Origin: Loxodes magnus
Lineage: Eukaryota; Ciliophora; Karyorelictea; Loxodida; Loxodidae
Direction of reading: 5' to 3'
Assembly (NCBI GenBank): GCA_946699065.1
Contig: CAMPDV010002006.1
Location: forward strand, 1 to 64,000
DNA length: 64,000 nucleotides
Within the stretch, counting starts at the first letter, position 1, and each line of letters opens with the position of its first letter. Positions 1 to 64,000 of this stretch are shown here, in pieces. A program made the translations under genes and the position numbers. The notes beneath the pieces are model-generated. The model was not told where the DNA came from, did no database searches, and saw only the letters and a program-made list of their open reading frames with translations.

Positions 1-139
1 GGATGTAAAAGCGTTTATAGTTTTTTATATATTGCTTGATTAGATTTTAGTTTCAAATGAAAATTTTTTTTATTTTTTTATATATATTTTATTGTATTTT
101 TTTGGAGTAAAATTTTTGAAAATAAAATTTTGTTTTTCC

Positions 140-180
140 CTCAGCGTTTTACACTATAAAACTTTTTTCGAACGGACTAA
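140..180 (+). repeat. Arm motif, L copy 1
   Basis: First of three copies of a ~40-bp motif: a TCAGCGTTTTACACTA core, then an AT spacer and a CGGACTAA-type end. It faces right; the copies in R1 and R2 face left. Confidence 0.7.
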
Positions 181-385
181 ATTTTTGTAAAATTATATGA
201 AGAATTTAAAATGGTCTAAAAAGGTTAAAAAGGTCCAATGAGCAATAGAAATAAAAATTTAAGAAAATAATTTATTTTTTATGAAAGGAATTTTAATCTT
301 TTTTTTATTTTTTTTTTTAGTTTATAAAATGTTTGGAAAAAGTTAGAATTTTTTATAAATAAATAATAAATAAGATTTATTATTG

Positions 386-416
386 AGAGCATAGCACCTC
401 GTTTGTGCGTAGCTCT
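386..416. other. Hairpin in arm L
   Basis: AGAGC...GCTCT and GCAC...GTGC form a nearly perfect stem with a three-base internal loop and a CTCGTTT apical loop. It lies between arm motifs 1 and 2. Function unknown; it could be a terminator-like or transposition-related structure. Confidence 0.45.
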
Positions 417-722
417 TTATAATAAAAATAATATTTTTATCTAAGTTTTGCTAATTTTTATTAATTAGCAAATAAAATAAAAAGTCTGTAAATGTCATAG
501 GAATTTTTATCAGTGATTTTAAATATAGAACATTATACTAAAAGGAAAGATTTAATTTATAAAAAATGCTTATAAGAAAAAATTAAAAATATTTAAATTC
601 TAGAACATATTTATTTTTTCGATATAAATAAGAATAGAGATAAATTTACAAAGTTTTAAAATAAAAACATTTTTAAATAAGAAAAGTACGTAAAAATGGA
701 AATATTTTAATTATGCTTTTAC

Positions 723-762
723 TCAGCGTTTTACACTACAAGAAAATTTTTGGACAGACTAT
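723..762 (+). repeat. Arm motif, L copy 2
   Basis: Same motif: TCAGCGTTTTACACTACA, then AGAAAATTTTTGGACAGAC. It is about 580 bp from copy 1 and about 250 bp from copy 3. Confidence 0.7.
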
Positions 763-970
763 TTTTTTTTCAAAAAATTTCTAAATAATATTGTGTGTAT
801 AGATGCATAAGAAATTGATTAAATAAAAATTTTTAAAGAATGAGTTGCTAAATTGAAGATAGACTTAATTTTGAAGGCATTTCTACAAAGAAAGGGCTGA
901 GTTTTTAAAATTAAAAAAGAATTGTAAATGTAAAAATAGCCAAATCTGTAAAATTTTAATTTTAATTCTT

Positions 971-1010
971 TCAGCATTTTTCACTACAGGATAAATTCGG
1001 ACGGACTAAA
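971..1010 (+). repeat. Arm motif, L copy 3 (degenerate)
   Basis: TCAGCATTTTTCACTACAGG, then ATAAATTCGGACGGAC. The following sequence, including AGACTAATACTTTAA, matches the inner flank of the R1 and R2 motifs in reverse complement. This supports true inverted-repeat homology rather than a chance motif. Confidence 0.65.
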
Positions 1011-3207
1011 GATTTTGGAAAATTTAAAGACTAATACTTTAAGATGAAATAATTTTTGTTGATGTTATTTCCACAGTAATTTGAATAAAGAAATTGATTA
1101 AGAGAAAGCATTTTAAAAATATTAAGATTAAATTTAATTTTTATAGAAGATTTTGAATATTTTTGATTAATAAATGAAAAAAACGTTGAAGCATATTTTT
1201 TAAAATTGATTAATATTATTAAATTGGATTTTAATAAAATAAGAAAGATATACGATTAATATTAAAAGAAAATTGAAGACCTTTGACTCTAAGAATTTTG
1301 AGTATTAAAATTTGATCTCTTGATGTTATACAATATGTTTAAATTATTTTTAACTAATATATTAAAAATAAGTTACCCTTTTTTATTAAATATAAATGAT
1401 GATATACCTTAAAATTTTAGAATAAATAAAATATTTAATACTTTATTTATGAATAAAGAGATACTAATTAAATATTTTATCTTGCACAAAAAATTTAGTT
1501 AAAAGGAGATTAAATAATTATAAGCAAAGTTAAATGTTAAGTAAAGGATTTAAAAATACTGTATTAAAGTATTAAGCTATTCATCAGCATCTAAAATTTT
1601 AACAATCTTACATTTTTATAATAAAAAATAGATTCTTTTAAATATTTATAGCATGAGAAATTTAATAGATATTCAATTAATTCTTAGAATAAATATAAAA
1701 TTTTAAGTTTGAATCTATTTTATAACTATTTTATATATCACAACTATTTATGTTTTATCAAGATTTTAACCTAAAAATAAAGCCTATACAATTAATTAAT
1801 TTGTAAATCTAATAATTAATTGTTTCTATTTAAACAATTAGTAAATTAATTTGAACTAAAATTTATTTTTTTATTATGCAAAATTAATGCTTCGAATTAT
1901 CTATTTATTACCATATCTGTCAATAAAATCGGATCATTTTGCAAATTTTTAAGTTATTCGAGATTCTGATCTATATATGAATTTTTAACACTAAGTTTTA
2001 TTTTGACTATGATTTAAAAAGGAAAAAAAGATTAATAATGACTTTTACTCTTTAAATATCAAATTACAAGATATAAAAACAAGAAATTATTAAATAGCAA
2101 ATTGAATAAACTCAAAAAGAAAAAGTAGACTAGGCATTATTGCTTAATCAAATTTCACCAGATTTTAACTAGTTTATATAAACTTTAAAATTCATTATTT
2201 ATTCTTCAATCCCCTTAGTGTGTGCCAATTATCAATTTAGAACCAGTAGAACTTATGTAGATGGGTTCAAAACTTAACACTTGGCTAGCATATAAAATGT
2301 TCAAGAAATGTTTAAATAGGTATGATTTTTTCAATCCTAAAGTTTTAAATAAATGAGCCAAAATTTCCAGCTAATGAATGTAAATTGTTGAAAGTTAGAA
2401 AAAAATGTTTCCAATAAGCATGTTACTTTCAGTAAAATGGCCTAAATTTTTTAATTTAAATAGAATTAATTTACAAAAACAAATCATTTACAGCGAATTG
2501 GAAATAAGTGATCTTTATAAATCCTCCTTCTACGAAAAATAAATAAATAAGTAGTTAAAAATGCCAATAATATGTCTTCAGATGATGATTACTTGAAATT
2601 AAAAGCTAATAAAAATATAGAGGATATAAATTTTATAAAATTGTAATGCTATTAAATAATATGCTTAGATTACTAACTATTCCAAATACTATAAAAAACT
2701 TAATATCTTACCAAGATTTATAATTCATCATAAATTATTTATTAATTATCAATCTAAAGTTTTATTAATATTTCTAATGTAAATTTAAAATTGAAATCCT
2801 GCTAAGCGGATTTATGGATATATAAATGATTTAAACATTTTTTATTAGATTAAATGTAATTAATTAGTAATTTATCAACAACTCAGTAAACTTGAATATC
2901 CAACAGATTATTGATCTACATAAAATGTTTTCCTTTAAAAAGAATAACTAAAAACTATTTTATTATTATAGATCAATATTTTACAATATTTGCAGATAAT
3001 TACCTTTTATAACTTTTAATACTTAGAATTAAACTATATTTTTATTCAAAAACTTATATTTAAATCTATTCCTAACATTTCCCATTATTTATCACATTAC
3101 AAAACCAATTTAATCAATCAATACAAATCTTACAACCAACTATTACAAACTTATTCAACCAATATTCCATTCCTACATTCTAAAAATTAATACTAAAACC
3201 TATTCAA

Positions 3208-3707
3208 ATGGAAATTACCAAACTAATCAAAGGAGATAACCTTGACTAGAAGAGAAAAAGCAAAAGTCAATAAAATCTTAATCATAGAATAAAAGGCAAA
3301 AAATAAAAAGGTAACTAGGACATCATTTCACTAATTGAATAGGAAAATAGTTCCATATATAGGTAATTTGACAAAATGAAGACATTTCTCAACAAAAGGA
3401 TGAGTTAATTTTATCCTATAAAATAAATAAGAGAAGTGATGATGCATCTTGAACAACTGTTCTTATAAACGACATTTTTATGGATTACTAAAGAAATTAA
3501 AATTGATATTGTATCTTATCAATTCAATGATTAGATAAAAATTTAAAGAACTTAGATAACAAAAAAATTGAAAAAATGTATGAACTTAATTCTTCAAAAA
3601 TAAAAACAGAAATATAAGAAAAAGAGGTGATGATACGGCAAATCTTGATAATGCATAAAAAAGGATTAAATTGAGTTTATAGTCTTAGAGAAGAGTTTCA
3701 CAGTTAA
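3208..3707 (+). pseudogene. Conserved arm gene, L copy (unknown function)
   Basis: ATG at 3208 opens MEITKLIKGDN and a lysine/glutamine-rich reading with TAA/TAG read as Gln. It continues GNQDIISLIEQENS and QFDKMK; near 3390 the homologous reading shifts frame and goes on as QQKDELILSYKIN, then RSDDASW with W encoded by TGA. The homologue in arm R2 reads GNQVIISTIEQENYS, QFDKMKKTLSKQDEV and TDDASWT, so the encoded peptide is conserved as well as the DNA. Later the two copies share a DTANL peptide. I do not recognise the family. Both copies have small frame breaks, so this is probably a decaying gene of the repeat element. The end is set at a TAA and is uncertain. Confidence 0.45.
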
Positions 3708-4158
3708 CTTTTATTTACTCCTGCTCTCTCCTAAACTACAGAATGTCAAAAGGACTTCATTAGTCCGATATCTTTGTTTCCCCCAAAAATCCATTTGTTC
3801 TTCTAGTTTCTTCTCCAATTGTTATTCTAATCATTGATTCTTGAATTATATAATTTTTTCCATATTTATCCTGTTCTTGTTAGTCAAAAGTAGAATAATT
3901 CTTCTAATGTTTGTTGCTTATTATTTCTTTCAACATTTTTTCAGCAGTGATTCTTTTAGCAAATGTAGCAACGGATTTTTCTAAGATAGAAATTTATCTT
4001 ATTTGTATAGATATTGAGATTCAATTTACATTGGAATACTTGATTACTAATCTAAAGCTTTTTAAACTACTACTTGGTTTTCTTCTTACTTTTCTTACAA
4101 TTTCTTTATTTGCTTTTAAAATTAAAAAATTTGAATTAAAACAATCGAGGAACTTCAT
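3685..4158 (-). CDS. Hypothetical protein in arm L
   Basis: Reading from ATG at 4158 stays in one frame for 157 codons to TAA at 3687-3685. It begins MKFLDCFNSNF and includes KANKEIVRKVRRKPSSS, SVATFAKRITAEKML and IRITIGEETRRTNGF. Codon use and composition (charged stretches, few proline runs) are protein-like, and the two alternative frames are poorer. A protein-like reading also continues upstream to about 4235, so the start may be earlier. TAA, TAG and TGA occur inside the frame as Gln and Trp. It converges tail to tail with the gene at 3208. There is no recognisable domain and I assign no function. Confidence 0.4.
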
Positions 4159-4299
4159 TGAATTATTTTTCAATATCTTCCATTTTAATTATTATTTATG
4201 ATTAAATCTTATTAAAAAATCCTTTCATAGATGGAAATTATAGGTCTAGTTATTCAATCAGATTTCTTGCATGTTTTCTAGTTTTTCTATCTTTTATAT

Positions 4300-7200
4300 T
4301 TGCTATTTTAATTGTATTACATGCTAGTTATTCGTTATTCCATCGATTATATAAATCTGCCTTATATTATATTTATTATTGACCAAATGGAAGAGAGTAA
4401 TAACTTTCTACATAAAAAATGGTTAAGAAATTAAATCCCAATAAAAAAAGGACACTACAGTTTAATGTGAATCTACAGAAATGATGATAAAAACTAGCAA
4501 AAATAATAAAATAAAGTTATAAATATTTTAAATTTAAATACTATAAAATATTAATTTGGACTATGAAATCATTTAGTTTTCAAATAAGGATAAAAATAAA
4601 TTAATTCTATAAAACTAAAACTATATATCCAATAAATTATAAAACTAATTCCTTAAATTAATAATTCAAAAGCATATTTTATTCCATTATTTTAAAGAAA
4701 CTACTTTAAATTTTTTACGAGAAAGATTATACTTTAAAAGAATTAAATGAATAAATGGGGCTAAGGTATAAGTCATATTATTGAAAAAAGTAATGCTAAA
4801 GAAAATGGAAAATAGTTGATTGAAAATTGAAAAATTTTAATAGTAAAAAATGCAATAATAATTATAACTAAGATTATAAGTATTACAAATGAATACCAAT
4901 GCTACTAAATATTGAAACTATTTTATTTTATTTTATTTTTAAATAGTTTCTAATATAAAAAGCTAAAGATTAATTTCATTATGATAAATAAGAATTGCTT
5001 TCAATCTTAATTAAGTAAAATTAAAAGAAATAAATAAATTATAGTTAGATATAATTTTAAAAAACTATTATTAGAAATAATTTAAAAATGTAAGAAGAAT
5101 TATTTAATAAAAGGTCAGTTAAAACTGTTAAGTTTCTAATTTGCTTATTTTCTAATCAAGGTTTTAAAATTAAAAAAGTAATATTTGATTTAATTTAAAA
5201 AAATTAAAGGGAGATTTGAAAATTATTGAATAAATCATGCAAGAGATAAAAATTAAATATAATAAGCAGAATATTAAACTGAAAAATATCTAAATAGTTT
5301 TAGTTTAATTTACAAAATAAAATTTATTAGAAACATAATTGAGTATTTTAAATTTAAAAAGTGGCAATTTAAAAGAAAGTTTAAATAAAGTAATAAATAT
5401 TTTAAGTAATAAATCTAATCACAAAAGTAAGTCAATAAAATTAGAATGGAAAAAATCAAATAAAAATGGGAAGAACAATCTTAGATCAAAAGAAAAAGAG
5501 TAGTAAAAATTAAAAAGCTATATTTATTAAATAAAGAATAAATCTTTTAATATTTATTATAAGTTTAGTAAATATTTTCTTTTTTTTAGCTTATTTGAAT
5601 AAATTTTTCATTTACTTAGATACTAATATATGATATCTTGAATAAAGAAGGGAGATAGTATTAATTTAAAATTAAAGTTAATATTGGTAAAAAAATTATA
5701 TTATAGAGCATATAGTACCGCAAAAACACGCAACTATTTTAAAAAGTTTTTTTGGATTTAAAAAGCTTCTTCGATATATTCCTCCCTATTTCAAGTATTC
5801 CCTTGAAAATCTGTTCTTTAATTTTAGATGTATATGGAGATTAAGTTTTATACATGATATTTATTCTAAACAGTCTGTTAATGGATAAAAGGGCATATCC
5901 TTTGTATGAGATGCTACACACAAGAATTTATTTAAGAAAACTATAATTAAAAGAAAATCTAAAGTAAATAAACAAATAAAAAAACTTTAGAAGAATTATG
6001 ATTTTATTGAGTGAAAGATAAATCTTTTGTTTAGTCTGATAACTTTGTTTTATTGTATTGAAACTAAGATTTTAATGCACTCTTTCCAAATAGTAATAGT
6101 CTTTTATTTAGTAAATTCCTGAGAAAAATGTTAATTTGTGAATATATTTCCGATTATTATTAATAAGTTAATAGTTAGCTAAGTATATTTGGTCATAAGT
6201 TATTAGTAAATAATAATTAATTTATTTAAATACTAAATTAACTTTACATATGCTTTCATCTTTTTAATCATTTCTAGTTTCCATTTGAATAAATGATATG
6301 AGATTTTTGAAGTAAAAAATGATAAATAAAGCAAGATATTTATTAAATAAGGTTAATTAGAATTTTGATATTATGTAAATTGTATTTATTTATCTTGACT
6401 CATGTTGGTTTAAGAATCTAAAAAGTAAGATGTTCAAGAATCATTTTATTATATAGAATCTCTTCTAAACAAAAGCAGATCTTAAATATAATTTTATTAC
6501 ATAAACTAAAATTAGTTAGTTATATTTAATCTAAAGAAGGATTATTGAAGTATATATCTCTATAAATAATTTTAAGAAATTATAGCTTATAATCTTATAA
6601 TAAATTAACTAATTAATTAGTTAATTTAAAACTGCTCTAGAGATTCTGACTATAAAAGTAAAATAGTAGTGAGTTTTAGTAAAATTAGATATTTAATGAC
6701 TACTTAATAAAGATATTAGAGATAAAATAATTATAATTAAATTATATTAAAAATATATTTATTACTATATATATAAACTTCTAATAAAGGCTAAATTGCT
6801 ATATACTCTATATTATTTACATTTATATATTAATAAAATTAATAAAACACTATAGTTTATTTATCAACTTTAAAATGTTTCTATGATTACTAAGATATAA
6901 TTTCTTGTAATTATCAAAGTAATTTTCTTTCCATTGTTTCTTTACTCCTATTATTATATAAATATTTGGCATCAAATCATCAATAAAATTTTCTGTTAAA
7001 TCATCCTAAAATTAGTTTATCTTTTATGCATAATTTAATTAAAAAAAGTATTTTAGTTACGAAAAATATTTTTCTTATTTATAGTTTATTCTCAGAAATT
7101 TAGTATATAGTACTTAAATTACCATAAGATTAGAAGGAAGATAATTAACTTTTTATAAGCTTAAGAATTTCTTTTTTAAAAATATATAAACTGATAAAGA

Positions 7201-7500
7201 ATGTTTAGGGCTATTGTAGTTGAGAATTAATTTGAATGGAATAAATAATTTAGACTTCCTATTAGTATTTTTATGCTTGAATATAAAGGTTAAATAAAAA
7301 GTAAGTAGGTTTTAGTAAAGGATTGAATAAGATATAGAAGTTCTAAATATTAGATTAATTAAATAAATAGCTGAAATAGCACTATTTAAAGGAAATATCT
7401 ATGATAAAGAAGATTTATACTTAGTTTGATTAAAAGAGGTTCATAATTTTAGTTTTATGAAATTAATGATTTACGTTTCTTTGGAAAAATAAATAGCACT
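4300..7500. other. AT-rich stretch without recognisable gene
   Basis: Very AT-rich DNA with poly-A/T runs. I see no domain, RNA gene or clear coding frame on either strand. Confidence 0.5.
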
Positions 7501-7504
7501 TATT

Positions 7505-8790
7505 CTAGTTAAGAATTGAAATAAATATCTTGATCTGTAGTAAGAACTGGTTTTGGTAGTTTATATGTGATAAATTTAATGTAATTAGATTATTTATAAG
7601 GATGAAGTTAAATGGCTTCATTAAAGAATCTATTGCTTCTTTATATTTCTTAAAAATTGCTAAATATTTTCCTAAATAAGTATAAATATCAACAAAATAA
7701 GGATTAAATTGTTTAACTTTGCTAAGCAATAATTTGCTTCTTGGTATTTTCCTAATGTGTAAAAAATAGTTTTCCGTTGTAAGGTCGAGTTGATTTTGGA
7801 TCTAGTTAAATAAATGTTTGATAGTAAGGATTTGTTTGTTCATATTTCTGAAGACTATAGAATTTACTTTTGCTCTAATAAGTTTTAATATAATTTGAAG
7901 CTATTTAAATAGCTTTGATAAAGTATTATATTGTTCTGCATATTGGCAAAGCTTTGAGGACGTTTCTTTTATTATTATAAACATCAATAAAATTAGGATG
8001 GAGTTAAATAGTTTTTTGAAAGCAAAACTAAGACCTTTTTAGCTTACATAGGAGTGTTAGGTTTTCCCTTTTAAGCTGGAGTTTTGGATAATTTGAAATA
8101 GTTTGATCATAAGAATGAATTTGTTCTTGTTTACCTATATGTTTGTTTTTGCACTGTAGCAGGAAAATAATTAGGATCTAGTTGATTTGTCATAAGAATT
8201 TAGTAGTTGTTAGGATATATTTAAACTAATAGCGTTTCCTTTTCCATTATATGTAGGAAAATGGTTAGGATGGAGTTGCTTTACTGATACTATGGTTGTT
8301 TATATTTACTTAGTTCAAAAGAGAATTTGCTTTATGAATATAAGATGAAGCATAATTAAATTCTATTTGGATAGCTCTTCATAGCAGTTTTTTCCTTGTT
8401 CATATTTATCTAGATTATTAAGAGAAGTCCCTTGAAATAAGCATTAATATTGGATAAGTTAAATAACAATATTATAGCAATCTATCGCTTCTTCATGATT
8501 TCTTCGATTAGTTAATTTATTTTTAAAATAAGCAAAAGCATACCCTGATATGATGGTTATATTAAAACAATTAAACGCTTCTTTATACTTCTTCAGACTA
8601 CCAAAAGAAGTTCCATAAATATATTTAGCACCAATCATAATGGAATTAGTTGAGTAGCTCCGTGAAATAAATGAAAGCGCTTCTTGATATATTTATAAAC
8701 TAGCAAAAGAAGGAATTTTCACGAATAAAGCATAAATGGTTGGTTGGTAGATTGATTGGTTGTAATTAGTTGATAATGAAGGTTGATCTA
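7505..8790 (-). pseudogene. Tetratricopeptide-repeat (TPR) gene, apparently frameshifted
   Basis: The minus strand shows successive TPR-like units of about 34 residues, a helix-pair scaffold that usually binds other proteins. From high to low coordinate: PSFASLQIYQEALSF, then GSLKKYKEAFNCFN, then NHEEAIDCYNIVIQ, then QKYEQTNPYYQTFI, then LGKYQEANYCLAK, then YLGKYLAIFKKYKEAIDSL. The signature positions (aromatic, small, EA, CY) recur. The units are not all in one frame: for example LGKYQEANYCLAK and IYTYLGKYLAIFK are offset by one base. So the gene is either decayed or carries uncalled short introns or sequencing indels. No start codon could be fixed. It lies between repeat arms L and R1. Confidence 0.6.
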
Positions 8791-8799
8791 AGTAAGTAT

Positions 8800-10960
8800 A
8801 AGCGTAATTTAATAGTTAATTAGCATAATTTTTAGAGTCTAATTTTTAGATATTTGTAATTGAAAGTTAGTTTTTAAAGGTTTATAGTTTGGTATAATAT
8901 ACATATATGTATACTAATTTTAAGAATATATAGTATAGGTTTGAATAGTAATATAACTAAACTAAAGATTAGCAATCTAATATCTTAAGTATATGATATA
9001 GATACTATATATAAAATAGTTTAATTAATAGATCTAATAATCTTTTCATACTTTTGAAATAAGCAAGGAAATATTAGAGTTAGTAATCAGAAGCTTATAT
9101 AATGATATAAAAAGTTATATTAGTTTAGTATTAAGTATTGCTAAAACAAATAGAGTAAGATAATTTAAGTATACTAATATTTTGCTAATTTTAAACAGCT
9201 AATTATCAATTAGGATTTAGATAATGTCTTATAGCTTAAATAATCAATTCAATCAAACCTTTCATTATTTTGCAATTCATTTACAAATCTACCTAACATT
9301 AGTCTCAATCAAATATTAAAACAACCTTCAAATATTAGCTACCATGCATAATAGATAAACACTAACTATATCTAAAAATAGGGGTTGCTAAGTAAAAATC
9401 ATATAGAAGCTAAGCAATCTTTCTATTGGCAAGCTAAAATAAACATTCAAATATCTTTTATGTAAAAAGAAAAAATCTTAAGACTCGAAAAAATAGAAAG
9501 TTGTTAGAGGATATTTGAAAGTAAATTAGATAAAATGATTAAGCATATTCCCAGGTTGGTTATATAAAGTTAAGATTAATTAGTAAATAAATAGTTGGTA
9601 ATAAATATGATAATATAGATTATATAATAAACTAGCTTATGTATAAATAAATATATGATTAATAAATATTTGGATTTAAAGGAATTAAATTAATTAATTA
9701 TTTTAATAATAAAAGTAAAAATAAAGCTTTAAGTATGTTTAATTATTTAATATTATTTATAATCAAATATCTCATTTTAATTATCTTTTTTACTTTTTAG
9801 TTAAAAAAGAAATTTCTTTTTTAGTTCTAAAGATAATAGTTTATATGTTTAATATTTAAAAGAATAGTATAGATATTCTTATTTTTAATTGAGGCTACTT
9901 GAGTAATCATTTTAATTAATTGAAGTAATTAGAACACACTAATTATTCCTTAAGTTATTTAATAAACTTCTATTTAGAATGGCAATAGGTTATTAATTTT
10001 GTTTATAAATAACATTATAATTAAGCTTTAGTTTTAAAGGAGTAACATTAATTTCTTTATAAATAGAATAAATTTACTCTTTACTCTTTAGTTTATATTT
10101 AAAGTTCTAATCTAAATTAAATTATTTCAAAGAATCTAAATTTTAGCATTTAACTTAATTTGTAAATTATTAAAAGCACAAATAGACTACTTTAATCTAC
10201 CTTTTTAGCAATGTACTTTATATAATATCTATATATTAATTTATAAAGTGCTTAATTATTCTAGTATATATAAACTTGTTGTAAGTTAGTAAGGTTTCTC
10301 ATTTAACACTTCTAAATATAAATAAGAAAATATAAGCATTTAAGATTAATTAACTAATTCTTACACAGTAATTAAAATAACTAAATAAATAAAACATAAG
10401 TATAAAGAAATAGTATAAGATATTTCATTAACCTAAAATTTATTATTCTCCCTTATGTCTCCCATACTACCATATTATTAAATTAGCCCATTATTACCAT
10501 ATTATCAATTTCATATTTCCTATTTTTACATTCATTTTTAATAACTTATACAATACATCAAAACAATATTTATATCAATCAAAAGTCCTTTAACTCACTA
10601 CTTCTTTACCAACATCAAATTTATTATACAAACTGGAGACCAAAAATATTTTATAATCAACAAACAAAATACCTAAAGTTATATGCATTTTAGTTTAGGG
10701 AATATTCTATACAAACTTTCAAATTCTACTAAAGGATTCTTCAGTTTATTTTATAAATCTAAATTAATATCTTTTAGATCAATATTTTACTTTAACCTAT
10801 TTATTTTTAAATCCTATTTTAAAGATTAAGATAACTATAATGCTTTAACTATTTTTAATATGCAATATAATCAAATATCTTTAATTAGGAATTTAACTTT
10901 TAGTTTACTAATTCTTTTATTTACTTTTATATATATAATTATTATATAACTTATAATCAT
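8800..10960. other. AT-rich stretch without recognisable gene
   Basis: No domain, RNA or convincing coding frame seen. Confidence 0.45.
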
Positions 10961-10977
10961 TATTAATTATACTTCTA

Positions 10978-11613
10978 TCAATCTCTTTTCTAATTTTTAA
11001 CTACAGTATATTGCAACCTTCATAATCTTTCTCTGTCTTATGAATCATGATAGCGTATCAGCTATTATTCTTTTCTCCATAGATATTTGATTTAGATCAT
11101 ATTAATTGCCAAATTTATATTAGAGTTTGAATCTTTTACCTTCACACATTTGATTTGATAATCGAATTTTTACATTATTTCAAGACTATAAATCTTACCT
11201 TCTGGAGTAATTTACAGATTATTCAATTTTTCTCATTCCTTTTATAGTTTCTTATTTTTAACTTTTTTTTAATTTAAAATATCTAGCAATTCTTATTAAA
11301 TATTCATGCATTTTACAGAGCCAGCACATAATATTTATCTTTTCTCCATTTTTTTACTAGCTGCATTGCTAGTTAATATCATATAATAATTATGAGGTAG
11401 ATTATTCAAAAAAAAGGCTTTCAGCAAATTAGTTTAATTTTTCATCTGTTTACAGTATTCTCAAATCGAGTTCTTAAACTGAAGATAGCCACTAATTTAA
11501 GATTTTCTGTTTTTACTTTCTTGTTTTAGCATATTAATGCTAGCTTTAAGGCATTAAATTTGTTCTTTAAGTGAGTGTAGCTGTACTGATAGTTATTAGT
11601 TTATCTATTACAT
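10978..11613 (-). CDS. Hypothetical coiled-coil-like protein
   Basis: One frame reads about 211 codons from ATG at 11613 to a TGA at 10980-10978, which is followed directly by TAG. Segments include QLHSLKEQIQCLKASINML, EYCKQMKNQTNLLKAFF, KKMEKRQILCAGSVKC, LLDILNQKKVKNKKL and ITPEGKIYSLEIMQKF. Internal TAA/TAG fall at Gln-like and TGA at Trp-like positions. The heptad-like N-terminal half suggests a coiled coil. The same frame stays protein-like upstream to about 11820 without an ATG, so the start may be further up or in an upstream exon. No family recognised. It lies between the TPR remnant and the tRNA genes. Confidence 0.5.
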
Positions 11614-12353
11614 ATATTTTAGAGAAGCATATGCTGAGAATCCATTTCATATGTCTATTGCAGAATTAATTTCTTAATTTGGTAAGTTTTGTTTGTGTTA
11701 AGAATAAATAGGATTAAAAATGGATTAGTAAAAGGGTAAGATGTTGTAGTTTTCTCTGGTGATATGAGAATGTAATAAAGGAATTTAGGCATATGAATAT
11801 ATAATAATTGATATTTTTTGAATGTAAAAATAGGAAAATAATAATAATGTTAATTGTCTCTATTTATACAACTTTAATTAAAGGAATAAATTAAGAAATG
11901 CTAAATATTAGAAACTTTAAATGCTTCTTAAATATTACTTTAATCAAATTTTATAATTACTTCAAAGATAATTTACATCATAATATGAGAAGGCTTTTCA
12001 GAATAGTAACTTAACTAGTAAAATATTTTCTATATAATATATAAGATAAATGAAAAAGCTTAAAATATTTCAGGAAAGTTCTTTTAATTTTATTAATGTA
12101 TTATCACAAAATAATTCAAATCTACATTTTTTAAAACAAACATTAATTCCATAAATAAATGATTATAATTAGTCTATTAGGATAACTTTAATATTGCTTT
12201 AAAGTTGTTGGTTCTATATAAATTATTTTATATAAATAAGGGATAAAAAATGGAAATGTATTTGAGTTCATTAAAATATAAACTATAACAATTCTTAGAT
12301 AACTTAGAAACTAATTTTTAATATTTAAGAAAACGGTGAGGCTATAATTAAAA

Positions 12354-12426
12354 GGGGATCTAGCTCAAATGCTAGAGCGCTCCTTTCGCATACGAGAGGC
12401 AACGGGATCGATACCCGCGTTCTCCA
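12354..12426 (+). tRNA. tRNA-Ala (anticodon CGC), imperfect
   Basis: A 73-nt cloverleaf with TAGCTC/GAGC D arm, loop TTCGCAT (anticodon CGC, codon GCG), T arm CGGG-ATCGATA-CCCG and discriminator A. It is followed by TTTTT, a Pol III terminator. It closely resembles eukaryotic tRNA-Ala. Defects: a C-C mismatch in the anticodon stem, a T-T mismatch in the acceptor stem and an A-C at the base of the T stem. It may be functional but weakened, or a tRNA pseudogene. An Ala GCG codon would be rare in this AT-rich genome. Confidence 0.75.
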
Positions 12427-12499
12427 TTTTTATGAAAGTAAAATGATAAATAAACTATAAAGATATTAGTTATTTTTAAATAAGTCATATAATAATAAA

Positions 12500-12572
12500 T
12501 AAGCTTTAGCTCAGTCGGTAGAGCGCCACCCTTTTAAGCTGGTGTTCAAGGGTTCAAGTCCCTTAATCGGCG
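12500..12572 (+). tRNA. tRNA-Lys (anticodon TTT) with broken 5' acceptor strand
   Basis: Canonical D arm (TAGCTCAGTCGGTAGAGC), anticodon loop CTTTTAA (anticodon TTT) and T arm AAGGG-TTCAAGT-CCCTT, followed by TTTTT. The 3' acceptor strand AATCGGC needs GCCGATT opposite, but the sequence has TAAGCTT, so most acceptor pairs are lost. This looks like a 5'-damaged or pseudo tRNA. It lies 73 bp after the tRNA-Ala on the same strand. Confidence 0.65.
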
Positions 12573-13099
12573 TTTTTATCGTCTAAATACAATTTTTAGC
12601 TTATAATTTCAAAAATAAACTTTTAATTATAGAACAGTCTATAATAGATCTATAAAGCAGTAATAAAAAGACTTTAATAAACCTTAAAAAAGAAATATTT
12701 TACATTCTAAATTTGAAAAAATAGATTGAAGTTAGTTAAATAAACATTAAGGTTTAGTATAAAGAATAATGTTGAGATTTGTAAAGAAATTTAGGAAAAT
12801 AAATGTATATAAATTTTATTTTTTTTAATTAAAAAACTAAAATTATTAGATGGGAATAGTTATATTCAAAAGTTTATTATATCCAATAATTAAATTTTGT
12901 TTCCAAATAGTGGTCAAAAGTTCTTTGATTGCTTTTAAAAATATGTAGAAAGCTTATTATTTTAATAAATTCAAATGTTTTAATTTAAATTTTTAAACTA
13001 AAAGAGTTTTTTGACATTTATAACTGTAAGAATTGCTTTCTTCAATTATAGACGTTAGTAAATATTTTGAATGCTAGTTAAACATAATCTCCATCTCAT

Positions 13100-14000
13100 C
13101 AATTTTTAATTAATGCTATAGTAACATTTTTTATTTCTTACTTTTTGCTTTTTCCATTTCTAATGATTCTAATCTTCTTGATATAAGTTTCTTGTTAAAT
13201 ATTTTTATTTATAAATCTAAATATCCCAAATAAGACTTCGAAAGTAGTTTATAAATTCTTAATCATATAATATAAGCGTCTTAAATTATAATTCCCAATC
13301 TTTTAAAATAGTCAATTCTTATATTAGATCAACATATATATTTAAAAATATGCTCGAATGTATAATACTCTCCACATATACATTAGGGATTATCAATAGG
13401 ATAATGACAATCTTAGAGGTCTTTTCGAAAATTATAGGATTGTGTTCTAAGTTTATATATACTGACAATTTATAGTCTAAATTATTTGTTCAACTTAGTG
13501 TAAATAATTAGTGGAAATTGGTAAATATTATTAAACAGCTTATCATATATTTTAGAAATAATGTTGTATTTTGTCTCTTATATATTTAGTAAAATTTGTT
13601 GAACTTATACTAAAAATTTTTAGTATAAATCTACTAAAAAAGAATTTAATTTGTAGGAAAAAGCATAAATAATTAATTGGAATACAAAAGAACAACAAGA
13701 AAGCACAAGAAGCAAGGGGTAAGAGTTGGAAGATGAAACGAAGGATACATAACTTTAAGGAGATAATAAAAATGAAGTATCTGATTCATATGATAAGTTA
13801 ATTTAAATATAATTTTTGAATGAATTCTCAAGCAAAAGATTGATATTATTTCTTTCTTATACATTTGCTAAGTTTAATATAGTTATTTTCTGGAAATTTC
13901 TAAAATCTTTGATGTTGTTATCTGAATATATGTGCAGTGGCATGTCTATATAAGGTAAATTTGGTTTTTAATAAAATGTTTATTTAATTTTTTGGTTTTA
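13100..14000 (-). mobile_element. LINE retrotransposon remnant (C-terminal zinc-knuckle region)
   Basis: Minus-strand reading contains CHYPIDNPQCICGEYYTFEH followed by IFKYIC and SNIRIDYFKRL. This matches the C-terminal CxC...H...C motif of many non-LTR retrotransposons, whose RNase H and zinc-finger tail reads C-x-C-G-E-x-x-T-x-E-H-x4-C. A Trp in this stretch is encoded by TGA. Upstream (13700-13950) IYSDNNIKD could be a remnant of the RNase H first Asp motif, but this is weak. No reverse transcriptase core remains here. Confidence 0.55.
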
Positions 14001-15395
14001 TAGTTCTCAAAAGGAAATTGGGTAGAAATAATGATTTGGTCATAATTTGTATCCCATAAATCTGTTAATTATATGAACTGAAATAAAAGTTATGACTTTG
14101 TGGAAGTGAATTTAATTTTAAAGGTATTTAGGAAAAAGTTTAGGTTATTACTAATCTGACTATATTTCTGATATTAAGACTAAAATTATGTTTAGTAATA
14201 ATAAAATGTAATAAAAGTAGTACTTTTTAGAATAGCTTTATTAATAATTAATATTTCTTTAAAAAATGTAATTAATTCTTTTTTATTAACTTGTTACTCA
14301 AATATTGTAAATGCTAAAATATAAAAATGTATACTATTTTTTTAATAATAAGCATACTAATTATTATCCTTAAAATGAAATTAATTTTTAAACTAGAAAG
14401 TTAAATTATTAGATAAGATATTTTATAGCTTATTATTAATCATTTAAAACATTCTTTTACCTTCATTATTAAAAAATACTTTTTATTTATTAGTTTTATT
14501 TCATAGTTAATAGTAATATATTTATTTAGATTTATATAATTAATTGAGCAATCTTTTAGTTACATTTTAAAGCTTACAAATTTATTTTACTTAAAATTAA
14601 TTTCATTATTATTTAATTATAAACAATCAATAATTTAGGTTTATAATTAACTAATTAGTTGCATAGGCTTTATTTTAAACTTCAAATATTGATAAAACAT
14701 AAATAGTAGTGATATATATAAACTAGTTATAAAATAGATTTAAACTTAAAATTTTATATTTATTTCTAAGAATTAATTGAATATCTTATTTAAATTTCTC
14801 ATGCTATAAATCATTTAAAAAACTACTATTTTTATTATAAAAATCTTAATTTCTTAAAATTTTATTATGAATCAGTATTTAATACTTTAATATACTCATT
14901 TTTTAATTACTTACTTACCATTTCATTTTGTTTCTCATATCATTATTTCATTTTTTAATCAATCAATGTTTTTTAATATCTCTTCAATCATAAATAAAGT
15001 ATTAAATATCTTATTTATTCTCAAAATAACCTATACCATTATCATTTATATTTAATCAAAAATATTACTTATTTTAAATATATTCTTTAGTATCAACTAA
15101 TTTTACTACTTTCCATACTTCAACTATTTAGACTCTTCAATTTATACAGTTACTATCTTTCTTATTTCATTCAAATACTATTTAAATATTATAATCAGTA
15201 ATTAATTTGCCTTAAGATATTTTCTCTTTCTTTTATTAAACAAAATTTTTTCTGCATTTTAAAACTTCTGAGATGGAAAAAGTTTATTTAATATTTTTAC
15301 TTAATAAATTTCTCTATTAAATTACTGCGAAAATAACATGCTGAAAAAAAATAATTGATATTAAAGTATTAGTCTGAAATTTTTCAAAAAAATTT

Positions 15396-15434
15396 ATTCC
15401 GTCCGAAAATTTTCCTGTAGTGTAAAACGCTGAG
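15396..15434 (-). repeat. Arm motif, R1 copy (fusion of R2 copies 1 and 2)
   Basis: CCGTCCGAAAATTTTCCTG, then TAGTGTAAAACGCTGAGC. The left flank matches the first R2 motif and the right flank the second. Confidence 0.7.
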
Positions 15435-15876
15435 CAAAAAAACAAAATTAAATTTTTTTCATTTTATTATTCATTTATTAATTCAAAAAAAAATTTAAAC
15501 TTTTAAAATATATCCCTGTTCTTATTTATATCGAAAAATATTTTATTGAGATTCAAAAATTAAAATTTTTTCTTAAAAATATTTTTTTGAATTAAAATTT
15601 TCCCTTTCACTAATATGTTCAACTCTCTAAAAAAATCCTTTTGAAATTTTCAAACTTTTTTAAATTCAAAATAAAAAAGATAACCAAAATGCTGTAAAAA
15701 AATATTCCTTTTATTTAAAAAAAAAATCGAAATTTTTAAACTTTTTTCTAAATAAATTTTAAAATTCCTTTCTTAAAATTTAATTCCTTTAATTCAAAAT
15801 GCTATTACTTCTATCTTTTAACACCTTTTAAACTTTTTATACCCTTTCACACCCTTTGTCCTGTTTTGCAAAAATT

Positions 15877-15914
15877 TAGTCCATCCAAAAAAATGTCTTG
15901 TAGTGCAAAACGCT
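15877..15914 (-). repeat. Arm motif, R1 outer copy
   Basis: TAGTCCATCC, then TGTCTTGTAGTGCAAAACGC and TGAGC, facing left. Corresponds to R2 copy 3. Confidence 0.7.
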
Positions 15915-16680
15915 GAGCAAAAAAACAAAATTTTTATTTTCACACAAATTACACTCAAATATCAATCTTATCACACTAATTAATTACAAATTTAAATTAA
16001 AAATTAAAATTTAATTTAACTACACCTTCTATTTAATTCACCCGTAAACTCCTAAAAATTTAAAAAAATGTATTGCCTCAGAAATTTTTACAACAGAAAA
16101 ACTTTTATACTAAAAAATTTTATAACAGAAACTTTTATAACATAAACTTTTATAACATAAACTTTTAGAATTAAAAAATAATTACTTTTATAATTTTCCA
16201 AATGCTTTCTTTCTCTTTAAATAAAAAATTTAAAAAATTAAAATGCTTTTATTTTAATCTTTATACTCTTAAAATTATTCAACCCTCTCACTACTCACAA
16301 AACACTATTTCTCATTATAAACAATTATAAAAAAGCATTCCACTATTCTTAAAATAATTATCCTTTTAAAATACTTAAACAATAACGTAATTACTCTTTT
16401 AGATTTAAAAAAATAACACATTCAATCCTTTATTTAGTAAATACTTATACACTCTTTGACTTAATTATATATTAGATACATACTACTTTTATCTTACACC
16501 TCAACAATTTAAACAAAAACTTATATCATTATAATTTATTATTATTATATTCATTCAACTACATTGACACTTTGTTATTTTGCTACTTTATTGCTTAGAG
16601 TCGTAACTCAACTTTAGTATACATTAAATATTTTATCATTGCTGTTTAACCGTATAATATCATTGTTATTTTTATATATG

Positions 16681-17196
16681 AGTATAACTGTATAACTGTA
16701 TAACAGTATAACTGTATAATAAAATTATAGATCAGTATTATAACAGTATAAATGTATAACAGTATATAAGTATAATAGATTAGTAGTATTGTAGATTAAT
16801 ATTATAACAGTATAACAGTATAACAGTATAACAGCATAACAGTATAATAGTATAATAGTATAACATTATAACTGTATAACTGTATAACTGTATAACTGTA
16901 TAACTGTATAACTGTATAACTGTATAACTGTATAACTGTATAACTGTATAACTGTATAACATTATAACTGTATAACTGTATAACTGTATAACTGTATAAC
17001 TGTATAACTGTATAACTGTATAACTGTATGACTGTATAACTGTATAACTGTATAACTGTATAACTGTATAACTGTATAACTGTATAACTGTATAACTGTA
17101 TAACTGTATAACTGTATAACTGTATAACTGTATAACTGTATAACTGTATAACTGTATAACTGTATAACTGTATAACTGTATAACTGTATAACTGTA
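16681..17196. repeat. Octanucleotide minisatellite (ACTGTATA)n
   Basis: From about 16862 to 17195 the 8-bp unit ACTGTATA repeats about 40 times almost without error. Before that (16681-16860) variant units such as ACAGTATA and interruptions occur. It lies just downstream of the WD40 gene's end. The second copy of the duplication (45052-45115) has only a handful of units, so the array expanded or contracted after duplication. Any reading frame in it is repeat artefact. Confidence 0.95.
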
Positions 17197-17244
17197 GATT
17201 AGTATTATATAGTAGTATATTGATTATTCAAACACTTAAATTCA

Positions 17245-19890
17245 TTAATCTAAATCAATATATTAATTTAATAAATTCATTAATTTAATAAAAACATCTC
17301 ATCTCATACTTCTCTTAAAGTCCTACTCACTCATCTATATGTTGCTTATTTCACAATTACTCAATCTCATTCCATAGGGAGCATATACACTATTCCAATC
17401 CAACTACTTTATTATTAAATTAATTAAATTGACACCTACCTATCCCACAGATTCATCAACACTTAACAACCTCTATACATTCCATCTTCTCAAGTAGCCA
17501 TATTCATCCCCAGAATAAATCCATCTTGAATCCTTTGATAATGCCAAGGAAAATATTAGATATTCGTGACCACTCAAAGTTAATACACACTAACCAGCTG
17601 AAAAAGACCATATCTTTATGGTTGAGTCATATGACGCTGATATGATATATCTAGAGTCAAAGGAGATTACTACCGAAGAAATAAAATCAGTATGTCCCTC
17701 TAAAGTTCTCAGGAGAGTACCATCAGGGAAATTTCAGATCTTTATGGTTGTGTCATCAGATGCTGATATTATATATCTAGAGTCATAGGAGATTACTACC
17801 GAGTTAACTGGACGAGTATGTCCCTCTAAAGTTTTAACACAGGAACTAGATAAAAAATCCCAAAATGAACTTTATAACTTTCATATCTTGATAGTTTTAT
17901 CAGATGATGCTGATATGATATATCTAGAGTCATAGGAGATTACTACCGAGTTAATAAAAGAAGTATGTCCCTCTAAAGTTCTCAGGAGAGTACCATCAGG
18001 GAAATTCCAGATCTTTATGGTTGAGTCTCATGATGCTGATACTATATATCTAGAGTCCAAGGAGATTACTACCGAAGAAATAGTATCAGTATGTCCCTCT
18101 AAAGTTCTCAGGAGAGTACCATCAGAGAAGTTTCAGATCTTTATGGTTGAGTCTCATGATGCTGATATGATATATCTAGAGTCAAAGGAGATTACTACCG
18201 AGTTAATATAAGAAGTATGTCCGGATAAAGTATTGATTAAAGCAGATGTTTAATAATCTCAGATCTTAATTTTTTTATCCCATGAACCAGTGATAATATA
18301 TTGATTGTCAGGAGAGATAGCTATTGAACTGATGTTGTAGGAATGACCTTTAAGTTCATGAGGATACTCAGTTGCTATATCGGAAAGATTAGCATTACTC
18401 AATACACAACCGATAAACTTAGTATTCCTTAAATTACATTGATGGAAACTTGAATTAGAGAAATCACATTTAGTAAATGTCATGTCCGACATGTCTGCTT
18501 ACACTAATCTCATGTTGGAGAAATTTTATTATGATGCAAACTTAGCATTCAGGTAGTTAAGTATCGTTATCACATTCGATGATACCTACGATACTTTCTA
18601 TGATGTTCTAGATAACTCTAACACCTAATTTAATTTATCAGCCAGTTATTAATTAGATACCCTAGATAACTATAATAAGACCGATGTCTAAAGGGTTAAG
18701 CTTGAGTGATTTAAAGGATGTTACTTCAAAAACTAAATATCAATACTTTATTGTTGTATTAGTTGGTTTAAGATTTAATTTAACTATTCGAATGTTAGAG
18801 TATTGAAATTCACTAAGGCTTATTTTATCAAGTTTGGCTACTCTTAAAGCTATTCATTTTATAAGTTCTATTACTCAAACTAAAGTTCGATAATATGTTG
18901 AAGTAACTTTTAATATTTTCTTTATAGAGTACTTGAAACTTCTTGGTATATTTTAAACTGAGATTAGTCTTTTTATTTTACTTATTCTGGAACTTATTAT
19001 TTGTCTTAGCTTTATTGTCTAGGAGAGGCTTAGTCTTAATATAAGTATTATAATTATTGGCTTTGCTATATTTCTTATTATTGAAGATCCTATAATTGTT
19101 TTTGCTGAAACTACTTTTATTATTATTGACCTTGACATAAACTACTTATTACATTTTATTAACTGAAATAAGATTCTATTAACTAACAAGCTTTTTAATA
19201 AGTTAATATCTAACCCTATGAATAATCTCTCAGAAAATTGAAGACATTTAAGAGATAATACTGAATATTATATCGCAAACCTTAATCATTCAAATTTAAA
19301 TTATATTCTTACTTCATCACATTGATTTCTCTTAGTATATCCGTAAATTATTACTATTATTCTTATAGCTAATACTGATTTGCCTACTGCTGGTGGATAT
19401 GCTAGCGCTATTACTATTATTATTAAATGTTGAGTTCCGATAATCGATTCAATAAACTCTTAATTCTATTAACTCTTTAAGTATATTATTCTATCAAGAT
19501 CTTGAATATTCATTTAATTACCTACTAGCAGATATTATTCCACTATTAACTAACACCATTTATAACATTTCTTATAAACTATAGCTGCTCTTATTTCTAA
19601 TTCTATTATTCCTATAACCAATCGAGTTATTGATTTAATCATAATTAATCCAATGCACGAGGTTGCTGAGGCAACAAAGGTTATATTGGTTATTATACCA
19701 TATAGTTTTGTAGATCCTAAGGACTTATAATAAAAGTTTGCTGGTGATTTATACAATATACCATTCTCGTAAGCTGATATATGGCACTTAGACAGTTGAA
19801 ACATTAAACGCAGTTGCAAGGAAGTTGCTTGGCTTAAAACTAACCTTAATCGAAAGCATTTCTACAGTTAGGACACTGTTATATATCCAT
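17245..19890 (-). CDS. RING-like / Gln-rich coiled-coil / pentapeptide / 7-blade WD40 protein, copy 1
   Basis: From ATG at 19890 one frame stays open for 881 codons to TAA-TGA (17247-17242) when TAA/TAG=Gln and TGA=Trp. Order: residues ~6-50 a cysteine cluster (QQCPNCRNAF, then PCNCVQCFNCL) like a RING-type zinc finger; a long Gln-rich helical middle; around residues 445-500 pentapeptide-like repeats (NMRLVQADMSDMTF, CDFSNSSFHQCNLRN); then seven WD40 blades of the form GHTxxINSVVISxDSRYIIS followed by ASxDxTIKIW. Blades differ mainly at a few residues (after GHT, before DSRY, after SAS). The last blade ends LRRWNVQ and a ~95-residue tail follows. Likely a ubiquitin-ligase-like or recognition protein with a propeller binding face; the E3 role is inference. 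Nearly the same gene lies at 45153-47780. The 2646-nt length is a multiple of three with no frame break. Confidence 0.9.
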
Positions 19891-20107
19891 TTATAAAAAA
19901 TAAAATTAGTTTTAGTATTTAGAAACTAATTACAATGAAATAAAAATTAAAATATTTAAAATTTAATTATTAAATTTAATTTATTAATAAAATACAAACT
20001 AATAAAGATTAACTTCTCTTAAAAAATGAGAAAAAAGAGATGGTTTATATCCAAAATATAGGGGACCAAATCACAAAAGATGGGGCACTCCTATCAAAAA
20101 TCCGAAA
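19891..20107. promoter_or_regulatory. Upstream region of WD40 gene, shared by both copies
   Basis: About 215 bp of AT-rich DNA between the WD40 ATG and the 18S fragment, nearly identical to 47781-48004. It must contain the promoter if the genes are transcribed from their own start. No specific element can be named. Confidence 0.35.
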
Positions 20108-20549
20108 AGAGAAAATAACTCAAGGCAGAAGATACTGAATCTACAATCGACGAGATGAAGCCCAGTGTCGTTATTTCTTGTCTCATTCAGGATTGGGTAA
20201 TTTGCACGACTGCTGCCTTCCTTAGATGTGGTCTCTCAGGCTCCGGAATTGAACCCTAATTCTCCATTACCCGTCACTGCCATAGTAGTCCAATACCATC
20301 GAAAACTGATAGGGCAGAAACTTGAATGATCCGCCATGCTTCATGGTCCTTGTGTATTATAATTCCCACACTGACGATATCTAATAAACATCTTTCATGC
20401 ATTTTAGAATTACTACGATTATCTAACACACCATCAAATAAATTATCACTGTTTTAATGAACCATTCGCAGTTCCACTAGTAAATGCTTAAGCATGCATG
20501 GCTTAGTCTTTGAGACAAACATATGACTACTGGCAGGATCAACCAGATT
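20108..20549 (-). rRNA. 18S rRNA, 5' fragment (copy 1)
   Basis: Reverse complement begins AATCTGGTTGATCCTGCCAG, the universal 18S 5' end, followed by GTCTCAAAGACTAAGCCATG and GTTTCTGCCCTATCAG. It stops after the GACACTGGGCTTCATCTCG region, about 440 nt in, and runs into non-rDNA sequence. The truncation point is the same in copy 2. The remainder of 18S lies at the opposite end of the rDNA block. Confidence 0.93.
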
Positions 20550-21310
20550 TATACTTTTCTATTTTCATCCACTTTTTCTATATACTCCTTTTCTCCCCCT
20601 TCATTTATGTTTCGTAACACTACCCTTCAACTATTCATACTCCAACCCACCTTTTACTCCTACTTGTCTTAAAAAATATACGCTAAGCCACCACTATAGT
20701 CATCAAGATCTTCTTACCTTCTTAGCCATCCTTCATTTCTTATATATGCATTTCTCAATTTTTAGATTCACGCCTTTGTCACACATAACTCATTCATTAA
20801 GCACATCATTTTTTCTTTCAAGTCTCTTTTCTACTTTTTATCTACTTATATTGAATCTTCTTTTCTCAAACGGTAGCACTTAAAGGGCTTAATACTTAAG
20901 TATCATCTTCTTCGTTTCATTCTTCATCTATCAAAACTTTTTCTTTTGCTTTCTCTTTTTTCAAATTTTCAAAAATTTGAAATTTTGTAGTTTAATAATC
21001 AAAATAAGTTAAAGTAAGTAAAACCCCAGCAGAGATAGTAATGAGAATCTCGATGTAAAACCCTAGATAGATGATATAAATATAAGTAACTAAAGGTACT
21101 ACTAGGTACTACTAGGTACTAATAGGTATGACAAGGTAATACAAGGTATTAAGTGATACTATTAGATAAAACTTCTCGTATAAATAGGCATTAATAGCTA
21201 CAACTACTCGGTACAACTAGGTTTTACTTTTAGGTGCTACTTCTCATTATAACTAGGTACTATTAGGTCTTACTTTTAGGTACTACTAGGTATTTAAATG
21301 AGTAAAGTCC
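20550..21310. other. rDNA intergenic spacer (copy 1)
   Basis: Between the 28S 3' end and the next 18S 5' end. The part at 20560-21000 is pyrimidine-rich on the plus strand. At 21085-21300 it has degenerate tandem units around ACTAGGTACT. Spacer organisation implies derivation from a tandem rDNA array. Confidence 0.75.
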
Positions 21311-24085
21311 CAGCAGAGAGATAAAGAAGAGATAGATCAAGTGACTTTGGAATAGTCTCATCAGATTGTAAGGCAAGCTTACTCTCATGCGTACAACACC
21401 AGGCCAATACTTAGTGGTCTACGAAGGATCTATCCTATCTACTTGTATGTGATGAGCCATTCTTATTCTGTTAACAGACATGGGGAGGGCTTGAGGATAT
21501 AAAAAGTATTGTTTTCATAAGTAGATAGAAGGCGTCGCTCCCAGATTAAATTCTGACTTAGAGGTGTTCAGTCATAATCTATGCAGATGGTAGAGTAGCC
21601 ACACGGACTGCTCAACCAATGGCAATACCAGAGATCTGGACCAACGAATCCTCTCGTACTGAGTTGGATTACTGTGGTGGCGCAGTGATCAGTAGGGTAA
21701 AAATAACCTGTCTCACGACAGTCTAAACCCAGCTCACGTTCCCTTTTGACGGGTGAAAGATCCGATACTTGTGAATTCTGCTTCATAATGATAGGAAGAG
21801 CCGACATCGAAGAATCAAAAAGCAACGTCGCTATGAACACTTGGCTGCCACAAGCCAGTTATCCCTGTGGTATTTTTTCTGACACCTCTTGCTTAAAATT
21901 CGTAAAAGGATCGATAGGCCATAATTTCCCAGTTTATCCTGACAATGAGACGTTAAATGATGCCAGCTTTTCCCCTTTTGGCCTGTGAGCGGTTTCTGTC
22001 TGCTCTGAGCTGGCCGTAGGACACCTGTGTTATCTTTTAACAGATGTGCCGCCCCAGCCAAACTCCCCACCTGGCGGTTTCTCTCACTCAGTTACATTGC
22101 TAGAAAGTTACTGAATGACAGTAGGAATCTCGTTAATCCATTCATGCACGTCACTAATTAGATAACGAAGGCATTTGGTTACCTTAAGAGAGTCATAGTT
22201 ACTCCTGCCATTTACTCGTGCTTCGTTGAATCTCATCACCTTGACTTTCAGAACACTGGGCAGAAATCACATTGTGTTAACAGATCACCTTCACAATGCT
22301 TTGTTTTAATTAAACAGTCGGATTCCTCCTGCCGTTCCAGTTCTGAGGTGGCCATTCGCCGCAGGGCCGACCACCTTCGGTCATGGCGACAAAACTCCCA
22401 CTTCCGTGAAAATTAAGTTACACAATCCCTCCAGTGGAGACTTCTACCTAGCCCTCAGAGCCAATCTTTCTCCCGAAGTTACAGATCTAATTTGCCGACT
22501 TCCCTTACCTACATTATTCTATTGACTAGAGGCTGCTAACCTTGGAGACCTGCTGCGGTATAGGTATGAATACTCCTACATATTACATGCCACAAGTTTC
22601 ATGGATCGTAGTTGGTGCTCCAGACAACACATACAGTTTACTACTCTTCCATAAATCACGCCTCCCTCACTATAATGGATCCAGACACACATGTATATTA
22701 GACAGAAAAGACAACTCTCCCCCGACATATTACAGCATATTGTGTCACCACTATGTAGTAAGTACCTATGGAATATTAACCATATTCCCTTTCCCTCGTA
22801 AAGTTAGGATCGGGTTACTCATAATACAGTGCGGTTCTCATGAAAACCTTCTCCATTTCAGTCTTCCAAGTTGGCATTGGAATACTTGCTACTACCACCA
22901 AGATCTGCACTAATACCTGCTCCATAACTCTTCACAGAATTACCTCCATGTAGATACTACACCCTCCTACACCAGAGGGCAGAGTATGGGCACCAGCCTT
23001 TCGCGACTTCCATTTTCAGGGCTAGTCCATTCTGTAGGTGAGTTGTTACACACTCCTTAGCAGGTTCCGACTTCCATGACTTCCGTCCTACTGTCTAAAT
23101 GGATTAACGACTTTTCTTGCAGACAGGTTCTGTCGCCTTAACTCCGTTTCAGGTTGCCCTCATCGCCAGTTCTGCTTACCAGGATTGGCCCACTAGGGAC
23201 ATTTATGTCATGTCACGTTCATTTATGAAACGTTACTACACCCATTTAAAGTTTGATAATAGGAGGAAGGAGTGACTCCTCTCGAACCTCTATTTATTAG
23301 CTTTACGGATAACAAGAAAAGTCCCAGCTGTCCTGAGGGAAACTTCGGAAGGAACCAGCTACTAGATGGTTCGATGAGTCTTTCGCCCCTATACTCAGGT
23401 CCACAGAGCGATTTACAAGTCAGCACCTACACGAACCTTCAATCAGAATTTCCCCTGGCTTCGTCCTGCCCAAGCATAACTTACCATCTTTCGGGTCCCA
23501 GCCATTTCGCTTACTCTACTTACGGGTCTCTACTGATGGTAGAGATCACTTTCATTTCGCCTACACATTTTTCTGCACAGACTCACGATATAGCTAGACT
23601 CCTTGGTCCGTGTTTCAAGACGGGACGATCTGTCCATTATATCCTTGCAATACTTCTTTTCAAAGCTTTGCTCAGATTTATTGTAGACGCACAGCTTCCT
23701 CTCCAACTATTTCAGGTCTTTTAACTCTCTTTCCAAAGTACTTTTCACTTTTCCCTCACGGTACTTGTGCACTATTGGGCTCTGGACGTATTTAGCCTTA
23801 CGAAGAGTTTACCTCGCACTTTGGACAGCAATCCATGCTGTCCGATTTTTAGATAGTTTGGTTTTTAATCTAATTGAACCTCACGGGGTTATCACCCTCT
23901 ATGACGTGTCATTCCTGACCAATTTGGTCAATCAATCCAACACCATTCCTCCCTAACTTAGATAATTCCGAAGATTTACAAGTGGGCTTTGACCGCTTCA
24001 TTCGCCGTTACTAAGGCCATCCTTTTTAGCTTCTTTTACTCCGCTTATTGATATGCTTAAGTTCAGCGGGTTATTTTGCTCCCCT
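21310..24085 (-). rRNA. 28S rRNA (copy 1, internal deletion)
   Basis: The minus strand starts near CCGCTGAACTTAAGCATATC and runs through conserved blocks such as CTCTTAAGGTAACC and GGATTAACGAGATTCC, to the 3' region with GAACACCTCTAAGTCAGAAT. Around 22118 a block of about 180 nt, present in copy 2 (49122-49303), is absent; the junction is at a GACAGTA heptamer present on both sides in copy 2. The lost block is conserved 28S core near the peptidyl-transferase domain, so this copy cannot give a normal rRNA. The exact 3' end is uncertain by some tens of bases. Confidence 0.9.
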
Positions 24086-24161
24086 CAAATCACAAATACA
24101 TATACTCAGTTTTTTCACTTGGTAAAAGAATTCTTATTCACTTACATTTGTATTTTATATG

Positions 24162-24312
24162 ATACTGAAAGGAACATACCTTGAGTTTCCCCAAGGTGCC
24201 TGTTGCGTTGGGAAACCTGATGACTCACGAAATCCTGCAATTCGCATTGAATTTCGTGCTTTGCTGCGTCCTTCATCGACGTCAGAGCCTAGGCATCCAT
24301 TGTTGGGGCTTT
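24162..24312 (-). rRNA. 5.8S rRNA (copy 1)
   Basis: Reverse complement contains GACGTCGATGAAGGACGCAG and TGCGAATTGCAGGATTTCGT, the hallmark 5.8S core, between ITS1 (24313-24401) and ITS2 (24086-24161). Ends are approximate. Confidence 0.92.
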
Positions 24313-24401
24313 TGTTTTATTTAAGTTTATATATTTGATAAAATGAAAAGCAGCATAAAGCTGTAAATAAATTTGATTTTTGTAATGTTTGATATTAATA
24401 T

Positions 24402-24515
24402 TAATGATCCATCCGCAGGTTCACCTACGAATATCTTGTTACAACTTCTCCTTCCTCTAAGTGGTAAGGTTCAATTAGCTTCCCATTAGTCCGAGAGGTT
24501 CACCTGATTACTCGA

Positions 24516-24550
<35 letters not shown>

Positions 24551-25418
24551 TAGGGACTTAATCAGTGCAAGCTGATGACTTGCGCTTACTAGGAATTCCT
24601 AGTTGATGACCAAGAATTGCAAGGATCAATCCCAACTACGACGCAGTTACGAGGTTGCCGGAGTAGCTATACTTAGAAACTCATTGGTTAGTGCATTGTA
24701 GCGCGCGTGCGGCACAGGACATCTAAGGGCATCACAGACCTGTTATTGCCTCACACTTCCTCCAACTAAAAGCTGGAAGTCCCTCTAAGAAGACAACTTC
24801 CTCGGATAGAAAGAGTCTATTTAGCAGGTTGAGGTCCCGTTCGTTATCAGAATTAACCAGACAGATCACTCCACCAACTAAGAACGGCCATGTACCACCC
24901 ATAGAATCAAGAAAGAACTCTCAATCTGTCAATCCTTACTATGTCTGAACTTGGTAAGTTTCCCCGTGTTGAGTCAAATTAAGCCGCAGGTTCCACTCCT
25001 TGTGGTGCCCTTCCGTAAATTCCTTTAAGTTTCAGTCTTGCGACCATACTCTCTCCAGAATCCAAAGATTTTGATTTCTCGGAAGGTGCCAAGGAGATTT
25101 ATACGGTCTCCCCGATTCCTAGTCGGCATAATTTATGGTTAAGACTAGGACGGTATCTGATCGTCTAGGATCCCTTTACTTTCGTTCTTGATTAACGAAA
25201 GCATCCTTGTCAAATGCTTTCGTAGTAGTTGGTTTTCAGTAAATCCAAGAATTTCACCTCTGACTACTGAGTACCAATGCCTCCAACTGTCCCTATTAAA
25301 GATAGTAGATAGTCTCGCAAAAAATAACCACGAGTTTTATTCCAGCTGCGGTATTCAGACAGGAGCCTGCCTTAAACACTCTAGTTTCCTCAAGGTAAAG
25401 GGCCCGCCAAAGAAATTA
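24402..25418 (-). rRNA. 18S rRNA, 3' portion (copy 1)
   Basis: The 3' end is GGTGAACCTGCGGATGGATC then ATTA at 24402. It contains TTGTACACACCGCCCGTCGC-type sequence and AGGTGAAATTCTTGGATTTA. It begins abruptly near 25418, roughly the middle of 18S. The central few hundred bases of 18S (including the 530-loop region) are missing from both pieces in copy 1. Confidence 0.93.
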
Positions 25419-26138
25419 AATAAATTTTAGCCAATTTAATAATAAGGATTAAAGCACTTTAATGTTAAAACAAATTGGAACAGCTTGAACGAGAAAACTA
25501 TAAAAAATCATGGATCCAATTTATATGCAAGACTTATTATAAACACTGATAATAAGAATCCAAACATTGTAAGAAGATCTAAATAAAAAGAAGAATTTGA
25601 AGATTTCATTGGAGATAAAGAGCCTTACTATGGCGGACATTACAAACATCACAGGAAAAAGAATACTAAGAGATAGTCTTCAAATAATAGAAAATGAGAT
25701 CTGAATTTTTCAAGAATAAGATGAAAAAAACAGGGTGAAGCAAGATTAAATAAGTAAATATATTAAAAGAAAATTACAATAATTCCTACAAAATCCTAAT
25801 AGATTAATTATATTTCAATGTAAATAGAGAAATAAATGAAAAAACATAAATAAAACCAAAGGGAATAAGAAAATTATGCAGTATTTGCAAAAATTGATGG
25901 TACCTATGACTAAAATTTCCGCAGCAAGAGAAAAAATAAGAGCAATCTGAAGATCGATCTGACATAAGGCAATAATTTTTCCATCGAGCGATTGAAAGAT
26001 CTGAAGGAAAAAAAAGAATAACTGGATAGGAGCTTGAGTTCTATTAGAAAAAAGAGACTCCTATAAACTTTAAGATCTTTTTAAATTTCTAACCGGAAGA
26101 TATACCTCATTTATACTTTATTATTAAAAAAAAATTAA
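25419..26138 (+). pseudogene. Hypothetical gene, 5'-truncated at the rDNA junction
   Basis: Starting right at the rDNA break, one frame reads about 240 codons with good protein character: SLNEKTIKNHGSNLYARLI, NPNIVRRSKQKEEFEDFIGD, KEPYYGGHYKHHRKKNTKR, ENYAVFAKIDGTYDQNFRS, then a coiled-coil tail NFSIERLKDLKEKKEQLD. TAA/TAG read as Gln and TGA as Trp inside. The first in-frame ATG is deep in the frame, and the coding character starts at the junction, which suggests the rDNA fragment replaced the 5' end. The stop is set at TAA 26136-26138. No known domain seen. Confidence 0.5.
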
Positions 26139-26199
26139 ATCTATAAATATAAATAACGTGATTCCACCATTACTATGTTCACCAAAATTCAGAAGAAGA

Positions 26200-29100
26200 A
26201 ACCAAATTTTACTGTTAATAATAATCAAAAAATGTTTTAGTTTTACCTGACCTTCTTGATGATCATATGCTTATTCTATCTCCTCTTCCAACTATCTAGC
26301 GCTTGTTAATTTGAGAATTAAGGATCTATTTCTACTAATGAATCTTTCTGAAGCAATTGCTTATTTATTATTATCTATTGTAGTCTTTTTTATCTTCCTT
26401 GTTTTTATTTCATCCGTGAACTTTTTTTTACCTTTCTTAGATCATATTCCAACTTAGTGTCAAATTAGTCTCATTTACTTTTTTCTACTTTTAGTTTTTT
26501 CTTGTTAACAAGTACTTTGTAATTTCAGATATGCTCACTTGAACTGACTCTTTAATTCTAACTTATTTTTCTATGGAAAGTGAGGGTTTTATTTAGATAT
26601 CCCATTTTACTTTCTTTGGCAAACTTTCGATAAAATCTTTGAACCTATTAAGATTTTTGTTCTTTCTTTAATGATTTACTTCAGCTTTCAAACTCGTAAT
26701 TTCCCCAGACTATTTTGATTAAGATTAATTTAATTAGCATTATATTTGTTTGTTTTTTCTAAGTTCTATTGTCTTTAGTTTTTATACTAATATATCTCTT
26801 TCTTGTTAGTATTGTTCAACATATCTCAATTATGTGAATTTCATCTAATACGCCATTTGAGCATAATATTCATATATTATTTTCAAGCAGGTGTCTTACC
26901 TTTAAAATTTAATCAGCTCCACTACTTTTGTCTCTAAATCTAAACAAATAACAAATTTCCTATTTTCTGTGTTTGTTGTATCTTAGATAATTGGGTGAAT
27001 TCATAATAAATTATTACAGTAACTTCTCTGTTTGAAACTTGTCGTAATATCCTATATGCGGTTTATTGTTTCTACATTGATGTGGAATTTTATAGCTTCA
27101 TTTAATATTAATTTGATCTTTTTTCGTTTCATTCTTCCTAAACTATAATTCACCCATTGATTGCAGTTTATCAGAGCTTTTAAAGATTAAATTTCAAATA
27201 GAATGTTGTTTTTTAGCAGATACATTCAACATTCTACTGTTGATTCGAAATTTAATAGTAGTTTGTATCTGAACATTACATCTGTTATCATAAATAGAAT
27301 TAAATTTTAGTAAACTGCAATACGCACTCTAGTATTTTCGTTTTATTTGCAGAAAGAACTATCTATTATCACTCTTATAAATCTACGTTAAATTATTTCC
27401 AGTTTCTCTAGTATGTTATTACCTATAGTTTCGTCTTTGAATGGAAAATATTTATTTCCGTATCCGAAAATTTAAACAAAGCTTTTAGTATCATTTTCGT
27501 ATTATATGATGTAATACCTTTTTATAATGTGATTTAATAAAGGATTCATCCTTATGTCTTTTAACATTCAGTAATCTTAAACTCTAGATGTTTTTAGTAT
27601 GATACTTCCTCTTATATTCAGTGACCTAGAAATTTAAAAGTATTTAAACTTTATATTTCCATACCAGTTAATTTATTGTCGTTTAGAATTTCATATTATT
27701 TCCATTTCATAATTGTCATTTTGTTTTTTCAGCCATTGACAAGATGTAACTTTCAGCTCATTTGTATAATCTTCATTCTTTTCTTGTACTTAGTCTGGCT
27801 AAACTATGTAAGCTATGTCATCAGCATAGGCTAACTGGTAAAACATATGCAACCTTATTTGGATTCCTTTTCTGTAATAAACTTATCCGAAAAGAGGTAA
27901 TTTATTCTCAATTTAATGTCTTCTTCTCTGTATATTTCAGCAAGAAGTTTTATTAATTATTCTGGTACTCCTATTTCATTCAAGCTTTATCATATCTTCC
28001 TTATAACTGATTTAAAAACTTTCATTATACCAATAAATTAAAAATACATCTTTTTTGTTTTTATAAAGATGCTCCTAGATAGTTCTGAGGTTGAAAAATA
28101 TATTGAGCGTAAGATTTATTAGGGTTGAAACTGTATTATAATTCATCGTAAAGTCTAATTAGATAAGATTTAGTTATTCGAATATCCATAGATTTATAAT
28201 TTTTAGGATATGATTAATAAGGGAAATAGGTCTTCAATTCATCGGGTTAGCTGTGCTTATCTTTTTTATGAATAATTATAATATATGGTCTTTTGTTCTT
28301 CTAGGAATATTTCCTGATTCTAATATTTCCCTATTAGCTGAGTCGTTACCTTTATTAATTTTTCCCCTCCGAAATTTATTGTACCTGATTTTATTTGATC
28401 TGTCCTATTGCTTTTCATTGTGATAAATTTCTTATAAATTAATCAATTTCTACCATTTTGGTTTCTATTGGTTGCTTATTTCTAAATTGATTTAGTAGAT
28501 TATTATTTCTATTCCTATAGAAATTTTCTCAACTTGTCTTGAAGAGTTGGATGCCTTCTTAATTTATTAGTATTCACGTTGCTATTTTTCCTCTTTTATA
28601 TAATCTCTGCATATTCTTTCATGTGTCACTTAGGTTTCCTTTATTGACTGCATCTAGGAGAATATTAAATTGATTTCTATAATCTTTTTCATACCTTGTC
28701 TATATTCCTTTCTTATTCTGATCTCTCGTATTATATCTGGCTTATCTTATTAATCGTTTTACTTTGATGGCATGATTTTTGAATTATTTTCTTAGTTGTT
28801 TCGTCTCATTTGAATAATTGTATTTTTTCGGCATAGAAATAGTATGTCCACATATTAGAATTGTGCCTTATTGAATTTATTCTTATAATTTGTCATAGAA
28901 TTTTTCATAACTATGAGAGAATTGCTTATTTCCATATCTTCAACTTATTTCTAGAAATTTTCTTATACCAATTTTTATTGAAGTTTTTAAAACTGATCTT
29001 TTTTTACTTTACTTAATCACTATTTTTTTAACTATTTATAATATTAGTCTGCTAGGTTAATGATTTCCTAATATCCTGCTTTGATAGAATTTAGATTATA

Positions 29101-29760
29101 TTATGTTGTGTGTAGTAAATTGGTCTGTTAGATAGTAATCAATCTTGAATCTACCTCTCCCTTATTACCGTGATATATGTTGGATCTTAAGCTAGGTCTT
29201 TTCATGTCAGATTAAACTCTTGCATAAAATTCGATAGGTATTGTCCTACTACATTTTGTTTATTTGGTAAAAATTATGGCATATGAGCATAAAGTCCCCC
29301 ATAATTAGTATTTAAAGCTCTAAATCGTTTGCTATATGAACAAAATATCTTACGCCATCATAGAAAATACCCAGTTCTGTTTTATCTTAAGTTGTGGATG
29401 TGTAAATGCTAATTATCGCTAGTCTACTATCAAGACTTAAACTAATTATCTGCAACCCTAATATATTTCTGCTTAGTTAAGTCCATACACTTCATTTTTT
29501 TACTCTATTTATTCGTTTATCTCTAACGTAAAACGCCACACTTTACTAGATAAATGCCTACTTTTATGGTAGCTCTGAATCCGTAAAGATATAGGATGTT
29601 TTAAATTTGAGGTACATGAATCTCTTATTTGGACATAATGTGTATCTTATTTTCTTGGATGAATTGAAGTAATAATATTTTTTAAGGTCTTAATCCTCTT
29701 ATATTGATGTTTGTAGATTTAGTTTTTCTTATTCTAATTACAACTGGTTAACCCCTATAT
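26200..29760 (-). mobile_element. Decayed LINE (non-LTR) retrotransposon with AP endonuclease and reverse transcriptase
   Basis: Minus strand, 5' to 3' from 29760. Endonuclease (about 29545-29150): VAFYVRDKR, ILGLQIISLSLDSRLAIISI, IANDLELQILIMGDF (the GDFN motif), then PTYITVIRE. Linker and RT (about 28450-27600): SGNIPRRTKDHI, ISTANPMNWRPISLINHILK with W as TGA at 28236-28234; motif A region FIGIMKVFKSV, where the catalytic Asp position appears to be Gly; IGVPEQLIKLLAEIYREED; ESKQGC (motif B); and LAYADDIAYI at 27828-27817 (motif C). The sequence between motif B and YADD is too short and out of frame, and several other frame changes occur, so the copy is dead. 26200-26700 reads as a basic coiled coil of unclear relation. 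Such elements copy themselves through RNA by target-primed reverse transcription. Confidence 0.85.
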
Positions 29761-30920
29761 TTATGTATGTCTAGTTATTTTTGATTGAATATAAGTGTTA
29801 ATTTTGTGGTTATGGTTTTGTTGTATGTTATAGTGTTGATGATTAAATGTATTATTAGGAATGTTTTTGTTTTGTTGAGTGTAGGTTATAAGGCATAATG
29901 TTGTAAGTTAAATAGTAATAATAATTGAATTATATGGGATAATGTTTTTGAAGATAAGATTTGGAATAGTTAAAAGTAGTTAATGATATTGATAGTATTG
30001 ATAGTATTTTGGTATGTTTTGTATTAGTAATAGAGTGTAAATATTTGAGGAAGATGAATATAAAGTAATTTGAGAATGATAGTTAATGTTAATGATTTAA
30101 ATGTATTCTATAATAATTTGAAATGTTTTTTGTATCTTATATTTTATTATTTTTTTGTTTATAATATGTATCTAAAATTTTTTGGGTATATATAAGATTT
30201 TAAAGCATAATCTATTTTTACTTATGATTTTGAGTATGCATAAAATAGAATGATTTTAAATAATACTTACTTTAAGAGAGCTATTAATAAAATGAATATT
30301 TATATTGGAATTATGTTTAACTTATTAAATGTGATTTACTATTTAATTTGGAATTATAAACATTTTGGAGATATTTTTAGTAAATAGATAAAAAATTAAA
30401 TCTAAATAAGAAAATTTTATTAATCAAATTAAATAGAAAAAAGATTCAAATCAACAACCTAGTTTAGTGCTTTTAACTTTTATATATATTACTTCAACCA
30501 TTTCTCTTATTCTCTTTTCCCAATCAAACAGATTAAAATTCACAAAAAACATTCAATTTTATATTTATACTCAAATTACCTAAATTTAGAGGCTTTAAGT
30601 CTATCATATAGGATAATTTAGCTAAATTCTTATAAAAATACTAATTATTAACTAATATACAGTTAATCTTAGTAATTCTATTATAACTCTATTATTATTT
30701 AATATACATCAATATTCCTATTTCTATTATCTTTTCTATCACTAATCATTTTATCTCTATAAATACTAATTTCATTGTTTAACTAAGTCATTTCAATCAC
30801 TAAGCTATTATACAAAAATAATTAAGCTTAGTTCAATTAAATGATACTAATGCTCTATAATCAAAATAATTATCATTTTATTATTCGTTAACTAAAATAT
30901 ATCTTCTCTATATTAATAGA
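29760..30920. other. AT-rich stretch without recognisable gene
   Basis: TG-rich plus-strand simple sequence (29760-30120), then AT-rich DNA. No gene or RNA recognised. Confidence 0.45.
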
Positions 30921-30926
30921 TACTCA

Positions 30927-32177
30927 TTAGATATTAAATTTAGATCACAATAAAGTAGATATTTCCTCTGAGTCAATTGCATTTTTGAATTTCATGCATA
31001 TTGCAAATAAGTTTTATCAATCTCTAATATTTTTTTTATTGGTATCTTAAGTTTATTTTACCTCCTCTATCGTATCAATTGTATATATCAAATCCATATT
31101 AAAAGAGAGCTAATTATTTTTTTGCTGACTATAATAACTACTATTCTGAAGCAAAAGTCTGCTAGTAATAAAAAAAAAGAATATTAATATCCTATTCTTT
31201 TCCTAACTTATAGTAAGAATAATTTATATTAATTTGAGCCAAACTTTTATTAACTCTAGATCATTTTCTTAATTACCATTCGATATTTCTTTTAGATCTT
31301 AACACTCATTCATTCTACATACTTCATGAGATGAAATTTTATCTAATATTAACTATTGAACTTTTCTTTTTTGCTTTTATCTTCATATACAATATATCCA
31401 TTCTTATTATATCGTATTCTTAGATTCATTAAATTTTTCAAGGAATTCTGTATTTATTTGAATTTTAAAAAAAATTGTAGATATAAGAAGTGGCTCATAT
31501 TCCTGTAATCACAAGAACGATAATTTCATTAAAAACGCTGCTAATATAATATTAGTTACTTTAATCTATACTTTGAGACACTCCTATTGATAAGAACTCT
31601 TTTTATGATTCTTTAGCTATTTACATTCTTCTGCTTCAGGAACTCTTCTGAAATAAAAGTTCAGAAACTATCAAATGCTCTTTAAATATTATGCTGTTTG
31701 AAACTGAGGATCATAAAAAAATTATTAAAGCAGGAGATAAAGATTCTATTAATTGCAGCTCAAAAATATCTTTGTATTTTTATTATCGCTAACACTATAA
31801 GTTTCTAAGGATAAATCATTTAGCTCGCTACTACAGTATAAGTTCATATCGTATTAATAAGTAGCATTTTTCATGGCTTCTAGATATAACTTATAATCAT
31901 AGCTGCTCACAACACACTTACCAAATTTAGTAATAGCTGACACTCAGTAGCAATATCCATTTTCACACTCCCTGCTAATTTAGCATTCATAAAATTCATA
32001 TTTTAGTTCATTATAAGAAATCTTAGTAGAGACTTTTTGACCATAGAAGAGTTTCAAAATAATTTAATTTTCTTATAAATACATTTAAAGTAAGGCTAGT
32101 CCTCATTAATCTTTAACTTTATTAGATAGCCTTGTTGAAACCTTAAGACACATCTTATAAATAACGCGTTCCTCCAT
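30927..32177 (-). CDS. Cysteine-rich membrane protein, unknown family
   Basis: From ATG at 32177 one frame reads 416 codons to TAA (30929-30927), followed at once by TGA. Segments: MEERVIYKMCLKVSTRL; YEFYECQISRECENGYCYW; FGKCVVSSYDYKLYL; SSELNDLSLETYSVSDNKN; RRVPEAEECKQLKNHK; then hydrophobic VTNIILAAFLMKLSFLWL and a second hydrophobic stretch around ILIFFFITSRLLL, then a charged tail with EISTLLWSKFNIQ. About ten cysteines precede the first hydrophobic segment, as in extracytoplasmic disulphide-bonded domains. The frame also stays protein-like upstream of this ATG (NYCERFQKIINQQFNVKFI) to about 32270, so the start may be earlier. Surface or secretory location is inference. No family recognised. 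Confidence 0.55.
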
Positions 32178-32589
32178 TATTACACACAATCTAGGGATTA
32201 TGAACTTAACATTGAATTGCTAATTAATTATCTTTTGAAACCTCTCACAGTAGTTATTTTTTAAAAATTTGGTTACTTATTATAATAGAGGGGAAGTGAC
32301 AGTTTAAATATAAGGATTACTATAATTAAATTTGATAATTTGGATTATCTTACTATGGTTATTAAATAGTGAGTAAATATTGGCTATTTACCTCTAGTAA
32401 CTGGCACTGTGGGTATTATATTATGGTATTATAAGTATATGTGGAAATATTTAAGGTTTGTATATGATTTAAAATGATAGTTATATAGTATCTTAGTTTA
32501 GCATTTTGATATAATACTAATTGATATATTTTAAATAAAATACTAGGATTAGTTATAAGACTAGATTTATTCTAGATATACTGTAATTA

Positions 32590-33070
32590 CAATATTAAAG
32601 TACTATTTATTTCAAATCTATAACTTATAAAAGATACTTTCTACTATCTCTATAATTCTTTCCTCTTCTTCATCACTCAGAAAATTTAAAACTTAAAATA
32701 CGTGAAATTCTCCTTGAAATTTAGTGAGAATGGTGATGGTTGTCTGAATTATAACTGTTGTTAAATATGAACTTCTTATTAGAACTCTTGATTAGTGTAA
32801 ATAAAGTAATTGATTTATACAATTTTCTGCAGGATATTAGAAAGATAGTAGAGGAAAGTAGTTATTTTAATAAGTTCTAAGTATAGGGAAATTACTAAAA
32901 AGCACAATCATTTCCTCACGATACCTTAAATTAAAGATCTATAAACATTTACTTTTTCATCTAATTTGAGAAGTATAATCTTTCTCAGTCTATCTCATTA
33001 ACTATTTAGGACTTAAAGATTTGAAGTCTACTATTTTATTTGCAATAAGTAAGCATCAAAATGCCAGTAA
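32590..33070 (-). CDS. Possible hypothetical gene
   Basis: One minus frame reads CLLIANKIVDFKSLSPKQL, DYTSQIRW, LRYREEMIVLFSNFPILRT, FQYPAENCINQLLYLHQ and LNFLSDEEEERIIEIVESI. This is protein-like, but a second frame starting at an ATG (MLTYCKQNSRLQIF) is also passable. Low certainty; start and end are not fixed. Confidence 0.25.
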
Positions 33071-33829
33071 TACCTAGTAGTATCACCTAATTAATAAGAT
33101 ACTATAATTTTTCTAAATACTTCTAATATAGCATTGTAGCATGATAATTAGTACTAAAACATAAAAAATTTAGCAGCCTTTACATATGCAAACTAACAGA
33201 GTAATTTAGAAAGGAATACTTATTGTAGGAGTAGTTAAAGTTCTCTATTTTGTATATTTTGTATATTTTGTGTATTTTAGAGAAATAAAGAATAGTAGTT
33301 AGTTAGGGTTATGTAATAATTAGGTTTGATAGTATGGTAAATTTAGGGATTTGATGTATAGTAATATGATAATGTAGTGGTGTAATAATGTAGTGATGTG
33401 TAATAATTTGATGATAATAATTTAGTAAAGTTGGAATAAAGGTAATCTAAATGTTGATTATATTTGTAAAGATAAGTTTGTAGTTGGTATTGTTAGAGGA
33501 TATACTAAATGTTTGAAGATAAAAGTAATGGGTAGAAGAATATAATATCTACTTATTTAGTAAAGCTATAGAAGTAAATAAGCAATAATATGATAGAGAC
33601 TTTTTAGTATTTTCTTAAGCAATAAACTAGGAATAAATTAAATAGCAGGTTTATTAGTAAGAAGGTTGATAGTAGAGATTGCTTAATTAAATATCAAATA
33701 TTAACTGCAATTCTATTATTAGCACAGCTGTATTAAGTCAAACTTTAAAATTGAGACTAAAAATAGAATGTTTTCAAAACTAGTAAATAACTCTTAGTTA
33801 TTTAGCTAAGAAAATCTTGATGCTTAGTT

Positions 33830-34760
33830 TTGATGAATGGCTGCAAGTAGTGCTGATAATGAATTTGAGTAAAAAATAGAAGTTAATAAAGAAACATTCT
33901 TTGAAGAATTTAATACAATACGTTAGAAAATAACTTAATTTTGTGTAACTGTTCACAAGTTAGAAATAGTTGCTATGCTAATGTAGTATTTTCTAATAAC
34001 TGGTTTTCTATACATAGAAATGAAGAAGGAAAAGGAATTATTGTATATCATATAAAAATCCTTATAGATAATTAGAAAGTAGGTAAAATTCTAAAACGAA
34101 CTAATATTCAGAGTTGCATTATGAAACTATTATTGATCTAAGACAATATGAAAGTAAAGATAAAGTTCTTGAAGATACTGCTTATTTTTTTGATTTATAA
34201 AGAAGAATAATATTTATGGCATAAAGCTAGCGAACATTTAAGTAGCATAAGATTTCTTGACGCAATTAAATTCTCATTTCACAAAAACCTTCAAGTTAGT
34301 AGTTTTGAAGTTTTAAAACCCAGATACTCAAAATGGGATTTATATAGTAATGTGATAATATGAATGATGGAATTTAAAATACTTATATACAGTGAGTGTA
34401 TTAAGATTAATACTAACTTTAATTGAATTTCTAAAGTCATAGTATGAAGAACTTAGATAAATATCATTTAACACTATAAAGAGATATGCAGGAAATGCAA
34501 TTTAACTTTATTTTCCCTTAAATTTAAGATTTTATAAGTAGCAAAATAAGGAAAATTTTAGTAAGTGTATGTTTAACCCTTAATGATAAAGCTGATTTGC
34601 CCTAAATTAATTTATAAGTTGATAACCTGAATTCTGAAACTAATAAAAAGCTCTACTATGGATCAATATTTGGAAAATTATAAAATTAGAGTGTTTCAGA
34701 TATTTTTGAAGAGGTATAAGTTATATAATTATTTAGATAATTTATATAAGGAAGTTTATA
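33830..34760 (+). CDS. Possible hypothetical gene
   Basis: Protein-like plus-strand readings: MAASSADNEFEQKIEVNKET, then in another frame NCSQVRNSCYANVVFSNNWF, SIHRNEEGKGIIVYHI and LWHKASEHLSSIRFLDAI. The frame change could be an uncalled intron or decay. No domain recognised; a faint protein-kinase-like stretch was considered and not accepted. Confidence 0.25.
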
Positions 34761-34799
34761 TAATCTAATTTATTCTAATCATCATTACATTAACAAGAG

Positions 34800-36360
34800 A
34801 ATTTATCTCTTTAAATGTAAGAAGTATCTATTTTAATTCAACTAACCCAACAAATACTAATTCATCATTTCACCTACTTTTTCTTCCAGATTTATCTTAA
34901 AAAATGTTTCTTAGTGGAGAACATAAACCTAATTATTTCATTTCGTAAGAACTTTACCAGTTTCTTTTTCTACTTTCAATCCAAAATTCCTATTTATTGC
35001 TATTTAAGTATTGGATTCTAAACTAAATTAAACTAATTATCATTCATCTCTTGTCTAAGCAATGCCAGAAATACAAAGAATCTAATTATAGACATAAATA
35101 CTAAAGTTTATATTCATTAACCATCAAATCTTTAAAGTGTAAATTGTTAATTACCTAATTAGCACATATCTCATAAATTACTATTTAATATAGTTTAACT
35201 CTAATCAAAGCATTTTAAATTACTCATTTTATCAAATAAAAGTTAAATATTTCAAAATTATTATTTTGCTCTTATAAACTCATTTTATGCTTCTAATTTA
35301 GCCAACACATTTTTTAACCGAAATAACAATCTTACAATTAATTGCATAAAAATATAATTATTCTTAGAAACCTTTTTATATACTCAATTAATCAGTTTTT
35401 CCAACTAATTTACATAGTCTATTACTAAGCCATACTATTATTCTTATTGTACACTCTGTTTTCTTCATCAACTAATTCGGTTTAATTCATTTCTAAATTT
35501 AAACTGAAACGCTTAAAAAATTAAAAATATCATTTAACCTATCAATTTAAAAAAAACTTAGATATACATTTTTACCTATACTCATTTAAACTGTTTAAAT
35601 CTAAATGCATTTTAGAACATTAACATAAAAAATGATTTAATTTAGTATTTTTTACTTTTTATTTATACTATCAAACTTTTTTCAGATGGATTAAATAATA
35701 AAGTAAAAATTAATTAAAAACATTTAAAATTATAAATTTATATTTATATGGCTTAAATAAAGAAGCATTTTAATAATAAAATTTTTTCTATTATATTTTT
35801 CTAAATTAAATAATAGAAAAAGTTTATATTTTCAAATGATAAATTTTAGATTCTTCGATATTTTAAAATAGATACAAAAAACTTTTTTTGTTAAATTAAA
35901 ATATATCTCATACAAAAAGATCTTATAGGTAATTACATTCATTTACATTTACAAATATAGAACTTTAGAAAATCGTAAAATTAGTAAAAATATGTATTTT
36001 GCTTATAATATTTATTAAAAAAATAAAAAGTTATCAGATAGAAATAAATTAATTTAATTTAATATATTATGATAGAACTGATAAATGCTTGATCATTTAG
36101 AACTAATATTTAAAAATCTTAATTCTTTATAAGAGAAATCAAATCTAATCTTTTATTAGAAGATTCAGAAATTATTTTTTGTTTATTCAAATCTTTTTAA
36201 ACATAAATAAAATGTTTTTGAAAACATCAATTATTAATTTTTTATTAGAGTATTGCTAACTTCTCTCTTTTTTTTAAAACTTACTTTTAAGGAGTAATCT
36301 AAGGATTTTATACTAATTAATTTCTGCAAAAATAAATTATCATAAGTAATGAATGTTTAA
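34800..36360. other. AT-rich stretch without recognisable gene
   Basis: No gene, RNA or strong repeat recognised on either strand. Confidence 0.4.
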
Positions 36361-36383
36361 TTTTAAATAATTAAGCAAGCTTC

Positions 36384-36911
36384 TTAAATATCTGAATGCT
36401 CCCCTCAAGCCATGAATTTACCGGAGATCTCTCTAGTCCTATATATAAATGTTGGCCATTACATTGAGTCTTGTATTTTCTAAAGATTTTAATGTCTGTA
36501 AACCATTGTTTGGATATTCTCGGCTAGAATCTTATCAGCTCTTTCCAATTTAAATTGTCTTAAAATTTCCTATATTCTATAAATTTGTTGTAATATCTCA
36601 CCAGACACCTTTCAGAATTACAAAAGAGAAATTTCTTCTTATTTTTATTTTTAGTCTCAACTAGCAGCTCTTTTTCACTTTGTTAAACCAATTATTTCAT
36701 AACCATAATATAAATGTTTCAACTGTAATTCTAAATCAACTTCAGTTTTTATTGATCCAAAGATATTTTGGACGTTAATTACTAGTAAATTCCAAAGATT
36801 TGCTCTATATAGGCAGATTATGAAATAATTTGTAGTAAATTTTCTAATGAATATCTCTTCTACCATTAATTTAATTTTATAAAGTTTTTCCAGTCGCAAC
36901 TGTTGTGCCAT
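36384..36911 (-). CDS. Hypothetical protein
   Basis: ATG at 36911 opens MAQQLRLEKLYKIKLMVEEI. The frame continues through NYFIICLYRANLWNLLV, FGSIKTEVDLELQLKHLYY, WKRAASWDQKQKQEEISLL, FWKVSGEILQQIYRIQEIL, KLERADKILAENIQTMVYR and FIYRTREISGKFMAW. Stop candidates are TGA (36407-36405) or TAA (36386-36384). TGA encodes Trp at least twice inside (KWKRAASW). The helix-rich composition suggests a helical or coiled-coil protein of about 170 residues. No family recognised. Even by the standard code the first 78 codons are open, which supports the frame. Confidence 0.5.
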
Positions 36912-37047
36912 ATCGGTGCTTTTTTGATTACTTTAGAGGAGTTTATGTAAGGGATTATTGCTAGCCGTTTTCTAATTTTCTATTTTTCTTCACAGCTAGT
37001 AAATTTACGATATAATGAAGATTGAGATAGATTAGGATAAGAAGATG

Positions 37048-37080
37048 AGAAAGAAGGAAAGAAAGAAAGAAAGAAAGATG
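37048..37080 (+). repeat. (GAAA)n microsatellite
   Basis: Short run of GAAA/GAAG units, about eight repeats. Confidence 0.85.
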
Positions 37081-39530
37081 TCACTGTCTATTCAAATTTT
37101 TTGAGGATGTAGTTTAAAATTTTTTTTGAAGCATTCTAGCATTTTTTATGAATGATAAAATTAATAATAAAAAAGTTAAAAATATAAAAAATAAATAGTA
37201 ATTAAAACATATCTTTTTTAATAATTTTTATGCTTTATTGACTCTTAACTTTAGAAATTTAAATAAATAGTGTTTAAAATATTTTTTAATTAAGCAAAAT
37301 TTATAAAATTTGATATTGCATTAAATTTTAAAATAAAAGCAAACGTTTAATTAATATTATTAATTTTAAACTTTTTTTATTTCATTCAAAGTTCTACAAA
37401 TAATTATCTATTTTAGTTTTAAATTTAAATAAAAATATAAACTTTATTTATTTACTTCTGATATAATAAAATAATTCATAAATTTAGCTATATTTACTAT
37501 TTTTTTTATTCCATATAATTATTTTATTTTTTCTATTATTAGTCTATAAAATTAATCTATTAATATCTTTCTTTTATTTTTGCCAAGATTTTCTAGACCA
37601 TATTTATTAGAAAGTTTAGATATCAGTAATAAATAATATCAAACAGATATTTCAGCACCAAAACTTTAAGTATTTGAATTACTTCTTTCAGAGATTTTTG
37701 CTTTAATTTAATTAAATTTAATCCATTAAAATAAATAATGCTCTTTTATGAAAAATAAATAAACTTAAAAGTACTTTGAATTAAAATTTCTTTAGTAATT
37801 TTAAAATTTAAAATTAATCAGATTTATATTAAATTTATTAAGAAATAATTTAAGATTAATAAAAGTTTTATTCAAGATAAAAAGTAAAACTTTTTTGAGG
37901 TTTTATTAAACAAAAATATTTTATGTAATTTTATAGAAAATATTAAAAAAATAAACAAAAGACAAGAAGAAATATCTAGGTAAAAATTAATTAAATCTAT
38001 CTCAGATAAGCATTTTTTAAAATAATGTGTTAAAATGATAATTTTAAATACTATTAAAAAATTATATTATAAATTTATTAAAATAAAGAATTTTAAAAAT
38101 GATGATAATTTAAATAATAGCAAATTTATAAAATAAATATGATAAAAAAATTTTTAGAGACTCTGTAGTAGATAAATTGAAATTTTTTAATCTAATTAGA
38201 AAGATAATAAATTAACGAAGTTACAAGAAAATACTAAAAAATAATGTAAGAGTTTAATACTAAAAAATAAGAAAAATAAATTAAAAAATTATTGATTGAA
38301 AGAAATTTTTAATATTTTAATCCTTTTAAATCATACTTTATAATAATTTATTTACAAAAATGTATGGGAAACTTATGATTAGGTTTGCATAAAAAGATAA
38401 CTGAAAAAGAATAAGAGATAATTCAGAAAAAATATAAAATCTATATCTAAGTTATATTATCAAACAAGCAAATTCAAGATATTTTAATAGAAAATCGGAG
38501 ATCTCAGTAAAGTAGCTTACATAATTTATTTTTCAGATAAAATGACAAGTGATTTCTGTGTTATCAGTTAAATATTTTAAATAAATTAAAATTTTTGTTT
38601 AGGAAATACTGCAAAAATATTATTTTATTTTATTATTTAAATATTTTAGAATATTGTTATTATTATACAAACTAAGATTTAACGCTTTGCTAAATTTTAG
38701 CAATTGTTTGTTAATTAATTATTTAGAAAGTTAGTAATCATTTTTATAATTTTTTATGTTATAAATGCTTACTTTTTTTGCATACTCTTATAGTATAATA
38801 TTTTAATAATTACTAATAATTATTAGAAGACTCTGAGGTAAATTTTACTTTAAGATGAATAAATTAAACACTTTTTAGTAAAATTTATGAAAAAACAAAA
38901 ATATTTAAAGCTATGATGGAGATATGGAGATTTCACTTTGTTGCTGTATATAACTTTTTCTTTAGAATGTTTTATAGGAAAATTATAAATTATGTATTAT
39001 TTTTTAATTAAGCAGTGCTTCTAATGACGCTTTTCTCAAAAAAATTTAATTGCTACGATGATAAAATAATAATCCTCAATAATTTATATAAACGACTAAT
39101 TATTAGTTTTGAAGCATTTAAGCAAAAAGATTTAATCTATATAAAAATTAATTAAGACAATCAAAATAAATTTAATTTGTTAATCATAAGCATATCATTA
39201 CAAACTAATAAATCATTTATTTATAACCCTATATCACATATTGCATTTCAACTCCAAATATGACATATATAGATAAGTTGTATGTCTTTCAATATAATAA
39301 AATTATTTCTATAATTTGAGAATTAGTTGAGGGATATATTATATTCCATAGAATTAATTTTGAATAATAGAAATAATGCAAGAAATATCCTTTAAATAGT
39401 TTGTAAAAATTAGTTTCCTAATTATTAAATTTATAAGATATTTTAATACTTCAACTTCATTATAAGATATTAAAATCAATAATTACCATAATTACAAGAA
39501 ATCAAGAAATCAATCAAATTTGTTATTGTT
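37080..39530. other. Extremely AT-rich stretch without recognisable gene
   Basis: Long A/T runs with little G or C. No domain, RNA or convincing coding frame. Confidence 0.5.
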
Positions 39531-39542
39531 ATATTATACCAA

Positions 39543-40030
39543 ATGGCACCTAAGAATAACAGACCTCTCCAAAAAAACATAATAACTCGTTACAGGAAAT
39601 TACAACAATCTCTACCTTCTTTAGATGAAGAATCACAATTTAACAAAGGATATTAAAGCTCTATCAGTGAATTTACGATCTAATCAACACTATGGAATTT
39701 TTTAAATCTGAAAACTCAATATTACGATAGGAATTATCTCTAAATCTGTCTCTGTAGCAAATTTAAGGAAGAATTTTATAAAAAGAATAGATCTTAAAGG
39801 AATTTAAAATTCCAGAAACTCTAAGCCAAAAAAATCCTAATAACTCAACGACCCAATGGATATAAAGCAATAACCTCCAACATAAGAGATTCCCCATCAG
39901 AAAATAATAATATTCTGATATTGTAAGAGTCAGAGAATAAAGTACAGAGTTGTTACCAATTTTTATAAAAATAAAAGAGAGTAATAGAAAAATAATGGAA
40001 ATATATATTTAAAATATACTGATCAAACGT
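39543..40030 (+). CDS. Possible coiled-coil protein gene
   Basis: ATG at 39543 gives MAPKNNRPLQKNIITRYRKL, then QQSLPSLDEESQFNKGYQ. Further on a different frame reads more naturally as coiled coil: MEFFKSENSILRQELSLNLS, GRILQKEQILKEFKIPETL and YSDIVRVREQSTELLPIF. A one-base shift or short intron near 39660 is needed to join them. Function unknown. Confidence 0.3.
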
Positions 40031-40501
40031 AGGCTTACTTTATAGAAAAAAATACTTAAACTTAACAAATAAGCTCCCTATTTCTAATAAACAGTCAATT
40101 AATTTAATAGAAAATAATTGTGAATTGACTTATTGGAAAAAATAATGAAAATTAATCTAAAATTATGACGTAAAGATCCAAGCAAGTTAAGGTGAAAATT
40201 TTTATATAAAATTAAACTCTTTGATTGGTGGCAAACCAAATAAATGAAACCCATCATTAATCTATTATGCTATATTATAATTTTTTTTCTTCATATACTT
40301 AGAACCAATTATATCCTTAAGTAGTATTAATTTATTTATGGATTAACTATCATAAACTTTATTATAACTTTAAGAAATTTAATAAATTAGTTCTAATCAA
40401 AAAAATAATGTTTTCTTAATTTAATTGAGGTTTATTTATATACATTTTTAAAGCTTATTTAATATTCAATAACTTCTCAACTTTGCTTCATAGTCGTAAA
40501 G

Positions 40502-40517
40502 AGCAACCCTCGTTGCT
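40502..40517. other. Short perfect hairpin at inner edge of arm R2
   Basis: AGCAAC-CCTC-GTTGCT. It shares the CCTCGTT core with the hairpin at 386-416. Confidence 0.35.
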
Positions 40518-40559
40518 TATGAACATTTGCTAGAATGAAATTTTACTACTTAGTCGTAA

Positions 40560-41309
40560 TATTAAATTTCAATATTAAATACATTAATAAATGGAGAGAA
40601 ATTTCAAGTTTTTTATACCTTTTAAGTTATCATTTCCCTTCATTTGACAATGGTTTATTTCGTATCTAATCTTTTTTTAGATCCTATTGTTATAAAAAGT
40701 CTTACTAATTCTCTTCAATCTCTTTATTCTTCTTGTCAAGTCATTAGTAGCAAAAGCAGTTTTTATTATATGCTAGGAAGATTTGCAGTATCAGCACTTT
40801 TTTTTCTATTTATGTTTTTATTTTGGAAATAAATTCTATAATTTTTACATTCTTTTTTGTTATCTTAGTTCTTTATATTTCTATCTAATAATTTAATTGA
40901 TAAGTATCAATATCAATTTTAATTTCTTCAATGATCGTTGAAATTCCTCTATTTATTTATCCTAGGATTAACGTCAAAGTTATTCTTCTGTTAAGATTTT
41001 ATTTTGGTTAATTACTTCCATAAAAATGTAATTTCTAAGAAAAATTGTTCAAGATGCATCATCAGTTCTCTTAATTTATTTGAAAGAATGAAATTACTTC
41101 ATCCTGTTTGCTAAGAGTTTTCTTCATTTTGTCAAATTACTTGAATACAGAATAATTTTCTTATTCGATTGTTGAGATGATGACCTAGTTACCTTGTAGT
41201 TTTTACCTTGATTCTATGATAATTTTTTATTGATTTTTGCTTTTTCACTTTTAATCAAGCTTATCTCCTTCCTTTCTTTGCTAATTTTTTATGTTCTGTT
41301 AATTTCCAT
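40560..41309 (-). pseudogene. Conserved arm gene, R2 copy
   Basis: Homologue of the gene at 3208-3707. ATG at 41309 gives MEI like the L copy. Later pieces read GNQVIISTIEQENYS, VFKQFDKMKKTLSKQDEV, TDDASWTIFLRNYIFMEV, KQIEEFQRSLKKLKL, KKSADTANLPSIQQKL and WQEEQRDWRELVRL, but they need frame changes between them. Peptide conservation with the L copy (IIS-IEQEN, QFDKMK, DDASWT, DTANL) argues the family once encoded this protein. Unknown function. Confidence 0.4.
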
Positions 41310-43502
41310 TTTCATGGGTATTTAGAATTAATTTTTACATTTTCATAATGCAGTATAACTTATATAAGTTCATAATTACTTCTTTGTAGGATTTTTATTG
41401 CTTTATTCTATTTTTTTGTAATATGATCAATAATGAAAAATCTAGCATCTATATCAAAATATAATGATTAAAATAAAAATAATGCTTAGAGAGATTCTAA
41501 GGATTAAAAGATGATAAAAGGTAATTATCTGTAAATACTATCAAATATTATTTAAAATAATAAAATAGTTTTTAGTTATTTTTACAGCAAAACATTTTAT
41601 GTAGATCACTAATTTGCTAGATAGTTCAAATTTACTGAGTAGTTAATAAATTACATATTAATTCTATTTAATCTAATGAAAAATGTTTATCTCATTTATA
41701 TATCCATAAAACCTATTAGCAAGATTTAAATTTTAATTAGAAAATTTAATAAAGCTATATATCTATAATTAAGTAAATATTTACTATACCATTTTAAAAT
41801 CTTTGTAGGTTATTAAACTTTTTGTAGCATTTGGAATAGTTAGTAATCTAAATATATTATTTATAGCATTTAAATTTTATACTATTTCTATCCTCCATAT
41901 TTAATAACTTCTGCTTATATACTATCATAATTTGAAGACATATATTGGCATTTTTAACTATTTTTTCTGTAGAAGAAGGATTTTATAAAGATTACTTTGT
42001 TTCTAATTCGCTGTAAAATATTTTTTTATAAACTACTTCTAATTTCCATTGGAAAAGTTTAGGACATTTCACTGAAAGTAACATACATATTGGAAACATT
42101 TTTTTCTTACTTTTTCATTTGTATTTATTCGCTGGAAATTTAAACTTGCTTATTAAAAACTTTAAAATAAAATAGTTCTTAGTCTATTTAAACATTTATT
42201 AGACATTTAGATGCTGGCCAAGTGATAGGTTTTAAACCCATCTACACAAGTTCTACTTTATCAAAATCTAAAATTCGCTTACCCTAAGCTTATTTAACAA
42301 TAAATTATGAATTTTAAAGATTATGTAAAGGAGTTAATAAACTAATGAGATTTTATTAAACAATCATGTCTATTCTACTTTTTCTTTTTTAGTTTATCCA
42401 ATTTACTATTTAATAATTTCTTGCTTTTATATCTTATTATTTGGATATTTTAAAAAATAAGCTTCTTTATTAACCTTATTTGCTTTTTTAAATCATATTA
42501 AAAGTAAAATTAATGTAAAAAGATCAGAATATAATTCAGAATCTCTAATTATAAAAAATTAGCAAAATAATATGATTTTATTTGCTGATATGCTAATAAA
42601 TAGATAATTTAAAGCATTAATTTTCTTTATTAAAAAGTTTATTTTATTTCAAATAAATTTCAATAATTATTTAATTATAAACAATCAATAATTTAGGTTT
42701 ATAATTAACTAATTAGTTATATATACCTTATTTTAAAGTTAAAATATTGATAAAACATAAATAGTAGTGATATATATAAACTAGTTATAAAATAGATTTA
42801 AACTTAAAACCTAATATTTATTTCTAAGAATTAATTGAATATCTCATTTAAATTTCCCATATTTTCTATAAATAATTAAAAAAATTAAATTTTTATTATA
42901 AAAATGTTAGTTTGTTAAAATTATAGTTGTTGATGAATAAAAATTTAATACTTTAATATAGTAATTTTTAAATTATTTACTTAGCATTTAATTTTGTTTG
43001 TCATATAATTATTTATTCTTTTAATAGCTAAAATTTGTTAATATTTTTTTAGTATCTCTTCAATCATAAATAAAGTATTAGATATCTTATTTATTCTAAA
43101 ATTTAAGGTAACGTTTATAATACGGGACATAACTTATTTTAATTATATTAGTTAAAAAATAATTTAAAGATATTGTATAGCATCAAGAAACTCTACAAAT
43201 TTCCATACTAAAATTATTTAGAGCCTTAAATTTTCTTCTACAGTTAATCCATATCTTTCTTATTTTTTTCAAATACAATTAAAAAATTTTAATCAGCTTT
43301 AATAAATTTTTCTTAAGAAATTTTGTTTTTCTTTTATTTAAAAAATTTCTTTCGGTGCTTTAAAACTTCTGAGATGGTAAAAGTTTATTTTTAATTTAAT
43401 ATTTTTACTTAATAAATTTCTCTATTAAATTACTGCGAAAATAACATGCTGAAAAAAATAATTGATATTAAAGTATTAGTCTGAAATTAAAAAAAAAAAA
43501 TT

Positions 43503-43541
43503 ATTCCGTCCAAAAATTTTCCTGTAGTGTAAAACGTTGAG
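43503..43541 (-). repeat. Arm motif, R2 copy 1
   Basis: CCGTCCAAAAATTTTCCTG, then TAGTGTAAAACGTTGAGC, facing left. Confidence 0.7.
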
Positions 43542-43591
43542 CAAAAAAACAAAATTAAAATTTTTACACATTTATCTATGTTTACATTCAC

Positions 43592-43628
43592 AATATTTTT
43601 GGAATTTTTGGAATTTTTGGAATTTTTA
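43592..43628. repeat. Ten-bp tandem repeat (GGAATTTTTG)
   Basis: Three to four tandem copies inside the 274-bp segment that R1 lacks. Confidence 0.7.
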
Positions 43629-43771
43629 AATCTCAGTCCTTACTTTGTATAAATGCTCTCAAGTCCATCTACAACTTTACCAGCTTATTCTTTAAAAATC
43701 AAAAAATTTTTACTTAACCGATTTTTTTACACTTTTATAAATTCAATCTTATTTCAAAATTTTTTTAAAAT

Positions 43772-43815
43772 TTTGGTCCGTCCGAAAAATGTCTTGTAGT
43801 GTAAAACGCTGAGCA
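43772..43815 (-). repeat. Arm motif, R2 copy 2
   Basis: GGTCCGTCCG, then TGTCTTGTAGTGTAAAACGC and TGAGC, facing left. Confidence 0.7.
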
Positions 43816-44257
43816 AAAAAACAAAATTAAATTTTTGGCATTTTATTATGCATTTATTAATTTACAAAAAAAATTAAACTTTTAAAATATATCACTGTTC
43901 TTATTTATATCGAAAAATAATTTTATTCAGATTCAAAAAATTAAAATTTTTTCTTACAAATATTTTTTATAAATTAAAATTATTCCTTTTACTAATATGT
44001 TCAACTCTCTAAAAAATTCCTTTTTAAATTTTCAAACTTTTTTTAAATTCAAAATAAAAAAATAACCAAAATGCTGTAAAAAAATATTCCTTTTATTAAA
44101 AAAAAAAAAAATTTTTAAACTTTTTTCTAAAATATATTTAAAATTCCTTTCTTAAAATTTAATTCCTTTAATTCAAAAATTTTATCACTTCTATCTTTTA
44201 ACACCTTTTAAACTTTTTATACCCTCTCACACCCTTTGTCCCATTTTGCAAAAATTT

Positions 44258-44296
44258 AGTCCATTCAAAAAAATGTCTTGTAGTGCAAAACGCTGA
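44258..44296 (-). repeat. Arm motif, R2 copy 3
   Basis: TAGTCCATTC, then TGTCTTGTAGTGCAAAACGC and TGAGC, facing left; matches the outer R1 motif. Confidence 0.7.
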
Positions 44297-45152
44297 GCAA
44301 AAAAACAAATTTCTTATTTTCACAAAAATTTACACTCAAATATCTATCTTATTACACTAATTAAATACAAAATTAAATTTAAATTAACTTAATTTAACTA
44401 CACCTTCTATTTAATTCACCCATAAACTCCTAAAAAATTTATAAATTAAATATTGCACAGAAATTTTTACAATATAAAAAATTTTATACTAAAAAATTTT
44501 ATAACAGAAACTTTTATACCATAAAACTTTTATAACAGAAAAAAATTATAACAGAAACTTTTATAATTAAAAAGATATTACTTTTATAATTTTCCAAATA
44601 CTTTCTTTCTCTTTCAATAAAAAAATATTAAAAAATTTAAATACTTTTTTTATCTTTATACTCTTAAAATTATTCAACCCTCTCTCTTCTCACAAAACAC
44701 TATTTCTCATTATAAACAATTATAAACATTCCACTATTCTTAAAATAATTATCCTTTTAAAATACTTAAACAATAACGTAATTACTCTTTTTGATTAAAA
44801 AAAAAACACATTCTATCCTTTATTTAGTAAATACTTACACCCTCTTTTATACAAATTTAATCTAATCCAACATACTCTTACACCTCAACAATTTAAACAA
44901 AAACTTATATCATTATACTTTATTATTATTATAATTTATTCAACTACATTGCTACATAATTGCTTAGAGTTGTAACTCAACTTTAGTATACATTAAATAC
45001 ATTATCATTGCTGTTTAACCGTATAATATCATAGTAATATTTATATATGAGTATAACAGTATAACTGTATAACTGTATAACTGTATAATAGATTAGTATT
45101 ATAACAGTATAACCATATAGTAGTATATTGATTATTCAAATACTTAAGTTCA

Positions 45153-47780
45153 TTAATCTTAATAAATATATTAACTTAATAAGTTCATTAATTTAATAAA
45201 AACATCTCATCACATACTTCTATTCAAGTCCTACTCACTCATCTATATGTTGCTTACTTCACAATCACTCAATCTCATTCCATAGGGAGCATATACCTCA
45301 TTCCAATCCAACTACTTTATTATTAAATTAATTAAATTGACACCTACCTATCCCACAGATTCATCAACACTTAACAACCTCTATACATTCCATCTTCTCA
45401 AGTAACCTTTAGAATCCCCAGAATAGATCCATCTTGAATCCTTTGATAATGCCAATGAATATATTGCATATTCGTGACCACTCAAAGTTAATACACACTA
45501 ACCAGCTGAAAAAGATCATATCTTTATGGTTGTGTCATAAGATGCTGATATGATATATCTAGAGTCAAAGGAGATTACTACCGAAGTAACAATATCAGTA
45601 TGTCCCTCTAAAGTTCTCAGGAGAGTACCATCAGGGAAATTCCATATCTTTATGGTTGAGTCATTTGACGCTGATATGATATATCTAGAGTCAAAGGAGA
45701 TTACTACCGAAGAAATAGAAGAAGTATGTCCCTCTAAAGTTCTCAGGAGAGTACCATCAGGGAAATTTCAGATCTTGATTGAGTTTTCAGGATATCCTGA
45801 TGCTGATACTATATGACTAGAATCAAAGGAGATTACTACCTAGGTAACAATATCAGTATGTCCCTCTAAAGTCCTCAGGAGAGTACCATCAGAGAAGTTT
45901 CAGATCTTTATGGTTTTGTCTCATGATGCTGATATGATATATCTAGAGTCATTGGAGATTACTACCGAAGAAATAGTATCAGTATGTCCCTCTAAAGTTC
46001 TCAGGAGAGTACCATTAGAGAAATTCCAGATCTTTATGGTTTTGTCATGTGATGCTGATATGATATATCTAGAGTCAGAGGAGATTACTACCGAGTTAAT
46101 ATCATTAGTATGTCCCTTTAAAGTATTGATTAAAGCAGATTTTTAATAATCTCAGATCTTAATTGTATTATCCCATGAACCAGTGATGATATATTGATTG
46201 TCTGGAGAGATAGCTAATGAGCTGATGCATTTGGAATGACAATTAAGTTCATGAGGATATTCAGTTGCTATATTGGAAAGATCAGCATTACTCAATACAC
46301 AACCGATAAACTTAGTATTCCTTAAATTACATTGATGGAAACTTGAATTGGAGAAATCACATTCAGTAAATGTCATGTCCGATAGATCTGCTTACACTAA
46401 TCTCATGTCGGAGAAATTTTATTATGATGCAAACTTAACATTCAGGTAGTTAAGTATCGTTATCACATTCGATGATAACTACGATACTTCCTATGATGTT
46501 CTAGATAAGTCTAACACCTAATTTAATTTATCAGCCAGTTATTTATCTTATACCCTAGATAACTATAATAAGACTGAGGTTTAAAAGGTTAAGCTTGAGT
46601 GATTTAAAGGATGTTACTTCAAAAACTAAATATCGATACTTTGTTGTTGTATTAGTTGGTTTAGGATTTGATTTAACTAATCGAACGTTAAGGTATTGAA
46701 ATCTACTAAGGCTTATTTTATCAAGTTAGGTTATTCTTAAAATTATTGAACTTAAAAGTTCTATTACTCTAACTAAAGTTCAATAATATATCGAAGTAAC
46801 TGTTAATCATCACTTAAAGCAGAATTTGAAACTTCTTGGCATATTTTAAACTGATATTAGTCTTTTTATATTAGTTACTCTTAAACTTATTACTTGTTTT
46901 AGCTTTAGTGTCTTGGGGAGGCTTAGTCTTAATATAAGTATTATAATTATTGGTTTTGCTATATTTACTATTATTGAAGATCATAAACTTGTTCTTGTTG
47001 GGACAACTTTTATTATTATTGACCTTGACATAGACCTCTTATTACATCTTATTAACTGAAATAAGATTCTATTAACTAACTGGCTTTTTACTGAGTTAAT
47101 ATCTAACCCTATGAATGATCTCTCAGAAAATTGAAGACATTTAAGAGATAATACTGAATATTGTATCGCAAACCTTAATCACTCAAATTTAAATTCTATT
47201 CTTACTTCATCTCATTGATTTCTCTTAGTATATCCGTAAATTACTACTATTATTCTTATAGCTAATACTGATTTGCCTACTGGTGGATATGCTAGCGCTA
47301 TTACTATTATTATTGAATATTGAGCTCCGATAATCGATTCAGTAAACTCTTAATCTTATTCACTCTTTAAGTATATTATTCTATCAAGATCTTGAATATT
47401 CATTTAATTATCTACTAGCAGATATTATTCCACTACTAACTAACACCATTGATACCATTTCTTATAAACTATAGCTGCTCTTATTTCTAAACTTGTTACT
47501 CCTATAACCAATCGAGTTATTGATTTAACCATACTTAATTCAATATTTGATGGTGCTGATGCAACTAAGGCTATATTGGTTATTGTACCATATAGTTTTG
47601 TAGATCCTAAGGACTTATAATAAAAGTTTGCTGGTGATATCTACATACGACCATTCCCGTAATCTAGAATACTGTATTTAAGCAGTTGAAACATGAAATG
47701 CAGTTGCAAGGAAGTTGCTTGGCTTAAAACTAACCTTAATCGAAAGCATTTCTACAGTTAGGACACTGTTACATATCCAT
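45153..47780 (-). CDS. RING-like / Gln-rich coiled-coil / pentapeptide / 7-blade WD40 protein, copy 2
   Basis: Paralogue of the gene at 17245-19890. ATG at 47780; frame open for 875 codons to TAA (45155-45153) followed by TGA, the same TAA-TGA ending as copy 1. Same domain order. Pentapeptide part reads LVQADLSDMTFTECDFSNSS and NADLSNIATEYPHEL. The seven blades carry their own variable residues (ASHDKT, ASWDKT, an ASGYPENS insertion, ASNDST, ASYDTT). The 18-nt length difference from copy 1 keeps the frame, so both copies look under selection as protein. At the conserved blade Trp, copy 1 and copy 2 swap TGA and TGG in several blades (for example blade 6: TGG at 17610-17608, TGA at 45518-45516). 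In one blade Ser-Ser before VVIS is Thr-Gln with TAG. Confidence 0.9.
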
Positions 47781-48009
47781 TTATAAAAAATAAAATTAGT
47801 TTTAGTATTTAGAAACTAATTACAATGAAATAAAAATTAAAATATTTAAAATTTAATTATTAAATTTAATTTATTAATAAAATACAAACTAATAAAGATT
47901 AATTTCTCTTTAAAAATGAGGAAAAAGAGATGATTTATACCCAAAATAAAGGGGACCAAATCATAAAAGATGGGCTCTCCTATCAAAAATTCGAAAATAT
48001 AAAATAACT

Positions 48010-48097
48010 TTAGGTAAGAGACACTGAATCTCCAATCATCGAGACGAAGCCCAGTGTCGTTATTTATTGCCTCATTTAGACAGGATCAACCAGATTT
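48010..48097 (-). rRNA. 18S rRNA 5' fragment (copy 2), internally deleted
   Basis: Only the first ~20 nt of 18S (GGTTGATCCTG) and the distal ~70 nt (GACACTGGGCTTCGTCTCG) remain. About 350 nt present in copy 1 are deleted between them. Confidence 0.85.
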
Positions 48098-48099
48098 AT

Positions 48100-48980
48100 A
48101 CTTTTCTATTTCCATCCACTTTTTCTATTTCCATCCACTTTTTCTATATACTCCTTTCCTCCCCCGTCATTTATATTTCATAAAACTACCCTTCAAATAT
48201 CCATACTACAACCCACCTTTTACCCCTACTTGTCTTAAAAAATATACACTAAACCACCACTATAGGCATCAAGATCTTTTTACCTTCTTAGCCAATCTTC
48301 ATTTCTTATATATACATTTCTCAACTTTTAGATTCACGCCTTTGTCACACATAACTCATTCATCAAACCCATCATTTTTTCTTTCAAGTCTCTTTTCTAC
48401 TTTTTATCTACTTATATTGAATCTTCTTTTCTAAAAATGTAGCACTTAAAGTGCTTAATACTTAAGTATCATCTTCTTCGTTCCATTCTTCATCTATCCA
48501 AACTTTTTCTTTTGCTTTCTCTTTTTTCAAATTTTCATTAATTTGAAATTTTCACTTCCTTTAGAGTCCAAGAAATCTTCTTATTTATGCTTTTTACTTT
48601 TCTTTTCATTCTTTTATCTCTATCCTTCTACTACTGATTAGCACTTAAAAATTCATCTCTTCTTCATCATCATTAGATATCAAGCGACAATACCTTTTCA
48701 AGTTGGTTCTTTAGCAGCTTTTATTTCAAATTTTCAAAAATTTGAAATTTTGTACTTTAATAATCAAAGTAAGTTAAAGTAAGTAAAACCCCAGAAGAGA
48801 TAGTAATGAGAATTTCGATGTAAAACCCTAGATAGATGATACAAAGATAAGTAACTAAAGGAAAGACTAGGTAATACTCGGTAAAATAAGGTAATACTAG
48901 GTAAGATTAGGTACTATTAGGTACAACTTCTTTTTAACTAGGTATTAATAGGTACATGTACTCGGTACAACTAGGTACGA
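48100..48980. other. rDNA intergenic spacer (copy 2)
   Basis: Matches the copy 1 spacer but has a direct duplication of TCCATCCACTTTTTCTAT near 48110 and an extra ~180-bp block near 48540-48720. It then jumps directly into internal 28S sequence. Confidence 0.75.
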
Positions 48981-48981
48981 C

Positions 48982-49350
48982 TGTGAGCGGTTTCTGTCAG
49001 TTCTGAGCTGGCCGTAGGACACCTGTGTTATCTTTTAACAGATGTACCGCCCCGGCCAAACTCCCCACCTAACGGTTTCTCCCACCCAGTTACATTGCTA
49101 GAAAGTTACTGCATGACAGTATAAATAAAGCGACATTAAAAGTAGTGGTATTTCAAGATCACGGCTTCCCACTTATTCTACGCTTCCTATGCCACTCTAC
49201 GCGCCAGACTAGAGTCAATCTCAACAGAGTCTTCTTTCCTTGCTGATTATACCAAGTCCGTTCCCTTGGCAGTGGCATCGCTAGGTAGTAGATAGGGACA
49301 GTAGGAATCTCGTTAATCCATCCATGCGCGTCATTAATTAGATGATGAGT

Positions 49351-49385
<35 letters not shown>

Positions 49386-49425
49386 ACCATTTATTCGTGC
49401 TTCGTTGAATATCATCACCTTGACT

Positions 49426-49456
<31 letters not shown>

Positions 49457-50514
49457 TAACATATCACCTTCACAATGTTTTGCTTTAATTAAACAGTCGG
49501 ATTCCTCCTGCCGCTCCAGTTCTGAGGTAGCCATTCGCCGCAGGGCCGACCACCTTCGTTCATGGCGACAAACTCCCACTTCCGTGAAAATTAAGTTACA
49601 CAATCCCTCCAGTGGAGGTTTCTGCCTGGCCCTCAGAACCAATCTTTCTCCCGAAGTTACAAATCTAATTTGCCGACTTCCCTTACCTACATTATCATAT
49701 TGACTAGAGGCTGTTAACCTTGGAGACCTGCTGCGGTATAGGAACGAATACTCCTACATATTACATGCCGCAAGTTTCATGGATCGTAGTTGGTGCTCCA
49801 GACAACACATACAGTTTACTACTCTTCCATAAATCACGCCTCCCTCGCCGTAATGGATCCAGGCGCACATGTATGTTAGACAGAAAAGACAACTCTTCCC
49901 AGGATCAACCCTGACATATTGCGACATACTGTGTCACCACTATGTAGTAAGTACCTATGGAATATTAACCATATTTCCTTTCCCTCATAAGGTTAGGATC
50001 GGGTGATTCATGATCCAGTGCGGTTCTCATGAAAACCTTCTCCACTTCAGTCTTCCAAGTTGGCATTGGAATACTTGCTACTACCACCAAGATCTGCACT
50101 AATACCTGCTCCATAACTCTTCACAGAATTACCTCCATGCAGATACTACGCCCTCCTACACCAGATGGCAGAGTATGGGCACCCACCTTTCGCAATTTCC
50201 ATTTTCAGGGCTAGTCCATTCGGTAGGTGAGTTGTTACACACTCCTTAGCAGGTTCCGACTTCCATGACTTCCTTCCTACTGTCTAAATGGATTAACGAC
50301 TTTTCTTGCAGACAAGTTCTGTCGCCTTAACTCCATTTCAGGTTGGGCCCTCATCGCCAGTTCTGCTTACCAGGATTGCCCCACTAGGGACATTTATGTC
50401 ATGTCACGTTCATTTATGAAACGTTACTGAACCCATTTAAAGTTTGATAATAGGAGGAAGGAGTGACTCCTCCCGAACCTCTATTCATTGGCTTTACCGG
50501 ATACCACGAAAAGT

Positions 50515-50550
<36 letters not shown>

Positions 50551-51209
50551 TACTAGTAGATGGTTCGACGAGTCTTCGCCCCTATACTCAGGTCCACAGA
50601 GCGATTTACAAGTCAGCACCTACACGAACCTTCAATCAGAATTTCCCCTGGCTTCGTCCTGCCCAAGCACTTTCATTTCGCCTACACATTTTCATGTACA
50701 GACTCGCGATATAGCTAGACTCCTCGGTCCGTGCTTCAAGACGGGACGGTCTGTCCACTATATCCTTGCAATACTTCTTTTCAAAACTTTGCTCAGATTT
50801 ATTGTAGACGCACAGCTTCCTTCCCAACTATTTTAGGTCTTTTAACTCTCTTTCCAAAGTGCTTTTCACTTTTCCCTCACGGTACTTGTGCACTATTGGG
50901 CTCTGGACGTATTTAGCCTTACGAGGAGTTTACGTCGCACTTTGGACAGCAATCCCAAGCTATCCGACTCTTAGATAGTTTGGTTTTTAATCTAATTGAA
51001 CCTCACGGGGTTATCACCCTCTATGACGTGTCATTCCTGACCAATTTGGTCAATCAAACCTAAACAACATTCCTCCCTAACTTAGATAATTCCAAAGATT
51101 TACAAGTGGGCTTTGACCGCTTCATTCGCCGTTACTAAGGCCATCCTTGTTAATTTCTTTTACTCTGCTTATTGATATGCTTAAGTTCAGCGGGTTATTT
51201 TGCTCCCCT
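48982..51209 (-). rRNA. 28S rRNA (copy 2, 3' end missing)
   Basis: Matches copy 1 but lacks roughly the last 675 nt at the 3' end: the spacer joins at CTGTGAGCGGTTTCTGTC. A ~75-nt block is also missing near 50669 (copy 1 23492-23565). It retains the conserved 49122-49303 block that copy 1 lost. A small extra CCAGGATCAACCC sits at 49898. Non-functional as it stands. Confidence 0.9.
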
Positions 51210-51285
51210 CAAATCACAAATACATATACTCAGTTTTTTCACTTGGTAAAAGAATTCTTATTCACTTACATTTGTATTTTATATG

Positions 51286-51436
51286 ATACTGAAAGGAACA
51301 TACCTTGAGCTTCCCCAAGGTGCCTGTTGGGTTGGGAAACCTGATGACTCACGAAATCCTGCAATTCGCATTAAATTTCGCGCTTCGCTGCGTCTTTCAT
51401 CGACGTCAGAGCCTAGGCATCTATTGTTGGGGCTTT
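51286..51436 (-). rRNA. 5.8S rRNA (copy 2)
   Basis: Same as copy 1 with a few substitutions (offset 27124 bp). ITS2 is 51210-51285 and ITS1 51437-51525. Confidence 0.92.
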
Positions 51437-51525
51437 TGTTTTGTTTAGGTTTATATATTTAATAAAATGAAAAGCAGCATAAAGCTGTAAATAGATTTGA
51501 TTTTTGTAATGTTTGATATTAATAT

Positions 51526-52299
51526 TAATGATCCATCTGCAGGTTCACCTACGGATATCTTGTTACGACTTCTCCTTCCTCTAAGTGATAAGGTTCACTT
51601 AACTTCCCATTAGTCCGAGAGGTTCACCTGATCACTCGAAATCGGTAGAAGCGACGGGCGGTGTGTACAAAGGGGAGGAACTTAATCAGTGCAAGCTGAT
51701 GACTTGCGCTTACTAGGAATTCCAAGTTGATGATAAAGAATTGTAAGGGTCAATCCCAACTACGACGCAGTTACGAAGTTGTCGTAGTAGCTATACTTAG
51801 GAACTCATTGGCTAGTGCATTGTAGCGCGCGTGCGGCCCAGGACATCTAAGGGCATCACAGACCTGTTATTGCCTCACACTTCCTCCAACTAAAAGCTGG
51901 AAGTCCCTCTAAGAAGACAACTTCCTCGGATAGAAAGAGTCTATTTAGCAAGTTGAGGTCCCGTTCGTTATCAGAATTAACCAGACAAATCACTCCACCA
52001 ACTAAGAACGGCCATGCACCACCACTCATAGAATCAAGAAAGAGCTCTCAATCTGTCAATCCTTACTATGTCTGAACCTGGTAAGTTTCCCCGTGTTGAG
52101 TCAAATTAAGCCGCAGGTTCCACTCCTTGTGGTGCCCTTCCGTAAATTCCTTTAAATTTCAGTCTTGCTACCATACTCTCTCCAGAATCCAAAGACTTTG
52201 ATTTCTCGGAATGTGCCGAGGAGATTTATACGGTCTCCCCGATTCCTAGTCGGCATAATTTATGGTTAAGACTAGGACGGTATCTGATCGTCTTGGATC
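51526..52299 (-). rRNA. 18S rRNA, 3' portion (copy 2)
   Basis: 3' end at 51526 as in copy 1. It is truncated about 230 nt earlier than copy 1: homology stops just past GATCGTCT at 52293 and AT-rich DNA follows. This is also the right end of the segmental duplication. Confidence 0.92.
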
Positions 52300-52789
52300 A
52301 CTTAACTCAAAAACTTAAATTTTTATATTATTTTTTTTTATAAAACTGGAGAATAAGTTAAATTTAGCAGTTAAGCAAAAATAGTTAATTTTTACATAGT
52401 TCTGATTTTTACATTCTAATAAATAAGATATCTAGTTATTTAGCAATAAATAAGTTAATTCTCTAAAATTTTATAATCTCTTTACTATTTTATTATGTGA
52501 TTACAGTTTTTTAGTTAAAAACTAATTGAGAATTAGATTATTTCTATTTTGTTAAACTTAATTAAATTTTAGACTTTTCAAAACTATTTTAATTTCTCAT
52601 AAAATATACCAAATAATCCTTTTTATATTATTCTCTTTAATTAATTAATAATATGTTTTTTTAATTAATAGTAGAACCTTTATTTTATAATTTCAATAGT
52701 GCCATTTTTTTAGTACTTGATAAATTCAATTTTATTTACTTATTTAAGAGTTTTCATCTTTTTATCTATAATCAACTGTTTCGTAGATT

Positions 52790-53930
52790 AGCTAGGATTA
52801 TATTATCTAAGTTTCTAACATTTAGAAAATAGATGAGATTGCTAAGGGTGGCTTTAGAGTTTTTTGAAAAGCTTTACTGAAGGAAGAACATTAATAGCGA
52901 TAAAGAGTTTTACAATTAAAGTTTATCTTAGGCAGCTAAGAAAGAGATGGAATAGGAGCTATCAATACCTAAAAGATGCATCATCCTAATAGTATCTTTA
53001 TATGAGTACTGTCCTTAGCTGCTGTGTTTGGTATTGGAATGTCTGCCTTACAATTTATACTAGCTTATAAAAAATAAGCAATATCTATCATAGAAAATCA
53101 GATATAACATAAGCTTGGATATGTCTAGAGTGTATTATCGAGAAGAACATTATTCACAGAGATCTTAAGAGTAATAACATATTACTGGACAAGAATTTAA
53201 GAGCTAAAATAACACATTTTAATTTGTTGAAAGTGAGAATGGAAACTTAATCTTTCGAATCAAAAACTTAGATAGGCAATATTCGTTGGATAGCTCCTGA
53301 ATTGATGTGCTTAAAGCCTGAATACAGAAATAACCAGATATTTTTGCTTTTGGAGTCATTTTTTGGGAAATTGCAACTAATTAAGTGTCCTTTTAAGAAA
53401 CTGATGAATTATCTATAAGAGAGGATATAAAAGCTGGAGATAGAGAAAAAATTCCTGAGGAATTTCCTCAGAATTATAAGATTTTATTTGAAAAATTTTG
53501 GACTTAAAATTCAAATAAGAGAGCAAGTCTGGAAACTGTATAAAGCTTACTATTGAGTAGCTTAGAAAAAATCTAAAAATAAGCCCCAAAATAAGATCCA
53601 TAAGTAATGAAAAATTCAACTAAAATGGAAAATTTGAGAATTCCTGCATTAAAGGAAATCAAGGCTTTCATTTAACCTTCACTAATTATTAACTTGCATA
53701 AAAATAAAGTAAAGGTAAATATTTATCTTTTAGGCTAAACTTTGATGGGACACTAGGGAGGAGTTTGATCTGTAGTGATATCTGGTGACTAGAAATTAAT
53801 TGTATCGGCTAGTTACGATATAAACTTAAAAATATGAGAGTTTCTTGCTGGAACTTGTAAGAGAATTTTGATGGGACACTAGAATTGAGTTTTATCCGTA
53901 AATCCAGCGATCTTCACCGTATAATTTTCT
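52790..53930 (+). pseudogene. TKL-type protein kinase fused to WD40 repeats, decayed
   Basis: Plus-strand pieces in order. Gly-rich loop: IDEIAKGGFRVFWKALLKEE, with W as TGA. AIK strand: LIAIKSFT. Catalytic loop: IIHRDLKSNNILLDKNLRAK. The activation segment starts ITHFN where DFG is expected. Then GNIRWIAPELM, then in a new frame PDIFAFGVIFWEIATNQVSF, IREDIKAGDREKIPEEFP and NSNKRASLETVQSLL. Then WD40: LMGHQGGVWSVVISGDQKLI, VSASYDINLKIWEFLAGT, RILMGHQNWVLSV, with W as TGA (53766-53768) and GHQ using TAG. Order and motifs fit a tyrosine-kinase-like kinase with a C-terminal propeller. At least two or three frame shifts and the lost DFG suggest a pseudogene; unrecognised mini-introns are an alternative for the shifts but not for HFN. 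Confidence 0.7.
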
Positions 53931-54204
53931 CATCATTTCCTTAGTTGGCTTATCTCTTATTAAATTCTTTTTGAGCATATCTACAATCAGCTTCTTCACC
54001 AAACTAGCTCATTAAAAGCCAGAATCTTATCTATACAGTAAATATTTTACTCAGAAGATAGAAGAATAATCTTAATTACCACTTCAGATTCTTCAAAGGT
54101 AAGAAATACTTAATCTCTTTAGATTAAAGATTAAATTCTAGATATTTAAGATATTTTAACTTAATAGTTTAAGATTTTGATGATTAATAGAATAAAATTC
54201 TATA

Positions 54205-54714
54205 ATGGGCTAGAATGGTAAATTATCAAAGTTCTTTCTGAGTAAGAACAAAAAAAAGCGTGAAAAATTTTAACGGCTAGGATAATTTATAGTTGGTTGG
54301 GAAGAAGGAGTATTGGTAAGGCTTTTAATTACAAGATATATAAGTTAGGACGATTGTGGAAATGCTCACTAATTTTATTAATTAATACTAAGAGTTTGGT
54401 ATAAACCATATTTTGATATATGAATTCCAGAAGTTAAGGAAGTAAGAGAGTTATATCCTAATCCCATCTTAAAACAGGTAGACAAGGAAATCCTATTTAT
54501 TTACTTTATTTTGTATAAGTACCATGAGAATAAAATTAACATTCTCTATTTCAATTTTCGTAAGTCCGTAGCTACAAGGTCATCTCAAATAAAGCTAAGT
54601 TAGGACTTCAGTATCGAGGAATATCGTAAATTTTATAATTAGTTTGCAGACTTTTTAGTTATATCGAAACATCCTTTAAGAACTCTGCTAAAAAACATTA
54701 GCATTCACTTATAA
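54205..54714 (+). CDS. Hypothetical protein, intact small gene
   Basis: ATG at 54205 and 169 codons in one frame to TAA-TAA (54712-54717). Begins MGQNGKLSKFFLSKNKKKRE; continues GQFIVGWEEGVLVRLLITRY, ISQDDCGNAHQFYQLILRVW, IPEVKEVRELYPNPILKQ, LYKYHENKINILYFNFRKS and FSIEEYRKFYNQFADFLVI. Both TAG and TAA encode Gln, and TGA encodes Trp in DIWIPE. The amino-acid pattern is clearly protein-like and the two other frames are worse. A basic N-terminus precedes a mixed alpha/beta-looking body. Family not recognised. It converges with the Kelch gene on the minus strand. Confidence 0.6.
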
Positions 54715-54734
54715 TAAGTCATAACATAATCCCA

Positions 54735-55780
54735 ATCTTAAAATCTTCTTAACTATCTTTGATGACTTTAATATCCTTTCATTATTTCAAATCTATTAAT
54801 ATAAAATCATCTTAAGAGTAAAACCCGCAAAATAATCTTCCGTAAATAGCCATAAAATTACCAACTGTGCTAAATGCAGTTATCCCTCTATTCTTTGATA
54901 TTTCTCCTTTTTTTAGAAATTAAAAAGTTTTCAGATTGTAAGAATAAATCTATTTATCATTGTAATTATGTAAATATATAACTCATGAAATGAATAGAGT
55001 ATTTCCGTATTCGTAAATATTACAGTGCAAGAGTTTTCTTGGATAATCTTAATCTTTGATCAGAAGTAATCATACATTTAATCCTAAAGCAAAAAAAATT
55101 TAGCTGGTTCTCCTGAAATAGTTTATCCATCAAACTTGTATAAATATTTTCCATAAATTATGTCACATGTTATTTTTTTGGTAGTTGGAAGTTTATTTTG
55201 TGAGACCTGTTCTTAAGTTCTACTAATTGTATTGTACTTATACACATAATTTTAAATTACTGACTATCTTTAATCCCCTATATTATCAAAAAATTTTAAA
55301 TTTTGAGCAGGTGTATTCCCGAATCTTTTCTACAACAAGGATTCAAATATTTGAACTTGCTACCACATCCATTTTTCATTTAGCTTTAAAAAATTGCTAA
55401 GAAGATCTTACTCTGAGTTTTTGCTTCTAAAGATATACACATTTCCCTAGATTATATTCATAGTGTAGTAATGTAAAATTTCAGGAAAATTGATACAATG
55501 GTAGATGATTTCTCACTGCAATTAGTATTTTTACATGCTAAATATGATTTTGTACAGTAGCCCTAAGCCTTTTATTATGGAAATTTGATAATGATAGGTT
55601 GGTGTAAGGGGTTTAGAATAAATTAGGTTAGTATAAATATTAATTGAGTAAATTAAAAAGGTGTCCCTTACATATAGACTTTGGATGGATGGTAGTTTGT
55701 ATTAATGGAGTAGTGAAAATAGATTGGAATTAGCGCATTGCAATATGAAATTAGAACTAAATAATTAAGCATTTAACAAT
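54735..55780 (-). pseudogene. Kelch-repeat propeller gene, frame broken at a homopolymer
   Basis: Minus strand from 55780: PSIQSLYVRDTFLIYS, KYQLQWEIIYHC, IIQGNVYIFRSKN, LKLNEKWMWQQV, GKYLYKFDGQTISGEP; then in a neighbouring frame LNVWLLLIKDQDYPRKLLHC, NIYEYGNTLFISWVIYL, KQIYSYNLKTFQF, NRGITAFSTVGNFMAIYGRL and DDFILIDLKQWKDI. These follow the Kelch pattern of xYxFGG-like strands, PR-x-H and a spaced Trp. The frame change falls at a run of eight A (plus strand, about 55089-55100), so it is either a real indel or a sequencing error. Kelch propellers bind partner proteins, often as ubiquitin-ligase adaptors. Start and end are uncertain. Confidence 0.55.
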
Positions 55781-55861
55781 TTACAAATTATTACAATATT
55801 TATATTTTTTCTATCAATGAGATTTGGTAGCATCAAGACTTCATTAACTAAATATTTAACC

Positions 55862-57065
55862 ATGGAAGTGAATTTAGTTTATTGAAGAAATAATAGGAAA
55901 TGACATATTTAATAAATTAGAAATTGCTTAATGTAAATCATTGAGAGCTTAAATAGACTTACCTTTCTGTATGTAAAATGAATCGATAGAACAATTCATA
56001 AAACTGTAACATTACCTATGATAACGTATGATATTATTAAAGAAGATCGCTACTCCTAAACTAAGCCTCATATTAGATAGATGAATGTGTCGGTTATTAA
56101 AAAGTAGCAATTTTTATTTGAAATTTATTCTAAAAAAGTACTGAAAACTTTATAACTGAGTGATGAAATAATTACTCAAAAAAAGTTGATGTTGAAGAAA
56201 ATAGTAGTAAAAATAAAGGAGTAAATTAAGTTTCATAATTGGGTAAAAGTCTTAGAACGAAAGTGAAACACGTGAGTCTATTTCAATTATTGCAACAAAT
56301 GATTGGAAAGCTTCATTTAGGACTGCCAAATTATCTTAGATATAATAAGCATAGAAAATAAGAAATATGCTATTTATTTTTAAATTACGTACGAATATAG
56401 TGGTGCAGCGTAAACTCTAAAAGAAAGGCATCCCATTGAAGATGCAAATTGCAGATTAGGTTAGTAAGGGAAATAAGACACATAATATTTACGAAAATCA
56501 TAACAGAAGTCTATGAAAAATCTTACTTTAATAAATTTACTTCAGAGATAGTTAAGGATTCAAATTTTAATGAAATCTGGACATAGTTGATATCGTGTGA
56601 GGAAGCTACAAATTTGAGTAATTAATACGGAATCTTTAGGAAAGTTTTCGAGAAAGCAAATAAACCAAATAATAACTGATCACAAAAAAGAATTTTAGAA
56701 ATAAGAAGAAGAGGTTATTTAGACAAAACTATACTTCAACAACAAATAATAGGAAAATACTACAGAGCAGGTACCAATGAATACACATAGTTACTCAGGG
56801 AACTAACTAGAGAGAAAAAATGCATTAAGAACAGTTGGAATATTTGGCAAAATAAAAATTGAATTAAATCTAAAAAAGTTAAATAAAAGTTTACAAACAG
56901 CAAAGAAGTAGAAAGACAATAAAAAATTAACAAAAAAATGGAACTCGAGCAAAGAATGATATTATTGCAAAAAGGCTTAATACTAGATTTGAACTGGATA
57001 AGCAATGATGGAATTAATGGAAGAATAACTCTAAAAATAAGAAAACCAAGAATGTAAGTTTAAAA
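55862..57065 (+). CDS. Possible hypothetical gene, frame unresolved
   Basis: ATG at 55862 opens MEVNLVYWRNNRKW. The frame continues VTLPMITYDIIKEDRYSQTK, FHNWVKVLERKWNTWVYF, YAIYFQITYEYSGAAQTLKE and RHPIEDANCRLG. From about 56500 another frame is at least as convincing: EVYEKSYFNKFTSEIVKDSN, EEATNLSNQYGIFRKVFEKA and AGTNEYTQLLRELTREKK. Probably coding, but exon or frame structure cannot be settled here. No domain recognised. Confidence 0.35.
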
Positions 57066-57069
57066 AAAA

Positions 57070-58480
57070 GACAATATCAAACTTTACTTAAAGTTTATCT
57101 GAATTTTTATTTAATAGTAAAAAATTAGGAAAAAGATATTTAAAATTGTATATAAAAATAATAAGTTTAATACGACTAAATTTATTAAAGTTCGAGTATA
57201 ATTTTTGATGATGGGTATGATTAAAGTAGTGAAGAGGAAGATTAAATTATCTATTTAATCTAAAAAATGAATATTGATGCATGGAAATAGAATAAGATTG
57301 AATTAGGAGCAGTATATGAGATTATAACAAGGGAGAAGTAAGTGTATTACTAGTAGGTGTATTTTGGTAGCATGAGTAGTTTAAACTCTTGGAGAACATA
57401 AATATAATAAAGAAGCATAAATGATTATCTACTATTTAAATAATTTTTAGAGCTATAGATTAATTGGAAAGAAAAAGAATAATTAGAGTAAGCTATTTTC
57501 TATTTCTTAAACTTACTAATTAAGAAATGAAATAATTTAACTTGCTCTGTTTGATTTTAATAAATTGGCTTAAAAGGCTTAAAGAAGTTATGTAATCACA
57601 TTTTAAAATAAATAAGAAAAGAGCAACTATCTTTTACATTAATAATCATAGCAAATATGAAAATAATTACCCTCATTATTGCAAGGTTATTATATGTGAT
57701 TTAATTCATAGATTATAAAAAGTAGATTCTAGTCTATGCTTAATTCTATATACAAAGCTACTTATAATACATAAAATACCTTTACTATACCTACTGTTCC
57801 TTTTTATTCATATTCTCTAAATTTATTAATAACAATCGATAGGTATTACTCTTAGCAAATTATCGTATTTATTATTGAATAATCTAATAGCTTATTTCCA
57901 AAATTCATTATTCTTTATTATTCATAAAGTTTTAATTTAAATTTCTAGAGTAAACTATCTATCATTATCATAAGTCTAACCCCTGATAGACTTTTAGTGA
58001 TATATAAGACTTAATATACTCATTTCTTTATATATAGCAAATCACTGTCTGCTTTATTTAATACTAGATTCTATTTCAATACTTGTATATCCATTCTAGT
58101 TTTTAACTCATTTTAATCCTTATATCATTAAAGTATTATTCCCCTAAAAATGTTTTCATATACATCAGTAATTTTGCTATCAAAGACATGCTGAAAGCCG
58201 GTTTCCAGCTTATTGCAACTTAGCCGTATAACTTCACATGAAGCAATCCTTTAACTCTCTTTTTTCTGCGTCCATTTGAAATAGAAACTTTTCTCTTAAG
58301 CACTAATTAGCGAAAGCCATTTTAGTTTTAAATCTTAAGTCATTCAACCATCTACTTACTTAGGCCTAAATAATCATACTAACTTTCTTTCCTTACCTCT
58401 TATCTACTTATTAGCTAGTGTTATTCACCTCCTATTGAATGATACTAGTGTAGTATAATAACGAATATTAAGGTAGAGTT
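57070..58480. other. Unassigned stretch
   Basis: 57210-57480 has a weak protein-like reading (MNIDAWKQNKIELGAVYEII) with no family match that I can see. The rest is AT-rich without clear genes. Confidence 0.3.
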
Positions 58481-58789
58481 AATATTAAGTGAATAAGAAC
58501 GCTAATAAGCAAGCTAAAGAGTTGATAGTTTGGATCAGTAAGAAGGGATTATGAAATTTAGTTAAAGGACTAAGCATAAAACCGTTTAGAGTATCAAAAA
58601 CTATTTGCAACTACTTTGAAAGAAATCTTGAATGAACCTAAAAATTAGCTGCTGGGTTAGATACCAATTTTCATATAAGTAATAAGAAATAAAGCAAGTT
58701 GAATATGACATCTAAGACCTAAAGTCTGTTTATAAGATAATAAGGTGATCACATTAAAGTAGTTATTGAAATAAATACTTTATAAATAA

Positions 58790-60145
58790 ATGAAGTCTAA
58801 ATAAGAGTCAATAACTCCTGTCTTATTTCTTCGATCTATTGGGAAATAAAAAAGAGGGAACAAACTTGCTAGACTATATGGTAAGATTCCTATCCTTCTG
58901 TCTAAATACGAGATATTCAATAGCTACTAGTATAACAACTAATTCGTCTATCATTTGTAGAATGGAAGCTGCTATATGTATGTCTATTGGGTTCTTAAAG
59001 ATAAGCTTTTAGAAGTAAATATAAGAGAAGAAATACCTAATTCTGTTGCTAACTTGAAAGTGAATAATTTGGTATATATAATAGGAGGAAATTACTATTA
59101 AACTGGAGTATATGATGCTTGCAGTATTAATATGAATAGTTAAAAACTTAGTTGATTACCTAAGCTACTTCTACCAGTAAGTTCATCAGCAGCTGCGTAT
59201 TTTAAAAACGAAATTTATGTAATAGGAGGACATTTATCAATTAGAAAGATAAAAGATGTTCAATGCTATAACTTAAAAGAAAATAAATGAAGGAAAAAAT
59301 CACCGATTAAATAAGAAAGGTCAGGACATCAAGCAGTTGTTTATAAGAGCAAACTCATGATTTGTGGAGGAAGTTCTGATACCTAAGAGTATTCCAGTTT
59401 TGAAGTGTACGATGATATAAACGATAAGTGAAGTGCTAGTGACATAACTTTACCAGCTCCATATTTGTGCTTTGGAATTTGGCCTAAACCTTTGATGATT
59501 GTAGGAGGATATAATATAGCATATGACTAAGTTAACAATCTATTTATCATGAGCAACTAAAAAAAATGAAAAGCATTTCCTTTTGAACTTCAAATAGGAG
59601 TCGAGAATCCTATACTTTTGATAAGAAACTAGATCTATATGATAAGGAAGCATTCAGCCAAATGTTCTGTAAAAAGATAAATAGAAGGTTAGAAGGTAAC
59701 GGACTAAAATTTAGAAGCGACTTCTAATCAATAGCATTCCATAATGATATATTAGATAACTATGTCAGAGCATGATTTTGTGTGACGAGTCTGAAGGAAA
59801 TAACGCTATTTTACTTTAAATCTAAATATCTTTATATTATATTAAGAAAGGCCATCTTGTTATATTTAAATCAGTTATATTAATAAAACTTAACTTCTAA
59901 GAATAAGATTGAAGGAAACTGAAAAATTAATTTTCTTCAGCGAGTGATTTCAGCTTGTTGTAAAGAATATCGAACCTAAAGAAAAAAATCCGGATCTAAA
60001 AAAAAGCAATTCATCACGCTATCCAATGAGTAATTTTAACTCCCTTGATTAATTTAATTAAGAAAGGATAATTTTCTAAAACCACTATTCACAAAAAGAA
60101 TCCAAAAAAGTATTAAAAAAGTGTTATAGGACTATTTCTTTCTAA
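58790..60145 (+). CDS. Kelch-repeat protein
   Basis: ATG at 58790; one frame for 451 codons to TAA (60143-60145) with no frame break. Kelch units: NNQFVYHLQNGSCYMYVYW; VNNLVYIIGGNYYQTGVY with SQKLSWLPKLLLP; NEIYVIGGHLS with KENKWRKKSPI; SGHQAVVYKSKLMICGG with INDKWSASDITLP; PKPLMIVGGYN with NQKKWKAFPFEL. The doubled Gly and spaced Trp of Kelch blades are present, and four blade Trp (59153, 59288, 59429, 59567) are all TGA. The tail is charged (NIEPKEKNPDLKKSNSSRYP). The same frame is protein-like upstream to about 58520 (RRDYEIQLKD, LFATTLKEILNEPKN), suggesting a longer N-terminal coiled coil. Likely a protein-binding propeller; partner unknown. Confidence 0.85.
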
Positions 60146-60829
60146 TGGTTAAATTTTCAAGCATTTATCTTTTGCTAGTTTCATTATTCAAACTTAATTT
60201 TATAACAAGATTAACTCTTCGCTTCTTCAAAGATCTTAAATACTTATATTTCTTAACTCAGTTCTCACGACTTAATCTAAGTACCAAATGTAATGCTTCT
60301 AAGTTTGCTTATATTTATAAATCAAGCATTTTATTTTTTGTTTATACATAATCCCTTAAGATGTACATTCTTACACTCTTTAGTTTTTCAAATCACTTTT
60401 TAACTAATAAAATTTATCATCAATACAGCATGTCATTTTTATATGTTATATGCTTATATTACTTATTTTCCATATCCATTTGTTTGACCTATTTATTTAA
60501 TTCAATAAAGATCTTAAGTTATAAAAGCTATTAAATACCCTTAAGCTATTTTAGGCTGCTTCTATGATATCTTATTCTTTATATTTAAAAATGCTTTATT
60601 TTTAAAGCTAGTACTAATATCATCGATAACGCTTATTAAAGGTTAATATAGAAGTGTTTTGATTCTTAGCTGCCATTCTTTAGTTTTAAGTAGTGATTAA
60701 TCTAAGATTTTAACAAGAAACTGTTACTACTTTAAGGCTAATTTTGACCGCAGAATGTTTTTCTTGTATGTTTATTGTTTTAGTTTTATTAAGGAAGACA
60801 ATAGACTAATGAGATTTATTACTTAGATA

Positions 60830-62660
60830 CAATGAAAGAATCAGATGTATGTTCATTCTTCTTATCATAACTCTAAAACCCCTAAAAGATCATCATCAGT
60901 CTCCTCAGCTAAAATTATCAAAAGACTTAAGCTAATAAAGAGCAATTTAAAGAAAGAGAGATATTATGGCTCTATTAAAGCCTTTACTTTGACTATCTTA
61001 TAGACTCTTAGTAAGCTTATCATTTACCTTATATTATAAGTCTTTTAATTACTTGTTAGCAACAATATTGGAGACATAAATTACCATATGATAGAAGTAA
61101 TTATTAGTTGGAGATTGAAAGACAGTTCTTCTTTAAAAGAGTTTCTGCTTTGTATTTCGTTTTGAGCGAATTTGACTAGACTTAGACCTTATAAATTTTA
61201 TAGTTAATGAAGAAAATCAACGAGATATGGAGCGAAAAAGTTGAAAAAAACTTAAGCAGAAAGGAAACAAGCACATAAATTGGAAGGTTAGATCGTATGT
61301 CTCAATCTACTTGGCTGAGCTAAAACATGAAATGATTTTATCTTAATCATACAAAAATCTTTATTAGATAACAGAAGAGAGTTTTGAGGGCTTGATTAAA
61401 TTCCACTTTGTAGTATAAAAACTAGATTTCTAGCTACTGTCGCTTCGTAGCATACAGGGCTTTTATTTTTTTCTACAATTAAGTTGAGCAAGCTGCTCTA
61501 TTTTAAAGTATTTTCTAGAGAGCTTTAACTATCTTTCCTTTTTTTTATTCATGAATAGAGCCTTAGCAGCAAGCCTGACAGTCTAATTTCTTTTTTAAGT
61601 AACATCTTTTCTTATTTAGCATCAGGTTAAATGCGTTGAGAAATAACTACTTTGATTAAGCTGAAATACTCAAGAAAAATTCACCTGGAAAAGTTTGGCT
61701 GAGGTATTCAAGCCTTCTGGCAAGGAATCTCAATCAGTGCAAGCTAATTAGCTACTCTCTTGTCGATCACACGTAGGTTAGAAAAGAGATCTTGATCATA
61801 TACAACAAGAAGTGTTGCTATCAAAGTTCTACTTGATACTCAATAAAAATAATAAGTCTTAATCTAGCATCTTAACTTTATCTTTTCTCAATTATAACAG
61901 TAAATAAATGCAATATAAGTAAATTTAGATATACAAACTGAAATAATAAAGCTAATATATAAGTATAATAATTGAAAAAATACTTGAGGTTGCCGTTAAG
62001 AGTACAGAAGGTAAAGAATCCATTAAGCAAGTTAAAATCAGTTTTTCTAGCACTCTTTTGCTTTAAAATATCCCTTAGATTGAAGGATTGGAACTTAGAA
62101 CGAAAATTGCAGCTTCAATTTTTTGAAGAGTGAAATACTGAATTTTCAGCTAAGAAGATAATACAATTCTAAGCAAAGAAAAGAGTTTTTGGATTGAAAA
62201 GGTAATCTAAGAGAAGGAAAGATTAGAAGAATAGGTCAGCTACTAATTAAATTGAGGAATACAATTATAGTATAGGGATTAAAGACTATCAGTATTAAAA
62301 TCCAGTGTTAGAATTGATATTTATTATTCGATCTAGCTCTAAAGAAGACGGAAAAGAGTTATTTCATAGCAGTAGCAAAAATATTACGCTAAGATTGGCT
62401 GAAATTTTTCTTTGAAGCGTAAGTATGAAAAAATTATTTTGATTGATCTTAAATCTTGAAGTACTCCAAATAGAATATGAAGACACTCTCTCGTTTATAT
62501 TAATGTAGTAGAATCGAAAAAAGATGCAAAGCTATGATAAAAATATCTTGGAAAAGAAAAAATAGAAATCACTAATCAGAACGGAAAACATCTAAAAGCC
62601 ATCCTTTAGCTCTACTAAGACACATGATTGAGGGAGTAATTCTAAAAGCTACTCTTTTAA
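60830..62660 (+). CDS. Coding-like region, frame unresolved
   Basis: Three plus-strand frames each have protein-like parts. One begins at ATG 60832 with MKESDVCSFFLSQLQNPQK. Another reads KTPKRSSSVSSAKIIKRLKL followed by a hydrophobic stretch TILQTLSKLIIYLILQVF, and later IIQKSLLDNRREFW, reminiscent of large ciliate multi-membrane proteins. A third reads WKKLKQKGNKHINWKVRSYV. I cannot choose, and no known domain is secure. Confidence 0.25.
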
Positions 62661-63013
62661 GTAACAACACTAAAAGAGACTTGGTTTACTCAAGCATTTA
62701 TATTTATACTAATTTTAATTGATTTTATAGTTAAATGATATGATCTATTTAAACCTATCCTTGTATCTTAACATTAAATCTTATTGAGAACTTAAAATTA
62801 AAATAAAATTATAGAGTAAAGCACTTAATTACTTAAACTGTTTATCTTAGTAATTAATTATTAATACTACTATCTTCTTATTTAAATTAGATTTGAAACC
62901 TCAATTTATTAATTTAAGATATATTTTAATAATTAATTATGCTTAGAATTAAAGAGACTAATTAGTAGACTTTAATATGCTAGTACCAATTTTAAAAATG
63001 CTGTATCTTATTT

Positions 63014-64000
63014 TCATTTAAGATGTGTAAATAATAAATTAACATAACTTGCTAAAAATATTAGCACATGGACCGTAGCAGAGGCATTCCTTTATATTCG
63101 AATATTTTATTATACTCTAACATTCTTACTGCGTAGTCGTAAATGTTCTTCTAGCTTTGTCCACTACCTTCGTAAGGTCTTTGTAAATACAGCATAAGAT
63201 CTTATTCCCACAGAGTTACTATCAAAATTTTTTTACTGGTTGATTTTATACAAATGCTTCTGACAATATACTAGGAACTTCAGGCTTTTGTCGTTTATCT
63301 TGTGAGAACTCTTATAAATAAGGTGACTGTTGTATTTCATAAAATCTATCTGCTAATCTGAAAATTCTATGTTGTAGAGGAATTTGTTGATTAGCTCACT
63401 TCTGTCCATACTGATCTTTTCCTTTGAGTTCTAAAAGAAGATTGAATATCTTATGTCTGTTTCTTTATTTTTCATATAAATTAGAACACCATTTGTGCTA
63501 AGCAAATCTAGGGTATTTATTTTGATCGTACAAGGTTTTTCACTAATTGAAACTTATAACTTGTCTTAGTCTAAATCTTCATCTTAACTATTTCCTTCTT
63601 CGATGAATTGCAATGAATTCTGGTTTTGAGCTTAAATACTTGCATTGTTTTCATTCAGATTTTTTCCAATCTTCAATCTTTTCATGTCTTCATTTCTTTC
63701 CCTACCAACATTATTTTTAACTACTTCAGTTCTTTACTTACCTTTTATATTTTTAGTATTTTCAATTTCTTAAGCTTCTTTACTTTATCATATTCTTAAA
63801 TTTTTATCTCTTCTTATACTTGTTCTAAGTATTATAACCTTTCTGGTAACATTAATTTGCTCTCTAATAAGTCTAAAGTAAATTCTTTTTCTTTATATGC
63901 TAGCTAAAGCCTTTCTAAGACTGATCTACTTAAAATTAATTTTATATTACTTAGCTCTCAGTATACTAACTTTGTGTCTTTTAAATTATTCTTTCATCAC
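63014..64000 (-). CDS. Hypothetical protein, 5' end beyond window
   Basis: Minus strand entering at 64000. The first ~250 bp read best as a coiled coil (EKEFTLDLLESKLMLPERL, EEIKIQEYDKVKKLKKL). The rest reads in a neighbouring frame as NEDMKRLKIGKNLNENN, QFIEEGNSQDEDLDQDKL, KPCTIKINTLDLLSTNGVLI, YMKNKETDIRYSIFF, MDRSELINKFLYNIEFSD, NSVGIRSYAVFTKTLRR and WTKLEEHLRLRSKN. The C-terminal part is a convincing protein with mixed alpha/beta character, but the family is not recognised. The frame change near 63745 may be an intron or indel; the sequence GTAAGT occurs there. The stop is placed tentatively at TGA 63016-63014. Confidence 0.45.

Follow-up and report, generated by a model that had tools for sequence, protein, structure and literature searches.

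The two WD40 genes of the 64-kb window analyzed here, a contig (C2006) that most likely belongs to the published Loxodes magnus macronuclear assembly, are almost certainly ordinary paralogues that follow NCBI table 27, the karyorelict code, in which UAA and UAG mean Gln, an internal UGA means Trp, and a UGA near the transcript end is a stop. In the same numbering, the Condylostoma magnum code is table 28 and the Blastocrithidia nonstop code is table 31. Under table 27, copy A occupies positions 17245 to 19890 and copy B positions 45153 to 47780, both on the minus strand, with 882 and 876 codons, respectively; the lengths of 881 and 875 codons in the initial annotation were off by one. Putative TGA stops follow at 17242..17244 (A) and 45150..45152 (B), each directly preceded by a TAA, and the last internal TGA lies 19 codons upstream of the putative stop in both copies. 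Copy A has WD40 (Pfam, E = 1.2e-78) and Pentapeptide (E = 2.4e-9) domains, with seven WD40 blades, a Cys-rich N terminus, and a Gln-rich middle part, the last two judged by eye; copy B has the same two domains (E = 1e-75 and 5.2e-9). In frame, copy A contains 61 TAA, 38 TAG, and 9 TGA triplets and copy B contains 56, 40, and 8, and both frames are open only when all three triplets are read as sense, as had been claimed. For standard gene calling, the window has one open reading frame of at least 150 aa, and a codon-usage scan trained on A and B found no further coding stretch in it except a weak one within the rDNA.

Like the open frames, the exchange of TGA and TGG at a conserved Trp, the codon closing each WD40 blade, can be seen directly. 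On the minus strand, the blade-closing codons of copy A (17482..18261) run TGA, TGA, TGG, TGA, TGA, TGG, TGG, with TGA at 18259-18261, 18133-18135, 17881-17883, and 17734-17736 and TGG at 18007-18009, 17608-17610, and 17482-17484. Those of copy B (45390..46154, minus strand) run TGA, TGG, TGA, TGA, TGG, TGA, TGG, with TGA at 46152-46154, 45900-45902, 45768-45770, and 45516-45518 and TGG at 46026-46028, 45642-45644, and 45390-45392. Our recount agrees with the 8 TGA in 14 positions reported initially and confirms the swaps between the copies in blades 2, 3, 5, and 6. These swaps need not be independent events, as sequence exchange between blades is possible. In nine paralogues (A, B, and seven more), all 63 blades close with TGA (35) or TGG (28), and there is no third codon. 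A looser blade pattern gave 3 Lys beside 25 TGA and 20 TGG; we read the Lys cases as misreads of "DLTIK," and they are absent from the proper 63-blade count. Where TGA stands against a sense codon in the A/B alignment (eight columns), the partner is TGG six times and CAT and AGA once each. These columns and the 63 blades indicate that internal UGA is Trp, as in the karyorelict code. A code scan of the A/B alignment likewise placed Trp first for TGA (61, versus 12 for Tyr), as did the nine-paralogue scan (36.3, versus 6.3 for Tyr). The C1503 WD40 arrays (8 loci, partly overlapping), considered as independent support for UGA as Trp, were uninformative: of 178 blade ends, 176 have TGG for the final Trp and 2 have TGA, and TGA mostly occurs where other blades carry Phe or Ser.

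It might be argued that A and B are WD40 copies that decayed next to dead rDNA and acquired their stops by mutation, the standard code being in force, and incomplete rDNA does adjoin both copies. Against this, their 874 aligned codons differ 100, 57, and 106 times at the first, second, and third codon positions (chi-square, P = 0.0003), so that the second position is depleted in differences, and table 27 yields a dN/dS of 0.50 (bootstrap, 0.38 to 0.66). Less favorably, dN/dS is 0.67 for the WD40 and C-terminal part alone and 0.39 for the part before it. Moreover, at least 48 near-full-length copies are open, each with 4 to 13 TGA and about 100 TAA/TAG triplets in the matched stretch, and the blade-closing codon is TGA or TGG without exception in the blades counted. 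Decay of the whole family is thus disfavored, and as an account of A and B we regard it as extremely unlikely; one individual copy could be untranscribed. The initial annotation had proposed comparing Ka/Ks across codes, and table 27 gave the lowest dN/dS among the six codes tried.

The rDNA around the two genes is incomplete and permuted, with all parts on the minus strand. Upstream of copy A and in the same orientation lies a 5' fragment of the small-subunit (SSU) rRNA (20138..20546; model positions 4 to 605), and then come the large-subunit (LSU) rRNA (21332..24092; model positions 1 to 3401), the 5.8S rRNA (24160..24311), and an SSU match without the 5' ~600 model positions (24402..25541), which aligns well from about position 740. 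A second rDNA copy (49060..52577) has the 3' part of the SSU rRNA, the 5.8S rRNA, and the LSU rRNA to model position 2620 only. The WD40-pentapeptide family has at least 48 near-full-length copies in the assembly, often about 28 kb apart. When 400 bases upstream of four paralogues were sampled, three of the four contained the truncated SSU 5' fragment, and the fourth matched the deleted form beside copy B; A, B, and the four sampled paralogues are all preceded by rDNA-derived sequence (spacer or SSU start). Where recognizable (copy A and three of the four sampled), the SSU fragment is oriented as the gene, and therefore an rDNA promoter could drive an mRNA. That these genes form a protein gene family driven by RNA polymerase I is a possibility to which we give little credence. 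A limited literature search found nothing joining Loxodes or karyorelicts with WD40 proteins.

As to how the three triplets are read, UAA and UAG would be decoded by tRNAs bearing the anticodons UUA and CUA, and UGA would be decoded by tRNA-Trp(CCA) with its anticodon stem cut to 4 bp. A pattern search for the UUA anticodon gave 174 matches, versus 1 in the reversed control, and all three fetched loci were called tRNAs. The CUA search, in which the tRNA was detected after the GGTTC arm had been loosened to GTTC, gave 114 matches, versus 46 in the control; all five fetched loci, picked from a recurring tRNA-like sequence of the pattern matches, were called tRNAs. Predicted genes with both anticodons, for which the initial annotation had advised looking, are thus present in the assembly, and we infer that their products carry Gln. 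Other patterns were discarded. For the TCCAA loop pattern (176 matches), nearly all of the matches listed were one sequence, called Gly(TCC) by ARAGORN at the one locus tested. For TCTAA (143 matches), Arg(TCT) was called at 17 of 20 loci fetched from the matches listed, and for TTTAA (342 matches), the recurring sequence among the matches listed was Lys(TTT), at 6 of 20 fetched loci. A combined tRNA pattern had 5 matches (control, 2), none of the 5 called tRNA by ARAGORN and none of 3 by Rfam, and CTCTAAA with the GGTTC arm had 2 matches, versus 5 in the control.

A tRNA-Trp with a UCA anticodon, which had been expected, was not found: the pattern search of the assembly, which is blind to any UCA tRNA outside the pattern, gave 6 matches, versus 10 in the control, and ARAGORN called none of them tRNA. 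Its absence had been named as grounds for refutation, which it does not provide, because the most likely reader of UGA is a tRNA-Trp(CCA) whose anticodon stem has 4 bp. In all 21 tRNA-Trp(CCA) genes parsed, positions 27 and 43 are unpaired (A.C in 11, U.C in 10), leaving a stem of 4 bp; the 21 come from 126 pattern matches, and a 5-bp copy may be among the remainder. The device expected for UGA decoding, a 4-bp-stem tRNA-Trp(CCA) with no tRNA-Trp(UCA) detected, is therefore what the searches returned. The UUA and CUA genes and the short stem are direct observations, and read-through of UGA by such a tRNA is taken from the literature. A limited search found no literature linking Loxodes magnus with tRNA; a 4-bp stem of tRNA-Trp(CCA) has been reported for Loxodes (PMC13092985, PMC12005148).

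For UAA and UAG, the joint A/B scan favored Gln (22, versus 1 for Glu), and with TAG alone Tyr (8) scored above Gln (4). In the nine-paralogue stretch, TAA scored higher as Glu than as Gln (3 columns only) and TAG higher as Ser than as Gln (4 columns only). In simulations of the excess of silent change, reading UAR as Gln added little once UGA was granted as Trp (z of 3.14 versus 3.08). Two motifs cited initially for TAG as Gln did not hold up: the TAG of "VVTQ" is a single case, in copy B, and gives no support because A carries Ser there, and "GHQ" occurs in neither copy. "AGQCVL" contains TAG in both. The eRF1 of this genome (436 aa), which matches the human chain 1dt9_A at 532 bits, has 19 aligned in-frame TAA/TAG codons, 9 of them opposite human Gln and 2 opposite human Glu, and the Gln of its GGQ motif is a TAA aligned with human Gln. 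The joint scan, eRF1, and the UUA and CUA tRNA genes agree with UAR as Gln, as in table 27. A code of the Blastocrithidia type, in which UAR is Glu (according to the published abstract) and UGA Trp, shares the 4-bp-stem tRNA-Trp(CCA) reading UGA (PMC13092985, PMC12005148), and the three TAA columns lean its way; the A/B scan and eRF1 speak against it, and we consider it scarcely conceivable here.

The Condylostoma code assigns the same sense meanings, with UAA and UAG also terminating near transcript ends. Condylostoma magnum resembles the present genome in that all three stops are sense, tRNA-Trp(UCA) is undetected (PMC4967479), and the tRNA-Trp(CCA) stem has 4 bp (PMC13092985); in Condylostoma, UAA and UAG are reported to terminate too (PMC4967479). 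A and B alone cannot decide between tables 27 and 28, since each gene ends in TAA TGA and the UAA could be the true terminator; of the initial suggestion of a karyorelict or Condylostoma code, it is the karyorelict half, the published code of Loxodes (PMC11441545), that stands. The L. magnus publication gives UGA as the only stop (PMC11441545), and the eRF1 gene terminates in TGA and has no UAR after codon 423 of its 436 codons, where the last one stands; we consider the Condylostoma code very unlikely here. The same source describes depletion of UAA near the stop (PMC11441545), whereas A and B each carry a TAA no more than 7 codons away from the putative stop. Under the karyorelict code, the stop at the last UGA would be set by proximity of the poly-A tail, a position rule taken from the literature. 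We found no difference between the window genes and table 27 as described for Loxodes and Parduczia, with UAR as Gln and UGA as both Trp and stop.

The observation is correct and not new: the code is already published for Loxodes, and the decoding mechanism is likewise already known. Given that, its value is that of a clean worked example. Raw sequence alone can expose a code without a dedicated stop codon, the clues being paralogues in which a structural Trp is written now as TGA, now as TGG, and a release factor whose own GGQ Gln is a TAA. It is also a warning, as standard gene calling would miss nearly everything in the window.

The two WD40 genes of the window remain open only when TAA and TAG are read as glutamine and TGA as tryptophan, as the initial annotation had claimed for the region 17245-47780. 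Gene A (19890 to 17245, minus strand) is a frame of 882 codons and gene B (47780 to 45153, minus strand) one of 876 codons, each followed by TGA; read with the standard code, the 64 kb of the window yield a single ORF of at least 150 amino acids. Both products match the Pfam WD40 (E = 1.2e-78 for A and 1e-75 for B) and pentapeptide repeat (E = 2.4e-9 and 5.2e-9) models, and over 874 aligned codons they are 83.9% identical in amino acids and 90.0% in nucleotides. TGA encodes the tryptophan that closes the blade in 8 of the 14 blades of A and B together, and the proposed exchange of TGA and TGG between the copies was confirmed at blades 2, 3, 5 and 6. Two examples put forward for TAG as glutamine are of no help, since the VVTQ position is serine in copy A and GHQ is absent from both copies.

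At least 48 near-full-length genes of this WD40-pentapeptide family are present on 25 contigs of the genome assembly (e.g., C189, C234, and C686), a lower bound from 48 scored candidates of 25,635, with A among them and B not listed. The matched stretch of each copy contains 4-13 TGA and about 100 TAA or TAG codons. In nine paralogues (A, B, and 7 of the remaining 47 copies, each read across its blades), TGA closes the blade 35 times and TGG 28 times, with no third codon at any of the 63 positions, and tryptophan is the best-scoring meaning of TGA (36.3 vs 6.3 for tyrosine). The best scores for TAA (Glu, 3 columns) and TAG (Ser, 4 columns) in this stretch come from uninformative numbers. Tandem 126-bp WD40 blades also form long runs at C1503:12600-101600 and C119:708000-737000. 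In the C1503 arrays (eight partly overlapping loci), the blade-final tryptophan is TGG in 176 of 178 cases and TGA in 2, and TGA is found mostly at positions that are Phe or Ser in other blades; both results stand against the evidence for UGA as tryptophan from the nine paralogues.

Differences between A and B are distributed 100/57/106 over codon positions 1, 2, and 3 (p = 0.0003). Under table 27, the karyorelict code, dN/dS is 0.50 (bootstrap, 0.38-0.66); it is 0.39 ahead of the WD40 part, then 0.67 to the end. The suggested comparison of Ka/Ks across codes favored table 27, which gave the lowest value of the six tried (standard, 0.59; table 6, 0.55; UGA = Cys, 0.56; UAA/UAG = Glu, 0.55; UAA/UAG = Tyr, 0.58). 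The excess of silent changes in simulation rose from z = 1.91 with the standard code to 2.37 with UAA/UAG = Gln, 3.08 with UGA = Trp only, and 3.14 with table 27, a gain due mostly to UGA. TGA shows six single-step transitions, every one of them at position 3 and yielding TGG (p = 0.005 with the pair's own counts of transitions at each position); as blades can exchange sequence, these events may not be independent. All 12 such transitions of TAA and TAG fall at positions 1 and 3, leaving position 2 without any; this test is weak by itself, as p is 0.14 with the pair's own counts vs 0.008 with equal thirds.

The reading of UAA and UAG as glutamine was also tested independently with the release factor eRF1, whose gene (L096:1456-2763) scores 532 bits to the human chain 1dt9_A. 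Nineteen of its in-frame TAA and TAG codons align to this chain, 9 of them opposite glutamine, including the GGQ glutamine (TAA); for comparison, CAA is opposite glutamine in 2 of 7 cases. The gene contains no internal TGA. Two matches to the N-terminal domain of eRF1 were seen at C196:19713 and 54613, some 35 kb from each other; the one that was read has R-A-Q-NIKS, vs T-A-S-NIKS in chain 1dt9_A.

Immediately upstream of each WD40 gene there is permuted rDNA (SSU 3' part, 5.8S, LSU, spacer, SSU 5' part), at 20138-25541 and 48000-52577 on the minus strand. In unit A, the minus strand carries the SSU 3' part, 5.8S, and LSU in this order, then, after about 0.8 kb, the SSU 5' part, which is 409 nt long and stops near model position 480-605. 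The WD40 gene follows some 250 bp further on. Unit B is arranged in this way too, but the match to LSU stops at model position 2620, without the LSU 3' end, and little is left of the SSU 5' part, so its rDNA looks defective. The distance between A and B is 27,908 bp; where copies among the 48 listed share a contig, 7 of the 23 intervals between them measure 27.6-28.1 kb. For four paralogues, roughly 400 bases of upstream sequence were sampled; BLAST matched all four to what precedes A or B in the window, three reached the Rfam SSU model as an SSU rRNA 5' fragment in the orientation of the gene, and the fourth resembled the deleted form at copy B. The simplest reading of this arrangement is a relic: an rDNA unit that opened within the SSU gene would have been captured next to a WD40 gene, and the two amplified together. 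A bolder reading is that the rDNA promoter may drive the WD40 genes. About 45 bp past the stop of copy A lies an 8-bp tandem repeat, TATAACTG (16682-17196, about 49 copies, 96% match); past copy B (45050-45127) it is far shorter and decayed.

The initial annotation had also called for glutamine tRNAs with UUA and CUA anticodons and a tryptophan tRNA with UCA. Genes with the first two are present: the UUA pattern has 174 matches in the genome vs 1 with a reversed-pattern control (3 of 3 fetched called as tRNA), and the CUA pattern has 114 vs 46, so some of the latter matches are due to chance; all five CUA loci fetched, picked from a recurring tRNA-like sequence, were called as tRNA. ARAGORN labels these tRNAs Stop and Pyl; the code scan, eRF1, and published work lead us to infer that they are glutamine tRNAs. 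The UCA pattern search found no such tRNA (6 matches vs 10 in the control, none a tRNA). In place of the predicted UCA tRNA there is a near-cognate tRNA-Trp(CCA) with a 4-bp anticodon stem. Its pattern has 126 matches vs 13 in the control, and the 100 listed include tandem arrays at C67:482323-491201 and C148:155464-169180 with units of about 187 bp and 241 bp. Of 22 places fetched, 21 were called Trp(CCA) and one, on C12, gave no tRNA. All 21 copies read have the 4-bp stem, with 27-43 unpaired (A.C in 11 and U.C in 10), and fall into two types with A or T at position 27. In the window, two tRNA genes were found at 12354-12566 by Rfam, not by ARAGORN.

The sequence had been said to fit the karyorelict or the Condylostoma code. 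Table 28, the Condylostoma code, is compatible with both genes, which finish TAA-TGA, but it is less favored, as PMC11441545 supports UGA as the only stop and gives table 27 as the code of Loxodes magnus, a karyorelict. The tRNA-Trp(CCA) with a 4-bp stem, the same as in the copies read here, is known from Loxodes and Blepharisma, according to PMC13092985 and PMC12005148. As both table 27 and this tRNA have already been published, the code and its mechanism are known, and the window is one more instance of them.
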